Shown piece after piece: positions 1 through 64,000 of a stretch of DNA of 64,000 bases. Source of the stretch: a virus; IMG/VR virus record IMGVR_UViG_3300037882_002064, positions 1 through 64,000 of that record; one strand, 5' to 3'. The stretch's first letter is position 1; every line of letters starts with the position of its first letter. Made by a program: the position numbers and the translations under genes. The notes under the pieces are model-generated. The model was not told the origin of the DNA and made no database searches. It saw only the letters and a list, made by a program, of their open reading frames with translations.

Positions 1-21
1 ACCACCACAGGAGCAGGACAA

Positions 22-216
22 ATGAGCATAAGTGACCCTACACCTGAAAACTTACAAGCGGCTGCGTCTGCGTTTAATGCCGCATACCCAAGCCCATACC
101 CACACCACACTGCTACTCTTATGATGGCAGCAGCAGACCGCATCGCCGCGCTGGAGAAGGAACTTAGGGAGCTAAGGCGGGAAGATGGTGATGATAGGCT
201 TGGAGAAGGGGAATGA
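22..216 (+). CDS. Small hypothetical protein, possibly the end of a gene that starts at 63986
   Basis: Unrecognised 64-residue protein with a Pro/Tyr/His-rich middle (PSPYPHHT) and a charged C-terminus (EKELRELRREDGDD). The ATG at 22 has an SD-like AGGAG shortly upstream. The frame is already open from base 1, and if the window closes as a circle it joins the ATG at 63986 without a stop, adding 12 residues. Its stop overlaps the next start by four bases, so it belongs to the operon of small early genes that follows. Confidence 0.6.
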   Translation: MSISDPTPENLQAAASAFNAAYPSPYPHHTATLMMAAADRIAALEKELRELRREDGDDRLGEGE

Positions 217-416
217 GTGACTACGAAACATTTCACACACCAGAACCTATTTGCCCTTATTGCAAACATGAGCAAAAAAATGCGTGGGAGCTTGACCTTG
301 GCCCAGGTACTGAAGGTGATGGCGAAACCGATTGCGAAGAATGTGAGAAGTCATTTCTTGTATCGCGCTACTGCTCAATAACCTACACGACTAAAGCTAC
401 GGAGCCAGGACAATGA
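213..416 (+). CDS. Small zinc-ribbon-like protein
   Basis: A 67-residue protein with two Cys pairs, CPYC near residue 14 and CEEC near residue 41, separated by an acidic Gly-rich loop. That spacing suggests a zinc ribbon. Such proteins are common in phage early operons; the target is unknown. It overlaps both neighbours by four bases (ATGA type), which indicates translational coupling. Confidence 0.7.
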   Translation: MSDYETFHTPEPICPYCKHEQKNAWELDLGPGTEGDGETDCEECEKSFLVSRYCSITYTTKATEPGQ

Positions 417-619
417 CCGACCAGTGCAACTACTTCAAGGTGCTGCCCAAGTACCGGGGCAAATACGCCAGACGATGCACCCTGGCCGCGACCGTGGACG
501 GATGGTGTGCAGATCATCACCCAGATGAAATCTCTCGCAAGCGTCGAGAGAGCGCAGCTTTAACAGCAGAGGTTATGGCCGAGCTGGCCGCAGACCGAGA
601 ACGGTTAGCGAATGGCTGA
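413..619 (+). CDS. Small Cys/His-containing hypothetical protein
   Basis: A 68-residue protein with three Cys residues and an adjacent His pair (CADHH near residue 32) in its first half and a charged helical second half rich in Glu and Arg. The Cys/His pattern could bind a metal, but I cannot assign a family. It overlaps the preceding gene by four bases and the following nuclease gene by eight. Confidence 0.65.
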   Translation: MTDQCNYFKVLPKYRGKYARRCTLAATVDGWCADHHPDEISRKRRESAALTAEVMAELAADRERLANG

Positions 620-1004
620 ATCCCATGAGCAGAAAACCATAGTCGCATGGTGGCGGCTCCAACACCGACAAGACGAGAAGGCTATCAGGGCCAGTCAGTC
701 AGGTGGCTTCAAGGGCAGGGGCCGGGCCGGCGCGATCCGTATGTCTGAAATGAAGGCGATGGGTGTCGTAACTGGCGAGTCGGATCTTGCGTTTTTAATT
801 CCCAAAGGGCAATATGGCAGTCTAATAATAGAACTAAAGCGCACTGGTGATAAGCGCGGGGCAAGGGAAGATCAGGATGCCTACCTAAAATACCACAACT
901 CGATTGGCAATTTGGCGCTGCTGGCAACGGGCGTCGATGAAGCTATATCGTTCATAAAAAGTTATATGGCTCTGGCCAGGGGGGAGTTATGGGAACCAGC
1001 GTAA
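612..1004 (+). CDS. VRR-NUC domain nuclease
   Basis: A 130-residue stand-alone VRR-NUC protein of the PD-(D/E)XK nuclease superfamily. The active-site core is visible: GESDLAF (catalytic Asp near residue 57), then LIIELKRTGD with the E-x-K pair near residues 73-75, followed by Gln (EDQDAYL), the order usual in this family. The N-terminal E-x-x-x-Q (SHEQKTI) is also typical. Stand-alone VRR-NUC proteins often sit in phage late-early operons near NinB-type and Q genes, as here, and are thought to act on branched DNA in recombination. It overlaps both neighbours. Confidence 0.88.
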   Translation: MAESHEQKTIVAWWRLQHRQDEKAIRASQSGGFKGRGRAGAIRMSEMKAMGVVTGESDLAFLIPKGQYGSLIIELKRTGDKRGAREDQDAYLKYHNSIGNLALLATGVDEAISFIKSYMALARGELWEPA

Positions 1005-1186
1005 CCAAGGCGTACTTCGGTGTAATCCAAAAGAATGGCAATTGGGTGCGGGACGAGCGCACCAACGGCCCCAAGGAATTCACCACCAAGCGGCAGGCCT
1101 ACCTTGAATACGGGCCGGATGCCAATGTCCAGCCAATGACCGTTACTTACGAGCAGACTATCCCGGCCAAAAAGAAACGCGCCTAA
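989..1186 (+). CDS. Small hypothetical protein
   Basis: A 65-residue basic protein with a likely beta-rich fold and a Lys/Arg tail (AKKKRA). It starts inside the end of the VRR-NUC gene and stops immediately before the next ATG, which supports it as an operon member. No family recognised. Confidence 0.6.
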   Translation: MGTSVTKAYFGVIQKNGNWVRDERTNGPKEFTTKRQAYLEYGPDANVQPMTVTYEQTIPAKKKRA

Positions 1187-1750
1187 ATGGGGATAGAACA
1201 TCAGCTCGCCAGATTGACGGCGAAAGGCCCACCCTTAACCGGGGCGGGCTTCGGAGGGATAGCAGAAATCTCCCAAACCGACATAGCCGCTGCCATGTCA
1301 GGCCTCGAAGGCCCGGCTTACTGGTACATGAGGCTCAAGTTTATTGGAGATCCGGCCGAATTCCCGAGACTCCGTGACGCACTGGCCTTCCAGATGCTGG
1401 GCGAGGCCATGATGGGGGAGTTTGATCTATCAGCTAAACATGCCCCAGGCCTTGCCACCGTAGCGATCCGGCAGGCCACAGGAGGCGGCCTATGCGATGC
1501 CTGCAACGGGACGAAGCTCACCATCACCGCAGACTCAGTGGCTGACTGCAAACCCTGCAAGGGCACCGGGAAGCTCAAAATGACACAAGACCTGGCAGCC
1601 AGCATTGCCAAGGTATCGACACCAACCTATGTCAAAAAGTATGAGCGCATCGTGGATCACTTTGTAAGTCGCCTCGAATTGTACGAAAGCCAGGGGCTTT
1701 CCCACATAAGCCGCCGGCTTTATGGTAAGCGAGCGCAAACAGATGGCTGA
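1187..1750 (+). CDS. Zinc-finger protein, candidate Q-like late antiterminator
   Basis: A 187-residue protein with a DnaJ-like double zinc knuckle: CDACNGTK near residue 101 and CKPCKGTGK near residue 122. Phage antitermination proteins of the Q family carry a comparable CxxCxGTG pair between helical regions. Position supports this role. It is the penultimate gene of the rightward early operon, just before a promoter (2083-2112) and a terminator (2163-2187) that precede the lysis genes. A Q protein loads at such a promoter and lets RNA polymerase read through the terminator. The function is inferred from motif and context only. Confidence 0.6.
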   Translation: MGIEHQLARLTAKGPPLTGAGFGGIAEISQTDIAAAMSGLEGPAYWYMRLKFIGDPAEFPRLRDALAFQMLGEAMMGEFDLSAKHAPGLATVAIRQATGGGLCDACNGTKLTITADSVADCKPCKGTGKLKMTQDLAASIAKVSTPTYVKKYERIVDHFVSRLELYESQGLSHISRRLYGKRAQTDG

Positions 1751-2063
1751 CATACTGGACTTCAAAATACCCCCCAAGAAGCAGAAGCCCGAGTCCCAGT
1801 GGCGCGATTACTATGATCTGCCACCCCATATGCAAGATGCACTCCGCAATGCCGTAATGGTTCGCCACTATGAGGGCCAGCTACAAGCCATGCAGCCCGA
1901 GCAGCGCCTGGCTTTACTGGGCGAGGCCTTTGAGCAATGGGTAATGAAGATGGCCAACAGTAATGTTGAGGACTGGGCACCCAATGAGCGATGGACGCTG
2001 GTATCGTTCATGGCCAATAGAGACAAGGGAATACTCCCCGATCCCGCGCCCCCAGCGGCTTAG
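1743..2063 (+). CDS. Small hypothetical protein downstream of the Q-like gene
   Basis: A protein of about 106 residues, mostly helical and Trp-containing (SQWRDYYDLP; DWAPNERWT). The ATG at 1743 overlaps the end of the Q-like gene by eight bases and is preferred. An in-frame ATG at 1722 would add seven residues but has no SD. No family recognised. It is the last gene before the late leader region. Confidence 0.65.
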   Translation: MADILDFKIPPKKQKPESQWRDYYDLPPHMQDALRNAVMVRHYEGQLQAMQPEQRLALLGEAFEQWVMKMANSNVEDWAPNERWTLVSFMANRDKGILPDPAPPAA

Positions 2064-2082
2064 GAAGTTACTATTTATTCTC

Positions 2083-2112
2083 TTGCAAAGAATGTTTGCC
2101 TCAATGTAGTAT
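2083..2112 (+). promoter_or_regulatory. Candidate late promoter
   Basis: TTGCAA at 2083-2088 and TAGTAT at 2107-2112 with an 18-nt spacer fit a sigma70 promoter. The predicted start is near 2119. A GC-rich inverted repeat, TTGGGG (2124-2129) and CCCCAA (2136-2141), lies just downstream of the start, and a terminator follows at 2163. Promoter, short structured leader, then terminator is the layout used by Q-controlled late promoters. Confidence 0.5.
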
Positions 2113-2162
2113 CAATTCCTATGTTGGGGAGCTACCCCCAATAGCTTTACTCGCAGAAATCG

Positions 2163-2187
2163 ACGCCTCCTTTGAGGCGTTTTTTTT
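2163..2187 (+). terminator. Rho-independent terminator ahead of the lysis genes
   Basis: A perfect 7-bp stem (ACGCCTC / GAGGCGT) with a 4-nt loop, followed by an unbroken run of eight T residues. It ends transcripts of the upstream operon and also lies about 45 nt after the predicted start of the candidate late promoter, so lysis and virion expression would need antitermination. Confidence 0.85.
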
Positions 2188-2234
2188 GCTTCAAATTTGG
2201 TAATTGTTGCTAACCAGTAACCAAGGATGTGCTT

Positions 2235-2345
2235 ATGCACCCCTCATTATTGATACTCCCGGTCGCAGCCCTATTGCTGGCCATCATGGGAACGTATGCC
2301 ATGTGCGCTGGTGTTACGGCATTCTGTTCCATGTGGAACGCCTGA
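2235..2345 (+). CDS. 36-residue single-pass membrane peptide, candidate small holin or pinholin
   Basis: A short gene preceded by AAGGA seven bases before its ATG. The product is almost entirely hydrophobic from residue 4 to about 30 (LLILPVAALLLAIMG, then AMCAGVTAFC), giving one transmembrane segment and possibly a second. It ends two bases before the likely start of the i-spanin gene. First position in a lysis cassette and the length suggest a holin-related peptide. It could instead be a leader peptide for translational coupling. Confidence 0.55.
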   Translation: MHPSLLILPVAALLLAIMGTYAMCAGVTAFCSMWNA

Positions 2346-2347
2346 CA

Positions 2348-2719
2348 ATGATTATTACCAAGATCATGGCTGCGACGATCATGGGCCTGCTTGTTGTGGT
2401 CGGCCTTGAGTGGATTGCCATACAGGGCTACAAGGTCGACGCTGCGCGCACAGGATCAGCTTTGGCGGCCCTGAGTACCGAACTAAGTCAAAAAGAGGCC
2501 AATAACATGGCTTTAATGGCAGAGATTTCGGCCCAAAACACCGCTTTTTCGACAATGCAGCGAGTGGCCGACGAAAAGCGGAAGGCTGCGATTGTTGCTC
2601 GGGATGCTGCATTGGCGGCCCTGAATAAGGCCAAAGGCGACTATGCCCGGCTACGCAAGGACTGGCCCCAAGAGTGTGTGGCTGCGGTTGCCAGGGTCAG
2701 GCAGGAGCTGGGGTTATGA
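2348..2719 (+). CDS. i-spanin (Rz-like) inner-membrane lysis protein
   Basis: A protein of about 123 residues: an N-terminal transmembrane segment (IMGLLVVVGLEWIAI near residues 10-24) followed by an alanine-rich coiled coil to the C-terminus. This is the topology of Rz-type spanins, which span the periplasm and fuse inner and outer membranes at lysis. The frame is open from 2204, but the ATG at 2348 follows the 36-codon gene by two bases and puts the membrane segment at the N-terminus. Its stop overlaps the start of the o-spanin gene. Confidence 0.8.
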   Translation: MIITKIMAATIMGLLVVVGLEWIAIQGYKVDAARTGSALAALSTELSQKEANNMALMAEISAQNTAFSTMQRVADEKRKAAIVARDAALAALNKAKGDYARLRKDWPQECVAAVARVRQELGL

Positions 2720-3030
2720 GCAAGCAAGGTGCATTGATCCTGTTGTTCGTGATCTTGTATGTGTTGGTGGTTTCTGCGCTGTCCGGCTGCGAGCATACCG
2801 TGTATCAGGATCGGCCTGTTGAAGTGAAGATCCCCGTACCAGTCAATTGCGTACAGCCTGGCGATACGCCGGCCCCCATGATCTACCCGGTTGACCAGCT
2901 CACCTCTGGCGACTCAGATGGCGAGATCGTCGGTGCGCTGCTGGCCGATCACTACCAGCGAGCGGCCACTGAACAGATCCTCAGAGACATTATTGACGCC
3001 TGCACTTCAACAAAGAGGGAAGAATTGTGA
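2716..3030 (+). CDS. o-spanin (Rz1-like) outer-membrane lipoprotein
   Basis: A protein of about 104 residues with a lipoprotein signal: a hydrophobic stretch and the lipobox LSGC, with Cys25 as the acylation site. After the Cys the protein is Pro-rich (VKIPVPVNC), as is usual for o-spanins, which sit in the outer membrane and bind the i-spanin. The ATG at 2716 overlaps the i-spanin stop (ATGA). An upstream in-frame start exists but would bury the signal sequence. Confidence 0.8.
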   Translation: MSKQGALILLFVILYVLVVSALSGCEHTVYQDRPVEVKIPVPVNCVQPGDTPAPMIYPVDQLTSGDSDGEIVGALLADHYQRAATEQILRDIIDACTSTKREEL

Positions 3031-3242
3031 TTACTGCTGCCGTATATCAAGCGTTGTTTAAGCTCACCCTGGCCCTGTTCGGACTGGTTATGACATGGTT
3101 CACGCTGCGCTTTCTCGACAACCACATCGAGGACGATTCCTTTGCTGACACACTCAAGACTGCACAGCCTGCTGAAAAGATGCACTATTTTGCCTATCGT
3201 TTTTTGGGCGTGTGCATCTTGGTCGGCCTCGTTATATCCTGA
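3027..3242 (+). CDS. Two-transmembrane protein, holin candidate
   Basis: A 71-residue protein with hydrophobic segments near residues 9-29 (LFKLTLALFGLVMTWFTL) and 55-71 (YRFLGVCILVGLVIS) separated by an acidic linker. Size, topology and position between the spanins and the transglycosylase fit a class II holin. It starts with GTG overlapping the o-spanin stop. Confidence 0.6.
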   Translation: MITAAVYQALFKLTLALFGLVMTWFTLRFLDNHIEDDSFADTLKTAQPAEKMHYFAYRFLGVCILVGLVIS

Positions 3243-3732
3243 CCAATGGGACGGCGAATTCAAGACCGCTACCGAGACATTCTTACCAGTCGGAACCGAT
3301 TGGCGACTACTGAAGGCCCAGTGCTATCAGGAGTCCAGGCTCAATCCGCTGGCGAGAAGTCCGGTGGGGGCCTATGGCTTATGCCAATTCATGCCGGGCA
3401 CCGCGAGGGATGTGGGCAAGAAGCTGGATGCTTCACCCGAAGAATTCTGGATACCCGAGGTTTCAATACGCGCCGCGGGCTACTATATGGGACGGCTGAT
3501 CTTCAGTTGGAAGGCACCGAGGCCGCCGCTGGATCGGCACAAGCTGGCCCTGGCGAGCTACAACGCCGGGATTGGGCATTTACTTAAAGCTCAGAAGATA
3601 TGCGGTAAGCCGCCGCTGTATGACCAGATCATTCCCTGTTTACCCATAGTGACCGGACACCATAGCAAAGAAACAATTGGCTATACGAAGAACATCGTCG
3701 AGCGGTGGTATCCCCGCCTGTTGCTCGAATAA
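3142..3732 (+). CDS. Lytic transglycosylase (SLT family) endolysin with signal peptide
   Basis: A protein of about 196 residues with a signal sequence (basic LLKRC, then hydrophobic ILPIVFWACASWSA) followed by a lysozyme-like SLT domain. The family motifs are present: the catalytic Glu in CYQESRLNP (residue 64), VGAYGLCQFMPGT, and ASYNAG in the C-terminal third. It would cleave peptidoglycan glycan strands to a 1,6-anhydro product. The TTG start at 3142 has AGGA eight bases upstream and gives a complete signal peptide. It overlaps the upstream membrane gene by 101 nt in another frame. Confidence 0.83.
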   Translation: MLTHSRLHSLLKRCTILPIVFWACASWSASLYPDQWDGEFKTATETFLPVGTDWRLLKAQCYQESRLNPLARSPVGAYGLCQFMPGTARDVGKKLDASPEEFWIPEVSIRAAGYYMGRLIFSWKAPRPPLDRHKLALASYNAGIGHLLKAQKICGKPPLYDQIIPCLPIVTGHHSKETIGYTKNIVERWYPRLLLE

Positions 3733-3776
3733 ACCAAACCTGGCGCTGTGCCGTATAGCTTTGAGGATGGCGCATA

Positions 3777-4067
3777 ATGTCGCTGGAAGAACTTAAACCG
3801 GAATTCATATTCGCAATGTGCGTGGCCGCAGGTGGCGCAGTGTGGAAGGCAATCCTTATGATATTTAACTGGCATGATCGCCTGAAAGCTGTTGAATCTA
3901 TTGCTATACAACAGGGCAAAGATTTATTCGTGGTCAAAGAGTCAGTTGAAAAACAATACATTGCCGTAAGAAATGACATAAAAGAGATCGGCCGGCAGTC
4001 CGAGGCCAGGCATGAAAATCTCGACGCCAAGATTGATATGCTAATCAATCGAGAGTTGGCCAAATGA
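3777..4067 (+). CDS. Membrane-anchored coiled-coil protein
   Basis: A 96-residue protein with an N-terminal membrane segment (FAMCVAAGGAVWKAILMIF near residues 12-30) followed by a long charged helix. It has a GAGGATGG-like SD. It could be a holin partner or antiholin, or a superinfection-exclusion protein. The overlap with the next membrane gene suggests a pair. Exact role unknown. Confidence 0.6.
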   Translation: MSLEELKPEFIFAMCVAAGGAVWKAILMIFNWHDRLKAVESIAIQQGKDLFVVKESVEKQYIAVRNDIKEIGRQSEARHENLDAKIDMLINRELAK

Positions 4068-4351
4068 GAGGGCTTGCGGAGAGGCTGCTTGCATTCGGGC
4101 TGGCCACACTCACCGTGGCCGTGCTGGTCTATCTGACGTTCAGTGAGTACGACCGGCGCAATCAGGTGGCCCGTAGCCTGTACCGCATGGAGACTCATAT
4201 AACCAATGGGCCGATCTTCGGTGCGATCCTTTGTGAGCATATCTACCACATGGAGCGATCAGCCGGGCACTTGCCGGCAATTGATTGCCCGGCAGTGATT
4301 CGAGAGTTGCTCGAAAAAGAAAACCTGATTAAACCTGATGTGAAAGAATAA
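4064..4351 (+). CDS. Single-pass membrane protein
   Basis: A 95-residue protein with one transmembrane helix (LLAFGLATLTVAVLVYLTF) near residues 8-26 and a soluble C-terminal part containing two Cys (ILCEHI, AIDCPAV). The ATG overlaps the previous stop by four bases. Last gene of the lysis block. No family recognised. Confidence 0.6.
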   Translation: MRGLAERLLAFGLATLTVAVLVYLTFSEYDRRNQVARSLYRMETHITNGPIFGAILCEHIYHMERSAGHLPAIDCPAVIRELLEKENLIKPDVKE

Positions 4352-4354
4352 AAG

Positions 4355-4395
4355 ACGCATTCCTGATCGCGGCATAAACGTGACGAGGAATGCGT
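4355..4395 (+). other. Long perfect hairpin without a U-tract
   Basis: ACGCATTCCT at 4355-4364 pairs perfectly with AGGAATGCGT at 4386-4395 around a 21-nt loop, a few bases after the last lysis gene stop. No T-run follows, so it is not a standard terminator. The rest of the 222-nt gap to the next gene holds a run of nine G at 4423-4431 and no recognisable gene. The hairpin could be an mRNA-stability or processing element, or a protein-binding operator. Confidence 0.5.
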
Positions 4396-4541
4396 TCACC
4401 AGGGGACGGCTAGGCGAGTGAAGGGGGGGGGTGCCGTGGCCATCGCGCTTCGGTGCAAGCTACAGACAATATCCAACGGGCCGCTATCGGTCTGTGCTAT
4501 ACCGTACATATTCCAAAAAATGATGAACATGAAGGACTGAT

Positions 4542-4577
4542 ATGGCCACTCATCTTGAAGGGTTGTTGCCCCTATGA
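4542..4577 (+). CDS. 11-codon leader ORF
   Basis: AAGGA about six bases before an ATG opens a tiny reading frame (MATHLEGLLPL) whose TGA overlaps the ATG of the next gene. The following gene has no good SD of its own, so this leader may bring ribosomes to it by coupling. Coding status is inferred only from SD and overlap. Confidence 0.35.
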   Translation: MATHLEGLLPL

Positions 4578-4834
4578 GCGATAAAGACGACTCCATCGAG
4601 CGATTGATTGGCCAATTGCAGGAGCAAGTAGGTTTCTGGCAGGGGCGGTATGATGAGGCCAATGCCCGAGCTGAATCGCTTCAAACCGCCTTAACTGAAG
4701 CCAGTAACGCACTGACCACCGCTGGTCTGGTAGGCCGCTGCTTCCCTGAAGAATTACCTGAATACGTTGAAACAAAAGTTGCCGTAATTGATGCGGCGAT
4801 CACCGAAAACACAGCACCCCCGGTAGGAGAGTAA
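4574..4834 (+). CDS. Small coiled-coil hypothetical protein
   Basis: An 86-residue protein, helical in the first half (DDSIERLIGQLQEQV, then a heptad-like region) with an acidic C-terminus. It opens the structural block and is separated by two bases from the next gene. Function unknown. Confidence 0.6.
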   Translation: MSDKDDSIERLIGQLQEQVGFWQGRYDEANARAESLQTALTEASNALTTAGLVGRCFPEELPEYVETKVAVIDAAITENTAPPVGE

Positions 4835-4836
4835 CC

Positions 4837-5256
4837 ATGTCAATGTCCAATGCAACAGAGAACGCTGCGCTGAAAATGTTTCTGCAAGGCACCGACCCCA
4901 GTTATCGTGCAGGCGCTACGCAGTATCTCGCGCTGGTTACAGACGGCGGCGGCGCAGTGTCCGAGGCCGCGCCTATCGCTAACGAGTGTACCTACACTGG
5001 CTATGCGCGTATTCCCCTGACCAAAGCAAGCGCGTGGACTGACGGCGGCTCGGTGTTTACCAATGCCGATCTGCTACAGTTTGGCACCCGGACTGACGCA
5101 GGCGCTGCTCAGGTGGCGAGTGCCTTCGTAGTCGTAGACACGGCCAGCGGCGCGATTGCGCTCGGGATCATCGGTGTACTGTCTGCGCCCTTGAGTATCA
5201 CGCAGAACATTCAGCCGCAGTTCGCTATTGGCGATTTGACGATTACGGCTGAGTAA
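4837..5256 (+). CDS. Minor structural protein, gp53-like fold
   Basis: A 139-residue protein starting with a helical segment (AALKMFLQGTDPSY), then beta-rich sequence with the recurring phage pattern YLALVTDGG, YARIPL, FTNADLLQFG and LSITQNIQPQFAIGDLTI. This pattern is common in small tail-fibre or baseplate-associated proteins of phages. It is distantly similar to the protein at 20962-21381 in the same window. The role is inferred from fold pattern and its structural neighbours. Confidence 0.55.
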   Translation: MSMSNATENAALKMFLQGTDPSYRAGATQYLALVTDGGGAVSEAAPIANECTYTGYARIPLTKASAWTDGGSVFTNADLLQFGTRTDAGAAQVASAFVVVDTASGAIALGIIGVLSAPLSITQNIQPQFAIGDLTITAE

Positions 5257-5258
5257 GT

Positions 5259-6158
5259 ATGGCGGGGTTTCGCAACTTACGGGTGATGGCTGAGGCCGAA
5301 GAAAATGGGCAGATTCATCTTGCCTATTTTCGTAAACCCATGTCGCAAGCAACATCAACAGGTACATGGTTCGATACCTCCATGAGTCCCGGCAGGCCGC
5401 CACCCAACTACTATATTGGGACGCCGCTGGTATTTACGCCAATGACGCAATCGGGCAATAAAGGCTTAGACCTCGGCAACCCTATGGCGGGGACTGGGTA
5501 CAAGAAGTTCCTTCGGCGCGTAACAGTGCAGTGCAATTTGGCCGCCGCCGTGCCAATGCAGATGAAGATACTGGATTACCTCGGATTTTACGGCTTCGTC
5601 GATATGTCCACCCTCGACGAAGATCAGGTGATGGACAACACGCTATCTCTGACTCGGTATGAAACGGGCGAAGGCGTGATGATGATGCCCATTATTGTAG
5701 CGCCCTGTACGGCTGCTGCATTGGCCTTTGTTACTATCACCTACACGAACAGTGAGGGGGTTTCGGGGAGAACAGCTACATTCCAGATGGGGGCGCTTTT
5801 TTCAGGCTCACTATCAGTAGGCAACGCCATCAGCTTCGATAATTTTTGGTTTTCGTTCACCGCCCAGTCCACAGGCCCCTTCGTAACCCTGCAAGCAGGT
5901 GACTTGGGTGTTCGCTCGATACAGACCGTCAATGTAACGGCCCCCGGCGATACTGGCCTTGTGGCGTTTGTATTGGTGAAAGTGCTGGGGAATATGACGT
6001 TGCTGGAAACGACAGCGGCATCAGAAAAAGATTTTTTTGTAAATTCCGCCTCGATGCCAGAGATATTGGACGATGCGTTTGTGAGTTTGTATATCGCACC
6101 AAATGGAACGCTGGTAAACGCGCAGCTATTCGGTACGATAGAGACAACATGGGGTTAA
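5259..6158 (+). CDS. Structural protein, copy 1 of a paralogous pair
   Basis: A 299-residue protein of the same length as its downstream neighbour and clearly related to it. Shared blocks are LGFYGF (copy 2: LGFYPI), MDNTLSLTRY (LNNTVTLPRY), GPFVTLQAGDLGVRSIQ (GPFVPLAIGDSGIRSVQ) and SMPEILDDA (SMPKIFDGA). Beta-rich, no transmembrane segment. Location among fibre-like genes suggests a virion surface or decoration protein. Family not recognised. Confidence 0.7.
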   Translation: MAGFRNLRVMAEAEENGQIHLAYFRKPMSQATSTGTWFDTSMSPGRPPPNYYIGTPLVFTPMTQSGNKGLDLGNPMAGTGYKKFLRRVTVQCNLAAAVPMQMKILDYLGFYGFVDMSTLDEDQVMDNTLSLTRYETGEGVMMMPIIVAPCTAAALAFVTITYTNSEGVSGRTATFQMGALFSGSLSVGNAISFDNFWFSFTAQSTGPFVTLQAGDLGVRSIQTVNVTAPGDTGLVAFVLVKVLGNMTLLETTAASEKDFFVNSASMPEILDDAFVSLYIAPNGTLVNAQLFGTIETTWG

Positions 6159-6161
6159 TGT

Positions 6162-7061
6162 ATGGGCGGCTTTACATCACAAGATGATCTGGTCAACCAG
6201 CTTTCGGTGAACGGGAAAGCCTACCGAAACGACTGGCAGAAATCGACCTTCGGCACGACCGCTCAGGCGGCGGGTTTGTGGTACAGCCTGTTCCGTGGGG
6301 GCGGCAACCCTGCTGCGGATACGATCCTCGGCACCGGCACGAACCTCGCGTTTCAGGCGCTGACGGACGCTACAGCAAACGCGACAGGTATCTACCACGG
6401 CGGCAACGTGGGCGGTGGCAGCCCTTGGAAGCACCTGCTCAATGCGGCGGCGCAGACCGCAGCGGCAACGACCGCGCCCTGTGTGCTGATGTTGGTCGAT
6501 CTGCTGGGCTTCTATCCGATTACGACCGTCACCACGACCGGCGATCAAGCCCTGAACAACACGGTGACGTTGCCCCGATACACTAACGGCGCAGGGGTGC
6601 AGGCGTTCCTGACACCCAGCACGGTCATGGGCGCGGGCACACCCAGCCTTCGACTGACGTATACGGACAGCGGCGGCACGGCGGGCAACCTGACTCCGGC
6701 TACGCTGCCTCTCTGTAACACAGCGGCACCTGTGACACAGATATGCTACAGCGGCTCGGGCGCAGGCAAGTACGGCCCGTTCGTACCGCTGGCCATCGGT
6801 GACTCGGGTATCAGGTCGGTTCAGCAGTTCAACTTGAGCGCCACCTACACATCCGGTGTGTTGAACCTCGTCCTGTGCAAGCCCCTTATGACCCTGCCGA
6901 TTACCACGCTGGGCGTGACCGCTGAGCGCGATCTGGTCAACCAGTTCGCCAGTATGCCCAAGATATTCGACGGCGCGTGTCTGTCATGGCTGATGCTGGC
7001 AGGCGCAAACACACTCATAGCCACACCGTTATCCGGGCACCTTGAATTTGGCTGGAGTTGA
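6162..7061 (+). CDS. Structural protein, copy 2 of a paralogous pair
   Basis: A 299-residue protein starting four bases after copy 1 and sharing its conserved blocks. Its N-terminal third differs and is rich in Ala, Thr and Gly, while the central LGFY and C-terminal GPFV...RSVQ regions are conserved. Tandem duplication followed by divergence is the simplest reading. Likely virion component. Confidence 0.7.
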   Translation: MGGFTSQDDLVNQLSVNGKAYRNDWQKSTFGTTAQAAGLWYSLFRGGGNPAADTILGTGTNLAFQALTDATANATGIYHGGNVGGGSPWKHLLNAAAQTAAATTAPCVLMLVDLLGFYPITTVTTTGDQALNNTVTLPRYTNGAGVQAFLTPSTVMGAGTPSLRLTYTDSGGTAGNLTPATLPLCNTAAPVTQICYSGSGAGKYGPFVPLAIGDSGIRSVQQFNLSATYTSGVLNLVLCKPLMTLPITTLGVTAERDLVNQFASMPKIFDGACLSWLMLAGANTLIATPLSGHLEFGWS

Positions 7062-7064
7062 TAC

Positions 7065-8663
7065 ATGGCCCTGATCGGCAATCAATCGGTACTGCACAAG
7101 TCGCCGGGTAGATTTCTGTCAGGGACGCCGGGAACGCTGCGCTCTAATTTCAACAAATACGGCATGATGGCTGGCCGGTTTGAGAAAATGGGGTTGTACA
7201 ACGCGATCCCCGCAGGCCACGCGGGCGGGCCTTCGTGCTGGGCCTTGCCGCAGAAACCTGGCTTTTTGTCGTCCCGCAGCGAGGCGTATGTCACGCTCGA
7301 TTCCAGCGGCCCCGCCTCTATGGGCCGAGCGATTGATGGCGATGCGCCAGTTACCATTGACAGCGCGGCGACGATCCGGGCGATCAACTGGGCCTTTGGT
7401 GATGCAGTATTCACCATAGACTCAGCAGGCTACGCCTCGATGGGCGTAAACCTTGAGTCAGACGTAACCATCACCGTAAATGGTACGGCCGATCCATCAG
7501 GCGGCGCGTTCATGTACTCCGCTATAACCATCACCATTGATGGTGCGGCAGATGGCATTTCCGGGGCGGGCATTGCGGGTGACGCCGACTTTACCATCGA
7601 CGCCAGTGGCCTTGCGTCCTTTGTGCTGACAGCCGCAGGCCAGGCCGACATATCGTTTGGCGCGTCCGGCACCATGTATGGCGCTATTCAAGTTGTTGGG
7701 CAGGCCGACATAGCCATTACAGTCGGTGTAGTGCCTACCTACGCACTGGGCAACATGACAGGCAACAGCCTGATCCAGCTCACTGACGGTACGCTGGCAC
7801 CTTTCGCCATTGGCTACATGGAGGGCAGCACACTTTACGCGCCCGAGCTGACGCCGCAGAACGTGGCTGAGGCAGTCTGGGCGGCAATAGCGGCAGCGAA
7901 TAACCTTCCCGGCACGATGGGCGAGCTACTGAATGGCGCTGGTGCTGGTGGAGATCCGTGGCTGACGCCGCTCCCAGGGGCTTACTCGCCAGGTACTGCC
8001 GGGCAGATTATTGGCCTGCTCGATGAAATGACTCAAGACGATGGCTTGGGCAACGCGCAGTACACGCCGATTGCCCTAGCGCAAGCGCCGGTTGGTATAG
8101 GCAGCTCCCCTTCAGGCGAGTGGCTGTTTGATACAACCCTGACTTCCGGGCCGGGATCTGGCGACTTGCGTGTGAATAATGCGTCACTGGCCAGCGTGAC
8201 GGCGATCTTCATCAATGAGACAACCGCCAACAACGGCAATTCCACTGACTACCTGACCGCGCTGAAGGCCGGCGACTCGATTTTTGTCTATCAGGATGGC
8301 GCTGCTGACAAGTTCCTGAAGCTGAAGATCAGCATTGCGCCGGTCGATATAGGCGCGTCATGGACTATTACCGGGATCGTGACAGACAGCGGCGGCAGCT
8401 TCGGCAACAACAAGCGCCTCAAGGTCACGCTGGTCGCAGAGGAAATCAGCGCGGCCACGATAGCTGATGCGGTATGGATCAAGGGTATTGAGGCCGGGTA
8501 TTCCGCTGAAGAAATACTCCGATTGCTTGCAGCTTATGCGGCTGGTGATGCCTCTGGCCTCGATGGCACGGCAGAGTTTACCGGGCTTGATGGTGTGACT
8601 CCGCGAATACAGGGGACGATTACCGGCAACGACCGGGCGATCACTGCGCTGGACGGCACATAA
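7065..8663 (+). CDS. Fibre-like structural protein with internal beta repeats
   Basis: A 532-residue protein. Residues of about 75-220 hold a repeat of roughly 30 residues built on the pattern (A/V)xFTIDSxGxA with variants such as VTIDSAATI, FTIDSAGYASMG, ITIDGAADG and FTIDASGLAS. The segment QNVAEAVWAAI near residue 265, and a second ADAVWIKGIEAGY near residue 465, are short helical elements often seen in phage fibre and baseplate proteins. TAATG links it to the next gene. Likely a tail fibre or head fibre. Confidence 0.65.
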   Translation: MALIGNQSVLHKSPGRFLSGTPGTLRSNFNKYGMMAGRFEKMGLYNAIPAGHAGGPSCWALPQKPGFLSSRSEAYVTLDSSGPASMGRAIDGDAPVTIDSAATIRAINWAFGDAVFTIDSAGYASMGVNLESDVTITVNGTADPSGGAFMYSAITITIDGAADGISGAGIAGDADFTIDASGLASFVLTAAGQADISFGASGTMYGAIQVVGQADIAITVGVVPTYALGNMTGNSLIQLTDGTLAPFAIGYMEGSTLYAPELTPQNVAEAVWAAIAAANNLPGTMGELLNGAGAGGDPWLTPLPGAYSPGTAGQIIGLLDEMTQDDGLGNAQYTPIALAQAPVGIGSSPSGEWLFDTTLTSGPGSGDLRVNNASLASVTAIFINETTANNGNSTDYLTALKAGDSIFVYQDGAADKFLKLKISIAPVDIGASWTITGIVTDSGGSFGNNKRLKVTLVAEEISAATIADAVWIKGIEAGYSAEEILRLLAAYAAGDASGLDGTAEFTGLDGVTPRIQGTITGNDRAITALDGT

Positions 8664-9247
8664 TGAGTGCCTTTGATGGCTCTTGGGATGGCGAGTGGAA
8701 TGGCCGCTGGCTCGGGACTCAGGCCCTTCCGCCAGGCTTTGCGACCGGCACCGCTGGCCTGCTCATTAACGGACAAGGCAGTATTGTTGGCATTGGCAGG
8801 GTCGATGGCGCTGCGGTGCTGGTCATTGATGGCGCGGCGACTGCAACCGACAACAGCGATCACGGCGCAACCCAAGTGGTTGTGCTGGATACGATCTACT
8901 GGGCAACACTGGTTGCAAACAAGCCGGCCAATGCCCCCCGAGTGGTCACGTTTGGGTCAATTGACGGCAAGCTGGTCACGAAAGCAGCCAATGACGAAGC
9001 GCCAGGCAAGATAGTCGCCTTGCGCCCATTGACCTCGCTGGTATCGGCAGTCAACCAAGCGCAGGCCAGCCGTGTTGTGTTGCTCGATGCCTACCATGTG
9101 AGATCCAGGGTGAAGGCCGCGGGGGAAGATAAGGTGGTTTCCTTCCCGGCATTGGGACAACAAGTGGCCGCTGTGCAGCCGGCCGCGCTGAATGCAATAC
9201 GATCGATCGACACTACAGCCCGGATTGTGGCTGCGGTCAACGGATAA
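8663..9247 (+). CDS. Structural protein with fibre-like beta repeats
   Basis: A 194-residue protein beginning with Gly/Trp-rich sequence (FDGSWDGEWNGRW) and a repeat (LVIDGAATAT) resembling those of the preceding protein. The rest is beta-rich. It overlaps the preceding stop by one base. Probably part of the same fibre or decoration complex; no specific family recognised. Confidence 0.6.
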   Translation: MSAFDGSWDGEWNGRWLGTQALPPGFATGTAGLLINGQGSIVGIGRVDGAAVLVIDGAATATDNSDHGATQVVVLDTIYWATLVANKPANAPRVVTFGSIDGKLVTKAANDEAPGKIVALRPLTSLVSAVNQAQASRVVLLDAYHVRSRVKAAGEDKVVSFPALGQQVAAVQPAALNAIRSIDTTARIVAAVNG

Positions 9248-9258
9248 CGGAACTAACT

Positions 9259-9615
9259 ATGTCATGCCTGCAAACTATTCGCGTATTCAATGGCCGGGAG
9301 AACACTGCCGCACAGGTATTTGGATTGGTTGCGGCAGACGGAACAGCCAGCCTGTTTGATTTCTCGACTGCTACCCGGTTTACACTGACATTCACTGTGG
9401 ATGGCGTGGTGAGGGTGATTGATACCGCTGTGCTGGCTGAGGCGACCACAATGGTCGAAGGGCCTGGCGCAGGCGAGATTACATTTGACTTGGGGGATGA
9501 GGCGATCCCGGCCGGAGTCTACATTGCCGACTTGGTATTCTATTCGCCCACCTACCCTACCGGGTACATGCTCGATGCCGAGGACGGACATACACTGCAA
9601 TTGGATGTTCGATAA
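9259..9615 (+). CDS. Small beta-rich structural protein
   Basis: A 118-residue protein with an immunoglobulin-like or BppU N-domain-like pattern (FTLTFTVDGVVRVI, ITFDLGDEAIPAGVYIADLVFY). Such domains attach receptor-binding proteins to virions. It abuts the terminase small subunit gene (TAATG overlap). Confidence 0.55.
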   Translation: MSCLQTIRVFNGRENTAAQVFGLVAADGTASLFDFSTATRFTLTFTVDGVVRVIDTAVLAEATTMVEGPGAGEITFDLGDEAIPAGVYIADLVFYSPTYPTGYMLDAEDGHTLQLDVR

Positions 9616-10178
9616 TGCCTAAGAAAAAGGCAATTGCCGTTGTGAAATCTAAGCCAACAGCCGACGAGAAGTACCGCGTGTTTGCTGAGGCCTATATCAA
9701 TACTGGGGTGCAGGCCGAGGCCGCCAAGCTGGCCGGGTATCGAGGCAACACCCAGTCATTGAAGGTGACAGGCTCCAAATTGCTCAAGCATCCCAAGGTC
9801 GTGACGATCCTGGCCGAGCTTCGAGCGGAGATAAAAACCGAAAGCCAGGTACTGTGCGAGGAATTGCGCGTGGGCACCCACGAAAAGCGCATGTTCTTAT
9901 GGGAGCTGGCCCACGACTGCCGCAAGATCGTTCGAGAGGACGAGGAACTGAGCGAGCATGTAGATGCGACCGGGGCGCTGGTGAAGATCGTCAGGACGGT
10001 GGAGCGGGTATTCAGGCCGCGTGAGGCCATTGATTGCATTGTCGCTATGAACGAAATGGACGGCGATGTGCCAACCGGGAAAGACGGTGGCGGCAAACCT
10101 GGCCAGTCGCAGTACCCTCCCGGCATGACCATCGAGCAGGCGGTAATGACCGTGATCTATGGCAATAACCCAGCGTGA
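9615..10178 (+). CDS. Terminase small subunit
   Basis: A 187-residue protein with the N-terminal helix-turn-helix pattern of Terminase_2-type small subunits: FAEAYINTGVQAEAAKLAGY followed by SKLLKHPKVVTILAEL. It recognises phage DNA and recruits the large subunit to start packaging. The C-terminal half is acidic and Gly/Pro-rich. It directly precedes and overlaps the large-subunit gene. Confidence 0.85.
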   Translation: MPKKKAIAVVKSKPTADEKYRVFAEAYINTGVQAEAAKLAGYRGNTQSLKVTGSKLLKHPKVVTILAELRAEIKTESQVLCEELRVGTHEKRMFLWELAHDCRKIVREDEELSEHVDATGALVKIVRTVERVFRPREAIDCIVAMNEMDGDVPTGKDGGGKPGQSQYPPGMTIEQAVMTVIYGNNPA

Positions 10179-11746
10179 TCGAGCTACCGACAGATCCCGT
10201 ATTGCGGGCGGCGACCGTTGATGAGCTGAAGCGGCTGGTGTACGACTTCCCGTACTACGCTTATAAGTGCCTGAAGGTGGCGACCAAGGGCGGCGCGGAG
10301 CAGGGCCTTGTGCCATTCCAGCTCAATACCGCGCAGCAGTACGTCCACACACGGCTGGAAGAACAACTATTCGAGCAGGGCCACATCAGGGCATTGATCC
10401 TGAAGGGCCGGCAGCAGGGCATATCGACCTACACTGAGGGGCGCTTTTACTGGCGCACCAGTGTTCGGCGTGGCGTGAAGGCCTACATCCTCACCCACCT
10501 GGCCGAGGCTACCGACAACCTGTTCGGCATGGTAGAGCGATACCATGTCAACGTACCGGATCGGCTGCGGCCGGCCACTGATAAGAACAATACCCGGCAG
10601 CTTCGGTTCATCGAGCTGGATTCGGGGTACAAGGTGGGCACTGCTGGCAGTAAGGGAGCGGGCCGATCCGGTACTTACAATTACTTCCACGGTTCGGAAG
10701 TGGCTTTCTGGCCCAATGCTGACAAACATGCCGCGGGCGTGTTGCAGACGGTAGGCCGAGGGAATGGCACTGAGGTTATCTTCGAGTCCACTGCAAACGG
10801 GCCGACCGGGTATTTTTATACCCAGTGGCTTTTGGCGCAGAAGGGCATTGGTGACTTCATTGCCATTTTCGTGCCGTGGTTTTGGCAGGAGGAATATCAG
10901 CAGGAGCCGTCTGAGGACTGGAAACCCGAAGGCGAGGAATCGGAAAGGGCTGGCGTGTATGGCCTGACCCGCGCCCAAACCTACTGGATGCACATCAAGA
11001 ATCTGGAACTGGGCGGCCAGCCGGGCATTATCTGCAACCTATTCATGCAGGAGTATCCCTGCACTGCCGCTGAGGCCTTCGTTTCATCCGGTGGCGACAA
11101 GGTATGTGACCCGGCGTTGGTAGCCGCGGCCAGGGCCAATACGATCCTCGATTCACTGGGCGCGCGCGTGATGGGCGTTGACCCGGCGCGCATGGGCGCT
11201 GACAGAACCTCGATGATTGATCGGAAGGGTCGCCGGGCCTACAACCTTGTGAGCTATCGCAAGAAGAAGAATACCGAAGTGGCATCACTGGTGGCTGCCA
11301 GGATCAACAAGGCCGCTAAAGAAGGCGATCCCTACCAGAAAGTGTTTATAGACGTTGGTGGGGTCGGGGCCGGGGTGGTGGACATACTCCAAGACAGCGG
11401 ATTCGCGGATCTGGTGGTGCCAGTCAACTTCGGTGGCCGGCCTTTGGATCCAGAACTGTACGTCAACAAGCGATCCGAGATCTGGAAAACGATGGGATTG
11501 TGGTTCGAGAGCGAGGGCGGGGTAGACATACCCGACAACGACTCACTACATGCCGACCTGATCGGCCCCAATTACACACACAATCTGGTCAGAAACCAGT
11601 TTGTATTGGAAAGCAAAGAGCAAATGATTAAACGTGGCGTACCCAGTCCAGACGAGGGCGATAGCTTGGCATTGACCTTTGCATACCCGGTGGCAATGCC
11701 GACCGCTAAGAAGCAGCGCCGTCCTGCACAAGATTGGAGAACCTGA
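10175..11746 (+). CDS. Terminase large subunit (packaging ATPase and nuclease)
   Basis: A 523-residue protein that powers DNA packaging into the prohead and cuts concatemers. The N-terminal ATPase shows the variant Walker A LKGRQQGIST near residue 74, with a Walker B/catalytic region around NYFHGSEVAFW near residue 168. The C-terminal RNase H-like nuclease shows acidic clusters GVDPARMGADRTS near residue 333, VFIDVGGVGAG near residue 390 and DEGDSLALTFA near the end. It starts with GTG overlapping the small-subunit stop. Confidence 0.93.
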   Translation: MIELPTDPVLRAATVDELKRLVYDFPYYAYKCLKVATKGGAEQGLVPFQLNTAQQYVHTRLEEQLFEQGHIRALILKGRQQGISTYTEGRFYWRTSVRRGVKAYILTHLAEATDNLFGMVERYHVNVPDRLRPATDKNNTRQLRFIELDSGYKVGTAGSKGAGRSGTYNYFHGSEVAFWPNADKHAAGVLQTVGRGNGTEVIFESTANGPTGYFYTQWLLAQKGIGDFIAIFVPWFWQEEYQQEPSEDWKPEGEESERAGVYGLTRAQTYWMHIKNLELGGQPGIICNLFMQEYPCTAAEAFVSSGGDKVCDPALVAAARANTILDSLGARVMGVDPARMGADRTSMIDRKGRRAYNLVSYRKKKNTEVASLVAARINKAAKEGDPYQKVFIDVGGVGAGVVDILQDSGFADLVVPVNFGGRPLDPELYVNKRSEIWKTMGLWFESEGGVDIPDNDSLHADLIGPNYTHNLVRNQFVLESKEQMIKRGVPSPDEGDSLALTFAYPVAMPTAKKQRRPAQDWRT

Positions 11747-13974
11747 TGCCGACGATTGGAGTGGACGAAACCGCAGCGCCAGGTATGGCGTTGCCGCAGC
11801 TTGAGGCCATGTTGGGCGAGATCAACATGCAGCCGGTGTGGAAAGACGAGGCGCAAATTGCGGCCGCCTACTACGATGGCAAGCAGTTATCGCCCAAGGT
11901 AATGGAAACCCTGAAGGCTCGGGGCCAGGCTCCGCTGGTGTTCAACCTGATCGGCCCGACCATCGACGCTGTACTGGGCATCGAGGCCAAGACTCGTACC
12001 AGTTGGATCGTGCGCCCGGACAATGACGACAGCATCGAGGTGGCCGAGGCCATGAACGAGAAGCTGAACGAGGCCAGCAGGCTATCGCTCGCGGATCGGG
12101 CCTGCGCTGATGCGTATGCTGCACAGATCAAGACCGGGCTGGGATGGGTTGAGGTCAACCGGAATATAGATCCGTTCGACGCCCCATACCGCACCAACTA
12201 TGTCAGCCGCAATGAGATCTCATGGGATTGGCACTCGAAGCGGCCAGACCTGAAGGATTGCCGGTATCTGGTGCGTGAGCGGTGGCTGGACGAGGATCGG
12301 GCCTTATTGGCATTCCCGACACACCAAGCCCTGATTGCCAACGCGGTGCGCGGGTGGAAGGCTTGGGAAGGCGTGTGGGACGATAACAAGTCGCATCAAA
12401 TGGTGCAGTTGCTTCATGCGTACAGCGATATGCAGCAGACCACGCTGGACGAAGAAACGTGGTTCGACACTGAGCGCCGCAGGATCCGAGTGTTCGAGAT
12501 ATGGTATCGCACCTATCAGCGCGGCACAGTGTTGAAGCTGAACGATGGCCGGGTGATCGAATACCAGCCGGGCAATCCCTTGCACAACACGGCCATTGCG
12601 CTCAAGACGGCCAAGCCGATTGTGGGCACCTTCCCCAAGATGCGACTGTGCTACTTCCTTGGGTGCCATAGAATTGTCGACATTCCATCGCCGCTGCCCC
12701 ATGACAGCTTTCCCTACATTCCCTTGTGGGGATTCAGGGAGGACGGCACCGGGATACCCTATGGCCTGATCCGCAGGATGATGAGTCCCCAGGATGAAGT
12801 GAATGCCCGGCGCTCGAAGATGATGTGGTTGCTCGCGGCCAAGCGGGTAATCATGGACAGTGATGCTACGAATATGGACGTAGAGGAAGTCACTGACGAA
12901 GTGCAGCGCCCGGATGGCGTCATTATAATGAACCCTTCCCGGCAGAACCGTGACCAATACGCATTCAGGGTTGAGCAGGACTTCCAGCTCGCGGCCCAGC
13001 AATTCGAGATCATGGTGGAAGCACAGAAGATGATTCAGGACACGGCCGGCGTCTATTCGGCCCTGATGGGCAGGCAGGACGGCGGCGCTGACTCGGGTGT
13101 GGCCATTGCCAGCCTTGTTGAGCAGGGCAGTACCACCCTGGCCGAGCTGAACGACAACTACCGCTTTGGCCGCCGACTGGTGGGCGAGCAGTTGATGGCC
13201 ATGATCCAGCAGGACATAGGCAAGGAACAAACCGAAGTGGCGACCAATGTGGCCAAGCCGGACAAGACCAAGTACATAAGCCTCAATCAGCCGGTACGCG
13301 ACGAAGTAACCGGCGTGGAATCGATCAACAACGATGTGATGCGCTCGAAGATGCAGATCGTGCTGGACGACATACAGGCAACAGCGGGCTACCGGGCACA
13401 GGTATCGAACCGCCTGTTCGAGCTGGCCGCTACTCTGCCAGACGATGTGAAGGTGGCGATCCTCGACATTGTAGTGGATTCGACCGACATACCGCAGCGC
13501 GAAGAAATCGTGAAGCGTATCAGGAAGATCACTGGCACCGGCATCGATCCGCAGGATATGACGCCCGAAGAACAAGCCGAAATGCAGCGCAAGCAGGAAA
13601 TGGCCGCCGAGCAAGAGCAGTTGGCTATTGAAGAACTGCGCGAGAAGGTCAACAACCTGAAGTCTCAGGCTATCAAGAACAATGCGGTGGCCACGAATAC
13701 TGACGCTAAGACCGGCAGCCAGAAGTACGACGACCGGCTGAAGGACGCGCAGACCGACAAGACTATCGCTGAAATGAAGAAGCTGATGCAGGAAATGTCT
13801 GCCATGAGTGAGCAGATGAACCAGCAGATCACGGACGGCCAGGCCACGATCAAGGCTTATGAGTCTGTCTTGCCGAATGTGATGGAGTACAAGGCATTGC
13901 AGTCTCCCGGCGCGACCAAGAAGCCGGGTGGCATGGCCAGACCAGTGGCGAAGAAGAAAGCCGCTGTGAAGTAA
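11746..13974 (+). CDS. Portal protein (P22-like)
   Basis: A protein of about 742 residues, close to the size of the P22 portal. Characteristic segments include IAAAYYDGKQLS, PLVFNLIGPTIDAVLGIE, a central SPQDEVNARRSKMMWLL and DTAGVYSALMG, followed by a long Gln/Glu-rich helical C-terminus (barrel-like) and a basic tail. It forms the dodecameric DNA channel at one capsid vertex. The ATG at 11746 shares a base with the terminase stop; an in-frame TTG at 11734 is less likely. Confidence 0.9.
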   Translation: MPTIGVDETAAPGMALPQLEAMLGEINMQPVWKDEAQIAAAYYDGKQLSPKVMETLKARGQAPLVFNLIGPTIDAVLGIEAKTRTSWIVRPDNDDSIEVAEAMNEKLNEASRLSLADRACADAYAAQIKTGLGWVEVNRNIDPFDAPYRTNYVSRNEISWDWHSKRPDLKDCRYLVRERWLDEDRALLAFPTHQALIANAVRGWKAWEGVWDDNKSHQMVQLLHAYSDMQQTTLDEETWFDTERRRIRVFEIWYRTYQRGTVLKLNDGRVIEYQPGNPLHNTAIALKTAKPIVGTFPKMRLCYFLGCHRIVDIPSPLPHDSFPYIPLWGFREDGTGIPYGLIRRMMSPQDEVNARRSKMMWLLAAKRVIMDSDATNMDVEEVTDEVQRPDGVIIMNPSRQNRDQYAFRVEQDFQLAAQQFEIMVEAQKMIQDTAGVYSALMGRQDGGADSGVAIASLVEQGSTTLAELNDNYRFGRRLVGEQLMAMIQQDIGKEQTEVATNVAKPDKTKYISLNQPVRDEVTGVESINNDVMRSKMQIVLDDIQATAGYRAQVSNRLFELAATLPDDVKVAILDIVVDSTDIPQREEIVKRIRKITGTGIDPQDMTPEEQAEMQRKQEMAAEQEQLAIEELREKVNNLKSQAIKNNAVATNTDAKTGSQKYDDRLKDAQTDKTIAEMKKLMQEMSAMSEQMNQQITDGQATIKAYESVLPNVMEYKALQSPGATKKPGGMARPVAKKKAAVK

Positions 13975-13990
13975 ACCGAATAATGTGGAA

Positions 13991-14015
13991 AAGCCCGCCA
14001 AGTGCGGGTTTTTTT
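13991..14015 (+). terminator. Rho-independent terminator after the portal gene
   Basis: GCCCGC and GCGGG(T) form a GC-rich stem around CAAGT, followed by seven T. It separates the terminase-portal transcript from the scaffold-capsid genes, allowing different expression levels. Confidence 0.8.
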
Positions 14016-14097
14016 ATGACCAGAATTCACGAATGCCGAGGTCGTGACGGCTCAATAGTAAATCACGCAGTCATGCGATAAATGACGGAGCGCAGTA

Positions 14098-15051
14098 ATG
14101 AGTGACGCAGCAATGGAGAAGATTTTAGATTCAGGAAGCCTTGAGGATATAGATGCCTTGCTATCCAACCTTGAAAAGGGAATGGACGAGAGTGCAGCCT
14201 TGGCCGCCGTTGAAAGTAGCGAAACCGTGCCTATTGTTCCAGATGTGGAACCAGTAGCGCCCGTTGACCCGCCCAGTCAAAACGTGCAGAGCCAGGTAGC
14301 ACCCCCAGCAGAAGCAGACGCCCCAGCGGCCATACTGGCTAAAGATGGTAAGAACCTTATTCCATTCAGTGTATTGGAGAATACTCGGCACCAAGCCGCA
14401 GCTATTCAAGCGCAATTGGAGGAAGCACAGCGAGTCAATGCCCTGTTACAGGGGCAGCTTACGGAAGCGAATATCAAGCCAAAGGAATTGCCCGAGCATA
14501 TCCGATTTACCCCGGAGCAGCTTGAGGACTTTGCAACCTACGGTGAGATCGGTGAAGCGGTGGCGATTCTTGCCCAGCAGAACCAGGCTTTACAAGAGCA
14601 GATTGCACGGCAGATCCCGAGCTACCAGCCGCCAGAAATGGTGGCCCCGGAGTCCAATCCACTTGCCAACAATCCCGACACCTTGCGGTGGAGCGGGAAT
14701 GACGCCCATTGGGACATGATGCAGGTCGTGAATAGCGGCCTTGATAGTGACCCCAATTGGGCGGGCAGAGACACAGCAGCTCGCGTTCCTGAAATTGTTC
14801 GTCGGATGAAAGTCGCCCTTGGCGAATCTTCCGGCGCGGATGTAACTGCAAGCGCGCAGGCCACCATAGCGGCGGCGCAGCGCGTAGCACCAAACTCACT
14901 AACCGATGTGGGGGGTGAAGTACCCGGCCAGACCCGGCCGATTGCTGACATGCTTGCCGATGGGGACGCCCAGGATGTTGAGGCGTACCTAGCGAAAGCA
15001 ACAGCAGGCGGCAAGTCTATGGACGAGGTTCTATCTGCCCTCCTTGGATAA
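14098..15051 (+). CDS. Scaffolding protein
   Basis: A 317-residue acidic protein with a Pro/Ala/Val-rich low-complexity region (residues 45-85), a coiled-coil middle (AAIQAQLEEAQRVNALLQGQ) and a helical C-terminus. Its position between portal and capsid genes is that of a scaffold. No protease motif is visible. Scaffolds guide capsid assembly and are then released. Confidence 0.75.
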   Translation: MSDAAMEKILDSGSLEDIDALLSNLEKGMDESAALAAVESSETVPIVPDVEPVAPVDPPSQNVQSQVAPPAEADAPAAILAKDGKNLIPFSVLENTRHQAAAIQAQLEEAQRVNALLQGQLTEANIKPKELPEHIRFTPEQLEDFATYGEIGEAVAILAQQNQALQEQIARQIPSYQPPEMVAPESNPLANNPDTLRWSGNDAHWDMMQVVNSGLDSDPNWAGRDTAARVPEIVRRMKVALGESSGADVTASAQATIAAAQRVAPNSLTDVGGEVPGQTRPIADMLADGDAQDVEAYLAKATAGGKSMDEVLSALLG

Positions 15052-15069
15052 TTTTTAAGGAGACATTCT

Positions 15070-16302
15070 ATGTCTACAACTGTAGGAACTAACGCCAGCA
15101 TTGCGAACAAATTGTTCAATGCTGCGCTTTTCTTGGAAGCCTCTCGGCGTCCGTCTTTTGCCAACATCCAAACTGGCGCAGCACCCTCGCTGTCCGGTGA
15201 GGCTCGAAAAGCAAAAGGCCAGACCGCTGCCGGCGCTCCAATCGTGCGCGTTACCGATCTGGAATCTTCAGCCGGCGACGAAGTGACCGTGGACATTTTC
15301 CACCAACTGCGTCAGAAGCCAGTGATGGGCGACAAGATCATCGCGGGCAAAGGCGCTAACCTGAAATATGCGAGCTTCTCTCTGAAGATCGACCAAGGCC
15401 GTACTTTGGTTGATGCGGGTGGCCGTATGTCTCAGCAACGCACCAAGCACAACCTGAAAATGACAGCCAAAACCTTGCTGTCTCCGTACTACAACCGACT
15501 GGCAGACCAGATTTCTCTGGTTCACCTGGCAGGTGCCCGCGGCGATCACAATGACGCTGACTGGATTCTGCCGCTGGCCTCGGATGTGGATTTTGCGGAA
15601 ATCATGGTGAACCCCGTAACTCCCCCGACCTTCGACCGCCATTTTTATGGTGGAAGTGGTGCGACCTCGATTGCAACGCTGGATGGTGCCGACTTGTTCG
15701 CGCTGTCTGCCGTAGATCGTTTGCGCCTGGCGCTGGACGAAATGGCGTTCCCCTTGCAGCCGATCCGTATGGAAGGCGACCCAATGGCAGAGGATTCACC
15801 TTTCCACTGCCTGTGGATCACGCCTCGCCAGTGGTACGACTTCTGGACTTCTACCAGCGGTTCTGATTGGCGCGCACTGCAAGCGAATGCGTTCGAGCGG
15901 AAGAATAACTTCAATCACCCGATCTTCAAGGGTGATGCGGTGATGTGGAACAACATCCTCGTTAAGAAGCAGCCCCGCCCGATCCGTTTCAATGCAGGCA
16001 CGGTAGTTACGGTTTGTACCAATAGTGTTGATGCAGCGACCACGACCAGCACCGCAGCAGTTCGCGTAGAGCGAGCTATCCTGTTGGGCGCACAGGCGAT
16101 GGCTGATGCTTACGGCGCGACTGGTGGAGCTGGCGGCGGTTACTACTTCGGCATGAACGAGGAAGTGACTGACCACGGCAACCGGAACGAAATGTCCGTT
16201 GCATGGATGAATGGCAAGGCAAAAATCCGCTTCCAGGGCACTGATGGTCGTGTAAACGATCACGGCGTCATGGTTCTGGATACCGCTGTCAGCACTACCT
16301 AA
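15070..16302 (+). CDS. Major capsid protein, N4 gp56 family
   Basis: A 410-residue protein with the pattern of the N4-type major capsid family (HK97 fold): GAPIVRVTDLESSAGDEVTVD, FHQLRQKPVMGDK, then QGRTLVDAGGRMSQQRTKHNL and a C-terminal KIRFQGTDGRVNDHGVMVLD. A strong SD (AAGGAG) eight bases before the ATG fits high expression. A terminator follows the gene. Confidence 0.9.
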   Translation: MSTTVGTNASIANKLFNAALFLEASRRPSFANIQTGAAPSLSGEARKAKGQTAAGAPIVRVTDLESSAGDEVTVDIFHQLRQKPVMGDKIIAGKGANLKYASFSLKIDQGRTLVDAGGRMSQQRTKHNLKMTAKTLLSPYYNRLADQISLVHLAGARGDHNDADWILPLASDVDFAEIMVNPVTPPTFDRHFYGGSGATSIATLDGADLFALSAVDRLRLALDEMAFPLQPIRMEGDPMAEDSPFHCLWITPRQWYDFWTSTSGSDWRALQANAFERKNNFNHPIFKGDAVMWNNILVKKQPRPIRFNAGTVVTVCTNSVDAATTTSTAAVRVERAILLGAQAMADAYGATGGAGGGYYFGMNEEVTDHGNRNEMSVAWMNGKAKIRFQGTDGRVNDHGVMVLDTAVSTT

Positions 16303-16342
16303 TAGTAGTTCTGGCACCGCTTCGAGCGGAGAGTAAACACCG

Positions 16343-16377
16343 CAATGGGCCGGGAATTCTCAGCCCATTGTTTTAAT
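16343..16377 (+). terminator. Terminator after the major capsid gene
   Basis: CAATGGGC at 16343-16350 pairs with GCCCATTG at 16363-16370 around a 12-nt loop, followed by a T-rich tail (TTTTAATCTTTTT). Probably tunes capsid versus downstream gene expression. Confidence 0.8.
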
Positions 16378-16402
16378 CTTTTTCAATCAGAGGAACACAG
16401 TC

Positions 16403-16819
16403 ATGGCAGATGTTCAAAGCCCCGGCTACAAAAACGCGCAGCAGAACGGAGAGTATGGCAACGCCCGCGTCGCCATTATGTCCGTAGCTCTTGCTGCATT
16501 CGCAACTACTGACCTGGCACTTCTTGGGCAACTGCCCGGAAGCTGCCGCATCCACCGTGTCACCGCCAAAACCGGCGACATGGGCGCTGCTCAGACGATG
16601 GACATTGGCTACCGCTACAAGGTGACGGCCGAAGGCACCAGCGATCCTGATGGCTTCTTCGATGGTATCGACACCGGCACCGCAGCGGCGACCAATACCT
16701 ACGTTGGGCCTGTTACGATTGCTGCCGGCCAAGGCGTTGACATTGTGGCTGCACCTATCGGTGCCGCTGCAACTGGGCAGCTCGATGTGATTATCGAGTA
16801 CGAGTACCTGGGTCAATAA
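16403..16819 (+). CDS. Head decoration-like or minor capsid protein
   Basis: A 138-residue Ala/Gly-rich protein, beta-rich (IHRVTAKTGDMGAAQTMDIGY, YVGPVTIAAGQGVDIV, LDVIIEYEYL). It directly follows the capsid gene, the usual place for a decoration protein. No definite family call. Confidence 0.6.
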   Translation: MADVQSPGYKNAQQNGEYGNARVAIMSVALAAFATTDLALLGQLPGSCRIHRVTAKTGDMGAAQTMDIGYRYKVTAEGTSDPDGFFDGIDTGTAAATNTYVGPVTIAAGQGVDIVAAPIGAAATGQLDVIIEYEYLGQ

Positions 16820-16881
16820 ACGACCCGTAACCCGGAGCGGGCCGGTATGGACGCTCCACCAATTCTTTAAGGAGGCCCTTC

Positions 16882-17316
16882 GTGGCTAACGTAAAAGTGC
16901 GGTATATCGGCACTAAGCCGATTCGTGGTGACAACATTTGCGGGACGCTGGCCGTATGGACTGGCGAAGGCAGTGTTCAAGCAGTACCAGAGGATGTGGC
17001 AGTCAGGCTTTGCCAGTTCCCGGATGTATGGCAATTGGCCGATAAGCCAGTAATCAAGCGGCCTGCTGTACAAGCTGCGCCGGCAGAATGCGACTATCTG
17101 GACGACGATGAACCTGAAGCTGCACCTGACCAGGCTGACGGCACCCCCGTTACCGCTGCGGAAATCGTTGCGATCCTGCCTTTGTTGGACAAGGACACAG
17201 ACTTCACCGAGGCTGGCCGCCCTATCATGGCCAGTGTGCGCGCGCAGTTTGAAGGACGACCAGTGGAAATTGCTGATGTGAAGGAAGCCTGGGCTACCTT
17301 TACCGGAGCGGAGTAA
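16882..17316 (+). CDS. Hypothetical head-region protein
   Basis: A 144-residue protein with a GTG start seven bases after a perfect AAGGAGG. The N-terminal half is a small beta domain (VKVRYIGTKPIRGDNICG); the C-terminal half is acidic (ECDYLDDDEPEAAPDQ) and then helical. It sits between decoration-like and adaptor genes, so probably a head completion or assembly factor. Confidence 0.6.
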   Translation: MANVKVRYIGTKPIRGDNICGTLAVWTGEGSVQAVPEDVAVRLCQFPDVWQLADKPVIKRPAVQAAPAECDYLDDDEPEAAPDQADGTPVTAAEIVAILPLLDKDTDFTEAGRPIMASVRAQFEGRPVEIADVKEAWATFTGAE

Positions 17317-17322
17317 ACCTCG

Positions 17323-18132
17323 ATGGTGAGCGCGGCGATTGAGACTATTTGTGACATGGTTGAACATGCCCGGCTTCGGCTGGACGACATAGGCCCAGTC
17401 GCCACGACACCAACGACCAATCTTGAGTTGATCCAGCAGGCGGCCGAAGTGGCCGACGAGAGTGAATTGCTGTGGTCAACGCCCGAGCTGGTGCATTTTG
17501 CCAATGAGGCCATCAAGGAAGTGGCGCTACGCACCCGCTGTATCCGTGATTCTGAACACGACGAGGCCAATGTCACGACTTACGCATGGGCCGCTGACGT
17601 TACGCACAAGTACGTTGACCAGCGAGTGCTTGAGATCAAGCGGGCTTTTTGGGTATCGACAGGCAATCCGACCGTGATCCTGACGCCGGACTCTGAAAAG
17701 TACCTTGACGAGCAGGTAATGGATAATAACCAGACGTTATATCAGAGTGTCTATGCGAATACCGCGCCCAACTGGCGCACAGAGCCGGTGGCCACTCCGA
17801 CCCGGTACGTTGTCTCGCGGGAGAGCCGAGTGGTTCGCATGGTGGGCGTTCCGTCCATAGCGGGCACCCTGCAACTGGATGTGGTGCGCTTGCCGCTTGA
17901 GGCCATCGAGGTCGGTATACCCGAGATCCCGCAACACTTCCTGTCCGACTGTCTCGACTGGATGTGTCACCTGGCTTATTTGAAAAATGATGCGGATACC
18001 TATGATCCTACGCGATCAGAGCGATACGCCAAGGAATTCGAGCGCAAGGTAGGGCCGAGGCCCACCGATCATCGACTGATATGCGAGTACCAGCAGTCCG
18101 GTAGGCGTAGGCCGAGAGGGATTTACTTCTAA
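17323..18132 (+). CDS. Head-to-tail adaptor protein
   Basis: A 269-residue protein with a helical N-terminus (LIQQAAEVADESELLWSTPE, ELVHFANEAIKEVALRTRC) and a Trp/Tyr-rich C-terminal domain ending in a basic tail. This matches phage adaptors that sit under the portal ring in podoviruses. It directly overlaps the next structural gene by one base. Confidence 0.7.
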   Translation: MVSAAIETICDMVEHARLRLDDIGPVATTPTTNLELIQQAAEVADESELLWSTPELVHFANEAIKEVALRTRCIRDSEHDEANVTTYAWAADVTHKYVDQRVLEIKRAFWVSTGNPTVILTPDSEKYLDEQVMDNNQTLYQSVYANTAPNWRTEPVATPTRYVVSRESRVVRMVGVPSIAGTLQLDVVRLPLEAIEVGIPEIPQHFLSDCLDWMCHLAYLKNDADTYDPTRSERYAKEFERKVGPRPTDHRLICEYQQSGRRRPRGIYF

Positions 18133-19088
18133 TGCCAACCAATGACCAGTCAGTAAAGATCAGTCAATTCCTTGGGTTGAGAAATACCGACCGGCCGGCC
18201 AGGTTGCCCGAGGGGGCATTGGTTGATGCCGTGAACATTGATATTGACGACACTGGGGGCATTGAGCGCCGGGCCGGGTATTCGACCCTGACCGGCCTGA
18301 CAGCCGTAACCGCGGCATACGCGACACTGGATGAAGCCAGCCTGTATGTTGTGGACGGCGGCATATTGAAGCGCGTAATGACTCTCTCACCGCTGGTGAC
18401 TACGGCCGTGGCTATATCGATCGGCAATGGAGAGGTCTGGTGGGCCGAGAACGGCGAGCATATTTTTTGCTCGGGCGCGGCCAATGGCATAATTTACGGG
18501 AACCAGTTGTTCCCTTATGGGGAATGGGGATCTGACGACCAGCAGGTACTTGACGCCCAAGGGCAGTCCCTGTTTCTCGACGAGGCCGACATTGGCACCC
18601 TGGCCCCACCTGAAAACACGGAATGCGTGGCATTCTTTGAGGGCTGCGTATGGCTGTCCTACTACGACACCGCGGCAGACCAGACATTCATCTTTCGATC
18701 CAAGCCGTTCTTTTGGTCGCGGTGGGATACGGCCAATGACTACATCGCCGTTCTTGGTCATGTGCGATTGCTAGCTGCGCCAAAAAACAGCAGCGGCATG
18801 GTGATCGGTACGGATCGAGCAATCCATGTGTACAGCCAGGGTGCGCTGCAACAGGTGGCCGACTGGGGTGTAGCGCCCGGCCAGCACGATGAAGATGATG
18901 GCAAAGTGTATTTCTGGACAGACTTTGGCCTTTGCCGGGCGCTGCCCTTCGAGGCTATGACTGATTCCGCTGTCAGCGTGAACCCGGCAACTCGGGCCGT
19001 TGTCAGTGTTGCCTACCCGGATCTGGCGCACACCCGAGCCATTGTAGTGACCACCGGGGGCGGCGTGGCCGAGAATCCTTATGCCTGA
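18132..19088 (+). CDS. Tail or head-completion protein with predicted beta-propeller
   Basis: A 318-residue protein starting with SQFLGLRNTDRPARLPEGAL, a pattern seen at the start of phage tail-hub or stabilisation proteins, followed by repeated beta strands with GGIERRAGYSTL and later blade-like segments. It overlaps the Asp-box protein by eight bases, so the two may assemble together. Confidence 0.6.
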   Translation: MPTNDQSVKISQFLGLRNTDRPARLPEGALVDAVNIDIDDTGGIERRAGYSTLTGLTAVTAAYATLDEASLYVVDGGILKRVMTLSPLVTTAVAISIGNGEVWWAENGEHIFCSGAANGIIYGNQLFPYGEWGSDDQQVLDAQGQSLFLDEADIGTLAPPENTECVAFFEGCVWLSYYDTAADQTFIFRSKPFFWSRWDTANDYIAVLGHVRLLAAPKNSSGMVIGTDRAIHVYSQGALQQVADWGVAPGQHDEDDGKVYFWTDFGLCRALPFEAMTDSAVSVNPATRAVVSVAYPDLAHTRAIVVTTGGGVAENPYA

Positions 19089-20418
19089 TAATTGTTACTG
19101 GATCGGGGAGAGCGGTGCCTACGAGCTATGCTTTTCAGTAGATTTGCCAGGCTTGCCAACCGGGTGGATACAGTACGACAGCTTGCCAGATGCCATCATA
19201 GGCAGGGCCGGGTACACAACATATCCACCAATCAGTAATCACCCCCAGTCAGGAAGGCCCGCCTACGGCAATGGCAATATCGTGATCGCTTGTGCGTTTT
19301 CCTATGGCGTCCAGCCGGCTGCTTCAAATGGATCGCATGAAACTTACGGCGTTTTTGTTTCCCAGGATGATGGCTTCACCTACGGCGACCTGATTGAGAA
19401 GTTTACATGGCTTCCGGGCGGGCCGTACTTTGAAGGGTATGACGCCAACGGCTTCTTTTATGGGCAGATTGAGCATTTTGGTACTGCTATATCGTTCGAC
19501 GGCACTGATTTTTATGTGGTTAGTACCACGAACAATAATACCGCTGACAACGAATTGCTTATTATCACATCAAAATCGAGCGATGGTTTAAGTTGGTCGA
19601 ATATAACAACCAACGCCGCCGACCATGATATTTCCCTATCGGATTCTTATGGCGGGAAGGTGTGGTATTTGGGGACTAACAGCACAATTGCCACCTACAC
19701 TCCGTTCCCGGCCGATGCCTTCACGGTCGGCTATTCTGGCGACGATGGGGCAACGTGGACAACCGCTACTCTGGTGGCACCTAATTATGCCGCGCCAGAT
19801 GATGTATTTGTGGCGTGTTCCGCAAATCAAGATGGCTTTCATATGGCCATGCAGAGCTACGTCGTATTTTGGGGAATAGTGTATTACCGGCCGACAGGCA
19901 ATTCGTCATGGGATACGCCAGTAGACTTGTTCGATTTTGCGCTAGGCTTCTATGAGGATTTTGGAGTTCAGTTAATAGCGTCCAGAATAGACACGAACAA
20001 TATCTATGCTTCAGTCAATGGCTATACGGTCGTGGACTCTTACGACTGTATTTATTTCAGGCGGTCAGGTGATGGCGGCTTAACATGGAGTTCAGATATA
20101 ACGGCATGGGAAGGTGACGCGACAAATTATCTACCATCAACAGGACGATTTAACCGCCATCAGCTTGTTGAGCTGGCAGATGAGCGATTGGTTGTTGTTT
20201 TTGTGTATAACGATGGCGCTGACGATAATCTTGCGTATGTCATATCGAGCGATAATGGCGTGACATGGGGTGCAGCGACTGTATTGGAGACAGCTCCATT
20301 CCTTATTGACAACTACTTTTATAACGCTCGAATTTACGCCTGCGCCAGAGGCAATGATGTGATTGTGACCCAGTGTGACCGAGTTATCGCTGGGAATACC
20401 TATATCTTCCGACCGTAA
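19081..20418 (+). CDS. Asp-box (BNR) beta-propeller tail protein
   Basis: A 445-residue protein with five Asp-box motifs of the form S-x-D-x-G-x-T-(W/Y), near residues 94 (SQDDGFTY), 165 (SSDGLSW), 218 (SGDDGATW), 329 (SGDGGLTW) and 388 (SSDNGVTW). Spacing of about 55-110 residues fits one motif per propeller blade, as in sialidases and glycan-binding propellers. I do not see the full set of sialidase catalytic residues (FRIP, arginine triad), so binding rather than hydrolysis of surface glycans is the safer reading. Confidence 0.75.
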   Translation: MPDNCYWIGESGAYELCFSVDLPGLPTGWIQYDSLPDAIIGRAGYTTYPPISNHPQSGRPAYGNGNIVIACAFSYGVQPAASNGSHETYGVFVSQDDGFTYGDLIEKFTWLPGGPYFEGYDANGFFYGQIEHFGTAISFDGTDFYVVSTTNNNTADNELLIITSKSSDGLSWSNITTNAADHDISLSDSYGGKVWYLGTNSTIATYTPFPADAFTVGYSGDDGATWTTATLVAPNYAAPDDVFVACSANQDGFHMAMQSYVVFWGIVYYRPTGNSSWDTPVDLFDFALGFYEDFGVQLIASRIDTNNIYASVNGYTVVDSYDCIYFRRSGDGGLTWSSDITAWEGDATNYLPSTGRFNRHQLVELADERLVVVFVYNDGADDNLAYVISSDNGVTWGAATVLETAPFLIDNYFYNARIYACARGNDVIVTQCDRVIAGNTYIFRP

Positions 20419-20445
20419 CGCCCAGGCACCGAGTACCAACCAGAC

Positions 20446-20467
20446 CCCGCTTATGCGGGTTTTTTTA
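20446..20467 (+). terminator. Rho-independent terminator
   Basis: CCCGC and GCGGG form a short stem around TTAT, followed by eight T. It closes the propeller transcript. A strong SD (AAGGAG) for the next gene lies just downstream. Confidence 0.8.
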
Positions 20468-20490
20468 TTTAACAGTAAGGAGAAACACCT

Positions 20491-20949
20491 ATGTTGCGAT
20501 TCTCAACCGGACTCCGTAATGGATTCCTAAACGCGACCGGCATCAAAGAGGCGATGGCCGATGGCATCATTCGCATCTATACCGGCGCTCAACCGATCAC
20601 GGCAGACTCTGCCGCTATCGGCACCCTGCTGGTTGAAGTGACCGTCAATGCCGGTGCTTGGGCTGCTGGTTCGCCTACCAATGGCCTTGAGTTTGATGCA
20701 CCCGTATCCGGTGTATTGGCTAAGGCCGCGGCTGAAGCATGGCGCGGCAATGGCCTTGCGGTTGGCGTAGCGGGCTGGTTCCGTTTCTATGCAAACCCGG
20801 TAGATGCTGGCGGCGCTTCCACCACCCTGGCCCGTATCGACGGTTCTGTTGGCAGATCGAGTGCAGACTTGAATCTGTCCAACACCAACATTGAGGTTGG
20901 CGTCCCGAACACGATTGATGTGTTCCAGATTTCAGTCGATCAAGGTTAA
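20491..20949 (+). CDS. Small structural protein, paralogue of 21381-21824
   Basis: A 152-residue protein. GLRNGFLNATG, IYTGAQP, VSGVLAKAAAEAWRG and SADLNLSN correspond to GLRDYMLATG, LYAGAVP, VSGVLSKAAAEVWQG and GGDLNLSN in the protein at 21381-21824. Probably a small virion or tail-fibre-associated protein. Preceded by a good SD. Confidence 0.65.
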   Translation: MLRFSTGLRNGFLNATGIKEAMADGIIRIYTGAQPITADSAAIGTLLVEVTVNAGAWAAGSPTNGLEFDAPVSGVLAKAAAEAWRGNGLAVGVAGWFRFYANPVDAGGASTTLARIDGSVGRSSADLNLSNTNIEVGVPNTIDVFQISVDQG

Positions 20950-20961
20950 TCGGAGTCCTTT

Positions 20962-21381
20962 ATGGCACACGGAATATCAGACGATGCTATCACCAAGGTA
21001 CTCGACCATATGTTTGGCTCGACGACCTACACCAAGCCAACAGGCAAGACGCTGCATTTGTACCAGGGCGATCCTTACGGCGCGGGATCGGAAGTTGATG
21101 TGGTGGTTGACGATACCGCGTATGCGGCCCAGTCAATTTCCTTCGCCAACGAAGGTGTGACTACGAACAATCGAGTTTACAACGATGCGATAGAAACCTT
21201 TGCCGCTACGGTGTATGGCTCGGGAGCTGCTCCCTATAGCGTGGATTTTTGGTGCGTTAAGGACGGCAGTTCAAACATCATGGCCGCTGGCCCACTACCA
21301 GCAGCCGTCAGTCGAGTCGCAGGAGAGTCACTGGCTTTCAATGTCGGCTCTATTTATGTTGAATTAGCGAGGACTGTCTAA
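20962..21381 (+). CDS. Small structural protein, gp53-like fold
   Basis: A 139-residue protein with an N-terminal helix (SDDAITKVLDHMFGSTTYTKP) followed by beta strands (LHLYQGDPYG, ISFANEG, ESLAFNVGSIYVEL). The layout resembles the protein at 4837-5256. It lies between two paralogues and shares its stop base with the next start. Confidence 0.55.
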   Translation: MAHGISDDAITKVLDHMFGSTTYTKPTGKTLHLYQGDPYGAGSEVDVVVDDTAYAAQSISFANEGVTTNNRVYNDAIETFAATVYGSGAAPYSVDFWCVKDGSSNIMAAGPLPAAVSRVAGESLAFNVGSIYVELARTV

Positions 21382-21824
21382 TGGCGTTAAAGGTATCTCA
21401 AGGCCTGCGTGATTACATGCTGGCCACAGGATCGTTCAAGGCCGGCGTGGCACTTGGGTTTTTGAAACTCTATGCAGGGGCTGTCCCGGCTGATGCCAAT
21501 GCCGCAGTTGCGCCAGCAGTGCTGCTTGCTACTATCTCGGTGAACGCTGGCGGTACTGGGCTGTCCTTCGAGGCAGCGGCAGTGTCCGGGGTGCTATCCA
21601 AGGCCGCAGCGGAAGTCTGGCAGGGCGTTGTTGGATCGAGCGCGACATGCACCTTCTTCCGCTTTGTGGCGGTGGGTGATGATGGGCTTCTATCCACTAC
21701 CCAGCGGCGATTGCAAGGAACAGTGGCATTGGTTGGCGGTGATCTTAACCTGTCCAATGTTGCCCTTACGGCGGCCTCAGTGCAGACAATCAACCACTTC
21801 AACGTGGCGCTGCCTACGCTGTGA
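21381..21824 (+). CDS. Small structural protein, paralogue of 20491-20949
   Basis: A 147-residue Ala/Val/Leu-rich protein with the same conserved blocks as the protein two genes upstream. The intervening gene implies duplication with insertion, or reshuffling. Virion-associated role inferred from position. Confidence 0.65.
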   Translation: MALKVSQGLRDYMLATGSFKAGVALGFLKLYAGAVPADANAAVAPAVLLATISVNAGGTGLSFEAAAVSGVLSKAAAEVWQGVVGSSATCTFFRFVAVGDDGLLSTTQRRLQGTVALVGGDLNLSNVALTAASVQTINHFNVALPTL

Positions 21825-24238
21825 AGCACATCCAATTCTTTGGCGAAAGCTCTCTGTGCAGCCAATGGCTGCCTTTCGCCAAGAAGAAGATGGATTCACT
21901 TACTCGCCTCTATGGAGCGCGAGTTTACTGGACATGGGAGCGGGTCATTGGGCCGGTCAGGATCAGCCTGGAACGCGATGGCGCAATTGAGTTCATCCGT
22001 ATTTATGCGGGAATTCGCGGCTATGAGTACATTGCCGTTATCAATAAGTTTGTCGTCGACGAGGAAAATCCAGAGCCAACGGTAGATCCTGCGGTGTCGC
22101 GGTTCAGCATTGCTATGTTAGCGCCGCCCCCCGATCCCAATGAGCCGGTGCCGACGCCCCCGGATGAATGGTGGCTTGACCAGGGCACAATGATTGCCAG
22201 AAACCGCCGCGGGACGTTACTGAAGCCCGAGAACGACAGTAAAAAGCTGGATCGTCGTGACAAGTGGTTGAGTGCAGGCCGGTACGGATTTATTGATCCT
22301 GAAGATGATGAAGATACTGATCTCGGGACAAACCTTTATTCCGCGTCAGACTGGTTTGAGCTGCCCGTTGTCGATACTGACGAGGCTTATGCCCTGGCCG
22401 ACCTTATTAGCGGGCAGTTTGACAAAGATCGCGGCAGGATTCTCAAGTGGTATACCCACCGCAGTCGCAATTTTGACTTGGCCTATTGGTTCCCACTGAA
22501 ATACCCGATCCTCTTAGCGCCAGGCCTTGTGTTTTCCATTGCCACAAGCGGAAAGTCTCGCCTTACTGGCTTGACGGTTGCTAACTCCGATGATGATGGC
22601 AGCGGGCACTTCCCCCTTGCCGGATCTTGTGCATGGCAAGGCAATGTCCTCATGGGCGCGTCATGGCGCGGTGACGACTTCATGTTCGAGGTACGCAGCG
22701 AGAACTATCGCCAATACTATACCGGGTCATTTTTCTTTTCCCTTACCCGGCCCGGATGGATGAATAGCGGCATTCAGACGCCGTGGGTGAGTAGCGCGGC
22801 CGGTGGCCACCTTGATGTGTACACGCCTTGGTACTGGCGCGGGGATGGCAAGCGGTGCGTGTCATTGCAGTACAACAAGTACCTGCAACCATCCAGCAGC
22901 CAAGAAAGCGATTTACTTGATTCGGGCTTTGTTGAGGCTGAAATCATTGTCAACCAGTTGGTGCATCCCGGCGATCTTACCCAAGAGCCGCCAGAGATCC
23001 CCACGGTTGCTTCAGCGTACTTTGTTCACCAGCAGCACAACCTGGCTGAAATAGGGATCAACCCTTGCGCCATTGATTACTACATGCTGGATCAGCGCAA
23101 GAAGCGCGCCTATTACTTCGCCCCGTACATGGGGCCGATCAGAACCCGCGGCCTTGAGCCATCCGGCTTCCCTGATCCGCAGCCAGAAGAAAGAACCAGC
23201 TTTGCCCGAGACTTGCTGGTGTACCTAGTGTGCGTGGAGATAGACGATCTATTCCCAGGCACAGAGATTTGGCGCATCCCGGTTTGGCATGGCCAAGCAT
23301 GGAGAGGCTACGACCTTATTGACGACGACACAGATCCTCCGTTGCCGCCCTATCTGGATGCAATTTATTGGGGGTCAGGGTTTGGATACCCTTCCATAAC
23401 GCACAATATGGACGATGTGGATGGTGTGCCAGTGTGGGACTGGCTTGATATTCGCGGAGTGATTACTGCGATGGATGCCAGGGCTGAAGCCGTAGCGATC
23501 CATTATCAGGTGCGAATGCCCGAGCCGCACAATGTAAATGGGAATGACGTTGAAGAAAGCCGCTGGTTTGGGAAGTATTATCGAATCTGGCGTGACGAGG
23601 AACCGATAGTTCCTCCGCCCGAGCCGCCTATCGTGGCACCGCCATTGCTCAAGTCAGTGAGGCAAAACGAATGGATCAGGCCAGACCTGACATTAAGCCC
23701 AATACTGACCGATGGTGATTACACCTATTTGGACTCGGTAGATGGATTGAGTGGAGAGCCAGTATTGCCCGGCGACTTCATGGAAGTATTGTCTGAAATA
23801 CCCGATGGTTATGTACCCTTTTTGAAAGGCTCCACATATGATTTAGACGGTACGCAGACAGGCCTTCAGCAACTGTATTCCACCATCTTGCAGCAGGTGG
23901 TTTACATTAGCGGCGGTGGATCACCTTACCGGGTATACAACGGATTCAGGGTTTCCCCGACCAAGAGCTTTGCCCTGATTGCGAACAACAGGTCACTGTT
24001 CCAGCACGTTAATACGGTATACAACAGTGAGCTGACCAATGCCCTTGAACCGTGGAGGGGCGTTCCTATGGAGTGGTGGGTAATGGATCACATCGAGCAG
24101 TACAAAGGTCGACTGAGCGAGCCGGCCACCAGTACGCACTATGGCTTATATAACGCGACTCGCGGGAAAGAGTATCCCCCTGGCGAGATCGAGGACAGCT
24201 TTGCCACCGCTTCCGTTAATGGGATATGGGTCGAATAA
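21821..24238 (+). CDS. Large tail structural protein
   Basis: An 805-residue acidic, aromatic-rich protein (many Trp, Tyr and Asp-Pro segments such as WWLDQGTM and FIDPEDDEDTD). Pro-rich spacers occur near residues 100-115 (PPPDPNEPVPTPP) and 600-610 (PPPEPPIVAPP), dividing it into globular parts. It has a GTG start overlapping the previous stop. No family recognised; length, composition and position suggest a tail tube or fibre component. Confidence 0.6.
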   Translation: MKHIQFFGESSLCSQWLPFAKKKMDSLTRLYGARVYWTWERVIGPVRISLERDGAIEFIRIYAGIRGYEYIAVINKFVVDEENPEPTVDPAVSRFSIAMLAPPPDPNEPVPTPPDEWWLDQGTMIARNRRGTLLKPENDSKKLDRRDKWLSAGRYGFIDPEDDEDTDLGTNLYSASDWFELPVVDTDEAYALADLISGQFDKDRGRILKWYTHRSRNFDLAYWFPLKYPILLAPGLVFSIATSGKSRLTGLTVANSDDDGSGHFPLAGSCAWQGNVLMGASWRGDDFMFEVRSENYRQYYTGSFFFSLTRPGWMNSGIQTPWVSSAAGGHLDVYTPWYWRGDGKRCVSLQYNKYLQPSSSQESDLLDSGFVEAEIIVNQLVHPGDLTQEPPEIPTVASAYFVHQQHNLAEIGINPCAIDYYMLDQRKKRAYYFAPYMGPIRTRGLEPSGFPDPQPEERTSFARDLLVYLVCVEIDDLFPGTEIWRIPVWHGQAWRGYDLIDDDTDPPLPPYLDAIYWGSGFGYPSITHNMDDVDGVPVWDWLDIRGVITAMDARAEAVAIHYQVRMPEPHNVNGNDVEESRWFGKYYRIWRDEEPIVPPPEPPIVAPPLLKSVRQNEWIRPDLTLSPILTDGDYTYLDSVDGLSGEPVLPGDFMEVLSEIPDGYVPFLKGSTYDLDGTQTGLQQLYSTILQQVVYISGGGSPYRVYNGFRVSPTKSFALIANNRSLFQHVNTVYNSELTNALEPWRGVPMEWWVMDHIEQYKGRLSEPATSTHYGLYNATRGKEYPPGEIEDSFATASVNGIWVE

Positions 24239-25900
24239 ATGGAATGGCTTCTCAACAAACTCACAAAGACTGGCACTGCGTCTTACACGCCAGGAACGCC
24301 GGGAGTCCCTTCTATTCCGGGCCAGTCTGCCCAGCCATCTTACGACTACTGGGAGGAAGAAACGGTTGGTGGTGGCTATTACACAACGTCAGAGCCACCC
24401 CAAGGCTATGAGGACGTTGTTTATGGCGGCGGGTATACGGTCAGCTACAACGGCTATCGGTACTTTGGTTCTGTAAAAGGCGTTGTTGTTGCAGTTACCG
24501 ATGCTGGCGGGACAATTTTCTACACCTACCAGATGCAACCAACAGTCGTGCGAACAAAGGTCACTGTCCCGGCAGTGCCCTACATTGCCCCGACTCCGGG
24601 TATCCCGCAAGTCCCCGCGCAAGAGTCCATCGACTACCGCTATGGATGGAACTCAGGTGCCACCGGCCCGGATGTGCTGGCAGTCAATACAGGCATTACA
24701 TGGCGCTTTGACGAGGGCAGCATAGGCGCGGCGGTTGGCCTCTCCCCTATCGGAACACCAGGCCAGACCTACATTGAAATGACGCTGTGTGTTATAGCCC
24801 AGTCCGGGCTGTACCAGATATTGCTTAATGGCGTATCAGTCACCTCACCAAGGGTGTTTGATACCGCAGACAAGTTTGCCATCACGCACACGCCGGGAGG
24901 AATTTACCGGGTAGTTGTGAATGGCGCGGTGCAATACGAAACGACATTTACCGCCCCCAAGGTGCCCGATAGCTCGCTGTACTCTGCTTACGATGTGATC
25001 TTCGATGCAGTAGAGAAAGCGATTGCGGTCATTCCTGTGCTGGTCAATGTTGCCGCAGTCACTCGATCTGCCGCGGTCACGCTGGTGGCACCGAAAAGAG
25101 CCTTAAAGTACGGCCCAACAACAGGGCGCGGCATTGTGGGTGCGGTGTCACCATCGAGCGCGATCTGTACGCGGGTACGGGCAGGATCGACAATGATAAC
25201 CGCTGGGATAGCGGTAACGAAATCAGCGGGTGTCGGCATTGCCTACAGAAACCGGGCATACAACCCTGCTACGGCTGTTGGCGCTGTCACCAGAACACTT
25301 GGCGGGATTGAAATCAGTCCGGGGATCGGCGCGCGCGCTGACCTAGCCTTTGAGGAAATGACTGGTTCCGCTGCCGGCCCTAATCACTTTGTCGGCTGGA
25401 CAGGCTACAACGGCGATGGCTATAAGGCCTATTTACCCGAGTTGACTGTAGATAGCGCGTCAGGTTTCTTTGTGCCATCGACGGCCAATGGCGAAGCCAT
25501 CATGGTGCCGATGATAGGGTATGGCATTGGACTGACCGGAGAAGTCTCTACCAGTTGCGACCTGGCATTTCTGCCGGTTATCGGATTGGCCTCGGGCCGG
25601 GATGCTACCGATCCCGTAGAGGACGGCGACTATGGCATGGCCGATGTGGCATTCGACGAGCTGTATGTTTTCGCGTCAGACGTACCCTTGCCGCAGGGAG
25701 CGGCAATGTCATTCTCTTTCGTCATTAACGCATATGGCTACACAGAACAAGCCAATGCGGCTTACCTGGCATCCCGCAATGCGTTCAGTGTGATCGGGTA
25801 CGGCAGCGGGCAGCTTCAAAATTCCTTTGGCTTCAATTTGGAAGCCGAAGCGACCGGCGCAAACATTGGATGGATGAAAGGAAGAATCGGATATGGCTGA
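24239..25900 (+). CDS. Tail structural protein
   Basis: A 553-residue protein starting directly after the preceding stop. The N-terminal 130 residues are Gly/Tyr/Pro-rich (TPGTPGVPSIPGQS; APTPGIPQVPAQ). The middle contains a beta-sandwich-like region (YQILLNGVSVTSPRVF, YRVVVNGAVQYETTF) and a Val/Ala-rich stretch. Family not recognised; likely part of the tail or adsorption apparatus. Confidence 0.55.
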   Translation: MEWLLNKLTKTGTASYTPGTPGVPSIPGQSAQPSYDYWEEETVGGGYYTTSEPPQGYEDVVYGGGYTVSYNGYRYFGSVKGVVVAVTDAGGTIFYTYQMQPTVVRTKVTVPAVPYIAPTPGIPQVPAQESIDYRYGWNSGATGPDVLAVNTGITWRFDEGSIGAAVGLSPIGTPGQTYIEMTLCVIAQSGLYQILLNGVSVTSPRVFDTADKFAITHTPGGIYRVVVNGAVQYETTFTAPKVPDSSLYSAYDVIFDAVEKAIAVIPVLVNVAAVTRSAAVTLVAPKRALKYGPTTGRGIVGAVSPSSAICTRVRAGSTMITAGIAVTKSAGVGIAYRNRAYNPATAVGAVTRTLGGIEISPGIGARADLAFEEMTGSAAGPNHFVGWTGYNGDGYKAYLPELTVDSASGFFVPSTANGEAIMVPMIGYGIGLTGEVSTSCDLAFLPVIGLASGRDATDPVEDGDYGMADVAFDELYVFASDVPLPQGAAMSFSFVINAYGYTEQANAAYLASRNAFSVIGYGSGQLQNSFGFNLEAEATGANIGWMKGRIGYG

Positions 25901-26546
25901 CACAATACTAACTGATTTGGCGGAATATAGTGGGGTGCTGGCCCCTGACGACTGGGTGTATCTGGTCGATGCCAGTGCTACGCCGCCAGCCGGGTCTTAC
26001 AAAATCCAAGTCAAAAACCTTGGTGCGCGCATACTGTTGCAGGAAATCATTAACACCTCTGCGGGCCAATTTGATTTCGGGCCTGCTTTGGCTGGCGGCA
26101 TTATACCCGCGGGGTTTAACAAACTGGTTATTGAAGGCGAACTTAGAAGTAATGCGGCCGTTTCCCTGGCCAATGTCTGTAGCATTTTTAATGCCGACAC
26201 GACAAGCACAAATTACTACTCGCAGTTGACTACTGCTTATGGTGCCTCCACAGGTGGTGGAGCGGTAGGGCAGGCAGCGGCCTTTAACGCGGCCACCTGT
26301 ACAGGCGCATCCTCGCCCACTGACTCCTATACATTCGTTCGCATGGAGATATTCAACTATACCGGCAACCGCCTAAAGTCTGTGCTATCGAACTACTGCT
26401 CTTTAGAAATACCTACGGGGCTTCGTGTAGGCTCGCAAGCATGTGTGTGGGATTTCAATAACGCTTTGACTCGCATTCGCATTCAGACAGATAACCATCC
26501 TGTCAGTCAGTTGTTCGGGGTGCTGCGCTTATACGGTGAAATGTAA
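25893..26546 (+). CDS. Fibre-type structural protein
   Basis: A 217-residue protein with an N-terminal attachment pattern common in phage receptor-binding proteins (LAEYSGVLAPDDWVYLVD, then YKIQVKNLG) and a beta-rich C-terminal domain. It overlaps its upstream neighbour by eight bases and its downstream neighbour by one. Receptor binding is inferred. Confidence 0.6.
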   Translation: MADTILTDLAEYSGVLAPDDWVYLVDASATPPAGSYKIQVKNLGARILLQEIINTSAGQFDFGPALAGGIIPAGFNKLVIEGELRSNAAVSLANVCSIFNADTTSTNYYSQLTTAYGASTGGGAVGQAAAFNAATCTGASSPTDSYTFVRMEIFNYTGNRLKSVLSNYCSLEIPTGLRVGSQACVWDFNNALTRIRIQTDNHPVSQLFGVLRLYGEM

Positions 26547-27520
26547 TGTCAGTATTATTACTGCAATCTGGTGACAAGCTATTACTGCAAAACGGTAATG
26601 GCCTTGGTTTGGATGGACTGACCGATATTGTTGGGTCTGCTGCTGTCACTATTTCCAGTACAGGTACGGCAACCTTCATTGACCATACTGTGCCGGCAGA
26701 TCCTTATGTGCCGCCTTTTGAACCGACAATCAATATCCGGTTTAATGTCGAGGCCAATGCCTTAGTAGGCGCAGTCGGTTTAATGGCCGTCAGTTGGATC
26801 GGTCTATCAGGTGCCGGCCAGGGTGGATCGCAGGGCAAGTTCAGCGCCCCCCTACTGGTATCTTCTTCAGCCGTATCTGTTGGCGCTGTTGGCCGGCTCG
26901 ACGTACCTATCAACCGGATGTTCAATCTTCATGGATCGGGCACCCCGGACGTGGCTGGCCGAGCCGTTATGGTTGCGCCACTGTTCCGATCCTTGTTCGG
27001 CGTACACCGGGGCACCGCCCCCCTGTTTGCATTGCGTGGCATTGCCAGCGGCGGCTTACTGGTGCCCGAGCTTTACAATGCAATGGCCGTGAATATCAAG
27101 AATGCGGCGCTGACGGAATACACCGGGTTCGCCTTTAACCACATGGTTATTTTCAATGGCCAGACGGTTGCCTTCAGTGATGCGGGAGCCTTCCTGCTGG
27201 GCGGGGATCTGGATGTGGCGGCAGAAATCAATTCTGTAGCAGAGCTGGCACCAACCGACTTCGGCTCTAGCAACATGAAGCGAATGCCTTATATGTACAT
27301 TGGCACAAAAACAGGGGCCGCCATGCTGGTATCCACCATCGCCGATGAAGATGAAATACTGGCCAGCCTAACGGCAACGGTTGGTCGCAATCGCCGGGCG
27401 AAGATGGCCAGGGGCAAGAAGGCCAGGTACTGGGCCGCCAAGATCCAAAACAGAAACGGCGAGGACTTCGCTATTGATTCAATCGAATACTTGCCGATGG
27501 CATTAGGGAGAAAGGTCTAA
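26546..27520 (+). CDS. Structural protein with fibre-like N-terminal repeat
   Basis: A 324-residue protein. The N-terminus has LLLQSGDKLLLQNGNGLGLD and a segment (AAVTISSTGTATF) resembling the beta repeats in the proteins at 7065-9247. The remainder is beta-rich with a basic region (GRNRRAKMARGKKARYW) near the C-terminus. Virion component by context. Confidence 0.6.
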   Translation: MSVLLLQSGDKLLLQNGNGLGLDGLTDIVGSAAVTISSTGTATFIDHTVPADPYVPPFEPTINIRFNVEANALVGAVGLMAVSWIGLSGAGQGGSQGKFSAPLLVSSSAVSVGAVGRLDVPINRMFNLHGSGTPDVAGRAVMVAPLFRSLFGVHRGTAPLFALRGIASGGLLVPELYNAMAVNIKNAALTEYTGFAFNHMVIFNGQTVAFSDAGAFLLGGDLDVAAEINSVAELAPTDFGSSNMKRMPYMYIGTKTGAAMLVSTIADEDEILASLTATVGRNRRAKMARGKKARYWAAKIQNRNGEDFAIDSIEYLPMALGRKV

Positions 27521-29421
27521 TGGCCACTATTGATGAAGTCATTGAGAATGCCCAAGACTACGCCGAGGATCTGAGGGGCCTGGCCGAGGACATGGTAGAA
27601 GATGCCTCGCAAATTGCACAGGGCCGAGCTTTTACAAATGTAAGGGACTTGGAATTTACGCTAGGGCAACAGGAAGATGCTTATGGGTTTATTGACGAGG
27701 ATGTGCCAGCGGAATTCACGGACACTTTTTTCCGCCCGATAAAAGATCAATATGTAGATGAGGTTGATTTTGAAGCGCCTTATCTTATAGCGCAGCCGCA
27801 ATTTCCCAATGCACCCGATGCGCTCAATACAGACAATCTTTTTGACATTGATCTGCCTGCTTGGGATATACCGGATTTCACTACTGCGCCGCCGTCGATC
27901 AATACCAATTTACTGTTTCCGACTGCGCCAGTCATTACGCTGCCGCCAGATCCTACGCCTTCGGGCGATATATTCGACGTTCCTGATGTAGTCGCTCCGA
28001 TATTTGACGATCAGATGAACCTGAATGCAGTATCGACGATTGATGTAACTGCGCGAATAGCCGATGAATTCACGATCACCCGGCAACAGTTGGTTGATGC
28101 GGCAGAGTCGTATGCGAACAATTGGATGGTGCAGCATTGCCCCAATTACACGACTGGAATGGCCGAGCTGGAAGCGCGCATATCTTCGGCCATGCAGGGC
28201 GGCAATGCCTTGGACGAGGCTTGGGAGCAGGCCATCTATGATCGTGCGCTGATCCGCACCACTGACGAACAGCACCGGGCGCAATTGGCGTTGACTGAGG
28301 ACTATGCTCGCAGGGGCTTTGCTGTCCCGCCGGGCGCGGTGATGGGCGGCCTGTCCCGCATTCGTTATGAGCAGTCGCGCAATACTGCCGACATATCCGC
28401 ACAGGTTGCCGTCGAAAGGGCCAAGATCGAGCTGCAACATTTGCAGTTTGGTATGCAGATCTCTACTACGTTGCGCCAACATTTTTCCAGTGCCATGCAG
28501 AACTACATGCAATTGGCATTAAGCGGCAACGGGATCGCATTGGAGTACGCCAAGGACATTGGCCGCTGGGCTGCCGAGATCTTCAACCAGGGTGTCGAGC
28601 TGTACAAGCTGGAAATTCAGCGGTATCAGGCCGAAGCGCAGGTATATGCAGTGCGCCTTGAATCCGCGTTCGCCATGATTAAAGTGTTCGAGGTCGAGAT
28701 TGAGGCCGAGAAGCTGAAGATCGAAGTGGATCGCAATGCCATTGCGCTGTATGAAGCCAAGATACAGGGCGAGCAGAGCAAGATCGAGATTTACAATTCC
28801 CAGTTGCAGGCTATTCGGACGCAGTTGGAGTCAGAAGGCCAGAAGCTCGCCATTTACGAATCACAGGTGAAGGCCTACGCCACGCGAGTCGGGGCGAAAG
28901 AGTCTGAATACAATGCCTATCGAGCTGCCATCCAGGGCGATGCAGAAAAGGTGAATGCGTATTCCGCGGAAGTGAGAGCCTACTCAGAGGGTGTGAGCGC
29001 GGCCGGAACGAAAGTGGATGCAGATCGGGCTATTTCCCAGTCCATCACCGAGTACAACCGGGCGCTGCTGGATAGACGCGACAGCGGTATCAAGCTGTAT
29101 ATGGCTGATATTGACGCTGAAGGCACCCGGTTTTCTTCTTCAGTGGAAGCGCAGAAAGCTGTCCTGGCGTCTTACACGACCCGAGTGGAAGCCAAGCTCA
29201 AGGCCATGCTTAATGAATATGAATACAAAAGACTGGATCTTCAGGCCGCAGTCGCTAGGGTAGAAACCAATTTAAGAGCGCAGATTGCCGATGTGGAATC
29301 CTCTGTTCGCTCTATTGTGGCGCAGGCCAATGTTACCAATTCTGGCGCGAATATCATTTCTAACATGGCCAGTGCGGTACTAACTACAAACAACACGATA
29401 TTGACCAAAGAGGATACCTAA
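27520..29421 (+). CDS. Long coiled-coil internal-virion or tail protein
   Basis: A 633-residue protein. An acidic N-terminal part with Asp/Pro-rich repeats (residues 60-180) is followed by about 400 residues of near-continuous helix rich in Glu, Lys, Ala and Gln (for example EVEIEAEKLKIEVDRNAIAL). Such rods are typical of proteins ejected with podovirus DNA or of tail needles. It is the first of three genes ending in the giant polyprotein, which suggests a shared ejection role. Confidence 0.6.
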   Translation: MATIDEVIENAQDYAEDLRGLAEDMVEDASQIAQGRAFTNVRDLEFTLGQQEDAYGFIDEDVPAEFTDTFFRPIKDQYVDEVDFEAPYLIAQPQFPNAPDALNTDNLFDIDLPAWDIPDFTTAPPSINTNLLFPTAPVITLPPDPTPSGDIFDVPDVVAPIFDDQMNLNAVSTIDVTARIADEFTITRQQLVDAAESYANNWMVQHCPNYTTGMAELEARISSAMQGGNALDEAWEQAIYDRALIRTTDEQHRAQLALTEDYARRGFAVPPGAVMGGLSRIRYEQSRNTADISAQVAVERAKIELQHLQFGMQISTTLRQHFSSAMQNYMQLALSGNGIALEYAKDIGRWAAEIFNQGVELYKLEIQRYQAEAQVYAVRLESAFAMIKVFEVEIEAEKLKIEVDRNAIALYEAKIQGEQSKIEIYNSQLQAIRTQLESEGQKLAIYESQVKAYATRVGAKESEYNAYRAAIQGDAEKVNAYSAEVRAYSEGVSAAGTKVDADRAISQSITEYNRALLDRRDSGIKLYMADIDAEGTRFSSSVEAQKAVLASYTTRVEAKLKAMLNEYEYKRLDLQAAVARVETNLRAQIADVESSVRSIVAQANVTNSGANIISNMASAVLTTNNTILTKEDT

Positions 29422-29422
29422 G

Positions 29423-31081
29423 ATGCCATTATTGAAGCCGCGACTTACTGAGCAGCAGCGCCTGACGCAGCAGGCATTGACCAAGCCCCCCGGCGTGGAT
29501 TTGGGTACTGGCCGGCCAACTTTGGGCAACACGGACTACACGCGCCCTGGCACCACTCAGGCCATCCAAAATCCCAACATTGCTGGTGACGCGCCTTATC
29601 AGGCGACTCGGGATGCACAGAATGGCCGCCTAGCTGAAGCGAAGATCGAGGCTCGTCGTGCGGGAAGGGGCGCGGCACCCAACCCCACCGCCACGGCTCC
29701 CGATCCTGCCCGAGTAGCCGCCCAGCAGCGGTTCGATGCAAAGGCCGCCGCCGAGGCCGCCGCCAAAGAGACAAAGAAGGCACCCAAGACGAAATTGGTT
29801 AAGCCGGCAGCGCCTGCACCGACAGCGCCTGCACCGACAGCGCCTGCGGTTAAGCCGGGCCTGTTAGGTAAAGCCGCTGGCATTGGCGGCAAGTTGGTTA
29901 GAGGGGGCGGTGTAGCGGCGCTCGGTTATACGGTGGGTCAGGCTGCCTACGAAGGCACCAAGGCGCTGATTGAAAACACTGAGTATGGCCAGCGAATCCC
30001 AACGGCTTTAGCCGACCTGGCCTCTAATTTGACCGGAGCAGATGAGCGGGAGGCAGCACTGCTGTCAGAGGATCCCGCTGTGCGAAACCCGGCCATCGCG
30101 GGAGAGAACTATAAAAGCGATCTGAGAACCAAGGCGCAGAGTGGTGCGCCTGCACCTGCCGGGCAGCCCGCAGGGCCAACACCATTGCCCGCCCGGCCCG
30201 GCTCCACTGAAGAAGCGCAAGTGGCTGGCTATGTCGCGCAAAATAGTGTCGATGCTGGCAAGGGCGTCAGTGCCGCCAACCCGCAGGCCATACCCAATAC
30301 CGGCTTTAATTATGCCGGGAAGTATGGCGATACCGAAGTCTTGTCCCGGCCCACGATGGGTGCCGATGGCAAGCCGGTGATTGATTCTGGCAGCGGGCCG
30401 CGCGCGGGACAGGTTGTGCCTGAATTCACCGACCAGAACACTGCATTCAACCGCCCTGGCTCCGCACCTTCAGCAGAGGCGCAGGCCGCCGAGGCCGCTC
30501 GCGTTGCTCAGTCTCGGGCAGACTACGAGCGCAACACTACTGGCAGCGATGGTCGTCGATACTACGGCGGTGGCGCTACTGAGGAACTGAGGGCTGCCCA
30601 GCTTGAGCAGGCTCGCAAAGGCGATGCTGATGGCACCGTTGCCCGGCAATTGGCTGATGAGGGCCTGACCCCCGAGCAAAGGGCCGCCTATGCGACTGAC
30701 CCGGTGGCCGCGTATGGGGTAGATGCTGACGCCAATGCTGCGGCTGTTGGCAACCAGCTCGATGCGTACAAGCAGCAATACACCATGCAAGGCGATACCA
30801 TCAAAAATGCCAGGCTGGAAAGAAGTGCTGAAATGGAAAATTCAGGGAAATTGATTGCCGGCTTGAAAACGAGCAACCCTGCCTCTTATGACAAAATAAT
30901 GCAGATGGCAGCAGAGCAATCAACAGCCAGTGGCCAGCCAATGAGTAGCGTTGTTTCGCAATTATTGGCATCATTACAGATGGATGCAACAGGTGCGCCA
31001 GTCATAGGCGAAGATGGTAATTTTGTGCCACTTCCTATTGATACTCCGCAGTCTGGCAGTGCATTACAACAATACCTATAA
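29423..31081 (+). CDS. Ala/Pro/Gly-rich internal virion-type protein
   Basis: A 552-residue protein, largely low complexity (a repeated APAPTAP block near residues 130-145). A Gly/Ala hydrophobic segment (LLGKAAGIGGKLVRGGGVAAL) could insert in membranes. The C-terminal part is helical. Composition and location right before the giant gene suggest an ejection or capsid-internal protein. No family recognised. Confidence 0.55.
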   Translation: MPLLKPRLTEQQRLTQQALTKPPGVDLGTGRPTLGNTDYTRPGTTQAIQNPNIAGDAPYQATRDAQNGRLAEAKIEARRAGRGAAPNPTATAPDPARVAAQQRFDAKAAAEAAAKETKKAPKTKLVKPAAPAPTAPAPTAPAVKPGLLGKAAGIGGKLVRGGGVAALGYTVGQAAYEGTKALIENTEYGQRIPTALADLASNLTGADEREAALLSEDPAVRNPAIAGENYKSDLRTKAQSGAPAPAGQPAGPTPLPARPGSTEEAQVAGYVAQNSVDAGKGVSAANPQAIPNTGFNYAGKYGDTEVLSRPTMGADGKPVIDSGSGPRAGQVVPEFTDQNTAFNRPGSAPSAEAQAAEAARVAQSRADYERNTTGSDGRRYYGGGATEELRAAQLEQARKGDADGTVARQLADEGLTPEQRAAYATDPVAAYGVDADANAAAVGNQLDAYKQQYTMQGDTIKNARLERSAEMENSGKLIAGLKTSNPASYDKIMQMAAEQSTASGQPMSSVVSQLLASLQMDATGAPVIGEDGNFVPLPIDTPQSGSALQQYL

Positions 31082-31091
31082 GGGATAGAAG

Positions 31092-34000
31092 ATGGCTGAT
31101 CGACCGGGGGTTAAGTGGAGCGATATAACCAATCTTGACAGTTTCAAAAATGATACGCCGGAAGGGCAAGAAAAGACCCGCACTGGCTTTTTTGAGCAGC
31201 GAGTCGCCCCAAATTTAGCGCCAGATCGTGTCGAAATCGAGCGCAAGAACTGGGATAGTGCCACCCTGCCGCGACCGGCAGCCCCGGCCCCCGGTGTGGC
31301 AGCGCAGAGCCAGAATACCAACCTGGCGGATCCGAAGGCGCTGGCCCGGCCCACCACTGTCAATCAAGCCACCCCACAGGGGCAGCAAGCCCCGGCGATC
31401 CAGCGACCCAAGGGTGAGGCCGGGTTTGTCAGTGGCGTGGCAGATTTTGGTCGTGCCGTGGTCAAAGGTGCAGTTGAGGATGTACCGAAGGCCATTGCAG
31501 GCGGCATCGAGGCATTCAATCGGCCGCAATTCGACGAGCAGGGCAGGAAGCTGGCCCCTAATGCGCTGGGCCGGGCCACCGATGCAATAAAAACCAAGGC
31601 CGAAGAACTCGGTGCAGGCTGGCAGCAGTCTGAGTACGGCAAATTCGAGCAGGAGAAGGACGCCTTCGATCTGCGCGGTGCAGCCTATGGCGGCGGCGAA
31701 AGCATGGCCATGAGCTTTGGCCCGGCCCTTGTCGGCGGCATACTCGGTGGACTACTGACCAAATCGGCTGCGGGTGCCGCCAAGGGTGCTGCAATAGCCC
31801 AAGCTGCCACGTTGCCCGTATTCTTTGGATCTGCCTACCAAGACACCTATTCTCGCGTGTACAAGGATCTCGGGGAGCAATACCCCGACCTGACCGAGGA
31901 ACAGGTTCACGACCAGGCTGTAAAGGCGGCGCTCGGGACTGGCTCCGTGGAAGCGGGTGGCGAGGCCATTGCTGACGTAGCCACCAATGCCCTGTTCAAG
32001 AACGCTCCGGGCTTCGTGAAGAAGAACGTGGCCAAGGCATTGACCCGAGGTTTCCAAGGCGCGGTGCCCCTGCTGAAAGGCATAGGGCGGGTGCTGGGCA
32101 CGGAAGTCGGGACAGAACTCTTGCAGGGTGCAGCACAGGCCGAGATCGAGCAGTCGGTAGGCGTGGGCGAGGGTGCCACATGGGAAAACCAGAAAGGCGT
32201 CATTGTCCCGACCATGATTATGGCGATGGTCGGCGGCGGTGCGGCGGCGGGTGTTAGCGCCAACCAGCGATACCGCACGGCCAAGCTACTGCAAAACCCC
32301 AAGATGCCCCCTGAAGAACGGCAGGCCGCAGTCAATGGCCTGGCCGGGATGCTCAATGAGTACGATCCCGAAGTGGCAAGAATGTTCCATGAGCATTCCT
32401 CGAAGCTGATTGCCCAAGGGAAGCCGGTCATTGTGCAGGACGACCGCTTCTACAGCGACCTGAAGCCGCTGGATCAGCGCGAGATCGACAAGGACATGGC
32501 GGCCGGTAACTTTACCGAAAAGCCCGCTGAACCAGAAACAGGTGCAAATACCCCCCCTAATGCACCAATATCGCCTTCCGCCACCGGCGCAGCCCAGCCC
32601 GGCGAGCCAATTACCACACCCCCTCCCACAGGGACAGTGGCGCAAAGTGAAATAAAAAATCCAGTTTCTGCCACCCCCGCCACTGGCGCAGCCCCCGAGG
32701 GCATGAGCCGCCCGCGCCGCCAAATACTGATGGCCGAGATCGATGCCGGCCTGAAAGTGGCTCGGGCAGAGCTGAAGGCCGCCCAGGCAGCGGGAGACTT
32801 TGAGGCAGCCACCGCGGCAGAGGAAGAAATACGGGCCATTGCGGTCAATATCAAGCGTGTCACCAAGGGTGAGAATCCCCTGCCAACCCCCCGCCAGCAG
32901 GCGCAGGGCCAGACTACCCCGACAAATTGGGCCAGCGGTGCCGCACAGGAAGGCCAGCCCAAGACGGTATTGCAGAACCGGGATCGGTCGACACCGGCCA
33001 TGATCGAGCAAATGACCAGTATTGCCGCCAATCCCGATCCAAAGCGGTTGGGTTTCTCCCGAGACTTTGGCAATGGCGCACCTGTCATTGAGCCTGGCGC
33101 ACTGATCCCTGACGAGAACATGGGCAAGACGGACACGGCCACTACCGCCGAGGGCCGCCAGATCCCCGTACAGTACGCCGTGGTTGAGGCAGAGCAGTTG
33201 CTTCCCAGTAACCGGGCCGATGGCACACCCATTGCCGAGTACGCGGGAGAGGGCGTTGAGGGGCTTTCCAGAGCGATTGCCGGCAATGGCCGGATAGCGG
33301 GCCTGCAACGTGCCCACGAATCAGGCACCGCTGCCGGATACATCGAGGGCATAGCCAATGATGAAGGCCTGCATGGCGTCCCAGCGGCCACGATCCGGGC
33401 CATGAAACAGCCAGTATTGGTGCGGATCATGCCGCAGGAAGAAGTAACCGATAACATTGGCGACGACTCCAACATAGCCACCAGCGCAGCACTACCACCC
33501 GGCGACCAGGCTCGAACGGACATTCGCCGCATCGATGCCACTGGCGTAGAGCTGAATGCCAAGGGTGAGCCGACGCCCAATGCCTTGATGCAGTTTGTGA
33601 ATGCAATGCCTGGCAGTGAGCGATCAGGCCTTATGACAGGCGACCGGCCAAGTACAGTCGCAGAAACGCGATTAAAAAATGCGATCTTTGCCCAAGCCTA
33701 CGAAAGCGACGAGCTTATCAAAATGTCCTCCGAGGCTCCGTCCCCAGATTCGGCCAACGTGATTGGCGGTATGCGGATCGCAGCGGGCAAGATGGCCCGG
33801 CTGGCAGGCGTGGATCCTGGCTATGATATTCGACCGATTGTGATCGAGGCCGCAGAAGCCGCAGTCAATGCCGCGCGGTCAGATCTGACGCTGGAAGAAT
33901 TCTTAAAGCAGCCCGACATGGGCCGCACCCCCTACGCCCAAGCCATTCTGGAAATGATGGCTACCAATATCCGATCAGCCAAGAAGATAGGCGATGCCCT

Positions 34001-37000
34001 GTCTAACCTGGCCGATGTGATGTACGACGAAGCCACCAAAGAGACTGACAGCTTGTTTGGTCAGGTGGATAAAACACCCGCCAACGAACTCTTGGAGAAG
34101 CTGTATGGCAAACAACCCACTGGAAAGAATGAAGGCGATGCTGTCCAAACCGGGCGGCCAGACAATGTTGAAGGAGGCGATGGAGGGGGAATTGTCGCCC
34201 CAGTCACAGAAGGTGCTGGAAAGCCTACGGACGCCGGGAAGCCTAAACCCAACTCCGCTCCAAAACCAAAGCCCAAGGGAGATACCCAAGAAGGGACTGC
34301 CGCGCCAAAGCCCGACCGCGCCCAAGAGCTAAGGGACAAGATCAAGGCCAAGCTGGAAGAAGAAAGGAAGAAGAACGAGCCGGCCACGCCAGAACCCACC
34401 CCCGAGCCTGCCGCCGCACCTCGAAGCCCTGACTACGGCAGCACCAATACGCTGGTATCCGCAGAGCGGGCCGAGGAACTACGCAAGAAGCTCCGGGCCA
34501 AGCTGAACGGCAGCCAGTTGAATGCTGGCATTGATCCTGAAATGCTGGCAATCGGTACAGAGCTGGCAGTGTTTCACATCGAGGCCGGTACGCGGAAATT
34601 CACTGCCTTTGCGAAGGCAATGGCCAATGACTTGGGCGCAACCCTTGCACAATTGAAGCCGTACTTGCGGAGCTGGTACAACGGCGCTCGGGATATGATG
34701 GAGGATAGTGGCCTCAATGTAGAGGGCATGGACTCGCCTGAACAGGTGAGCAAGCAGATCAGCGTTATGGGCAGCCCCAATGCTGCGGAATTCGAGCTTC
34801 CGATAGAAACCGAGGCAGAGCTATCAGCCAGGTTGAAAGCCGAGAAGGACAGGGCCGATCAGGACGCCAAGGCCCAGGCCAAGCAGGACAAGGAAGCGGC
34901 AGACGCCAAGCAGGCCGAGGACGACAAGAAGCGCGCCGACGAGACTTCCAAAGACTTCCAGCTTGGGCAGGATGCCGAGCAGCAAATGAGTGGGCAGGCC
35001 AACATTTTTGATATTCCTCCGGGACAGAACCCCGATCTAGTTAAAAAGATGAATGCCCAGCGAGAGAAGTTGGCCAAACTTCGTGATTTGTTCGCAAGTC
35101 GGGATCAGGATTTAGCAAAAATCCAGTTGGCGAAAATAGATGCTGTGCTGGCAGGACTTGATCGAGCAATTGAAACCGGCAAAGACCTGAACGATTTGCC
35201 TACCGACGAAGCCTTTGAGTCATTGATAAATCAAATGACAAAGAAAGCTCTCAAAATGCGAAGTCAGACAGATGCCGACAAGATGGCTGCTGAGATCGCA
35301 GACAAGGTTAAGGCCAAAGACGAGCGCCTGAAAACCGAAGGCGATATGGCCAAGCCATTTACTGACGTTTTCAGCATACCTGGCGTTGATAAAATGTCGG
35401 CTGGGAAACCGGCTAAGTGGTGGATCGAGATAGCCAACTCAGGCATTGACTGGGCACCAGCAGTTGCCTACGCAGAGAAGGCGCGTAAGGCCCTGAATGA
35501 GCGTGGCGTCTATGACAGCTCGCAGGCCAGCAGGGTAATGGCTGTTCCAGAGGCAGAGCTTATGCCAATGGGCCGGGTATCTGGCACCATCGAGCGGCTG
35601 GCGCGGGATCTGGCCAGTTTCATTCGAGAGGATGGCCGCCAAGACGCTGATTCCCGATTGGAGCTTATCAAGTCCAATAGCGCCATATTGGGCGTTGATC
35701 CGTCACCTGTGATTGACCCGACCGAAGCCAAGGAGCCAGTCAAATCCAATGCCCCCGAGCATCGCGCTGTAGGCGTTGACGACCGCGAGCTGGGCCAGAT
35801 CGTTAAAGAATTCAATTCCGCGCAGGCGCAAGGGCAAGAGATACATCACCTATTCGACGCGCCGGCCAAGAAGGAAATCGTGCGCCTGGCCGACAAGGTG
35901 AAGGTCTACCATGCCGAACATGGGTGGATGAAGCCTGCCGATGCCAAGAAGAAAATCGAGGAATGGAAGGCAAATGCCAAGGCGCAAGGTAAGCGTGGTG
36001 GCGGTCGTGTCGAGAATTCCCAAAAAGTTGTGCTGTCATTCTTTGATCTGACCGGCAAATGGTCGCAGCCGTGGGAGGAAGCCGGGTATCAAGTTTGGCG
36101 CTTCGACATTCAGAACGATGAAGAAATGGGCGATGTGAACAACTTTTCTGCCGAATTCTTTGGCGACTGGTTTGGCGACTTTGATGGCAATGACGTTTAC
36201 GCGATCCTCGCGGCCTGCCCCTGCACGGACTTTGCCTCGTCTGGCGCGCGACACTTTGCGGCCAAGGATGAGGATGGGCGCACGGTTGCGTCTGTCAAAC
36301 TGGTACACCAAACACTTGCCGCCATCGAGTATTTCAAGCCATCCGTGTGGGCTATCGAAAACCCGGTAGGTCGCATTGAGTCACTGGGCGGTCTGCCACC
36401 CTGGCGCTTGGCATTCGACCCCAACCACTTGGGCGAAACTTACACCAAGAAAACCCTGATATGGGGCCGGTTCAATGCTGATCTACCTATTGCACCAGTG
36501 GATCCAGTGGAAGCATCGAAGATGCACAGCCAGTATGGCGGCAGCTCTATCGCCACCAAGAACGCTCGCAGCGCCACACCCGAAGGATTCTCTTACGGCT
36601 TCTTTGCGGCCAACAACGCTATCGACAACCCTGTTATGGCGCTGGCCAACAAGTTTGACCGGCTGGATCGTGATCTGATTGGAAGGGCCTTGTCGGTGGG
36701 CGTCACCGAAGAAGAAATCACCAGTGCAGTAGAAGATTTCTACTACATGGATCTGGACGACGATGCGGCCAACGCAGCGATCCAAGAGTTGATCGATGAT
36801 ACCGGGCCTGCTGCTGCCATTGACGCGGCTGCCCACGAAGCGGCTACCAGTCCGAACAACGATCTGCCACAGCCAACCGATGCACAGAAAGAGGCCGGGA
36901 ACTACAAGAAGGGCCATATCAGTGTTCAGGGTATCGACATAACGGTAGAAAATCCGAAGGGATCGGAGCGCACCGGGACTGATGAGGACGGCACCGCTTG

Positions 37001-40000
37001 GTCACACACCATGCAAAGCCACTATGGCTACATCAAGCGCACCGAAGGCGCTGATGGCGACCATATCGACGTATTCGTGGGGCAGAACCCCGAAAGCGAT
37101 CAGGTGTATGTCGTTGACCAAGTAAACGGCAAAGGTGCGTTTGACGAACACAAGGTCATGCTCGGGTTTGATACTGAGAAAGAAGCAATCGCCGCCTATA
37201 AGGAAAATTACGATCCGAAGTGGACAGTCGGCCCTGTCTCTACTATGTCGATGGACGTATTCAAAGGCTGGCTCGAAGATGCTGACCTGACAAAACCCAT
37301 ATCACCGAGCGGTATCCGGGTACTCAAGGCAGACAAGGCGTTTCAGGAGAACCAGAAAAAGAACGAACTTGCCATTTACGAACAGCCGGGCATGACACTG
37401 CGGCACGAAGGCAAGAGCTATCCGGTTGACAGCCTGGCTGATGCGGCGACCAAGTACCGCGCAGTCATTGATCGACTGGCCGGGGAAGGAGCCGGTGGCG
37501 CAAGTCAGATGGGCGCAAGCCCGACAATCCATGATGCCAGCGGCAAGCAGATCGCCAGGATCAGCTATAACGGTCGCATTTGGGACATGAACGACAAGGA
37601 GCTACCTGGCCCGTATGCGCGGGATGTGAAGGTAGAGCAAATTACTGCCGATGATGTTTCTGACGAGCAGGCGCTGGCCGATGCGCTCAAGGATAACGAC
37701 GATCAATCCATCGAGGAAATGCACGAATGGATCTCCGCAGCCTACGGTGAGGACAAGATACCGGCGCTGCTGGCCCACCATATCAACCTGGCCATAGCGG
37801 CCGGCGTACCAGAATTCAAGATCGCGCTAGAAATCAACCGATTGCCACCCGGCAAGAAAGACGACTTTGCCGTAATGACGGCAATCATGCGCCTGAAGAA
37901 CGAATACAAAAAAGAGGAAGAAACGAATGAGCCGACCAGTGAACCCGGCAGCGATACTGAGACTGGCCAAACAGGTCAGAAAACAGGAGGCCGCACAAAG
38001 CCAACGCGAAAATCAGCCTCCTACACCTTCACCCGAGAAGATCAAAGGATCGTCAGACGGCGGCCCAACAAAAAGCCGTGGGTTAATAAGAATTCAGCCA
38101 AGCAAGCACTGAGGGAGCTTGGGCTTGAAAAGACGCACCGCGTCAACGGGTACTCCAATTCCGGCCCCTTCGGTCGAGAGTGGTGGATTGAGCCAAAATA
38201 CAGCGCCTTCAAATTCCCGTACACCCAGGATCAGTACCGGAATGCGAAGGACGCAAAAACGGAGGACTATCCCTACGTTATAGAACCGCGATGGGACTCC
38301 ATGAGCGCAACGGCTCGCGGGAATCTTGAGAACGAACTGCGCCGCGGTTTACGCCAGTGGGATGCTCGATTCACAAAAGCGGAAGGCGTATTGCGCTTTG
38401 GTAGCGAAGATCAGCGTCAGTTTTTCATTGATAACGCAATGAACCAGGCCAACCCTTTTTCGATGCTCTATACCAAGAGCATTCTGCAAGAAGGCCAGAA
38501 GAAAGCCGAAGTAACTGAGCCAGCGACTGACGATAAGAAAACGCGCGCGCAAGAACTTCGCGCCAAGATCAAGCAAGGCCTGAAGGAAGCTGGTGGCGGC
38601 AAAGAGGCGCTGACAGACTTCGGTGAGAAGCTGGGCGGCTCTCGGGCCGACAAGGCGGCGGCGCGCAAGGCTAAGCTGATGGCGCTGGCCAGCATGGACG
38701 AAAATGAGATCCAGACAAAATCACTCAGCGATCTATGGCCGAAAGATGCCTACATGCAGATCGAGGACGATTTCATATCGGCATTCAACTATGTGGCCAG
38801 GAAGTCTGTGCCCAAGAAGCCGCGCAAAAGCTGGAAGCTCAGGCAGTGGGCGAAGGATATTCAATCTGCCGCAGCATTGTCTGACCTATTGGCTGAAGCT
38901 GCTGAAAGCGGAGGTTACGAGCAATTCCGCGAGAGGATGCTGGCCAACGACGAAACGGCGGCCATGCTCCACGAAGTAGACTTGCTGACTAACCTTCCTC
39001 GGAAAGACTGGGAGCGCATTGGTGTGGCCTATTTCAGGTACGATGCCTACACCTACAAGCGCGATGAAAATGGGGATGTGGAGAAGATCCCGAAGCCGTA
39101 TGCCGGGATGTACATCGATGGCAAATACCATGAATTCAAAGAAACTAAGGATGTAGTTGCTGACCACCTCCCTAGAATTCAGGAGCTGCTTGGGGTCGAA
39201 GTCACTCCGAAATCCAAGAAGAAAGAGCTGACCCGGTACGACTTCGAGGTGCGTGGTCGCGCAGGAAAATGGAATATCTATCGCAAGGGAGACAGTGAGT
39301 ATCGGAAGCTGCTGCCAGAAGATTGGACTGACAGCAAAGAACTGCAAGCCTGGAAGGTCGATAACATCCCAGCACTGGTTGAAGCATGGGAGAAAATCAA
39401 AGAACGGGACAATGTTGGCAAGGGCGATATGCGCCGGGACTCCAACAAACCGCGTACCGGGAAGGATCACCGCGGCGGCAAGGACATTGACGCCAAGGAC
39501 TTCCATGAAACCTTCGGCTTCCGTGGCGGCGAGTTTGGGAAGTGGGTCAAGCAGGGCACCGGGGCGAAGGATCGGCAGGGCCTGCTGAACCAGTCCTTTG
39601 ATGCGCTGATGGATCTGGCCGACATTCTCGGTGTGCCACCTATGGCGCTATCCCTGAACGGATCGCTGGGCATTGGTTTGGGATCGCGTGGAAGCGGCAA
39701 GGCCTCTGCCCACTTCGAGCCAGACTTCATTGTAATCAACCTGACCAAGACCAAGGGTGCAGGATCCCTGGCGCACGAATGGTTCCATGCGGCTGACAAC
39801 TACTTTGCTCGGGCGCGTGGCGAGCAAGGCCAGTACATCACCAAGAACCCAATGTCCCGCGAAGTCGGCAAAGCGGGCGTCCGAGAAGAAGTGGAGCGCG
39901 CCTTCCAGAATCTTCGCAATGTGCTGAACCAATCGCCCATGTATGCGCGGGCCAAGAAGATCGACAAGAATAAGCCTGATGGCTACTGGTCGCGGATCAT

Positions 40001-43000
40001 CGAGCGAGCAGCCCGATCCTTTGAAGTCTACATCATCGAGAAGATGGCACAGGGCGGCTACGATAATGACTTCCTGGCCAACGTCAGATCCATAGCGGAA
40101 TGGACGAAAGCACCGGATCGCTATCCCTACCCCAAGCGGATCGAAGTGCGGCCCCCACAGGCCAGCGAACTGCCGGATGAAATGGCCCCGATTACCGAGG
40201 CCTTTGACACTCTGTTTGAAACCATCGAGGTTAAAGACACGGTTCTTGGCAAGGATGAATTTGGCAAAGATCGACTGGGCAAGGCTATGTTCCGGGCCGA
40301 GGACGACTTTGGCAGCATCAAGGATGTACCCGGCCTGTTCATGGTTCAGGGTGATGGCGCGAAGATCGACCCGGAAATGTTGGCGATGGGCGCTGAACTG
40401 GCCATGATCCACATGGAGGGCGGCGGCAAGCCATTCCCCGAGTTTGTGCAGCTCATGGCTGAGGATCTTGGTGTCACGGTAGACCAGATCAAGCCCTACC
40501 TACGCGGTTGGTACAATGGTGCCCGAGACATGATGGAGGACAGCGGCCTCGAAGTGGCCGGCATGGACGACTCCAACGCTGTGCGCGAGGCCATGAAAAA
40601 TCTTGGCCAGCCCCAGGCCGAGAAGCCAGCGCCTGCGGAAACTGCGGAAACTGCGGAAAAGCCCGCGGCTAAAGACGTTCGAGACTATCTGTTTGATAAC
40701 CTGGCCGAGATCACCGACAACCGCAAGCTGAAGTCGCTCATGGCCACCTTCCACGGCACTCCCGCGGCTGACGTTACCGAACAGCAAATGAAGGAGGCCC
40801 AAGAGGCCGTCGAGGTCGCCCTTGTAAAACAGGCCAGAGACACTATTGCCAAAGGCCGCAAGCACGGACTGAGCGAGAAGGCTATCTACGACAGGCTGGT
40901 TGACCAGTATAACGCGCAGCCGAACTTGAACATGCGATCCAGCACCAGCATGGAGAATCAGGCCTACAGCACACCCTCGCCCCTGGCCTTCATTGCCAGC
41001 CGGTACGCCGGGATCAATGCCCAGTCCAAGGTACTCGAACCCACTGCCGGGAACGGTATGCTGCTGATCGAGGCCACGCCGGGCAATGTCATTGCCAATG
41101 AACTGAACAATGACAGGGCCGATAACCTGAAATTCCAGGGCTACAAAGTCACTCAGCATGATGCCTCTAAGGTACAGCTCCCCGCCCAGTCTGTTGATGC
41201 GTTTGTCACCAATCCACCATTTGGCCGGTTGCGCGATGAAAATGGCAATAACTATGACGAAAAGGTAGACGGCTACACCATTAAGTCTATCGATCAACTG
41301 ATCGTGGCCAAGCAATTGGATGCCATGAAAGACAGTGGCGGCAAGGCTGCCATCATTATCGGTGCCGACAAGGTAGCGGGTGAGATCAGCCCGAGCGACC
41401 GGGTATTCTTCAATTGGCTGTATGGCCACTACAACGTGGTCGACCACTTCGAGGTGGCCGGCGAGCTGTATCAGCGCCAAGGTGCAGGATGGCCGGTGCG
41501 TGTTATAATCGTTGAAGGTAGGCAGAAATCTAGCACCAAGTCGCCAATATCAGGTAGCATTGAGCGGCTGGACAACTGGAATCAGATCTATGACCGATAC
41601 GCAGAAAGTTTGGGTGCCACGAACCCCCGACCTGACACAGGATCAGGGATCGGTACTGAGCCTGTCACGCGCCCCAACACAGGAACCGGACAGCCTCAAG
41701 TTACGGGTGGAGAGCAAACTGGTACGCCTAATGGATCAGGAGGACGACCCGGAGGCGGTTCTGGAAATACTGGCGGCAGTGCCCGACCTGTATCTGGCGG
41801 CAATGGATCAGGAAACAAGCCGGGAACGGGCAATGGCGATGATGGAAGATACCAGCCTGTCACAACTGGTGAGCCAGGTGGAGTGGGACTTGAGGGGATC
41901 GAGCAACCTGAAGCCCTACCCTTGGGAACTGGAAGTGATACGGGATCACAGCAGCCAGTCATTGAGCAGCCTGATGGCCAGCCTGGCGCGCAGCCTACAG
42001 TAAAAGCCCCGCGTGTAGCCGGGCCACAAGAGGATGGCTCGTCCTTCCAAACCCCCTATCCCGGTCGCAGCAAAAGCCCCAATGAATCTGCGCTTGTGCC
42101 GAACAACATGGCCAAGGCTATCGGTACGGCCCTCGAAACCATCGAAGAAGCCGTGGGCAAGTCGCTCGATGAGTACGTCATGGAAAAGCTCCAATATGAC
42201 ACCATCGAGGAAATGTCCGAAGTCCTGATGGGATTGCAGATCGATGCTATCGCCGCGACGATTTACAACTTCGAGAACAAAGGCAAAGGCATCATCATTG
42301 CCGACCAGACTGGCGTAGGGAAAGGCCGCCAGGCTGCGGCGATCATCCGTTACGCCAAGATCATTGGCAAGACACCCATCTTCGCTACTGTTGCCGACAA
42401 CCTGTATTCCGATATGTGGGACGACCTGCATGAGATTGGCGAAACCAATATCCGGCCGCTGGTTATCAACAACAATGTGCCGATCAAGAGCGAGAGCTTC
42501 AAGGGCCAGAAGGCGTTGAAGCCGGCCGAGCGCAGGAAGGCGCTGGATACGATCCTCAAGACAGGATCTCTGCCCGCCAACCATGACATGCTGTTTATGA
42601 CCTATCACCAGATCAAGACAGACAATGAGCAGCGCAAGGTCATTGATGCCCTGAAGCACAATGCCATTTTTGTCCTTGATGAATCCCACAACGTATCCGG
42701 GCCGCGCTCGGTCGATAAGAAGGTGAATGGCAAAAAGGTTACTCGCGTAACTGGCGCAGGCTTCATGTTCGAGCAGATCGCTGACGCCCCGGTGCTGTAC
42801 TTGTCTGCCACTTATGCCAAGCGGGCCGACAATATGGCCATCTACTACCGCACCGACCTGATGGATGCGGTGGACAGCCCCGAAGATCTGATCGCTGCCG
42901 TTGCCGCTGGCGGCGTACCTGTTCAGCAAATCATGTCCAACATGCTCACGGAGAGCGGCCAGCTATTCCGGCGCGAGAAGTCCTTCGAGGGGATCTCGAT

Positions 43001-46000
43001 ACCGACTGTCATTGACACGGCCAACCGAGAGAAGCATGTAAAAACCTCTGATGCTGTGAATGTCGGCCTGCAATCCATCTTGGAAGCAGACCGCATGTTC
43101 AATGACGTATTCTTCCCGATATACCTGAAAGAGCAGGAGAAGAAGGGTGGCAGCGCCTTCATGGGCGGGAACAAGCTCAATCAAAACATCACCCATACCG
43201 GGTTTAATTCCGTGGTGCATAACAAGGTGCGCCAGATGCTGCTGGCCCTGAAAACGGCCACAGCGGTAGACCGGGCCATCCAGGCTCACAAGGATGGTAA
43301 GAAACCTGTTATTGCGCTGGAATCCACTTTCGGATCGTTCCTTAGTTCGTATGTCAAACAGCACGACCTCAAAGCTGGCGATCCAGTAGACATTGATTAC
43401 CGGGACATTCTCCGCGAAGCCCTTACGGGCAGCCGCAGGATCACAGTCGAGGATGAGTTTGGCGAAAAACAGTATATCCAGATCCAAATGCACGAACTCG
43501 ATCCGGCCACTCGCTTGATGTACCAGAATGCCGAGAAGGCGATTACTGCGCTCGATATAGCAGATCTGCCCATATCGCCCATTGATTACATGATAAATGG
43601 CATGGAGAAGGCGGGCATCAAGGTCAAAGAAATCACCGGCCGCGAGCTGCGATTGGACTACTCTGGCGGCGGTGTGCCGACACTGGTGAAGGTTCCGTCG
43701 AACGAATCGTCCAAGAAGCGGGCCAAGGTAGACGACTTTAACCGTGGCGACCTCGATGCGCTGATCCTGAACGTATCGGGATCGACTGGCTTGAGCATTC
43801 ATGCCAGCAAAAAGGATACGGTAAAAGACAAGAAGCCGCGCAAAATGATCGTCGCCCAGGCGATGCAGGACATAAACATCCTGATTCAAATGCTGGGCCG
43901 GATCAACCGCACTGGCCAAGTCGTGCTTCCTGAATACGAAATGCTGACCGCAGACTTGCCGGCAGAGAAGCGCCCGGCTGCCGTGGTCGCCCGCAAGATG
44001 GCGTCCCTGAATGCCAACACCAGCTCGAACGACGAGTCGGATACCACGATCAAAGCCCCGGACATGATGAACAAGTACGGCGACCAGATCGTGAATAGCT
44101 ACCTGCAAGAAAACCTCGATCTGGCGTGGCTGTTGCACATCACCCCCAGCACCGGGGATGGCGCAGCGGCAATTGACCTGGCGTTGAAGGCTACTGGCCG
44201 ATTGGCCGTGCTTCCTGTTGCAGTGCAGGAAGCGGTATACGAGGAATTGGAGCGCGCCTACGCTGATGAAATCGAGTACCTGAACGCAACCGGGCAAAAC
44301 GATCTGATTGCCCAAACCGTTGACCTCGATGCCAGGATCAAAGACAGCCGCATCATTTATCAAGGCAAAGCGCCCGATACGATCTTCGGCGGGAACACTA
44401 CCCTGCACAAGATTGACGCCAAGTATCAGGGCAAGCCGCCTACGGCTCGGGATGTGGAACATGCACTTGATAAGTCTCGCGGCGAAACCAGCACAGGGAT
44501 TCTCGACAAAAAGAATGCTGACAAGTCCTATGAGAAACAACTTGAGCAGCGGTTCTTGGATGCCCAGGCCGACCTTGTAAAACACAATGAAATGTCCGAC
44601 CAAGTGAAAACGGACGAGCTGGACGCCTACGCGATCAAAGGTGCCAAGCTGGCCGAGCGGCTTGATGCGGCCAGGGGGGCCGCCAATGCTTATGTGGAAA
44701 GCAAGAGACTGGCCACCAATGAAATAGAAAAGTTTACTGTTGGCAAGCAATTCCGGCTTGATCTGAGTGATGAAATTGTCATTGGCGTGGTTGTTTCCGT
44801 TAAAGACTCACATGCAGATGGCAAGGGTAATCCGTGGTCGCTGTCCAAGACTCGCATCACCTTCATGGTAAACAGCGGGATCAGGCAGGTAGAGCTTCCA
44901 CTTTCCAAGCTGCAAAGTGAAGGCAAGATCCTGATCGAGAAATTGCGTGGCTTTGGCAAGGACGGCCTCGACCAGATATTCACGCCACACGACACGGCTC
45001 GCCGCGAGCAGCGCCACGTTGCTACCGGAAACCTGATCTCTGGCATGGCCAATTTGGACGGCGGCCGGATAGTCAACTTTACTGACAACAAAGGCGAAAC
45101 ATACCAAGGCATTTTGATGCCGCGGAAGTTTGGCCGAAACGGCGAATATGAAACGGCTGGCGGCCAGAACACTATCCCGGTTCGTGATCCTGCTGTAGTT
45201 AAGAAGCTGTTGCGTGATGGCGGCAGTGCGCTGTCAGGCGCTGGCGGTGTGTTCAGTGGCAACCAGGCAGTGCGCTTGATCCACAACCAAGGCCAGTGGG
45301 TAGTTCAGGTGCCAAAATCCAACAAGGACGCCATAGCCAAATCAGTGAAGTTTGACGAAGCGATCCGCAAGATCGTGGGCGACTTCTACGGATCTGGCAA
45401 CGTAATGACCGCGAAGAACAACATCACTGTTGCTGATGCCCGGCTCGATGCCTTGGTGGATCGGCTTATGGAGCTGACTCCGCTGTATGTGATGAAGTCA
45501 ATGGAGGCGCAGGCGATTAAGGCCGGAAACCCGCCCCCCTCAACGGCGACCAACACTTTCGATAAAGACAAGAAGGGGCCGGCAGCCCCCCCGAGCGGCG
45601 CTTTCCGCGCAGATGAGGCACCTCGATCCGGGGCCAGGGTTACGCGGGACGGCCTTGAGCGCCTTGTTAAAAGCATGGGCGCGCAGTGGCAGATCCCTAT
45701 GACTGTGATGGACAGCGTGAAGCAATTGCCGTCGCATGTCAGAGGGCTGTTGCGTGACCAGGGGATCACTGGGGAAGTCACCGGCTACTATGACCGTGAC
45801 AACCAGCATGTTTACCTGATAGCCAATGGGATCAGCAGCTACCAGTCAGGTGCCGTTACCTTGCTGCATGAGGCCATTGGCCACTTGGGCATCGAGCGCG
45901 TGATGGGGGAGGATTTAGACCAGTTCCTGAAGTCCGTGCATGACGCGCGCAACAGCGATCCGGCTATTGCGGCCGCGTGGGCCTATGCCGAAAGGAACTA

Positions 46001-49000
46001 TCCCAAAGCATCGAAGGCGGTGAAGGCGTCAGAAACGATTGCCCGGCTATCCGAGAGCGATCCGAAGCACACCATTGTACAGCGCGCCATTCAGATCGTG
46101 CGGCAGATCCTTCGCAAGCTGGGCTTTACTGTTCAGTTTTCCAATAACGACATTATCGAAGCCTTCCGCAGGGCCAAGCTGGCGCTGCAAGAGGGCCAGC
46201 AGTACGCCGGACAGGGAGAGAGGGGCGGTCTGTTCAGGATCAAAGACGATAACGGCGCAGGATCACCGATCTGGCGCGCAGCGAAGAACAAAGGCCTCGA
46301 TCTGTCCAAGGATGCCAGGCTGGCCCGCGCGCGCGACATGGGCTTTGATACCGATACAGTCTGGTATCACGGCACCACCGACAACATTGCGGCCTTCGAG
46401 GACAACCCGAGCCGCAGCTTTGGTATTCATGTTGGCACCAAGTTGCAGGCAAATAACCGGCTGTTGGATCGCGCCCGGCACGACCGAGCGCACACCGGGT
46501 CAACCGTGCCGATCACGCGCAGCCAGGTAGCGGCTCCACAAGATGGTGCAAATGTGATTCCAGTTTACATAGCAGCCAAGAAACTCCTGAAGTTGCACGA
46601 TGTTGGCCCTTGGCATCACGGCCCGACCGTGGCCGATGCGGTACTTAAATCGCAATTCGCGCCAGAGTCTTTGCGTGAGGCGGCCAAGAAAATCAAGGAA
46701 GAACTGGCTGAAGCTGGGAAGGCTATGGCGAAAGGCAAGGAACTGGACGCCAAAGGTATGCCAACCGCAGCCTATAAGAAACTTCGTGGCACCCACGGTA
46801 TGCTGACAGAAATGGCGGCGGGAAGATTGCGCGATGCGATGATCGCCGCTGGCTACGATGGCATTCAGTACGGCAACCGCTTCGAGGGCAAGAAGCAAGG
46901 TACTGTTGGCGCAGACTCGATCATTGTGTTCGATCCTGCCAAAGTGCGCTCGATCAATGCGGTGTTCGATCCCGAAGCGGCCCGTAGCAGCAGCATACTG
47001 TTCCGCGTCGAAGATGCCGACGAATTCAAGCTGACTAGCAGCCTTGCGCCTGAATTCTATTCAGAGCTGACCGCGGCGGCCCGCCAGTTGAAGCAGGAAA
47101 AAGGCACTCCCGAGCAAATGCTGAACGCCATCAAGAAAATGGGTGGTGTGAAGGCAGAGGAACTTGAATGGTCTGGCCTCGAAGAATACATGGCCGGGAT
47201 CAGCGGCACGATCACCAAGCAAGAGATCGTGGATTATCTGGACGCCAATGGTGTGCAGGTTGTAACAATTTCCAAGGAAACGCCAGAAGCATGGGTATCC
47301 CGAGCCAATGCTGTGCTGGCAGGAACCGGCTATACCGCAGAAATGGACGACTACGATAACGAAAATGTCGTCTTTATGGATAGGGACGACGAATCCTGGG
47401 AAATGGGAGACTTGCCGCCCGAGTTGCAGACAAAACTTGATGCCATTGTTCCCAAAGGCGCGGCCGGGTCGGTCAAGTTCAGCGAGCATGTTTTGCCCGG
47501 AGGTACTAACTACCGGGAAGTGCTGCTGACGTTGCCAGCGAAGCCCCAGCGCAATTCCGTAGAATGGGCGACTGAAGCTCGCCGCCGTTATGCCGAGAAA
47601 GATATTACTCGTCTAAGCGAAGATCAGAAAAAAATTATTGATCGTGCTGTTGGCGGGGTGAGTTACAACAAAAGCCACTGGGAAGAACCCAACGTCATTG
47701 CCCATGTTCGTATGAATGACCGTACCGATCCTGAAGGCAATCGAGTGTTGTTCCTTGAGGAAATACAAAGTGACTGGCACCAGGCAGGCAGAAAAGAGGG
47801 CTATTTAGGAACCCCTACGGGAAACACTCTATGGGATGAAGCCGATGCCGCAGAAGAAGCCACTCGCCCCGATGCTATCGACGAGATTGAATCGTATGGC
47901 CGGCTGGGCTTTGATCGGCTTCCTATGGCGATGGGTGCCATTCTTGACCATGAGGACTGGGCCGAGCGATGGGATGTGAAAGAGCGGATTGCCATTGAGG
48001 CTATCAACAGGTGGCGCACCGCCAAACTCGCGCAGGTAGAAGCATCTAAGGATAGGGCCATATTTGAGGCCCGAGTGCCAAACGCACCCTTCAAAAATAA
48101 CGGGTGGGTTGAGCTGGCTGTTAAAAAGATATTGCGCCTGGCCGCCGAGGGTGGCTATGACCGCGTGGCATGGACGACCGGGGAGCAGCAAAACACCCGA
48201 TACAACCTGTCTACCCAGGTTAAGTCTATAGAATGGAGCTGGGATCAGGACAGGGACAAGGGCTACCCTGACAGGAAAACTATTTGGATCGAGCCTGCGG
48301 GTCGGGATTTCAACAACACTAGAATTGTCGTTGACGACAAGGGCGTTGTACTCCGATCAAATGACGAAGGCGGCATGGATGGCTATTACGATGGTAAGCG
48401 CCTCGATGCGATAGTTGGGAAAGGAATGGCCGATAAAATTCTTGAGAATGCCAATGGCAATCTTGAAGGTGACGGCTTGAACATTGGCGGCGAAGGCATG
48501 AAGGGCTTTTACGACAATATCGTGCCGTCTACTTTCAAAAAAGTGGCCCGAAAACTTGATAAAAGCGCCAAAATAGAAGTGACGCCTATTGGTGACATAC
48601 AGACCAATATCAATGGTTCGGTTCAGATTGATAATTTCCGCAAAGCTCAAAGTCTGGTGACGGCGCTTCGAGCGCGAGGCATAAGCGCAGCGAGAGCAAA
48701 TACGGACAGCCTTCCCGGTGACGAGGAAGGCGCTGTCATTATGCGATTTTATAACCTGACTTCAAATGAGGTAGAGGACGTTTGGAATCTGGTCGAGCTT
48801 GATTTTGGATGGAGATATAACGCCGAACCCGAACGAGAAATAATGGGCGGCCAGATGAGTATCGCGCTTACTCCAACCATGCAGGACTTGGCCATCAGTA
48901 AGGGTTTCGGCCTGTTCCGGGTCGAGGACGAGAACAAGAACCCTGGCACCCACAATGGCAAGCCATTCTGGATCGGCATGTACAACCCGCTCGATGGCTG

Positions 49001-52000
49001 GATTGAGGAAGCGCACACCTACGAGGAAGCCCAGGCAAATGACTTCCACCATTCTTTCACCTTCAGCCAGACGGCGCTGGATCACGAAAAGGCTGGCGAC
49101 TGGCGCATATTCTGGATCAACCGGGACAATGAGATTGAAGTCGAGTGGCGCGATCCGCGTCCCGAGGCGGCCCGGACACTGGCCCAGTTGCGGCAGAACG
49201 CCGGGCTTAATACCTCTGGTGCTTTCCGTGTGGAAGGTGAGGAAGCGGCTGAAGCGGGTGGACTGACCGCTGCCGAGATAAAAGCCTGGCGTCAGGCCCA
49301 CAAGGTCACGCAGCGCCAGGGCCGGGTGCCCGAGATCCAGCAGGCCGCCAAAGACCTGAAAGCGGGCAACCTAAAGCCAGCGGCTTACCGGGCGCTGGTG
49401 AAGAAGTACCAGCCGATCATGCCGATCCGCACCGTGCCGAGACTGACCACTGTGCGGGAGATTGCCGCGGCCGTGGCTACCGACAAGGTGCAGAAGCATG
49501 GCATCTTGGGTTACAACAAGGATATTGCGGCCGGCACTCGGGTAGCGACCAGGCTCGACATTCCGGCCTATGACTTCTACGACACTTGGGTAGTCACGAT
49601 CCATGACGGCTCGAAGCGGGGCGGGAATGCGATGGCCTATGGCGATCATGCTGCCATGAAAAACGTCGAATTCGTGACCAACCCCAAGGCAGCACTGGAT
49701 ATTGCCACCGGAGACAGCTCCAAAGCGCCCTTTGCGCGCATTCACGGCGATTGGGTGCCCATGAGTGGGGAGCAGGCGCACGGTATGGCAGAGCGCGCCC
49801 TGACGGCTCCCGGCTGGACTCAGGTGGGTATGAACCCCTTCCGGCACAGCTACTTCTACGATAAAGCCACCGGGGAGCCAGTGGTATCGGCAGAACAGGT
49901 GATCCAGATCGGCCCGCTGGTCATGGCCCGCAATGTGGTGAAGGGAGATCCTGACAGCTTCAAGGTTGGCAATACGGGAGTAGCATTCCGGGTCGAGGAC
50001 GAGCTGGACACTGACGACTGGGGTGTTGCCCCCAGGAAACCCTGGCGCGCGGTGCTGCGGGACATGATCGATCGGCAGCGATTCCAGTACCAAGACAAGC
50101 TGATCGACCTCAAGCGCATCCAGGAGAACGCTGACCCGGCTGATTCGGCCAATGCCTACCAGAAGGCCAGCATTTGGGAAGGTAAGGCTGGGGAGCGCCT
50201 GAACGACTTTGACGAGCAGCGTATACAGCCCCTGTTGCAGGCAATTTCTGACTCGGGGGTGGAGTGGGACACTGTTGGCAAGTGGCTGGTGGCCCGCCAT
50301 GCCCATGAGGCTAACGCCTACCTGGCTGAGATCAATCCCGACATGGAGGGCGAGGATCGTTACCGGCTGTCCGGTATGTCCAATGAGGAAGCCGACGAGA
50401 TCCTGGCCGAGAATGCCAACCACCGTGGCCTGTACCTTGTGGGCGACCTCGTAGACCAGATCAACAAAGAGCGCGTGGATCTGCTGATAGCCGATGGCTT
50501 GATTTCCGAGGGGGAGGCCGCAGCGTGGCGGGGCCGGTATCAATTCTATGTCCCGCTGAAGCGCGAGGAAGCCGAGGACGCCAATCACCTACCTGGCCGC
50601 GGGCAGGGCTTCAATATCAAGGGCAAAGAATCCAAGATGCGAACCGGATCGGCGCACTGGACGCCGGGCAAGATCGTGGCCAACGTCATTGCCCAGCACC
50701 AGGCCAGCATCATCCGGGCCGAGAAGAACAAGGTGGGACAGGCGCTGCTGAGCTTCGTGCGCCAGCATCCTGACCCGACATTCTGGACTATCGATACTGA
50801 GCGCAAAATCAAGGTCGTGCGGAACGGCAAGGTAGTCACTGTCACCAAGGGCGTAGACGAGCCACATGAATTGTCCGTGAAGATCAATGGTGTGAGGCAT
50901 TTTATCGCCTTCAACACCGGCAATGAGCGGGCCATGCGCTTGGTCACTGGCATGAAGAACTTGCAGGCCGCTGAAATGGGCACTGTGATGCGGGCAATGG
51001 CTACGGCCACCCGCTATCTGTCTACGATCAATACAAGCTGGAACCCGGAATTCATCATCAGCAACTTTGCTCGGGATGTACAGACGGCAGCCTATAACCT
51101 GTCAGACACCGAGATTGTCTCGATGCGCGGCAAGGTACTGAAAGACATACCCAGGGCTATCGGTGGGATCAAGCGGGCGCTGTTCAATGGCGGAGAAGCT
51201 CTCGATCCAGAGGACGAATGGGTACAGCTTTGGGAGGATTTCAGGAAGCACGGCGGCAGGACTGGTTGGATTGACATTCACGCTGATGTGTTGAAGCAGG
51301 AAACGAACCTCAAGGAAATGGTCGAGCGACTGGATCAGGGCAGGCCTTCCCGCAAGTGGTTCACTCGATTCCTGAAAAGCGTCGACAGCATGAACACTGT
51401 GATCGAGAACGGAGTGCGCCTTGCAGCCTATGCCAATGCCATCAAGCCAGTATCTGAGGGCGGCGGCGGGCTATCCAAAGACAAGGCCGCGGCGATGGCC
51501 AAGGATCTGACGGTCAACTTCAACAGGAAGGGCAACCGCGGGGCGCAGGTAAACGCGCTTTATATGTTCTTCAATGCCAGCGTACAGGGCAACATGCGCT
51601 TGATTCAGGCAATGGTGAACAGCAAGCAGGGCCGCACCCTGGCGCTGGCTACCGTGGGCCTGGCTATCGGACTGGACATACTGAACCGGGCCATGTCCGG
51701 GGACGACGACGACGACGAGAATATCTACGACTCGATGCCGGATTTTGTGAAGGATCACAACCTGATAATCATGGGCGAGAAAGCGCCTATCGTGAAGATC
51801 CCGCTGCCGTGGGGCTATAACGTGCTGCACATTATTGGCCAGTCCATAGGCCAGGCTATCAGCGGCGAACGATTCAGCCCGCTCGATGCGGCCAGCCGGG
51901 TAGCACTGGGCCTGATGAACTCCTTCAATCCTATTGGCGGGGGCACCCTGGCACAAACCATATCCCCAACCATTATTGACCCGATCACCATGATTGCCGA

Positions 52001-52622
52001 AAACAAGAACTTCATGGGCACGGATCTGAAGCCGGCACACACCTACGATGCGCGCCTGCCCAAGCCAGAGTACCTGATGCACTGGTCAACGTCCCGAGAG
52101 GCCAGCCAGTTCATTACCAAGTGGCTGAATGATGTTTCCGGGGGGAATGAGGTGCGCCCAGGCCTTGTGGACTGGTCGCCGGAATGGGTGGATCTGATCT
52201 ATGACACCCTGACAGGTGGCACCGGCAGGACTGCGGCCATGACCCTCGATGTGGCTCAGAAACTGGTTACGGGCGAGGAATTCCCGCCTGACAGTGTGCC
52301 CTTTGTTCGCAAGGTGACTGGTTTCAACAGCGAACACCAGATCAAGGGCCGGTACTACGAATGGAGCAAAGGCGTGGCGTATGCCAAGTCTGAGGCCAAA
52401 TTCCTGAAAGGCGACGAGCTGATCGCGGCGCAGAAGAACCCGGAGTACCAGTTAGTCGGAGCCTACACCGCTGCCGAGAAGCAATTGACCGGGATGCGGA
52501 AGATTCGCCGGGAAATGGTGAAGAACGATGCCAAGCAGGAAAACATTGATGCGCTCGATGCCCGGATCAGGATCGTCATGGCCCGGTTCAATCAGCAGTA
52601 CGCGGAAAAGGTGCTTCAGTGA
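31092..52622 (+). CDS. Giant polyvalent protein (DarB-like, multi-enzyme), 7176 residues
   Basis: One uninterrupted frame of roughly 0.79 MDa. In order: a hydrophobic Gly/Ala region (residues 192-396, internal-virion-like); a DdrB-type ParB-like domain (about 632-980); a 69-residue module (1146-1214) repeated at 3091-3159; a C5-cytosine methyltransferase-like domain (1646-1843); a pyrophosphatase-like domain (1940-2070); a metallopeptidase domain with HEWFH (2895); an N6-adenine methyltransferase (LEPTAGNGM 3315, NPPF 3374); a Strawberry-notch-type helicase (Walker A Lys3744, DESH 3863); HEAIGH (4926); an ADP-ribosyltransferase-like domain (WYHGT 5091); and an LPD38-like C-terminus (6307-7176). 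Seven FR-containing motifs separate the later domains. Polyvalent proteins of this kind (DarB, DdrB) are packaged and ejected to protect incoming DNA against restriction and other defences; that role is inferred here. Whether it acts whole or is cleaved is unknown. Confidence 0.92.
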   Translation: MADRPGVKWSDITNLDSFKNDTPEGQEKTRTGFFEQRVAPNLAPDRVEIERKNWDSATLPRPAAPAPGVAAQSQNTNLADPKALARPTTVNQATPQGQQAPAIQRPKGEAGFVSGVADFGRAVVKGAVEDVPKAIAGGIEAFNRPQFDEQGRKLAPNALGRATDAIKTKAEELGAGWQQSEYGKFEQEKDAFDLRGAAYGGGESMAMSFGPALVGGILGGLLTKSAAGAAKGAAIAQAATLPVFFGSAYQDTYSRVYKDLGEQYPDLTEEQVHDQAVKAALGTGSVEAGGEAIADVATNALFKNAPGFVKKNVAKALTRGFQGAVPLLKGIGRVLGTEVGTELLQGAAQAEIEQSVGVGEGATWENQKGVIVPTMIMAMVGGGAAAGVSANQRYRTAKLLQNPKMPPEERQAAVNGLAGMLNEYDPEVARMFHEHSSKLIAQGKPVIVQDDRFYSDLKPLDQREIDKDMAAGNFTEKPAEPETGANTPPNAPISPSATGAAQPGEPITTPPPTGTVAQSEIKNPVSATPATGAAPEGMSRPRRQILMAEIDAGLKVARAELKAAQAAGDFEAATAAEEEIRAIAVNIKRVTKGENPLPTPRQQAQGQTTPTNWASGAAQEGQPKTVLQNRDRSTPAMIEQMTSIAANPDPKRLGFSRDFGNGAPVIEPGALIPDENMGKTDTATTAEGRQIPVQYAVVEAEQLLPSNRADGTPIAEYAGEGVEGLSRAIAGNGRIAGLQRAHESGTAAGYIEGIANDEGLHGVPAATIRAMKQPVLVRIMPQEEVTDNIGDDSNIATSAALPPGDQARTDIRRIDATGVELNAKGEPTPNALMQFVNAMPGSERSGLMTGDRPSTVAETRLKNAIFAQAYESDELIKMSSEAPSPDSANVIGGMRIAAGKMARLAGVDPGYDIRPIVIEAAEAAVNAARSDLTLEEFLKQPDMGRTPYAQAILEMMATNIRSAKKIGDALSNLADVMYDEATKETDSLFGQVDKTPANELLEKLYGKQPTGKNEGDAVQTGRPDNVEGGDGGGIVAPVTEGAGKPTDAGKPKPNSAPKPKPKGDTQEGTAAPKPDRAQELRDKIKAKLEEERKKNEPATPEPTPEPAAAPRSPDYGSTNTLVSAERAEELRKKLRAKLNGSQLNAGIDPEMLAIGTELAVFHIEAGTRKFTAFAKAMANDLGATLAQLKPYLRSWYNGARDMMEDSGLNVEGMDSPEQVSKQISVMGSPNAAEFELPIETEAELSARLKAEKDRADQDAKAQAKQDKEAADAKQAEDDKKRADETSKDFQLGQDAEQQMSGQANIFDIPPGQNPDLVKKMNAQREKLAKLRDLFASRDQDLAKIQLAKIDAVLAGLDRAIETGKDLNDLPTDEAFESLINQMTKKALKMRSQTDADKMAAEIADKVKAKDERLKTEGDMAKPFTDVFSIPGVDKMSAGKPAKWWIEIANSGIDWAPAVAYAEKARKALNERGVYDSSQASRVMAVPEAELMPMGRVSGTIERLARDLASFIREDGRQDADSRLELIKSNSAILGVDPSPVIDPTEAKEPVKSNAPEHRAVGVDDRELGQIVKEFNSAQAQGQEIHHLFDAPAKKEIVRLADKVKVYHAEHGWMKPADAKKKIEEWKANAKAQGKRGGGRVENSQKVVLSFFDLTGKWSQPWEEAGYQVWRFDIQNDEEMGDVNNFSAEFFGDWFGDFDGNDVYAILAACPCTDFASSGARHFAAKDEDGRTVASVKLVHQTLAAIEYFKPSVWAIENPVGRIESLGGLPPWRLAFDPNHLGETYTKKTLIWGRFNADLPIAPVDPVEASKMHSQYGGSSIATKNARSATPEGFSYGFFAANNAIDNPVMALANKFDRLDRDLIGRALSVGVTEEEITSAVEDFYYMDLDDDAANAAIQELIDDTGPAAAIDAAAHEAATSPNNDLPQPTDAQKEAGNYKKGHISVQGIDITVENPKGSERTGTDEDGTAWSHTMQSHYGYIKRTEGADGDHIDVFVGQNPESDQVYVVDQVNGKGAFDEHKVMLGFDTEKEAIAAYKENYDPKWTVGPVSTMSMDVFKGWLEDADLTKPISPSGIRVLKADKAFQENQKKNELAIYEQPGMTLRHEGKSYPVDSLADAATKYRAVIDRLAGEGAGGASQMGASPTIHDASGKQIARISYNGRIWDMNDKELPGPYARDVKVEQITADDVSDEQALADALKDNDDQSIEEMHEWISAAYGEDKIPALLAHHINLAIAAGVPEFKIALEINRLPPGKKDDFAVMTAIMRLKNEYKKEEETNEPTSEPGSDTETGQTGQKTGGRTKPTRKSASYTFTREDQRIVRRRPNKKPWVNKNSAKQALRELGLEKTHRVNGYSNSGPFGREWWIEPKYSAFKFPYTQDQYRNAKDAKTEDYPYVIEPRWDSMSATARGNLENELRRGLRQWDARFTKAEGVLRFGSEDQRQFFIDNAMNQANPFSMLYTKSILQEGQKKAEVTEPATDDKKTRAQELRAKIKQGLKEAGGGKEALTDFGEKLGGSRADKAAARKAKLMALASMDENEIQTKSLSDLWPKDAYMQIEDDFISAFNYVARKSVPKKPRKSWKLRQWAKDIQSAAALSDLLAEAAESGGYEQFRERMLANDETAAMLHEVDLLTNLPRKDWERIGVAYFRYDAYTYKRDENGDVEKIPKPYAGMYIDGKYHEFKETKDVVADHLPRIQELLGVEVTPKSKKKELTRYDFEVRGRAGKWNIYRKGDSEYRKLLPEDWTDSKELQAWKVDNIPALVEAWEKIKERDNVGKGDMRRDSNKPRTGKDHRGGKDIDAKDFHETFGFRGGEFGKWVKQGTGAKDRQGLLNQSFDALMDLADILGVPPMALSLNGSLGIGLGSRGSGKASAHFEPDFIVINLTKTKGAGSLAHEWFHAADNYFARARGEQGQYITKNPMSREVGKAGVREEVERAFQNLRNVLNQSPMYARAKKIDKNKPDGYWSRIIERAARSFEVYIIEKMAQGGYDNDFLANVRSIAEWTKAPDRYPYPKRIEVRPPQASELPDEMAPITEAFDTLFETIEVKDTVLGKDEFGKDRLGKAMFRAEDDFGSIKDVPGLFMVQGDGAKIDPEMLAMGAELAMIHMEGGGKPFPEFVQLMAEDLGVTVDQIKPYLRGWYNGARDMMEDSGLEVAGMDDSNAVREAMKNLGQPQAEKPAPAETAETAEKPAAKDVRDYLFDNLAEITDNRKLKSLMATFHGTPAADVTEQQMKEAQEAVEVALVKQARDTIAKGRKHGLSEKAIYDRLVDQYNAQPNLNMRSSTSMENQAYSTPSPLAFIASRYAGINAQSKVLEPTAGNGMLLIEATPGNVIANELNNDRADNLKFQGYKVTQHDASKVQLPAQSVDAFVTNPPFGRLRDENGNNYDEKVDGYTIKSIDQLIVAKQLDAMKDSGGKAAIIIGADKVAGEISPSDRVFFNWLYGHYNVVDHFEVAGELYQRQGAGWPVRVIIVEGRQKSSTKSPISGSIERLDNWNQIYDRYAESLGATNPRPDTGSGIGTEPVTRPNTGTGQPQVTGGEQTGTPNGSGGRPGGGSGNTGGSARPVSGGNGSGNKPGTGNGDDGRYQPVTTGEPGGVGLEGIEQPEALPLGTGSDTGSQQPVIEQPDGQPGAQPTVKAPRVAGPQEDGSSFQTPYPGRSKSPNESALVPNNMAKAIGTALETIEEAVGKSLDEYVMEKLQYDTIEEMSEVLMGLQIDAIAATIYNFENKGKGIIIADQTGVGKGRQAAAIIRYAKIIGKTPIFATVADNLYSDMWDDLHEIGETNIRPLVINNNVPIKSESFKGQKALKPAERRKALDTILKTGSLPANHDMLFMTYHQIKTDNEQRKVIDALKHNAIFVLDESHNVSGPRSVDKKVNGKKVTRVTGAGFMFEQIADAPVLYLSATYAKRADNMAIYYRTDLMDAVDSPEDLIAAVAAGGVPVQQIMSNMLTESGQLFRREKSFEGISIPTVIDTANREKHVKTSDAVNVGLQSILEADRMFNDVFFPIYLKEQEKKGGSAFMGGNKLNQNITHTGFNSVVHNKVRQMLLALKTATAVDRAIQAHKDGKKPVIALESTFGSFLSSYVKQHDLKAGDPVDIDYRDILREALTGSRRITVEDEFGEKQYIQIQMHELDPATRLMYQNAEKAITALDIADLPISPIDYMINGMEKAGIKVKEITGRELRLDYSGGGVPTLVKVPSNESSKKRAKVDDFNRGDLDALILNVSGSTGLSIHASKKDTVKDKKPRKMIVAQAMQDINILIQMLGRINRTGQVVLPEYEMLTADLPAEKRPAAVVARKMASLNANTSSNDESDTTIKAPDMMNKYGDQIVNSYLQENLDLAWLLHITPSTGDGAAAIDLALKATGRLAVLPVAVQEAVYEELERAYADEIEYLNATGQNDLIAQTVDLDARIKDSRIIYQGKAPDTIFGGNTTLHKIDAKYQGKPPTARDVEHALDKSRGETSTGILDKKNADKSYEKQLEQRFLDAQADLVKHNEMSDQVKTDELDAYAIKGAKLAERLDAARGAANAYVESKRLATNEIEKFTVGKQFRLDLSDEIVIGVVVSVKDSHADGKGNPWSLSKTRITFMVNSGIRQVELPLSKLQSEGKILIEKLRGFGKDGLDQIFTPHDTARREQRHVATGNLISGMANLDGGRIVNFTDNKGETYQGILMPRKFGRNGEYETAGGQNTIPVRDPAVVKKLLRDGGSALSGAGGVFSGNQAVRLIHNQGQWVVQVPKSNKDAIAKSVKFDEAIRKIVGDFYGSGNVMTAKNNITVADARLDALVDRLMELTPLYVMKSMEAQAIKAGNPPPSTATNTFDKDKKGPAAPPSGAFRADEAPRSGARVTRDGLERLVKSMGAQWQIPMTVMDSVKQLPSHVRGLLRDQGITGEVTGYYDRDNQHVYLIANGISSYQSGAVTLLHEAIGHLGIERVMGEDLDQFLKSVHDARNSDPAIAAAWAYAERNYPKASKAVKASETIARLSESDPKHTIVQRAIQIVRQILRKLGFTVQFSNNDIIEAFRRAKLALQEGQQYAGQGERGGLFRIKDDNGAGSPIWRAAKNKGLDLSKDARLARARDMGFDTDTVWYHGTTDNIAAFEDNPSRSFGIHVGTKLQANNRLLDRARHDRAHTGSTVPITRSQVAAPQDGANVIPVYIAAKKLLKLHDVGPWHHGPTVADAVLKSQFAPESLREAAKKIKEELAEAGKAMAKGKELDAKGMPTAAYKKLRGTHGMLTEMAAGRLRDAMIAAGYDGIQYGNRFEGKKQGTVGADSIIVFDPAKVRSINAVFDPEAARSSSILFRVEDADEFKLTSSLAPEFYSELTAAARQLKQEKGTPEQMLNAIKKMGGVKAEELEWSGLEEYMAGISGTITKQEIVDYLDANGVQVVTISKETPEAWVSRANAVLAGTGYTAEMDDYDNENVVFMDRDDESWEMGDLPPELQTKLDAIVPKGAAGSVKFSEHVLPGGTNYREVLLTLPAKPQRNSVEWATEARRRYAEKDITRLSEDQKKIIDRAVGGVSYNKSHWEEPNVIAHVRMNDRTDPEGNRVLFLEEIQSDWHQAGRKEGYLGTPTGNTLWDEADAAEEATRPDAIDEIESYGRLGFDRLPMAMGAILDHEDWAERWDVKERIAIEAINRWRTAKLAQVEASKDRAIFEARVPNAPFKNNGWVELAVKKILRLAAEGGYDRVAWTTGEQQNTRYNLSTQVKSIEWSWDQDRDKGYPDRKTIWIEPAGRDFNNTRIVVDDKGVVLRSNDEGGMDGYYDGKRLDAIVGKGMADKILENANGNLEGDGLNIGGEGMKGFYDNIVPSTFKKVARKLDKSAKIEVTPIGDIQTNINGSVQIDNFRKAQSLVTALRARGISAARANTDSLPGDEEGAVIMRFYNLTSNEVEDVWNLVELDFGWRYNAEPEREIMGGQMSIALTPTMQDLAISKGFGLFRVEDENKNPGTHNGKPFWIGMYNPLDGWIEEAHTYEEAQANDFHHSFTFSQTALDHEKAGDWRIFWINRDNEIEVEWRDPRPEAARTLAQLRQNAGLNTSGAFRVEGEEAAEAGGLTAAEIKAWRQAHKVTQRQGRVPEIQQAAKDLKAGNLKPAAYRALVKKYQPIMPIRTVPRLTTVREIAAAVATDKVQKHGILGYNKDIAAGTRVATRLDIPAYDFYDTWVVTIHDGSKRGGNAMAYGDHAAMKNVEFVTNPKAALDIATGDSSKAPFARIHGDWVPMSGEQAHGMAERALTAPGWTQVGMNPFRHSYFYDKATGEPVVSAEQVIQIGPLVMARNVVKGDPDSFKVGNTGVAFRVEDELDTDDWGVAPRKPWRAVLRDMIDRQRFQYQDKLIDLKRIQENADPADSANAYQKASIWEGKAGERLNDFDEQRIQPLLQAISDSGVEWDTVGKWLVARHAHEANAYLAEINPDMEGEDRYRLSGMSNEEADEILAENANHRGLYLVGDLVDQINKERVDLLIADGLISEGEAAAWRGRYQFYVPLKREEAEDANHLPGRGQGFNIKGKESKMRTGSAHWTPGKIVANVIAQHQASIIRAEKNKVGQALLSFVRQHPDPTFWTIDTERKIKVVRNGKVVTVTKGVDEPHELSVKINGVRHFIAFNTGNERAMRLVTGMKNLQAAEMGTVMRAMATATRYLSTINTSWNPEFIISNFARDVQTAAYNLSDTEIVSMRGKVLKDIPRAIGGIKRALFNGGEALDPEDEWVQLWEDFRKHGGRTGWIDIHADVLKQETNLKEMVERLDQGRPSRKWFTRFLKSVDSMNTVIENGVRLAAYANAIKPVSEGGGGLSKDKAAAMAKDLTVNFNRKGNRGAQVNALYMFFNASVQGNMRLIQAMVNSKQGRTLALATVGLAIGLDILNRAMSGDDDDDENIYDSMPDFVKDHNLIIMGEKAPIVKIPLPWGYNVLHIIGQSIGQAISGERFSPLDAASRVALGLMNSFNPIGGGTLAQTISPTIIDPITMIAENKNFMGTDLKPAHTYDARLPKPEYLMHWSTSREASQFITKWLNDVSGGNEVRPGLVDWSPEWVDLIYDTLTGGTGRTAAMTLDVAQKLVTGEEFPPDSVPFVRKVTGFNSEHQIKGRYYEWSKGVAYAKSEAKFLKGDELIAAQKNPEYQLVGAYTAAEKQLTGMRKIRREMVKNDAKQENIDALDARIRIVMARFNQQYAEKVLQ
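32985..34035 (+). other. Giant protein: DdrB-like ParB-superfamily domain
   Basis: Residues of about 632-980 contain the ParB-type nucleotide-binding pattern SNRADGTPIAEY, LSRAIAGNGRIAGLQRAHE and a following helical region, as in the ParB-like domains placed early in phage and plasmid polyvalent proteins. Confidence 0.75.
34105..34332 (+). CDS. Possible nested 75-codon gene inside the first linker of the giant gene
   Basis: In the +1 frame relative to the giant gene, an ATG follows GGAG by seven bases and opens a 75-codon frame with ordinary, mostly helical composition at its start (MANNPLERMKAMLSKPGG). The giant frame here is a Gly/Pro/Lys linker with little sequence constraint. Expression is unproven; it could be a chance frame with a lucky SD. 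Confidence 0.3.
   Translation: MANNPLERMKAMLSKPGGQTMLKEAMEGELSPQSQKVLESLRTPGSLNPTPLQNQSPREIPKKGLPRQSPTAPKS
34527..34733 (+). repeat. 69-residue module, copy 1
   Basis: Encodes IDPEMLAIGTELAVFHIEAG through KPYLRSWYNGARDMMEDSG. Forty-six of 69 residues are identical to copy 2 at 40362-40568. Function unknown; similar segments occur in DarB-like proteins to my recollection. Confidence 0.85.
36027..36620 (+). other. Giant protein: C5-cytosine methyltransferase-like domain
   Basis: Residues 1646-1843. SAM-binding start SFFDLTGKWSQPWEEAGY resembles motif I of Dcm enzymes. ACPCTDFASSG holds the Pro-Cys of motif IV (Cys1711), and AIENPVGR corresponds to motif VI with ENP in place of ENV. I do not see a clear motif VIII (QxRxR) or a target-recognition domain, so activity and specificity are uncertain. 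Confidence 0.65.
36912..37300 (+). other. Giant protein: inorganic-pyrophosphatase-like (InPase) domain
   Basis: Residues of about 1940-2070: HISVQGIDITVENPKGS, MQSHYGYIKRT and GADGDHIDVFVG, the last matching the Asp-rich metal-binding motif of family I pyrophosphatases. This domain is known in phage polyvalent proteins, where it may remove pyrophosphate or act on nucleotide substrates. Confidence 0.65.
37927..38112 (+). CDS. Possible nested 61-codon gene inside the giant gene
   Basis: A +1-frame ATG eight bases after GAGGA opens 61 codons (MSRPVNPAAILRLAKQVRKQ at the start), basic and helical. The overlapping giant frame is a Thr/Glu/Gly linker. SD quality is excellent, but coding is unproven. 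Confidence 0.3.
   Translation: MSRPVNPAAILRLAKQVRKQEAAQSQRENQPPTPSPEKIKGSSDGGPTKSRGLIRIQPSKH
39444..40190 (+). other. Giant protein: LPD1-like metallopeptidase domain
   Basis: Residues of about 2785-3033. SLAHEWFHAADNYFARARGE contains HExxH (His2895, Glu2896, His2899), and the preceding FHETFGFRGGEFGKWV and following EEVERAFQNLRNVL match a domain that recurs in polyvalent proteins. Predicted zinc peptidase. Confidence 0.75.
40362..40568 (+). repeat. 69-residue module, copy 2
   Basis: Encodes IDPEMLAMGAELAMIHMEGG through KPYLRGWYNGARDMMEDSG. It lies just after the first FRAED motif and before the adenine methyltransferase domain. Confidence 0.85.
40920..41530 (+). other. Giant protein: N6-adenine methyltransferase domain
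   Basis: Residues of about 3277-3480. Motif X-like AYSTPSPLAFIASRYAG, motif I VLEPTAGNGMLLIEA (3315) and motif IV VTNPPFGRL (Asn3374-Phe3377) identify a Class I SAM-dependent DNA adenine methyltransferase of the gamma-like order (I before IV). This is the usual neighbour of the Strawberry-notch helicase in DarB-like proteins. Confidence 0.85.
41590..42003 (+). CDS. Possible nested 137-codon gene inside the Gly-rich linker
   Basis: In the +1 frame, from an ATG preceded by a weak GGAA, runs a protein with normal helical composition (VLEILAAVPDLYLAAMDQ; LSQLVSQVEWDLRG). The giant frame here is a Gly/Thr/Pro/Asn linker. Part of the apparent quality may be a by-product of Gly codons read one base out of phase, so confidence is low. 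Confidence 0.3.
   Translation: MTDTQKVWVPRTPDLTQDQGSVLSLSRAPTQEPDSLKLRVESKLVRLMDQEDDPEAVLEILAAVPDLYLAAMDQETSRERAMAMMEDTSLSQLVSQVEWDLRGSSNLKPYPWELEVIRDHSSQSLSSLMASLARSLQ
42090..44160 (+). other. Giant protein: Strawberry-notch-type superfamily 2 helicase
   Basis: Residues of about 3667-4357. Walker A ADQTGVGKGRQ (Lys3744), motif II VLDESHN (3863), motif III LSATYAKR (3905) and motif VI QMLGRINRTGQ (Arg4270) are complete. Together with the methyltransferase just upstream this resembles type I/III restriction-like or DISARM-like modules reused by phages. Confidence 0.85.
45630..46180 (+). other. Giant protein: second metallopeptidase-like segment
   Basis: Residues of about 4847-5030, right after the AFRADE motif. 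TLLHEAIGHLGIERVMG contains HEAIGH (His4926). The second His is one residue further than in HExxH, a pattern (HExxGHxG) I associate with domains of phage polyvalent and MuF proteins. Peptidase activity is a guess. Confidence 0.5.
46280..46990 (+). other. Giant protein: ADP-ribosyltransferase-like domain
   Basis: Residues of about 5064-5300, bounded by LFRIKD and LFRVED. VWYHGTTDNIAAF (5090 onward) is the first beta-strand motif of polyvalent ART domains, and IIVFDPAKVRSINAVFDP is their usual C-terminal end. Predicted NAD-dependent modification of a host protein or nucleic acid. Confidence 0.65.
47040..48900 (+). other. Giant protein: EEIQSDWHQ-type domain
   Basis: Residues of about 5317-5937 between two LFRVED motifs. 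Conserved-looking blocks: LEWSGLEEYM, VLFLEEIQSDWHQAGR, GWVELAVKKILRLAAEGGYD and VAWTTGEQQ. I recall the same blocks in giant proteins of other phages but cannot name an activity. Confidence 0.5.
50010..52619 (+). other. Giant protein: LPD38-like C-terminal domain
   Basis: Residues 6307-7176 after the last AFRVED motif. NPEFIISNFARDVQTAAYN and LYMFFNASVQGNMRLI, then an acidic DDDDDEN and repeated amphipathic or hydrophobic segments, match the LPD38 domain that ends many polyvalent proteins. Possibly the part that anchors the protein in the virion or membrane. Confidence 0.65.
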
Positions 52623-52747
52623 GGAAATGACCCGCCGATCCCGCAGCCCGCGGCGGCCAGTATAATGGCCACTACGACATAGCCCGGTTGTTTGGCGAAC
52701 AGCCAGGCCATGCCACTAAGGGAGGCCAGGTACACAACGGCGAGCAA
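52616..52747 (-). CDS. 43-residue hydrophobic protein (probable two-TM peptide)
   Basis: A short minus-strand frame with a TTG start. The product is hydrophobic throughout: LLAVVYLASLSGMAWLF, a KQPG turn, then YVVVAIILAAAGCGIGG. This looks like a helical hairpin membrane peptide. It overlaps the last bases of the giant gene on the opposite strand and would be the last gene of the leftward operon. No good SD is visible, so the start and even expression are uncertain. Confidence 0.4.
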   Translation of the reverse strand: MLAVVYLASLSGMAWLFAKQPGYVVVAIILAAAGCGIGGSFPH

Positions 52748-52775
52748 TGCAAGAGAGATCGGCTATTCCTTTAGT

Positions 52776-52867
52776 TGGTCGAAGGGGGTGGATTGGCTAC
52801 CACCGCAAGCGGGCGTTCCCTCCCGCACCAGGGTATCGAACCCCTGCTCTAATTGAGCTACCCTTCG
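52776..52867 (-). tRNA. tRNA-like element (92 nt), non-canonical
   Basis: Read on the minus strand: a perfect 7-bp closing stem CGAAGGG/CCCTTCG followed by ACCA, then TA and a perfect 4-bp D-like arm GCTC/GAGC, an arm with loop GTTCGATA on AGGG/CCCT, a long variable-like arm GCGGG/CCCGC, and a last arm GGTGG/CCACC abutting the acceptor strand. Topology fits a type II tRNA. Against this, the D-loop has only five nt, the last loop (TAGCCAAT) lacks TTC, and the T-loop-like sequence TTCGATA sits in the anticodon position. It could be a degenerate or mimic tRNA. It overlaps the end of the next gene by ten bases. Confidence 0.4.
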
Positions 52868-53118
52868 TTTTTATCGAATGGCATAAGAGTCTGCCAAGGA
52901 TCATCGATCAGCGCATTATGATCTTCCTCTAACGCCCTGTCCATGCGGATCACAAGGATCGCCAAGTAGGTCTGCATTGCAGATAGCTGGATACCCAGCA
53001 GGCCTCGATCCAGCTCGGTTAAGCCGGCCGCATTGTCTTTCAGGAAAAACGATAGCTGCCGGGTCTTTGCCTTCAGTTCATTATGTTCTTCGACCAATCG
53101 AATATGCCAATCACTCAT
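52858..53118 (-). CDS. Small helical protein, crAss001_48-like
   Basis: An 86-residue protein with two amphipathic helices around LLGIQLSAMQTYLAILVIRM. The layout (charged N-terminal helix, Glu-Leu-Lys, then Leu/Gln/Met helix) matches a small family widespread in phages whose function is unknown. A G-rich SD-like stretch precedes the ATG. Near the distal end of the leftward operon. Confidence 0.7.
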   Translation of the reverse strand: MSDWHIRLVEEHNELKAKTRQLSFFLKDNAAGLTELDRGLLGIQLSAMQTYLAILVIRMDRALEEDHNALIDDPWQTLMPFDKNEG

Positions 53119-53136
53119 TTTGCCCCCCCCTCTGGT

Positions 53137-54069
53137 TTATGCCAATCTGTACCGCCGCCGTATATGCTCGCTCTTGCATTTTTTATCACCGCACGTTGAG
53201 AGCTTTTTGTAATCGGATGGCGTCATGGATATTGCCTTATTGCAGACAGCGCAGTGCTTGGTAAGCCGCGTTTCTTTCCTGATCGCGCTGGCGCACGACC
53301 GACTACAGAATCTGGATGGCTTCTCAGGCCGCACTCGCGCCTGATAGATTTTACCACAATGATCGCACGGCTTCTCAAACGTCCCCTCTCCCGGCGCGAG
53401 CTGATTGGGCTTTTTCACTTGAGCCAGCAAATCATTAAATTCCACATCATCAGGATTGCGTCGAGCAAAACTGTAAATCTGTCCTGTGTGCCTTATTTGC
53501 TCGTAAAGAGTGGTTCCTTGCTCAATGGCGCTCTGGATCGCGGCAAGGTACACCGCCCGATATTTTTCGCCTACAGCGGCATCTTGCACTTTTTTCGCCA
53601 GCTTTATGTTGATGCGCGCAAATGTCACTTGCTCTGCATTCAGCTCAGGCCTGTGAACCAGTGTTGATTTTGACTTGTGCATTGTTCCGTGCAGGTTGAC
53701 GATATTTTCTTTTAGCAGTTTTCTAACGCCTTCCATCTTTGGGCTTTCCTGCCAAGTGCGCTCAGTAATCGCTTTCTTTCGCTCCTTCAAATCCTCGCCA
53801 CACAAGCTCCTTGTCACAGGGATATTAAAATCTATTTTGTACTGCTTGGGGCTAATGCTGTGCGCTATCGACAAGTGGTGTCCGAGACTTTTATATTCGC
53901 CACCGCAAATCAGACAGGCTATTTTGTCGCCTGACAGATATAGCAACAGCTCTGCAACGGATTGTATAGGCCTGTATGAAATGGCCTTTTTGGGCGGCGG
54001 TTTCGGGCGGCTTCTTCTGGAATGCGGTTTCCCGCTGCCACCATGATTCGGCTGGATTCTACTGCCCAT
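53137..54069 (-). CDS. Ros/MucR-type zinc-finger protein with extra zinc ribbons
   Basis: A protein of about 310 residues. Near residue 50, IACLICGGEYKSLGHHLSIAH followed by SPKQYKIDFNIP closely resembles the Ros/MucR DNA-binding zinc finger. The C-terminal third adds CDHCGKIYQ with FCSRSC, and CAVCNKAI with CGDKKC, two further Cys4-type sites. The middle is basic and helical. Probably a DNA-binding regulator or nuclease-accessory factor. The ATG at 54069 is preferred over a TTG two codons upstream. Confidence 0.7.
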   Translation of the reverse strand: MGSRIQPNHGGSGKPHSRRSRPKPPPKKAISYRPIQSVAELLLYLSGDKIACLICGGEYKSLGHHLSIAHSISPKQYKIDFNIPVTRSLCGEDLKERKKAITERTWQESPKMEGVRKLLKENIVNLHGTMHKSKSTLVHRPELNAEQVTFARINIKLAKKVQDAAVGEKYRAVYLAAIQSAIEQGTTLYEQIRHTGQIYSFARRNPDDVEFNDLLAQVKKPNQLAPGEGTFEKPCDHCGKIYQARVRPEKPSRFCSRSCASAIRKETRLTKHCAVCNKAISMTPSDYKKLSTCGDKKCKSEHIRRRYRLA

Positions 54070-54589
54070 TATCAAGTTGCCTTTCCGTTGTGACTTCGTT
54101 GGCCTTGTTTGGTAATTTTGAGTAATGAATATGCGGAAAATTCAGGCAGTTTTTTTGCACCCTGTAAGCATCGCCGCGACCTCGATGGTTCTCCACTGGA
54201 TAGGCTGCAATATCAACACCCCACATCCAACCCTGAATGCGATAGTCGTTATACGCGCCAGTTACTAAATAATAAACCGATTCTGGCTTTAATTGGTCAA
54301 CGGGTACAAACAGGTTCAAGTGATGCTCTGGTGCCGACTTGGCTTCCACAATCTTACCCACATCAGAAGGCGCATTTTTGTCTGATTTTCCATGCCAATA
54401 CTGATTAAGATATTTGGCAACAACCCGCTCCGCGATAGCGCCTTCTATGTGTTGCTGCCACTTGTGTTCGGTTTCGCTGCCGCGAGGACACTTCAAATCG
54501 TCAAATATCACATTGCACACCCTGGCTGCGCCGCAACAGGCGGCCTCATACAGCTCGGCGTAGGTTAATCTCATTTGAAAGTAGCTCAT
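54059..54589 (-). CDS. PD-(D/E)XK nuclease-like protein
   Basis: A protein of about 176 residues. IAERVVAKYLNQYW, then DVGKIVEAKSAPEH (Asp ... Glu-Ala-Lys) and LNLFVPVDQ fit the core of a restriction-endonuclease-like fold with the E-x-K pair. The ATG at 54589 overlaps the upstream stop (ATGA). An earlier in-frame start would intrude into the upstream gene. Substrate unknown. Confidence 0.6.
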   Translation of the reverse strand: MSYFQMRLTYAELYEAACCGAARVCNVIFDDLKCPRGSETEHKWQQHIEGAIAERVVAKYLNQYWHGKSDKNAPSDVGKIVEAKSAPEHHLNLFVPVDQLKPESVYYLVTGAYNDYRIQGWMWGVDIAAYPVENHRGRGDAYRVQKNCLNFPHIHYSKLPNKANEVTTERQLDNGQ

Positions 54590-55020
54590 TGTTTGATATT
54601 TCCAGCTACCCATTGCCTCATGTACGACCACCGCCGCTCGGGAGTGGCGTCATAGTGGCAGCCCTCGTCATTCTCGAACATTATCTCGCGGGCCAGCGCG
54701 GGCGCGACATTGAACATATCGGCCAGTTCTTCGTCGTCGATGGCATCATCTTCAATATCCCAATCCTCTCCATCGAGACTTTGCAGCTTTGGCAGCGGCA
54801 GGCCCCTGGCCGCCCCCAGCGCGCCCAACGTGCAGTAGTCGCCGTCGACCTGTAGTTGGCCGGTAATCAGTCGCTTCACTGGCATCGCATCGAGCGCAGC
54901 CAGCAGATCCCGCAGCATAGCCTGGCCGCGAGCGCCCTTGGTCGCAGAGGCCACGGCTCCGCGCCACATAATCAGCCGCCAGTTATCGTCGCAGCAGTCT
55001 GAATAGCCGTGCCTGCTCAT
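54586..55020 (-). CDS. Conserved phage hypothetical protein
   Basis: A 144-residue protein with the pattern MSRHGYSDCCDDNWRLIMWRG..., MPVKRLITGQL, APALAREIMFEND and PERRWSYMRQWV, which I recognise as a recurring phage early-gene family of unknown function. ATGA overlaps join it to both neighbours. Confidence 0.75.
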   Translation of the reverse strand: MSRHGYSDCCDDNWRLIMWRGAVASATKGARGQAMLRDLLAALDAMPVKRLITGQLQVDGDYCTLGALGAARGLPLPKLQSLDGEDWDIEDDAIDDEELADMFNVAPALAREIMFENDEGCHYDATPERRWSYMRQWVAGNIKQ

Positions 55021-55202
55021 ATTACAAACCCCATTTTCCTCATGGCCACCCTACGACAAGCCTTCGAGCAATAAACGGTTGAGTGTTCATACTTTACGCG
55101 CCGGGCCTGCGAATCTGTGCCTTTGAATGTTTTCTCGCAACACCCGCACTTCAGGGCATCGCGGATCGCTATCAGCTCCTTTGTCATTGGTTTAGTTGCC
55201 AT
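55017..55202 (-). CDS. Small zinc-finger-like protein
   Basis: A protein of about 61 residues with CGCC and CSKAC Cys clusters separated by about 25 residues and a basic C-terminus, suggesting a treble-clef-like zinc site. The ATG at 55202 follows GGGAGG by four bases and is preferred to an ATG twelve bases upstream. Confidence 0.65.
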   Translation of the reverse strand: MATKPMTKELIAIRDALKCGCCEKTFKGTDSQARRVKYEHSTVYCSKACRRVAMRKMGFVI

Positions 55203-55416
55203 ATTCCCTCCCATAGTGGTATTCCAGATCTTGTGGAATGCGCCTCTCTTTTTTTCTCAGGATAAATCTTCGGTAATCCATTGCCCTTGCCTCCCGAGCC
55301 ACAATCTTATCTTTTAGCCGGCCGGCAGAACTACACTTTTGGCAAGGCGGCCTGATTGCGCGGAACATTAAGCAGCAGTCGCGGATCGTCCACAAAATAT
55401 CATCGCTAGCGGCCAT
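55192..55416 (-). CDS. Small basic hypothetical protein
   Basis: A 74-residue protein (starts MAASDDILWTIRDCCLMF) with a CQKC pair and a strongly basic C-terminal half (FILRKKERR). The frame is open further upstream, but that part overlaps another gene; the ATG at 55416 has AGAAG upstream and overlaps neighbours by about ten bases at each end. Confidence 0.6.
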   Translation of the reverse strand: MAASDDILWTIRDCCLMFRAIRPPCQKCSSAGRLKDKIVAREARAMDYRRFILRKKERRIPQDLEYHYGREYGN

Positions 55417-55624
55417 TTTTCTTCTTTGCCTTTTTAGCATCCACGCGAGCGTTATGCACAACCACATCAGGATCCCCCAGGGTGATTGCCACAGCCTCCA
55501 ATGGAGTAGCCCCCAAATACCATTCATGCCCTTCACTGGCATTGATCCACAGCGCCTTCACTCGCGGCCGGATCCTTTGCCAGAGAAAATAGCTATATTG
55601 TAATTTCCACCAAAATGCTTTCAT
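55406..55624 (-). CDS. Small hypothetical protein
   Basis: A 72-residue protein with an aromatic N-terminus (MKAFWWKLQYSYFLWQRI), a central WYLGATPLEAVAITLG segment and a Lys-rich tail (KKAKKKNGR). The start is two bases from the next upstream gene. No family recognised. Confidence 0.6.
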   Translation of the reverse strand: MKAFWWKLQYSYFLWQRIRPRVKALWINASEGHEWYLGATPLEAVAITLGDPDVVVHNARVDAKKAKKKNGR

Positions 55625-55626
55625 GG

Positions 55627-55890
55627 TTACTCCTGCTCTTGTTTGCGAATGATTTCTGCCATGCTGTTAATTTCTCGAATCATAAACAAAGTGCCATGCG
55701 GATCGGTGGACGCCTGTATTACTGACTGGGCGGCGCTCTCTAGCACCCAGTACCGGCGTAGCGCGTCCTTGATTTGATTCTTGTAAGCACTCGACTGAGC
55801 GTTGTGCAGCCGGGCAAGGTAAAAGTAATACCCTGCTGCCGAAGCTAGGGCGACAATAAACAGACCGACCAATAGATCTCTCTCGAACAT
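55627..55890 (-). CDS. Membrane-anchored helical protein
   Basis: An 87-residue protein with an N-terminal transmembrane helix (LLVGLFIVALASAAGYYFYL) and a charged helical C-terminus. A near-perfect SD, AAGGAG, lies eight bases before the ATG at 55890. A different-frame gene (55667-56038) overlaps most of it. Confidence 0.65.
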   Translation of the reverse strand: MFERDLLVGLFIVALASAAGYYFYLARLHNAQSSAYKNQIKDALRRYWVLESAAQSVIQASTDPHGTLFMIREINSMAEIIRKQEQE

Positions 55891-56038
55891 AATGCAAACT
55901 CCTTCCACCGGGAAAACATTGGCCGCCGTAATAGCCGCCACCATCGAACTCGCACAGATTGTGCGCCCTGGCATCGACCGCGACCCAAGACAGGGTTGCG
56001 ATCCAGCCAACTACTGCTATGAATTTCACCGCGTTCAT
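55667..56038 (-). CDS. Secreted small protein, largely overlapping another gene
   Basis: A 123-codon frame whose first 25 residues form a signal peptide (VKFIAVVGWIATLSWVAVDARA) followed by a Gly/Cys-rich stretch (EFDGGGYYGGQCFPGG). Its ATG overlaps the upstream stop (ATGA), good evidence for a genuine start. From about residue 50 it overlaps the membrane protein gene in another frame, and its sequence there is not protein-like. A frameshift or an overprinted tail are both possible. Confidence 0.45.
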   Translation of the reverse strand: MNAVKFIAVVGWIATLSWVAVDARAHNLCEFDGGGYYGGQCFPGGRSLHYVRERSIGRSVYCRPSFGSRVLLLPCPAAQRSVECLQESNQGRATPVLGARERRPVSNTGVHRSAWHFVYDSRN

Positions 56039-56400
56039 ATTCTTACCCCATCAAAGTCTTTCGGCCCCAGCGGGGGCAGCCCGGTTGCGCTTTCGCCCTT
56101 ACTGGTCTGCTCTCGGGTGCGAAAAAATCCATCGTGTTGAGGATATTTTTTCATAAAAGCTCTGGCATAGAACGCGCTATAGTTATTGTTAATTTTGAAA
56201 GTGGAATTGCCATCACTATCAGCCTGATCCGTTTCCCACCTTATGCGCGAAAATACCCCATGTTGAGCGGAATAGTTTTTGAATCCTCGACCTATCAAGT
56301 CAAAGGTAAATTTGCAAAACAATTCCCATACCAATGGGTTTTCCCTGTGAAAAACAACCACTTGTTCGCGTAGTTCATCATGCCGAGTTTTAGTATTCAT
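56035..56400 (-). CDS. Conserved phage protein, probable DNA-binding fold
   Basis: A 121-residue protein from the ATG at 56400. FHRENPLVWELFCKFT, GFKNYSAQHGVFSRIRWET and INNNYSAFYARAFMKKYP followed by DGFFRTREQTS form a pattern I recognise from many phage early regions. Function unproven. The longer upstream frame overlaps another gene and is not used. Confidence 0.7.
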   Translation of the reverse strand: MNTKTRHDELREQVVVFHRENPLVWELFCKFTFDLIGRGFKNYSAQHGVFSRIRWETDQADSDGNSTFKINNNYSAFYARAFMKKYPQHDGFFRTREQTSKGESATGLPPLGPKDFDGVRI

Positions 56401-56659
56401 TCTGAAAAATATCCGCGTAGGCTCTATCCCAGTCAGCCAGAAGCTCCTGAGTGGAGGAAAGCGCAGTCTCGTCGCCACTGGCCGCGATAGCATCATCGAT
56501 AAACTCTTGCAGCTCTTGAGACATAAGGATGGCAACCAGCATCAAGTTTTGTAGTGCTTCAAGTCTATTATTGACTTCCTGCATAAGGGCGTCACTCGGC
56601 CCCTTAAATTCCGTTGATTCGCGCATTTCATCAAGAACATGATAGGGGATCTCTGGCAT
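56390..56659 (-). CDS. Small acidic helical protein
   Basis: An 89-residue protein, acidic and helical (LEALQNLMLVAILMSQELQEF). No family recognised. Twelve bases downstream of the ssb stop and overlapping the next gene by eleven. Confidence 0.6.
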   Translation of the reverse strand: MPEIPYHVLDEMRESTEFKGPSDALMQEVNNRLEALQNLMLVAILMSQELQEFIDDAIAASGDETALSSTQELLADWDRAYADIFQNEY

Positions 56660-56670
56660 TGTCTTTGCTC

Positions 56671-57240
56671 CTAGAAAGGAATGTCGTCGTCGTCGAAGTG
56701 CGGTGGATTGTGCGGATCATAATAATTTTGTGATGGTTGCGGCTGGTTGGTCGTATATGGGCCGCTCCGCTGCTCAGTGCGCTGCTGGGCGATCTGGTTG
56801 GCCTTTCCCATTTCAGTCATAGGCTCAGACAATTGCGCTTGGGGGCGAGACTGCTGGCCGCCAGCGTGTTGCTGGCCACCCTCAGCCTGGCGCGGATCGA
56901 GACTTTGCATTTCGGTCGCTATAACCTCTGTGATGTAGTGATCCTTGCCCTCCTTGTCCGTCCACTTGCGGGTTTGCAGTTTACCCTCGATATACACTTT
57001 GGAGCCTTTCTTGAGCCACTCCCCGGCCATTTGTCCCATCTTGTAATTGCCACGATCCCGGAACACGACCTTATGCCACTCGGTGCGCTCCTGTATTTGC
57101 CCTGTCTGCTTATCCTTCCAGCTCTCACTGGTGGCGATGGAGGCATTTGTTACCGCCCCTCCATCAGGAAAGAAACGGGTTTCCGGGTCATTGCCCAGGT
57201 TGCCCACGATGATTACTTTGTTCACGCCTCGTTGTGCCAT
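56671..57240 (-). CDS. ssb: Single-stranded DNA-binding protein
   Basis: A 189-residue protein with an N-terminal OB-fold ([43 protein letters not shown]), a Gln/Gly/Pro-rich linker and the acidic tip DDDDIPF that contacts SSB-interacting proteins. It protects single-stranded DNA and cooperates with the exonuclease and Bet proteins encoded downstream of the same promoter. Confidence 0.97.
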
Positions 57241-57249
57241 GTGATTCTC

Positions 57250-58356
57250 CTAGTTATTGAGCAGGTGTGGTACTGTTGCTACGATTGAATGAATTGATTT
57301 CTCTACTCCAGCCGTCACCAGCCGCTTGCGGGTTGAGGCCTCGATGGCGGCCATAGGTGCGTTGATCGGCGTCCGTACTCGCAGCTCGATCATCACTGTG
57401 ACCCAGTGCTGGCCATCAGCAATAATCACATCCGGGGTTTTCGGAACGAAACAGGGCGGCGGTTCGTGTCCTGTCTCCGGGCCATAGCCAAAACTCTCCA
57501 TCATGCCGGGGGGCGTAGCAAGAGCCTCAACTACCTGGCGCAGCTCTGGCGATGGCCCATCACCAAAACCCTCGGACAGGCCCGGTGCGCCAAGATCAGG
57601 CGGTGTGCCGGTATAAACCTCGATTGTCCTTTCAGGCACAAACGCAGCCATTTCCTGTATTTTCTTGGCCGCGGCCATGATCTCGGCCTGGCGCTCAAGC
57701 TCCCGGTCGATCAGCGCAATCAAGTTAGATTGGTAGATCGCCTCGTCGTCCACGAACAGGAACCCGGCCACATGCTCTCGGGTCAGGGGGGAATGCAGGC
57801 CGGCCCGGTGACTGCGGTTTTCCAGCTCAGACAGCCGCAGGGCGCAACGGGTTTGCCGGTTCAGGCACTCACCTACCCGAGCGGCCACAGCATCCCGAGC
57901 AGCCTTGGCGACCTTCCCGCCAGCGGTCATATTGCTGATCTTTATCAGATCCGCTGTTTGACCATTGCGGAACTCGCCACTGACATTGTGCTTGTTGTAG
58001 CCCTCGATCAGCAGCTTATTCAGCTCTGTTTCGAGCTGATCCAGTGTGGTCGCCTCGAAGGCGGCGATCTGATCCAGTATCTTTTTGCGGCCATCTTTGC
58101 ACATGGCTTCCAGTTCTTTCACTTGTGTTTCAAACTCGCGCAACGGCCCACCAATGGACGCGACCACCTCTTTGCGTCGATCCCCAATGGCCGCAGCCAT
58201 CTTATTCAGCTCAGTAGCCAGCTTTTTCGCTTCCGCTATTTCATCAGCGACGATCACTACATCATATTGGGCCAGGGTGAATTCAAGCTGCGCGCGCCAC
58301 ACATCATAATTGGTGACGATAATGGGCAGGGTTGCTTCTACAAGGAGTTGTTCCAT
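57250..58356 (-). CDS. DUF1351-like protein of the recombination operon
   Basis: A 368-residue protein. The first 130 residues (AEAKKLATELNKMAAAIGDRR, GPLREFETQVKELEAMCKDG) form the coiled-coil pattern of DUF1351 proteins, which accompany RecT/Bet-type genes in phages. The C-terminal part is Pro/Gly-rich and then beta-rich. Role unknown but likely in DNA metabolism. Confidence 0.7.
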   Translation of the reverse strand: MEQLLVEATLPIIVTNYDVWRAQLEFTLAQYDVVIVADEIAEAKKLATELNKMAAAIGDRRKEVVASIGGPLREFETQVKELEAMCKDGRKKILDQIAAFEATTLDQLETELNKLLIEGYNKHNVSGEFRNGQTADLIKISNMTAGGKVAKAARDAVAARVGECLNRQTRCALRLSELENRSHRAGLHSPLTREHVAGFLFVDDEAIYQSNLIALIDRELERQAEIMAAAKKIQEMAAFVPERTIEVYTGTPPDLGAPGLSEGFGDGPSPELRQVVEALATPPGMMESFGYGPETGHEPPPCFVPKTPDVIIADGQHWVTVMIELRVRTPINAPMAAIEASTRKRLVTAGVEKSIHSIVATVPHLLNN

Positions 58357-58358
58357 GT

Positions 58359-58619
58359 CTATTGCTCCAATTCTAATAAAAGGGCATCAGCCCACCGTAC
58401 AGCATCGCTTGCAATGGCTTCTAAGCTGGCGACACCACCATCGTCATACGCGGCAAGCCCGGCCATAATGTGCGTGGCCATGTACTCGCGCTTTGTGAGG
58501 CCAAAGGCTTCATTGTTACCTGTTGCGGCCTTCTCGCCATTGGCCTTGGCCCTGGCCTTTTTGTATGCCTTGAGCCTCTCTCTTTCTGTCATAGAGTAGC
58601 TGTCAGTCCCGGCCACCAT
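58359..58619 (-). CDS. Small conserved early hypothetical protein
   Basis: An 86-residue protein, basic at the N-terminus (RERLKAYKKARAKANGEK) and helical at the C-terminus (AIASDAVRWADALLLEL). The pattern LTKREYMATHIMAGLAA is common in phage recombination operons. It shares a base with the exonuclease stop (TGATG). Confidence 0.7.
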   Translation of the reverse strand: MVAGTDSYSMTERERLKAYKKARAKANGEKAATGNNEAFGLTKREYMATHIMAGLAAYDDGGVASLEAIASDAVRWADALLLELEQ

Positions 58620-59377
58620 CAGAAAATATCCCCCAGGTCATTAAGATCAAATTCCGGCACCACCTTCACACCATCAGAGACAAACTCGCGCTGTATGATG
58701 CCTGCTTTTATAGCCAGCTCTTTTTGGCGAGCTAACCATGCCGCCTTATCATTGATCCGCGCTACCAGTGCCTGAACAGTGTTATCGAACTCCACCAGAT
58801 CATCCACCAGCATGTCGATGTAGTTATTGTCCCGGTATATCCGGTGAACAATCAGATCCATGCCATTGCACTCGAAGTCAGGGAAGTACAGGCCGTAGTC
58901 GCACCATTGCCGATTTGTGATCCACAGGCACCCTTGGATCTGATCCATTGAAATGCCGTCTTGGTTGTCGTCCAGCATGATCGAGATCACTTTTTCATCA
59001 TCACTGAAGCACTTGTACTCGGCCATGCCTTCCTCGCCAATCCATCCGTCCAGCGAACAGCCAAACCGGCGATCATCGGTGGCGACAAAGCCGCCCTGCT
59101 CGATGAAGATATTGTGGCGCTTTTCATGGAGGAACCTGGCTTCGGTTTCCAGCTCATTGCCCCGGCGCATTGCAAAAGTCTGATATTTATCCCAGCTCGC
59201 AGCCTTCCCGCTCACGCGCTCGACAGCCAGCCGCCAAGCGTATTTCCTAGCCGCCGCAGTAGGTGTTACTCCATCTTTGAGCGTTGAGCGCGCTGTCTCG
59301 AACATCGAGGCCGTGATAGCCCCGGCCCGATCCTCCAACCAGTCGTCAGTGCCTTGCTCACTCAGAGAAATAATCAT
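58619..59377 (-). CDS. Lambda-exonuclease-like (YqaJ) recombinase nuclease
   Basis: A protein of about 252 residues. GAITASMFETA near the start, FGCSLDGWIGEEGMAEYKC (Asp ... Glu-x-Lys catalytic set) and DQIQGCLWIT follow the order of lambda-type exonucleases, which chew 5' ends of double-stranded DNA to give 3' tails for annealing. The ATG at 59377 follows GAGG and is preferred over an ATG five codons upstream. It overlaps the end of bet. Confidence 0.88.
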   Translation of the reverse strand: MIISLSEQGTDDWLEDRAGAITASMFETARSTLKDGVTPTAAARKYAWRLAVERVSGKAASWDKYQTFAMRRGNELETEARFLHEKRHNIFIEQGGFVATDDRRFGCSLDGWIGEEGMAEYKCFSDDEKVISIMLDDNQDGISMDQIQGCLWITNRQWCDYGLYFPDFECNGMDLIVHRIYRDNNYIDMLVDDLVEFDNTVQALVARINDKAAWLARQKELAIKAGIIQREFVSDGVKVVPEFDLNDLGDIF

Positions 59378-60161
59378 GTTCAATAGCCTCATAATGTTGT
59401 TGTGGGGGTGGGGTGCGGCGCTTTTCTATCCTTGCTTCCAGGCTGCGCTTGCAGGCCTCGAAGCGGGCGGGTTGCAGGGATTCAATGTTGGGAACGCCTG
59501 CCGCTATCAAAAAGCTCTCTGTTGTGTGCCCAGCGGGGGCCAGTAGAGCATGTAGCTCGTTGAGCTGGTCATGGGTAAGGTATCTGGCGGTTGATTCGTC
59601 ACCGTCTTGCGTGGCCACAATAGAACTGTCCAGCGCGGCCTCTGCTTCGTCCTGCTCCATGATCCCGCCCAGGCCAAAGGCGTACCGGGCACACTGGATC
59701 GTGGCCTTGTGGCGCAACATGCGCTTGGGCTTCGACCAAGTATCGGTAGGGCGCTTACATTCGGCCAGATCCTCGGTCAACTGAACCGGGTGATCCCGAT
59801 CCTTGCGGTAGATCGTGCAGGTCACAGAGACAAACCGGCCTTCCGTATCGTAATTCTCTTGCAGCTCCATCCCGTTGAACTGGGGGTGTGCGTTGATGAT
59901 GGATAGCCAGCCATCGATAGACACGACCGGCTGAATGCCGCCGCCCTTGGCCGGGAAGGCGTAGATTTCCTTTTTGAGGGGATCAAGCCCGTAAGCATTG
60001 GCCACGGCCAGAAAGCTCACGAACATTTCATTACTGACGATCATCGGTTGCTTATTCGCATCCTTGGCCGGCATGATCGTGGCCATGATGATGTTCTTGA
60101 GCGCAGCCTCATCGAGCTGTAGCCTGGCGGCCATCGCGGCCAGTGGGTTGGTTGTACTCAT
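59358..60161 (-). CDS. bet: Bet/RecT-type single-strand annealing protein
   Basis: A 267-residue Redbeta-like protein: SNEMFVSFLAVANAYGLDPLK, EIYAFPAKGGGIQPVVSIDGW, NGMELQENYD and KPKRMLRHKATIQCARYAFG are family blocks. It anneals the 3' tails made by the exonuclease. The C-terminal 80 residues are more variable and helical. Confidence 0.93.
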   Translation of the reverse strand: MSTTNPLAAMAARLQLDEAALKNIIMATIMPAKDANKQPMIVSNEMFVSFLAVANAYGLDPLKKEIYAFPAKGGGIQPVVSIDGWLSIINAHPQFNGMELQENYDTEGRFVSVTCTIYRKDRDHPVQLTEDLAECKRPTDTWSKPKRMLRHKATIQCARYAFGLGGIMEQDEAEAALDSSIVATQDGDESTARYLTHDQLNELHALLAPAGHTTESFLIAAGVPNIESLQPARFEACKRSLEARIEKRRTPPPQQHYEAIEHDYFSE

Positions 60162-60520
60162 ATTCGTCGTTCCTGTTTGTTGTTTGCTATATCAATGCCA
60201 GGCTTCAGGGCATCAAAACACTTGGCGGCCTGCTGATAGGTTTCGTGGAAATAGACCCGACCAACTATCTCATTTCCATCAACCTGCCATGAAGCCCACA
60301 TCCGTTTTTCGTAGTAGTCTCTCTGGCCAGCGCAGCACTTAAACCGGCCAACAGCCGGATAAGCCATTGTGGCATCGGCTGGCATCAAAGGATTAGCGCG
60401 CCGAGTATGACGAGCAAGACTGTTAGTGTTGCCAACTGGATCGTAAGTGTGGCCAGCCGTATTGAGACTAGGGGGTGGCGGTGATTGAGTCGTCTGTCCA
60501 TTCGTAAGCTCCTTATTCAT
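60158..60520 (-). CDS. Small early protein
   Basis: A protein of about 120 residues from the ATG at 60520. The N-terminal half is Pro/Thr/Asn-rich and disordered; the C-terminal half has a compact segment (MWASWQVDGNEIVGRVYFHE) with Cys residues. It overlaps the bet start by four bases. No family recognised. Confidence 0.6.
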   Translation of the reverse strand: MNKELTNGQTTQSPPPPSLNTAGHTYDPVGNTNSLARHTRRANPLMPADATMAYPAVGRFKCCAGQRDYYEKRMWASWQVDGNEIVGRVYFHETYQQAAKCFDALKPGIDIANNKQERRI

Positions 60521-60686
60521 GGTGTGAACTCGCTTTACAGGCCGCCAACAGGGTGACGGAGAAGATGATAGGGCCGGCAATAGGGCCGATCACCAAACAG
60601 GCGCAGGCCAGAACGGCCAGGCTAATTGCTATGAATTTCATAATTGGCCGCCGTGCAGCATCATGTACATTTGCAGTAGATTCCAT
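60513..60686 (-). CDS. 57-residue membrane protein, first gene of the leftward operon
   Basis: A gene with ATG at 60686, seven bases after GGAG. A short charged N-terminus is followed by one or two membrane segments (IAISLAVLACACLVIG, IAGPIIFSVTLLAAC). Its stop overlaps the next start. As the first product of the leftward operon it may act at the membrane early in infection, for example in exclusion; this is a guess. Confidence 0.6.
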   Translation of the reverse strand: MESTANVHDAARRPIMKFIAISLAVLACACLVIGPIAGPIIFSVTLLAACKASSHHE

Positions 60687-60758
60687 GTCCATACTCCGCT
60701 AGTTAAAAAGACGAGTGGGTACATATTCTCTGTTCTCGTTCGTTGTTATTGAGGGTCA

Positions 60759-60788
60759 ACGATACTCCCAACAAAAGTACGCTGTCAA
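60759..60788 (-). promoter_or_regulatory. Leftward early promoter
   Basis: On the minus strand, a consensus -35 TTGACA (plus-strand 60783-60788) and -10 TATCGT (60759-60764) are 18 nt apart. It would transcribe the recombination operon. The -35 lies only 14 nt from the -35 of the rightward promoter, so the two probably compete or share regulation. Confidence 0.6.
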
Positions 60789-60801
60789 TACAATGTCGCG
60801 C

Positions 60802-60830
60802 TTGCGATGAAATAAATGTCATGGTATTGT
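60802..60830 (+). promoter_or_regulatory. Rightward early promoter
   Basis: TTGCGA at 60802-60807 and TATTGT at 60825-60830 with an ideal 17-nt spacer. It precedes the small regulator and the replication genes by about 30 nt. Confidence 0.55.
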
Positions 60831-60837
60831 CCTGACA
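60817..60837. promoter_or_regulatory. Candidate operator
   Basis: Inverted repeat TGTCA (60817-60821) and TGACA (60833-60837) flanks the -10 of the rightward promoter. TGTCA recurs at 60783 within the -35 of the leftward promoter. A repressor bound here could control both promoters; the adjacent ribbon-helix-helix-like gene is the obvious candidate. Confidence 0.45.
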
Positions 60838-60862
60838 GGTATATCAATCAGGCAGGTGCATT

Positions 60863-61042
60863 ATGAGTAAGCCAGTAAAGAAAAAGGTTTCCCCCAATGC
60901 CATACAGATCCGTGATCCAGATGGCGAGCTGGGGCTTATCTTAGACAAAATAGCGGGGTATCGTGGGCTGAATACTCGATCCGCTGCCGTGCGGTTTATC
61001 GCTTTGGCAGAGGTCAGGAAATACCCGCCACAGGCGAAATAG
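60863..61042 (+). CDS. Small ribbon-helix-helix-like regulator
   Basis: A 59-residue protein: a basic N-terminus (MSKPVKKKVSP), a short beta strand (AIQIRDPDG), then two helices (LGLILDKIAGYRG and RSAAVRFIALAEVRKY) separated by a Gly-Leu-Asn turn. This is the Arc/MetJ plan of small phage and plasmid repressors. It is the first gene after the divergent promoters. DNA binding is inferred from the pattern. Confidence 0.65.
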   Translation: MSKPVKKKVSPNAIQIRDPDGELGLILDKIAGYRGLNTRSAAVRFIALAEVRKYPPQAK

Positions 61043-61112
61043 GATATAGCAATTTTTGCTGTAATCCTTGGGGTTTTCTGGTTTTATAAGAATTGTTGGG
61101 GGGTCGAATACT

Positions 61113-61799
61113 GTGCAGTATGTGCGGTTTAATCTTGGTGATTACGCAAAAAAAACCAATCGTTTATCTTTCATAGAGCATGGTGCCTATACCCAGCTCA
61201 TGTGGGCGATTTATGACCGGGAGCGGTTTCCAAAATCCCTTGAAGAAGCAGTTGACTGGCTATGGCCGAGAGATCAGGCCGAACGGGATGCCATAGAATT
61301 GATCCTGGCGCGCTTTTTTGAGAAGCAGCCAGAGGGGGCATATACCAATAATCGGCTGCGTGAAGAATTGGAAAAGTACCAAGAATTCTGTTTAGTTCAG
61401 TCGGCCCGCGGGAAGAAGGGAGGGAGGCCAAAAAAACCCGGTGGCTTAGAAAATAAACCCGGTGGGTTAAAAAATAAAGCCACCGGAAAGCGGAAAAAAA
61501 GCCTAACCACTAACCACTATCCACTAACCACTAACCATATAGAGAGAGAGGCGTGGCTAAGTAAGATTCCAGAAGGTCTTATTGGGGTGGTCAATGAATT
61601 CATTCTCCACTGTGATTCTCTTGATAAACCCATTACCTCAGAAGAAGCCCTCAACCGCACGATGGGGAAAGTTAAAAAATTATCCGAAGAAATGCTAATA
61701 TCCCAAACGACCATCATCCAGGAAATGATCGACGCCCGCTGGTGGTCACTAAATACTAAAAAAATGCAGGCGAGATTAGATCGCCGCGCCGGGGGATAG
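61113..61799 (+). CDS. DUF1376-type replication protein
   Basis: A protein of about 228 residues. The N-terminal VQYVRFNLGDYAKKTNRLSF and HGAYTQLMWAIYDRERFP match DUF1376 (YdaU-like) proteins, the origin-binding initiators of many phages. Next come a basic linker with the repeat KPGGL(E/K)NK and the repeat LTTNH, and a helical C-terminus. The GTG at 61113 is preferred because the family begins close to the YVRFNLGDYA segment; upstream codons are non-conserved. Confidence 0.75.
   Translation: MQYVRFNLGDYAKKTNRLSFIEHGAYTQLMWAIYDRERFPKSLEEAVDWLWPRDQAERDAIELILARFFEKQPEGAYTNNRLREELEKYQEFCLVQSARGKKGGRPKKPGGLENKPGGLKNKATGKRKKSLTTNHYPLTTNHIEREAWLSKIPEGLIGVVNEFILHCDSLDKPITSEEALNRTMGKVKKLSEEMLISQTTIIQEMIDARWWSLNTKKMQARLDRRAGG
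61503..61537 (+). repeat. Five tandem 7-bp repeats, candidate replication origin
   Basis: CTAACCA is repeated head to tail at 61503, 61510, 61524 and 61531, with one variant CTATCCA at 61517, 35 bp in all, immediately followed by an AG-dinucleotide run. The array lies inside the replication gene and encodes LTTNH repeats. Lambda places its O-protein iterons inside the O gene in the same manner. Confidence 0.6.
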
Positions 61800-61803
61800 G
61801 GGT

Positions 61804-62073
61804 ATGGGCAGTAGAAAAATAACGCCAGAAGAACTTGCACGAAAATTGATGATCGCAAGGCAAAGCACCATCACCAGGGCCATTGCCGCGGTCGAGAAGC
61901 AAATCCTCGATATACATCACACCAAAAATGGCATGGCCAAAAAGATGGGGCTTTATGGCACCTTGTTCGATGAATACGTTCGTGATCTGCGATTCAACCT
62001 GCAAAAAATAAAATACGTTGAAAAGTACAAATGCCATGCGCCCAAGAATCTACAGCCAGGAGATCCGCTGTGA
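61804..62073 (+). CDS. Small helical hypothetical protein
   Basis: An 89-residue, basic, helical protein (TPEELARKLMIARQSTITRA). It starts five bases after the replication gene and its stop overlaps the next GTG. Could be a helicase-loader-like accessory protein, but no motif supports that. Confidence 0.6.
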   Translation: MGSRKITPEELARKLMIARQSTITRAIAAVEKQILDIHHTKNGMAKKMGLYGTLFDEYVRDLRFNLQKIKYVEKYKCHAPKNLQPGDPL

Positions 62074-62525
62074 GTACCAAGGAGCCTCAGTTTGATCTGA
62101 AGCACCCGAAGGGTTGGGAGAACTTCAGGGTCGCAGTCGATGAGCGGATCGCGGCCGGCAAGACAGCCATTGTGCGATTCCTTCAGGAGCATCGAACACT
62201 AAGCCAGAACGCTATGAGCTTCCAGCTCTACGCACAGATCGCCAAGCAGTCAGAGGATCAAGGCCCGGAGGATGTACGCCGGGAGTGCAAGTTGATCTAC
62301 GGCGTCCCGCTGATGTGCGCGGCCAGCCCCGAGTACGCTAATTACTGGTTCGACACGATCTATCACCTGAACCATGAGCAGCAGTTGCATTGCATGAAGG
62401 ACTGGCCAGTGACCAGTCAAATGGATAAGCCCACGTTCAGTGAGTATGTGGACACGATCTTGAGAACCTACACGATGCTGGGCTACGCCCTGGCAGATCC
62501 GAGACAGGCCAGCGAAAAGCGATAA
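62070..62525 (+). CDS. NinB-like recombination protein
   Basis: A protein of about 151 residues from GTG 62070 (GGAG upstream). EHRTLSQNAMSFQLYAQIAKQ resembles the conserved N-R-S-L-x-Q-N region of NinB/Orf proteins, which bind single-stranded DNA and help recombination start. The C-terminal part (VRRECKLIYGVPLM, TFSEYVDTILRTY) is a variant seen in other phages. Assignment to the NinB group is tentative. Confidence 0.6.
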   Translation: MSTKEPQFDLKHPKGWENFRVAVDERIAAGKTAIVRFLQEHRTLSQNAMSFQLYAQIAKQSEDQGPEDVRRECKLIYGVPLMCAASPEYANYWFDTIYHLNHEQQLHCMKDWPVTSQMDKPTFSEYVDTILRTYTMLGYALADPRQASEKR

Positions 62526-62545
62526 CAGCAAAAGGAGTACCAAAT

Positions 62546-62734
62546 ATGAAAAAGTGGACGCCCCCCAAAAAAAGCAAGCGTAATCGCCACACTGGCCGGA
62601 TCAATGTTCCCAAGGGGAGCGTTCTCAGGGCCGGTAAAGCTGTTCGGTCGGTAGACGGCAGGTTGTATCGCGTTATGGCCAATGACAGGGGCCACGCTTA
62701 CGGCATGATCGTTCGGGATTTTGCCGCGCTATGA
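62546..62734 (+). CDS. Small basic protein
   Basis: A 62-residue protein with a very basic N-terminus (KKWTPPKKSKRNRHTGR), preceded by AAAAGGAG. Likely nucleic-acid binding by charge; family unknown. Overlaps the next ATG by four bases. Confidence 0.6.
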   Translation: MKKWTPPKKSKRNRHTGRINVPKGSVLRAGKAVRSVDGRLYRVMANDRGHAYGMIVRDFAAL

Positions 62735-62967
62735 GCAGTATCGATAGATTACTGGACGCAATTGAGTGGACGCCAGTGGAGAGGAACCTCGAAGGCCCGG
62801 TTGGTGGATCACATGACAATCTGCCGTTCGTTGTATCCAGGGGGGTGCTGGAACTTGGCGGGATCGTGTTGCGTGTCTACCAGCTCGATACCGGCCAGCG
62901 GATCATCGATGCTGACGACATGAATAACTTGTTTGGAAAGATGGCTGAAGATTTCATAGAGGGGTAG
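62731..62967 (+). CDS. Small acidic hypothetical protein
   Basis: A 78-residue protein with a mixed alpha/beta pattern (ELGGIVLRVYQLDTGQRI). No family recognised. Five bases upstream of the DUF1364 gene. Confidence 0.6.
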   Translation: MSSIDRLLDAIEWTPVERNLEGPVGGSHDNLPFVVSRGVLELGGIVLRVYQLDTGQRIIDADDMNNLFGKMAEDFIEG

Positions 62968-62971
62968 CTGT

Positions 62972-63253
62972 ATGAGCAAACTCAGGAAATCAGCTCGGGG
63001 CCAGCACTGCACGATTAGAATACCTGGCGTGTGCAATTTCAATACTGAGACTGTTGTGCTGTGCCATAGATCGGGCGGCGGCATGGGGGCCAAGACCCAC
63101 GACTTGTTTGGCTCGTTCGGGTGCAGCTCTTGTCATGACGCCATCGATGGCCGAATCAAGACCCAGTATGACAAGCGCACCATCGAACATTTTTTCTATG
63201 AGGGTATCTTCCGTACCCAGCAATACTGGCTTGATGAAGGGTTGATTAAATAA
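62972..63253 (+). CDS. DUF1364 protein, HNH/NinG-like zinc-binding nuclease fold
   Basis: A 93-residue protein: KLRKSARGQHCTIRIPGVCN, VLCHRSGGGMGAKTHDLFG and FGCSSCHDAIDGR give a zinc site of Cys/Cys and Cys-x-x-Cys-His, typical of DUF1364. Members of this family sit in ninR-like regions next to NinB and Q genes and may act on recombination intermediates. Confidence 0.83.
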   Translation: MSKLRKSARGQHCTIRIPGVCNFNTETVVLCHRSGGGMGAKTHDLFGSFGCSSCHDAIDGRIKTQYDKRTIEHFFYEGIFRTQQYWLDEGLIK

Positions 63254-63269
63254 AAAAAAGGGGGGATTT

Positions 63270-63593
63270 ATGACCGACATGGAGATCTTTGCAAATATGG
63301 TGAAGTCAGCGCAATCGGTACAGGTGGCCGGTGGACTGCTACTCCCGCAGGAGCGCGCCACCCTGGCCGCGAACGAGGAACTGGTGCAGCTCCGGGCCGC
63401 AGCAAAGCTGTACGAATTGGCCGATGAAACGAAGTATCCGGCCACCGTGAAGTTTGTTGAAACACAGAAGCAGAAGGTGATTGACCGAAACAATCGCCTA
63501 GAGGGGGCGCTTATTAAAATCAGGGATATGGATCATCGAGGAAACCGACACCTTTCCGCAGATATTGCCTTTCGGGCGTTGCTACCAGCATGA
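63270..63593 (+). CDS. Hypothetical protein with coiled-coil middle
   Basis: A 107-residue helical protein (ERATLAANEELVQLRAAAKL). An A/G-rich stretch precedes the start. No family recognised. Shares an ATGA overlap with the next gene. Confidence 0.6.
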   Translation: MTDMEIFANMVKSAQSVQVAGGLLLPQERATLAANEELVQLRAAAKLYELADETKYPATVKFVETQKQKVIDRNNRLEGALIKIRDMDHRGNRHLSADIAFRALLPA

Positions 63594-63796
63594 GCAGATA
63601 CGAAGGCAAGATCAAAGTGGTGGGCGTGGATCGGATGTGCTTCCCGATTGACCCAGTAACATTGGAGCCTACTGGGGCATCGAGCTACGATGCTTACGCG
63701 ATAAGCGATCCAGACAAGACGCCCAATGAGACAATCTCTATTGGCGAGTGGTACAAGCGACTAAGGAAGGCAGGGAAGGGGTTTGGTCGTGATTGA
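63590..63796 (+). CDS. Small hypothetical protein
   Basis: A 68-residue protein with an N-terminal beta hairpin (YEGKIKVVGVDRMCF) and a basic C-terminus (WYKRLRKAGKGFG). Overlaps both neighbours. Function unknown. Confidence 0.6.
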   Translation: MSRYEGKIKVVGVDRMCFPIDPVTLEPTGASSYDAYAISDPDKTPNETISIGEWYKRLRKAGKGFGRD

Positions 63797-63980
63797 GCCG
63801 GAATTCATTGAATGGTATCAGGTTCGCTATGGCGTGACCCCAACCAAAGAGCAGGCCGCGGTCGCGCACGGCTTGTGGAAGTGGTCAAGGAAGCCAAATC
63901 GCAAGAACTTCCGGCTCGTAAAGGTCTATCCGATAAACAAATACATCATGCGGCGCATTACCAGGCGCAACAGGGGGTAG
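63789..63980 (+). CDS. Small basic hypothetical protein
   Basis: A protein of about 63 residues with GTG start (an in-frame TTG two codons earlier is possible). FIEWYQVRYGVTPTKEQAAV followed by a very basic tail (MRRITRRNRG). Overlaps the preceding stop by eight bases. Confidence 0.55.
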   Translation: MIEPEFIEWYQVRYGVTPTKEQAAVAHGLWKWSRKPNRKNFRLVKVYPINKYIMRRITRRNRG

Positions 63981-63985
63981 GGAGA

Positions 63986-64000
63986 ATGGATAATATCGTG
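63986..64000 (+). CDS. Start of a gene cut by the window end
   Basis: GGGAG then ATG at 63986 begins a frame (MDNIV) that continues in frame into base 1 of the window (TTTGAGQ) and on into the ORF at 22-216, if the sequence is circular. Confidence 0.45.

Follow-up and report, generated by a model that had tools for sequence, protein, structure and literature searches.

Injection of phage polyvalent proteins has been predicted from sequence, and for most of them support is lacking as to which parts travel or work. DarB of phage P1 resides in the head and protects DNA (PMC5512222, PMC9024508), and gp69 of phage JC1, a homologue of the protein described here, has been found in virions by mass spectrometry (PMC9144972). 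The virion RNA polymerase (vRNAP) of phage N4 is ejected and is thought to unfold (PMC12633501). N4-like vRNAPs lack cysteine, which has been ascribed to passage through the tail or periplasm (PMC2784036, PMC3715699, PMC3915230).

We analysed a window of 64,000 nucleotides, positions 1 to 64,000 of the IMG/VR virus record IMGVR_UViG_3300037882_002064 (65,422 bases). One third is occupied by a single open reading frame (ORF) of 7,176 codons, which starts with ATG, translates without an internal stop and specifies a product of about 786 kDa (Table 1). The probability of a stop-free run of this length under the base composition is about 1e-118, and the codon-position GC bias is coding-like in all 300-codon bins. 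The preliminary description had reported this 21.5-kb stop-free frame of 7176 codons, and the ORF, its coding bias and the giant single ORFs at the equivalent genome position in relatives agree with it. The giant ORF comes from an assembled IMG/VR contig, and a lost stop or base errors might have fused separate genes into one. A sequence-level check of the coding signal over the whole ORF revealed neither a frameshift nor a lost stop. In addition, the coding signal and the exclusion of cysteine are uniform along the entire frame, the giant single ORFs of relatives reach 7,099 residues and GenBank phages carry versions of 2,789–5,553 residues, which makes such an artefact highly implausible.

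The giant gene is the last in a plus-strand run of late virion genes that encode the terminase, the portal (PHROG 156, 8e-164), the major head protein (PHROG 334, 3e-123) and structural proteins. On its 3' side lies a minus-strand block with SSB, a Bet/RecT-like annealing protein and an exonuclease. The portal is nearest to those of E. coli short-tailed phages. The C-terminal module of the giant is matched about equally well (32%) by Methanosarcina virus MetMV and by E. coli short-tailed phages, with further matches in Bcep22-like phages, Vibrio podophages and Ruegeria phage 45A6. Directly upstream of the giant, at 26546-31081, are three genes of 324, 633 and 552 codons whose products contain zero, one and zero cysteines, respectively; on position and composition these are candidates for smaller ejection proteins. 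Two other late genes (805 and 553 residues, window 21821-25900) gave no PHROG match and possibly encode receptor-binding appendages.

Table 1. Features of the giant gene and its surroundings (window positions; aa, residues of the giant).
Feature	Position	Strand	Basis or remark
Candidate smaller ejection protein, 633 aa, 1 Cys	27520..29421	+	PHROG 10969; role suggested by position and composition
Candidate smaller ejection protein, 552 aa, 0 Cys	29423..31081	+	Role suggested by position and composition
Giant polyvalent virion/ejection protein (putative)	31092..52622	+	7,176 aa; ORF, translation, coding bias
N-terminal hydrophobic region, aa 190-395	31659..32276	+	Alignable to Methanosarcina virus MetMV
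DdrB-like ParB domain, aa 626-779	32967..33428	+	Pfam PF18763 ddrB-ParB, E=8e-17
Duplicated module copy 1, aa 1115-1219	34434..34748	+	Internal duplication
C5-cytosine methyltransferase domain, aa 1640-1846	36009..36629	+	PHROG 757, 9e-40; motifs; 36 related loci
The only two cysteines, C1709 and C1711, in AACPCTDFA	36216..36224	+	Sequence
InPase domain, aa 1928-2064	36873..37283	+	Pfam PF18823, E=7e-56
Zincin region (HEWFH, aa 2895), LPD5, LPD1, CLCA_X-like match, aa 2505-3059	38604..40268	+	Profile matches, motif
Junction motif 1, MFRAED, aa 3066	40287..40304	+	
Duplicated module copy 2, aa 3092-3165	40365..40586	+	Internal duplication
N6-adenine methyltransferase, aa 3237-3480	40800..41531	+	NPPF, LEPTAGNG; PHROG 6263, 4e-9
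Strawberry-notch type SF2 helicase, aa 3650-4350	42039..44141	+	Pfam AAA_34 4e-21, Helicase_C_4 6e-20; Walker A, DESH, motif VI
Junction motif 2, AFRADE, aa 4837	45600..45617	+	
Second zincin, HEXXXH type (HEAIGH, aa 4926), aa 4870-5040	45699..46211	+	Alignment to about 20 relatives; motif
Junction motif 3, LFRIKD, aa 5047	46230..46247	+	
ART-PolyVal-like domain, aa 5080-5292	46329..46967	+	Sub-threshold Pfam score
Unnamed module A (EEIQSDW), aa 5303-5835	46998..48596	+	Alignment to relatives; no Pfam match
Junction motif 4, LFRVED, aa 5303	46998..47015	+	
Junction motif 5, LFRVED, aa 5941	48912..48929	+	
Junction motif 6, AFRVEG, aa 6044	49221..49238	+	
Unnamed module B, aa 6067-6300	49290..49991	+	Alignment to relatives; weak Phage_L5_gp82
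Junction motif 7, AFRVED, aa 6298	49983..50000	+	
Conserved C-terminal module with LPD38, aa 6311-7176	50022..52619	+	LPD38, 1e-36

Domains were assigned with Pfam, PHROGs and NCBIfam profiles and by inspection of active-site motifs, which are intact in the recovered enzyme domains. The chain joins several unrelated enzymatic domains, as is characteristic of phage polyvalent proteins (typically more than 2,000 residues). It contains the phage-specific polyvalent domains DdrB-ParB, InPase and LPD38, together with a DarB-like dyad in which an NPP(Y/F) adenine methyltransferase is fused to a SWI2/SNF2-like SF2 helicase. The description of the gene as polyvalent is thus borne out, and the ParB-like, pyrophosphatase-like, peptidase, N6-methyltransferase, SF2 helicase and LPD38-like domains named beforehand were recovered by profiles or motifs. 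So was the C5-methyltransferase (C5-MTase)-like domain: its Pfam score lies under the cut-off (E=0.015) and there was no PDB sequence match, but PHROG 757 (DNA methyltransferase) matches well and both the catalytic Pro-Cys of motif IV (PCTDF) and the EN of motif VI (ENP) are present. For the proposed ADP-ribosyltransferase-like domain a resemblance stands and family membership does not, the score of 28.2 bits being below the ART-PolyVal gathering score of 31.2.

The second zincin, an internal duplication, modules A and B and the exclusion of cysteine are additions to the preliminary description. The duplicated module (IDPEMLA...WYNGARDMMEDSGL) carries no Pfam name and is common to JC1, BS-TP4 and many C5-carrying giants. 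The hydrophobic region near the N-terminus is a possible membrane or ejection part. AlphaFold confidence for modules A and B was low (pLDDT 53 and 56) and Foldseek gave no match at E<=0.001; the assignment of a function to either from predicted structure was dropped on these grounds.

Giants of the relatives span a wide range of lengths: 2,789 residues in PhiR5_2, 3,002 in MetMV, 3,066 in Vibrio 252E42.2, 3,912 in 45A6, 4,515 in JC1, 5,391 in BS-TP4 and 5,553 in BKO1-TP3. When the C-terminus of the giant was used as a single-sequence query, the scan of IMG/VR gave zero matches. An alignment query did give matches, and the IMG/VR scans added giants of 5,000-7,099 residues, including examples of 7,099, 6,841 and 6,822. 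The present protein is the longest that we encountered and stands at the end of a continuum. Its length, previously called exceptional, is extreme without standing alone, and a plasmid polyvalent protein of 12,242 residues is cited by Iyer et al. (PMC5512222); we rejected size as a headline claim on account of that example and the 7,099-residue relative. The chain is a mosaic in which separate parts match separate giants.

The composition of the chain is a further feature. The giant contains two cysteines where about 71 would be expected from the other genes of the same phage (average 0.995%; Poisson P ~3e-28). Since the same DNA read in its other five frames contains 181-401 cysteine codons, base composition is not the cause. 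Set beside the cysteine-free N4 vRNAP, the giant has these two cysteines, both in the C5-MTase motif, and no others in the chain. Across 102 giants (354,856 residues), mutually related and hence not independent trials, there are 97 cysteines (0.027%) and 70 chains have none; the value for 377 neighbouring ORFs (at least 200 residues, same strand, starts set by a Shine-Dalgarno rule in a crude ORF calling) is 0.805%. Ejected proteins of other phages behave similarly: N4 gp50, gp51 and gp52, T7 gp15 and gp16 and P22 gp7, gp16 and gp20 have no cysteine and T7 gp14 has one. P1 DarB, a component of the head that is believed to enter the cell, has nine cysteines, and exclusion is therefore not needed for every polyvalent protein.

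Giants resembling those of Bacteroides phages (hosts assigned by similarity only) contain 0.148% cysteine versus 0.022% in the remaining giants, and the archaeal MetMV giant has three cysteines in 3,002 residues. The DsbA/DsbB pathway is often missing from obligate anaerobes, and the higher values fit a weaker constraint under a less oxidising envelope. At one locus (L086) the longest ORF, of 1,782 residues, has eight clustered cysteines, including a radical-SAM-like PCSYCYVEQ, unlike other giants, and may be another gene. Apart from the N4-like vRNAP precedent, our literature search found no report of cysteine loss in polyvalent proteins; extension of the rule to polyvalent giants, with an active-site exception, is new as far as that search shows.

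The exception was followed through the family. An IMG/VR scan with an alignment of the C5-MTases of the giant and of locus L058 gave 36 loci, and the Pro-Cys pair is kept in all 36. The residue before the proline is mostly cysteine and in some cases threonine or asparagine, so that only C1711 is indispensable. Fourteen full-length C5-carrying giants (77,646 residues) have 24 cysteines in the motif and three elsewhere; two giants (G023 and G041) truncated by the limits of the retrieved stretch were left uncounted. A single non-motif cysteine occurs in 34 embedded modules (12,054 residues, mutually related and not independent trials), whereas seven free-standing phage C5-MTases (1,619 residues) have 30 by a similar rule, or about 28 once two whose motif lacks the proline are set aside. 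A free-standing gene for a C5-MTase of 382 residues (L193:6001-7125) is 66% identical to the module of the giant, nests within the clade of giant-embedded modules and has four extra cysteines; judged by its sequence, it is one natural case of cysteine regained after a module left a giant chain. Retention of the active-site cysteine, and of cysteine in that motif alone, in an otherwise purged chain argues that the C5-MTase would be selected to work after delivery, on arrival in the cell.

Two further loci deserve mention. At L211 (G037) the C5-MTase module is split across two frames and represents a pseudogene or a sequencing error. One contig of 61,595 bases carries an end-open C5-carrying giant ORF (L019/L171) and, at the opposite end, a start-open giant ORF (L182). 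Probably both belong to a single gene that the contig ends of a circularly permuted genome have divided, and its true length would then exceed 4,411 residues. The C5-MTase module was not found in the text of the founding survey of polyvalent proteins (PMC5512222), and as a recurrent polyvalent domain it is new as far as our literature search shows.

From the ORF, its domains, its late-gene position and its cysteine pattern, we infer packaging, unfolded threading and refolding of the giant, as well as the substrates of its individual modules. Most probably it belongs to a podovirus allied to the Bcep22-like and E. coli short-tailed phages and serves as a polyvalent ejection protein that is packaged, threaded unfolded, refolded and active on arrival. 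It would be produced alongside the late virion proteins and stored in the head. On ejection it would leave with the DNA as a single unfolded chain, cross the tail and the oxidising periplasm, and refold in the cytoplasm. Its enzymes would act immediately, within the first minutes, on the host and on the DNA as it enters: the N6-methyltransferase/helicase and the C5-MTase would mark DNA, and the ParB-type nuclease, the InPase, the ADP-ribosyltransferase-like domain and the zincins would act on host or phage targets. Transit would purge cysteine from the chain and spare the active-site motif of the C5-MTase. As the exclusion extends along the whole chain, all modules probably travel. The preliminary description had proposed a single delivered package; whole-chain exclusion and the mass spectrometry of the homologue JC1 gp69 (PMC9144972) support this more strongly than the letters alone had let its author know. 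The action against several host defences that it also proposed is suggested by domain identity.

Against this reading, some non-ejected virion proteins lack cysteine by chance, and 38% of the neighbouring ORFs are cysteine-free. Another explanation places the selection in the virion. Virions persist outside cells in oxidising surroundings, and loss of cysteine might protect the stored protein from oxidation rather than ease its passage through the tail and periplasm. The portal, the major head protein and further structural proteins of this phage retain cysteine, however, as do in part the structural proteins of N4, T7 and P22, and depletion is strongest in known ejected proteins. We regard storage as an improbable alternative; oxidation in the virion could still be a contributor.

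Whether the delivered chain stays whole is a separate matter. A motif, FR[VAI][EDK][DEG], occurs seven times in the giant (Table 1); among 1,000 shuffles it occurred not at all in 864, once in 126 and twice in 10. All seven copies lie outside the homology-defined modules, for which the chance probability of about 1e-6 is indicative only, as motif and borders were chosen from the same sequence. In relatives the tripeptide FSR is found at equivalent places, for example behind the zincin in L023 and L039 and around module B in L077 and L089. It is enriched family-wide (108 versus 42.8) and near alignment breakpoints (19.4% versus 4.0%, rank 8 of 2,518 tripeptides). At L077 and L089, six or more FSRxQ-like repeats are present within one giant chain. 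Our literature search found no report of the FSR motif, and the repeated junction motif is new as far as it shows. Three readings are conceivable: that the motif marks processing sites, that it acts as a linker or that it is a seam left by recombination.

It is quite possible that the junctions are non-proteolytic linkers or seams left by the shuffling of modules between giants. Alignments among giants are mosaic, and in L077 and L089 modules A and B stand in the opposite order to that in the giant, with FSR motifs flanking B. On the other hand, the seven copies use differing codons, which points to maintenance at the protein level and not as shared DNA. Alternatively, and more doubtfully, the giant could be a polyprotein precursor, cut at the motif by a prohead protease or by its own zincins, before packaging or after entry, to give separate effectors. 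The number of copies and their placement between modules would suit such a role, as would the FSR enrichment in relatives and near breakpoints and the two zincins within the chain; P1 DdrB is processed, and processing by zincins was proposed by Iyer et al. (PMC5512222). Nevertheless, several giants have no junction motif, N4 vRNAP is packaged unprocessed and the portal contains AFRVEQ, the one close FRVED look-alike among the other proteins of the window. FRVED as a general phage protease site was rejected on the strength of that single look-alike and the absence of the motif from some giants. Cleavage after delivery would be compatible with our preferred reading of ejection as one chain. A broader and unlikely proposal is a class of thiol-free ejected polyproteins whose modules all cross an oxidising envelope unfolded, which keep cysteine for catalysis only and are cut by their embedded zincins, once refolded, at FRVED/FSR junctions that double as shuffling boundaries. 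If this were true, the enzyme required to function in the new host could be read from the retained cysteine.

Exclusion of cysteine thus offers a readout from sequence alone. Shared by every module, it indicates that the whole chain probably travels, and its sole exception would mark an enzyme needed in active form after delivery. Whether giant effectors are threaded unfolded, and whether disulfide formation in the host limits their ejection, become testable questions, and phage genomes could be screened for ejected proteins simply by this property.

Of the described systems, N4 vRNAP is giant, ejected and cysteine-free, and is the known precedent for the cysteine rule, but it is an RNA polymerase. 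P1 DarB, the DNA-protecting head protein, shares the adenine methyltransferase-helicase; it has 2,255 residues and nine cysteines and belongs to a contractile-tailed phage. JC1 gp69 (4,515 residues), a DarB-type protein from a Bcep22-like Burkholderia phage, is a cysteine-free virion protein by mass spectrometry with the same genome position and a homologous C-terminus, although that C-terminus is about 25% identical and the protein is shorter with another domain set. The giant of Bacteroides phage BS-TP4 (5,391 residues) has the duplicated module, InPase, methyltransferase-helicase, second zincin and C-terminus in common with ours, but at 23-50% identity, in a changed order and with four cysteines. 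The structural protein of the isolated Pseudomonas phage 8P (5,145 residues) has this C5-MTase module built into a giant chain and keeps PPCTDF, with one other cysteine; it differs in that the module is 48-52% identical and the architecture is another. With the phage-type polyvalent proteins of Iyer et al. (2017; PMC5512222) the giant shares DdrB-ParB, InPase, zincins, the adenine methyltransferase-helicase dyad, an ART-like domain and LPD38; the C5-MTase and any discussion of cysteine are absent from the text of that survey, and the length of the giant lies near the upper end.
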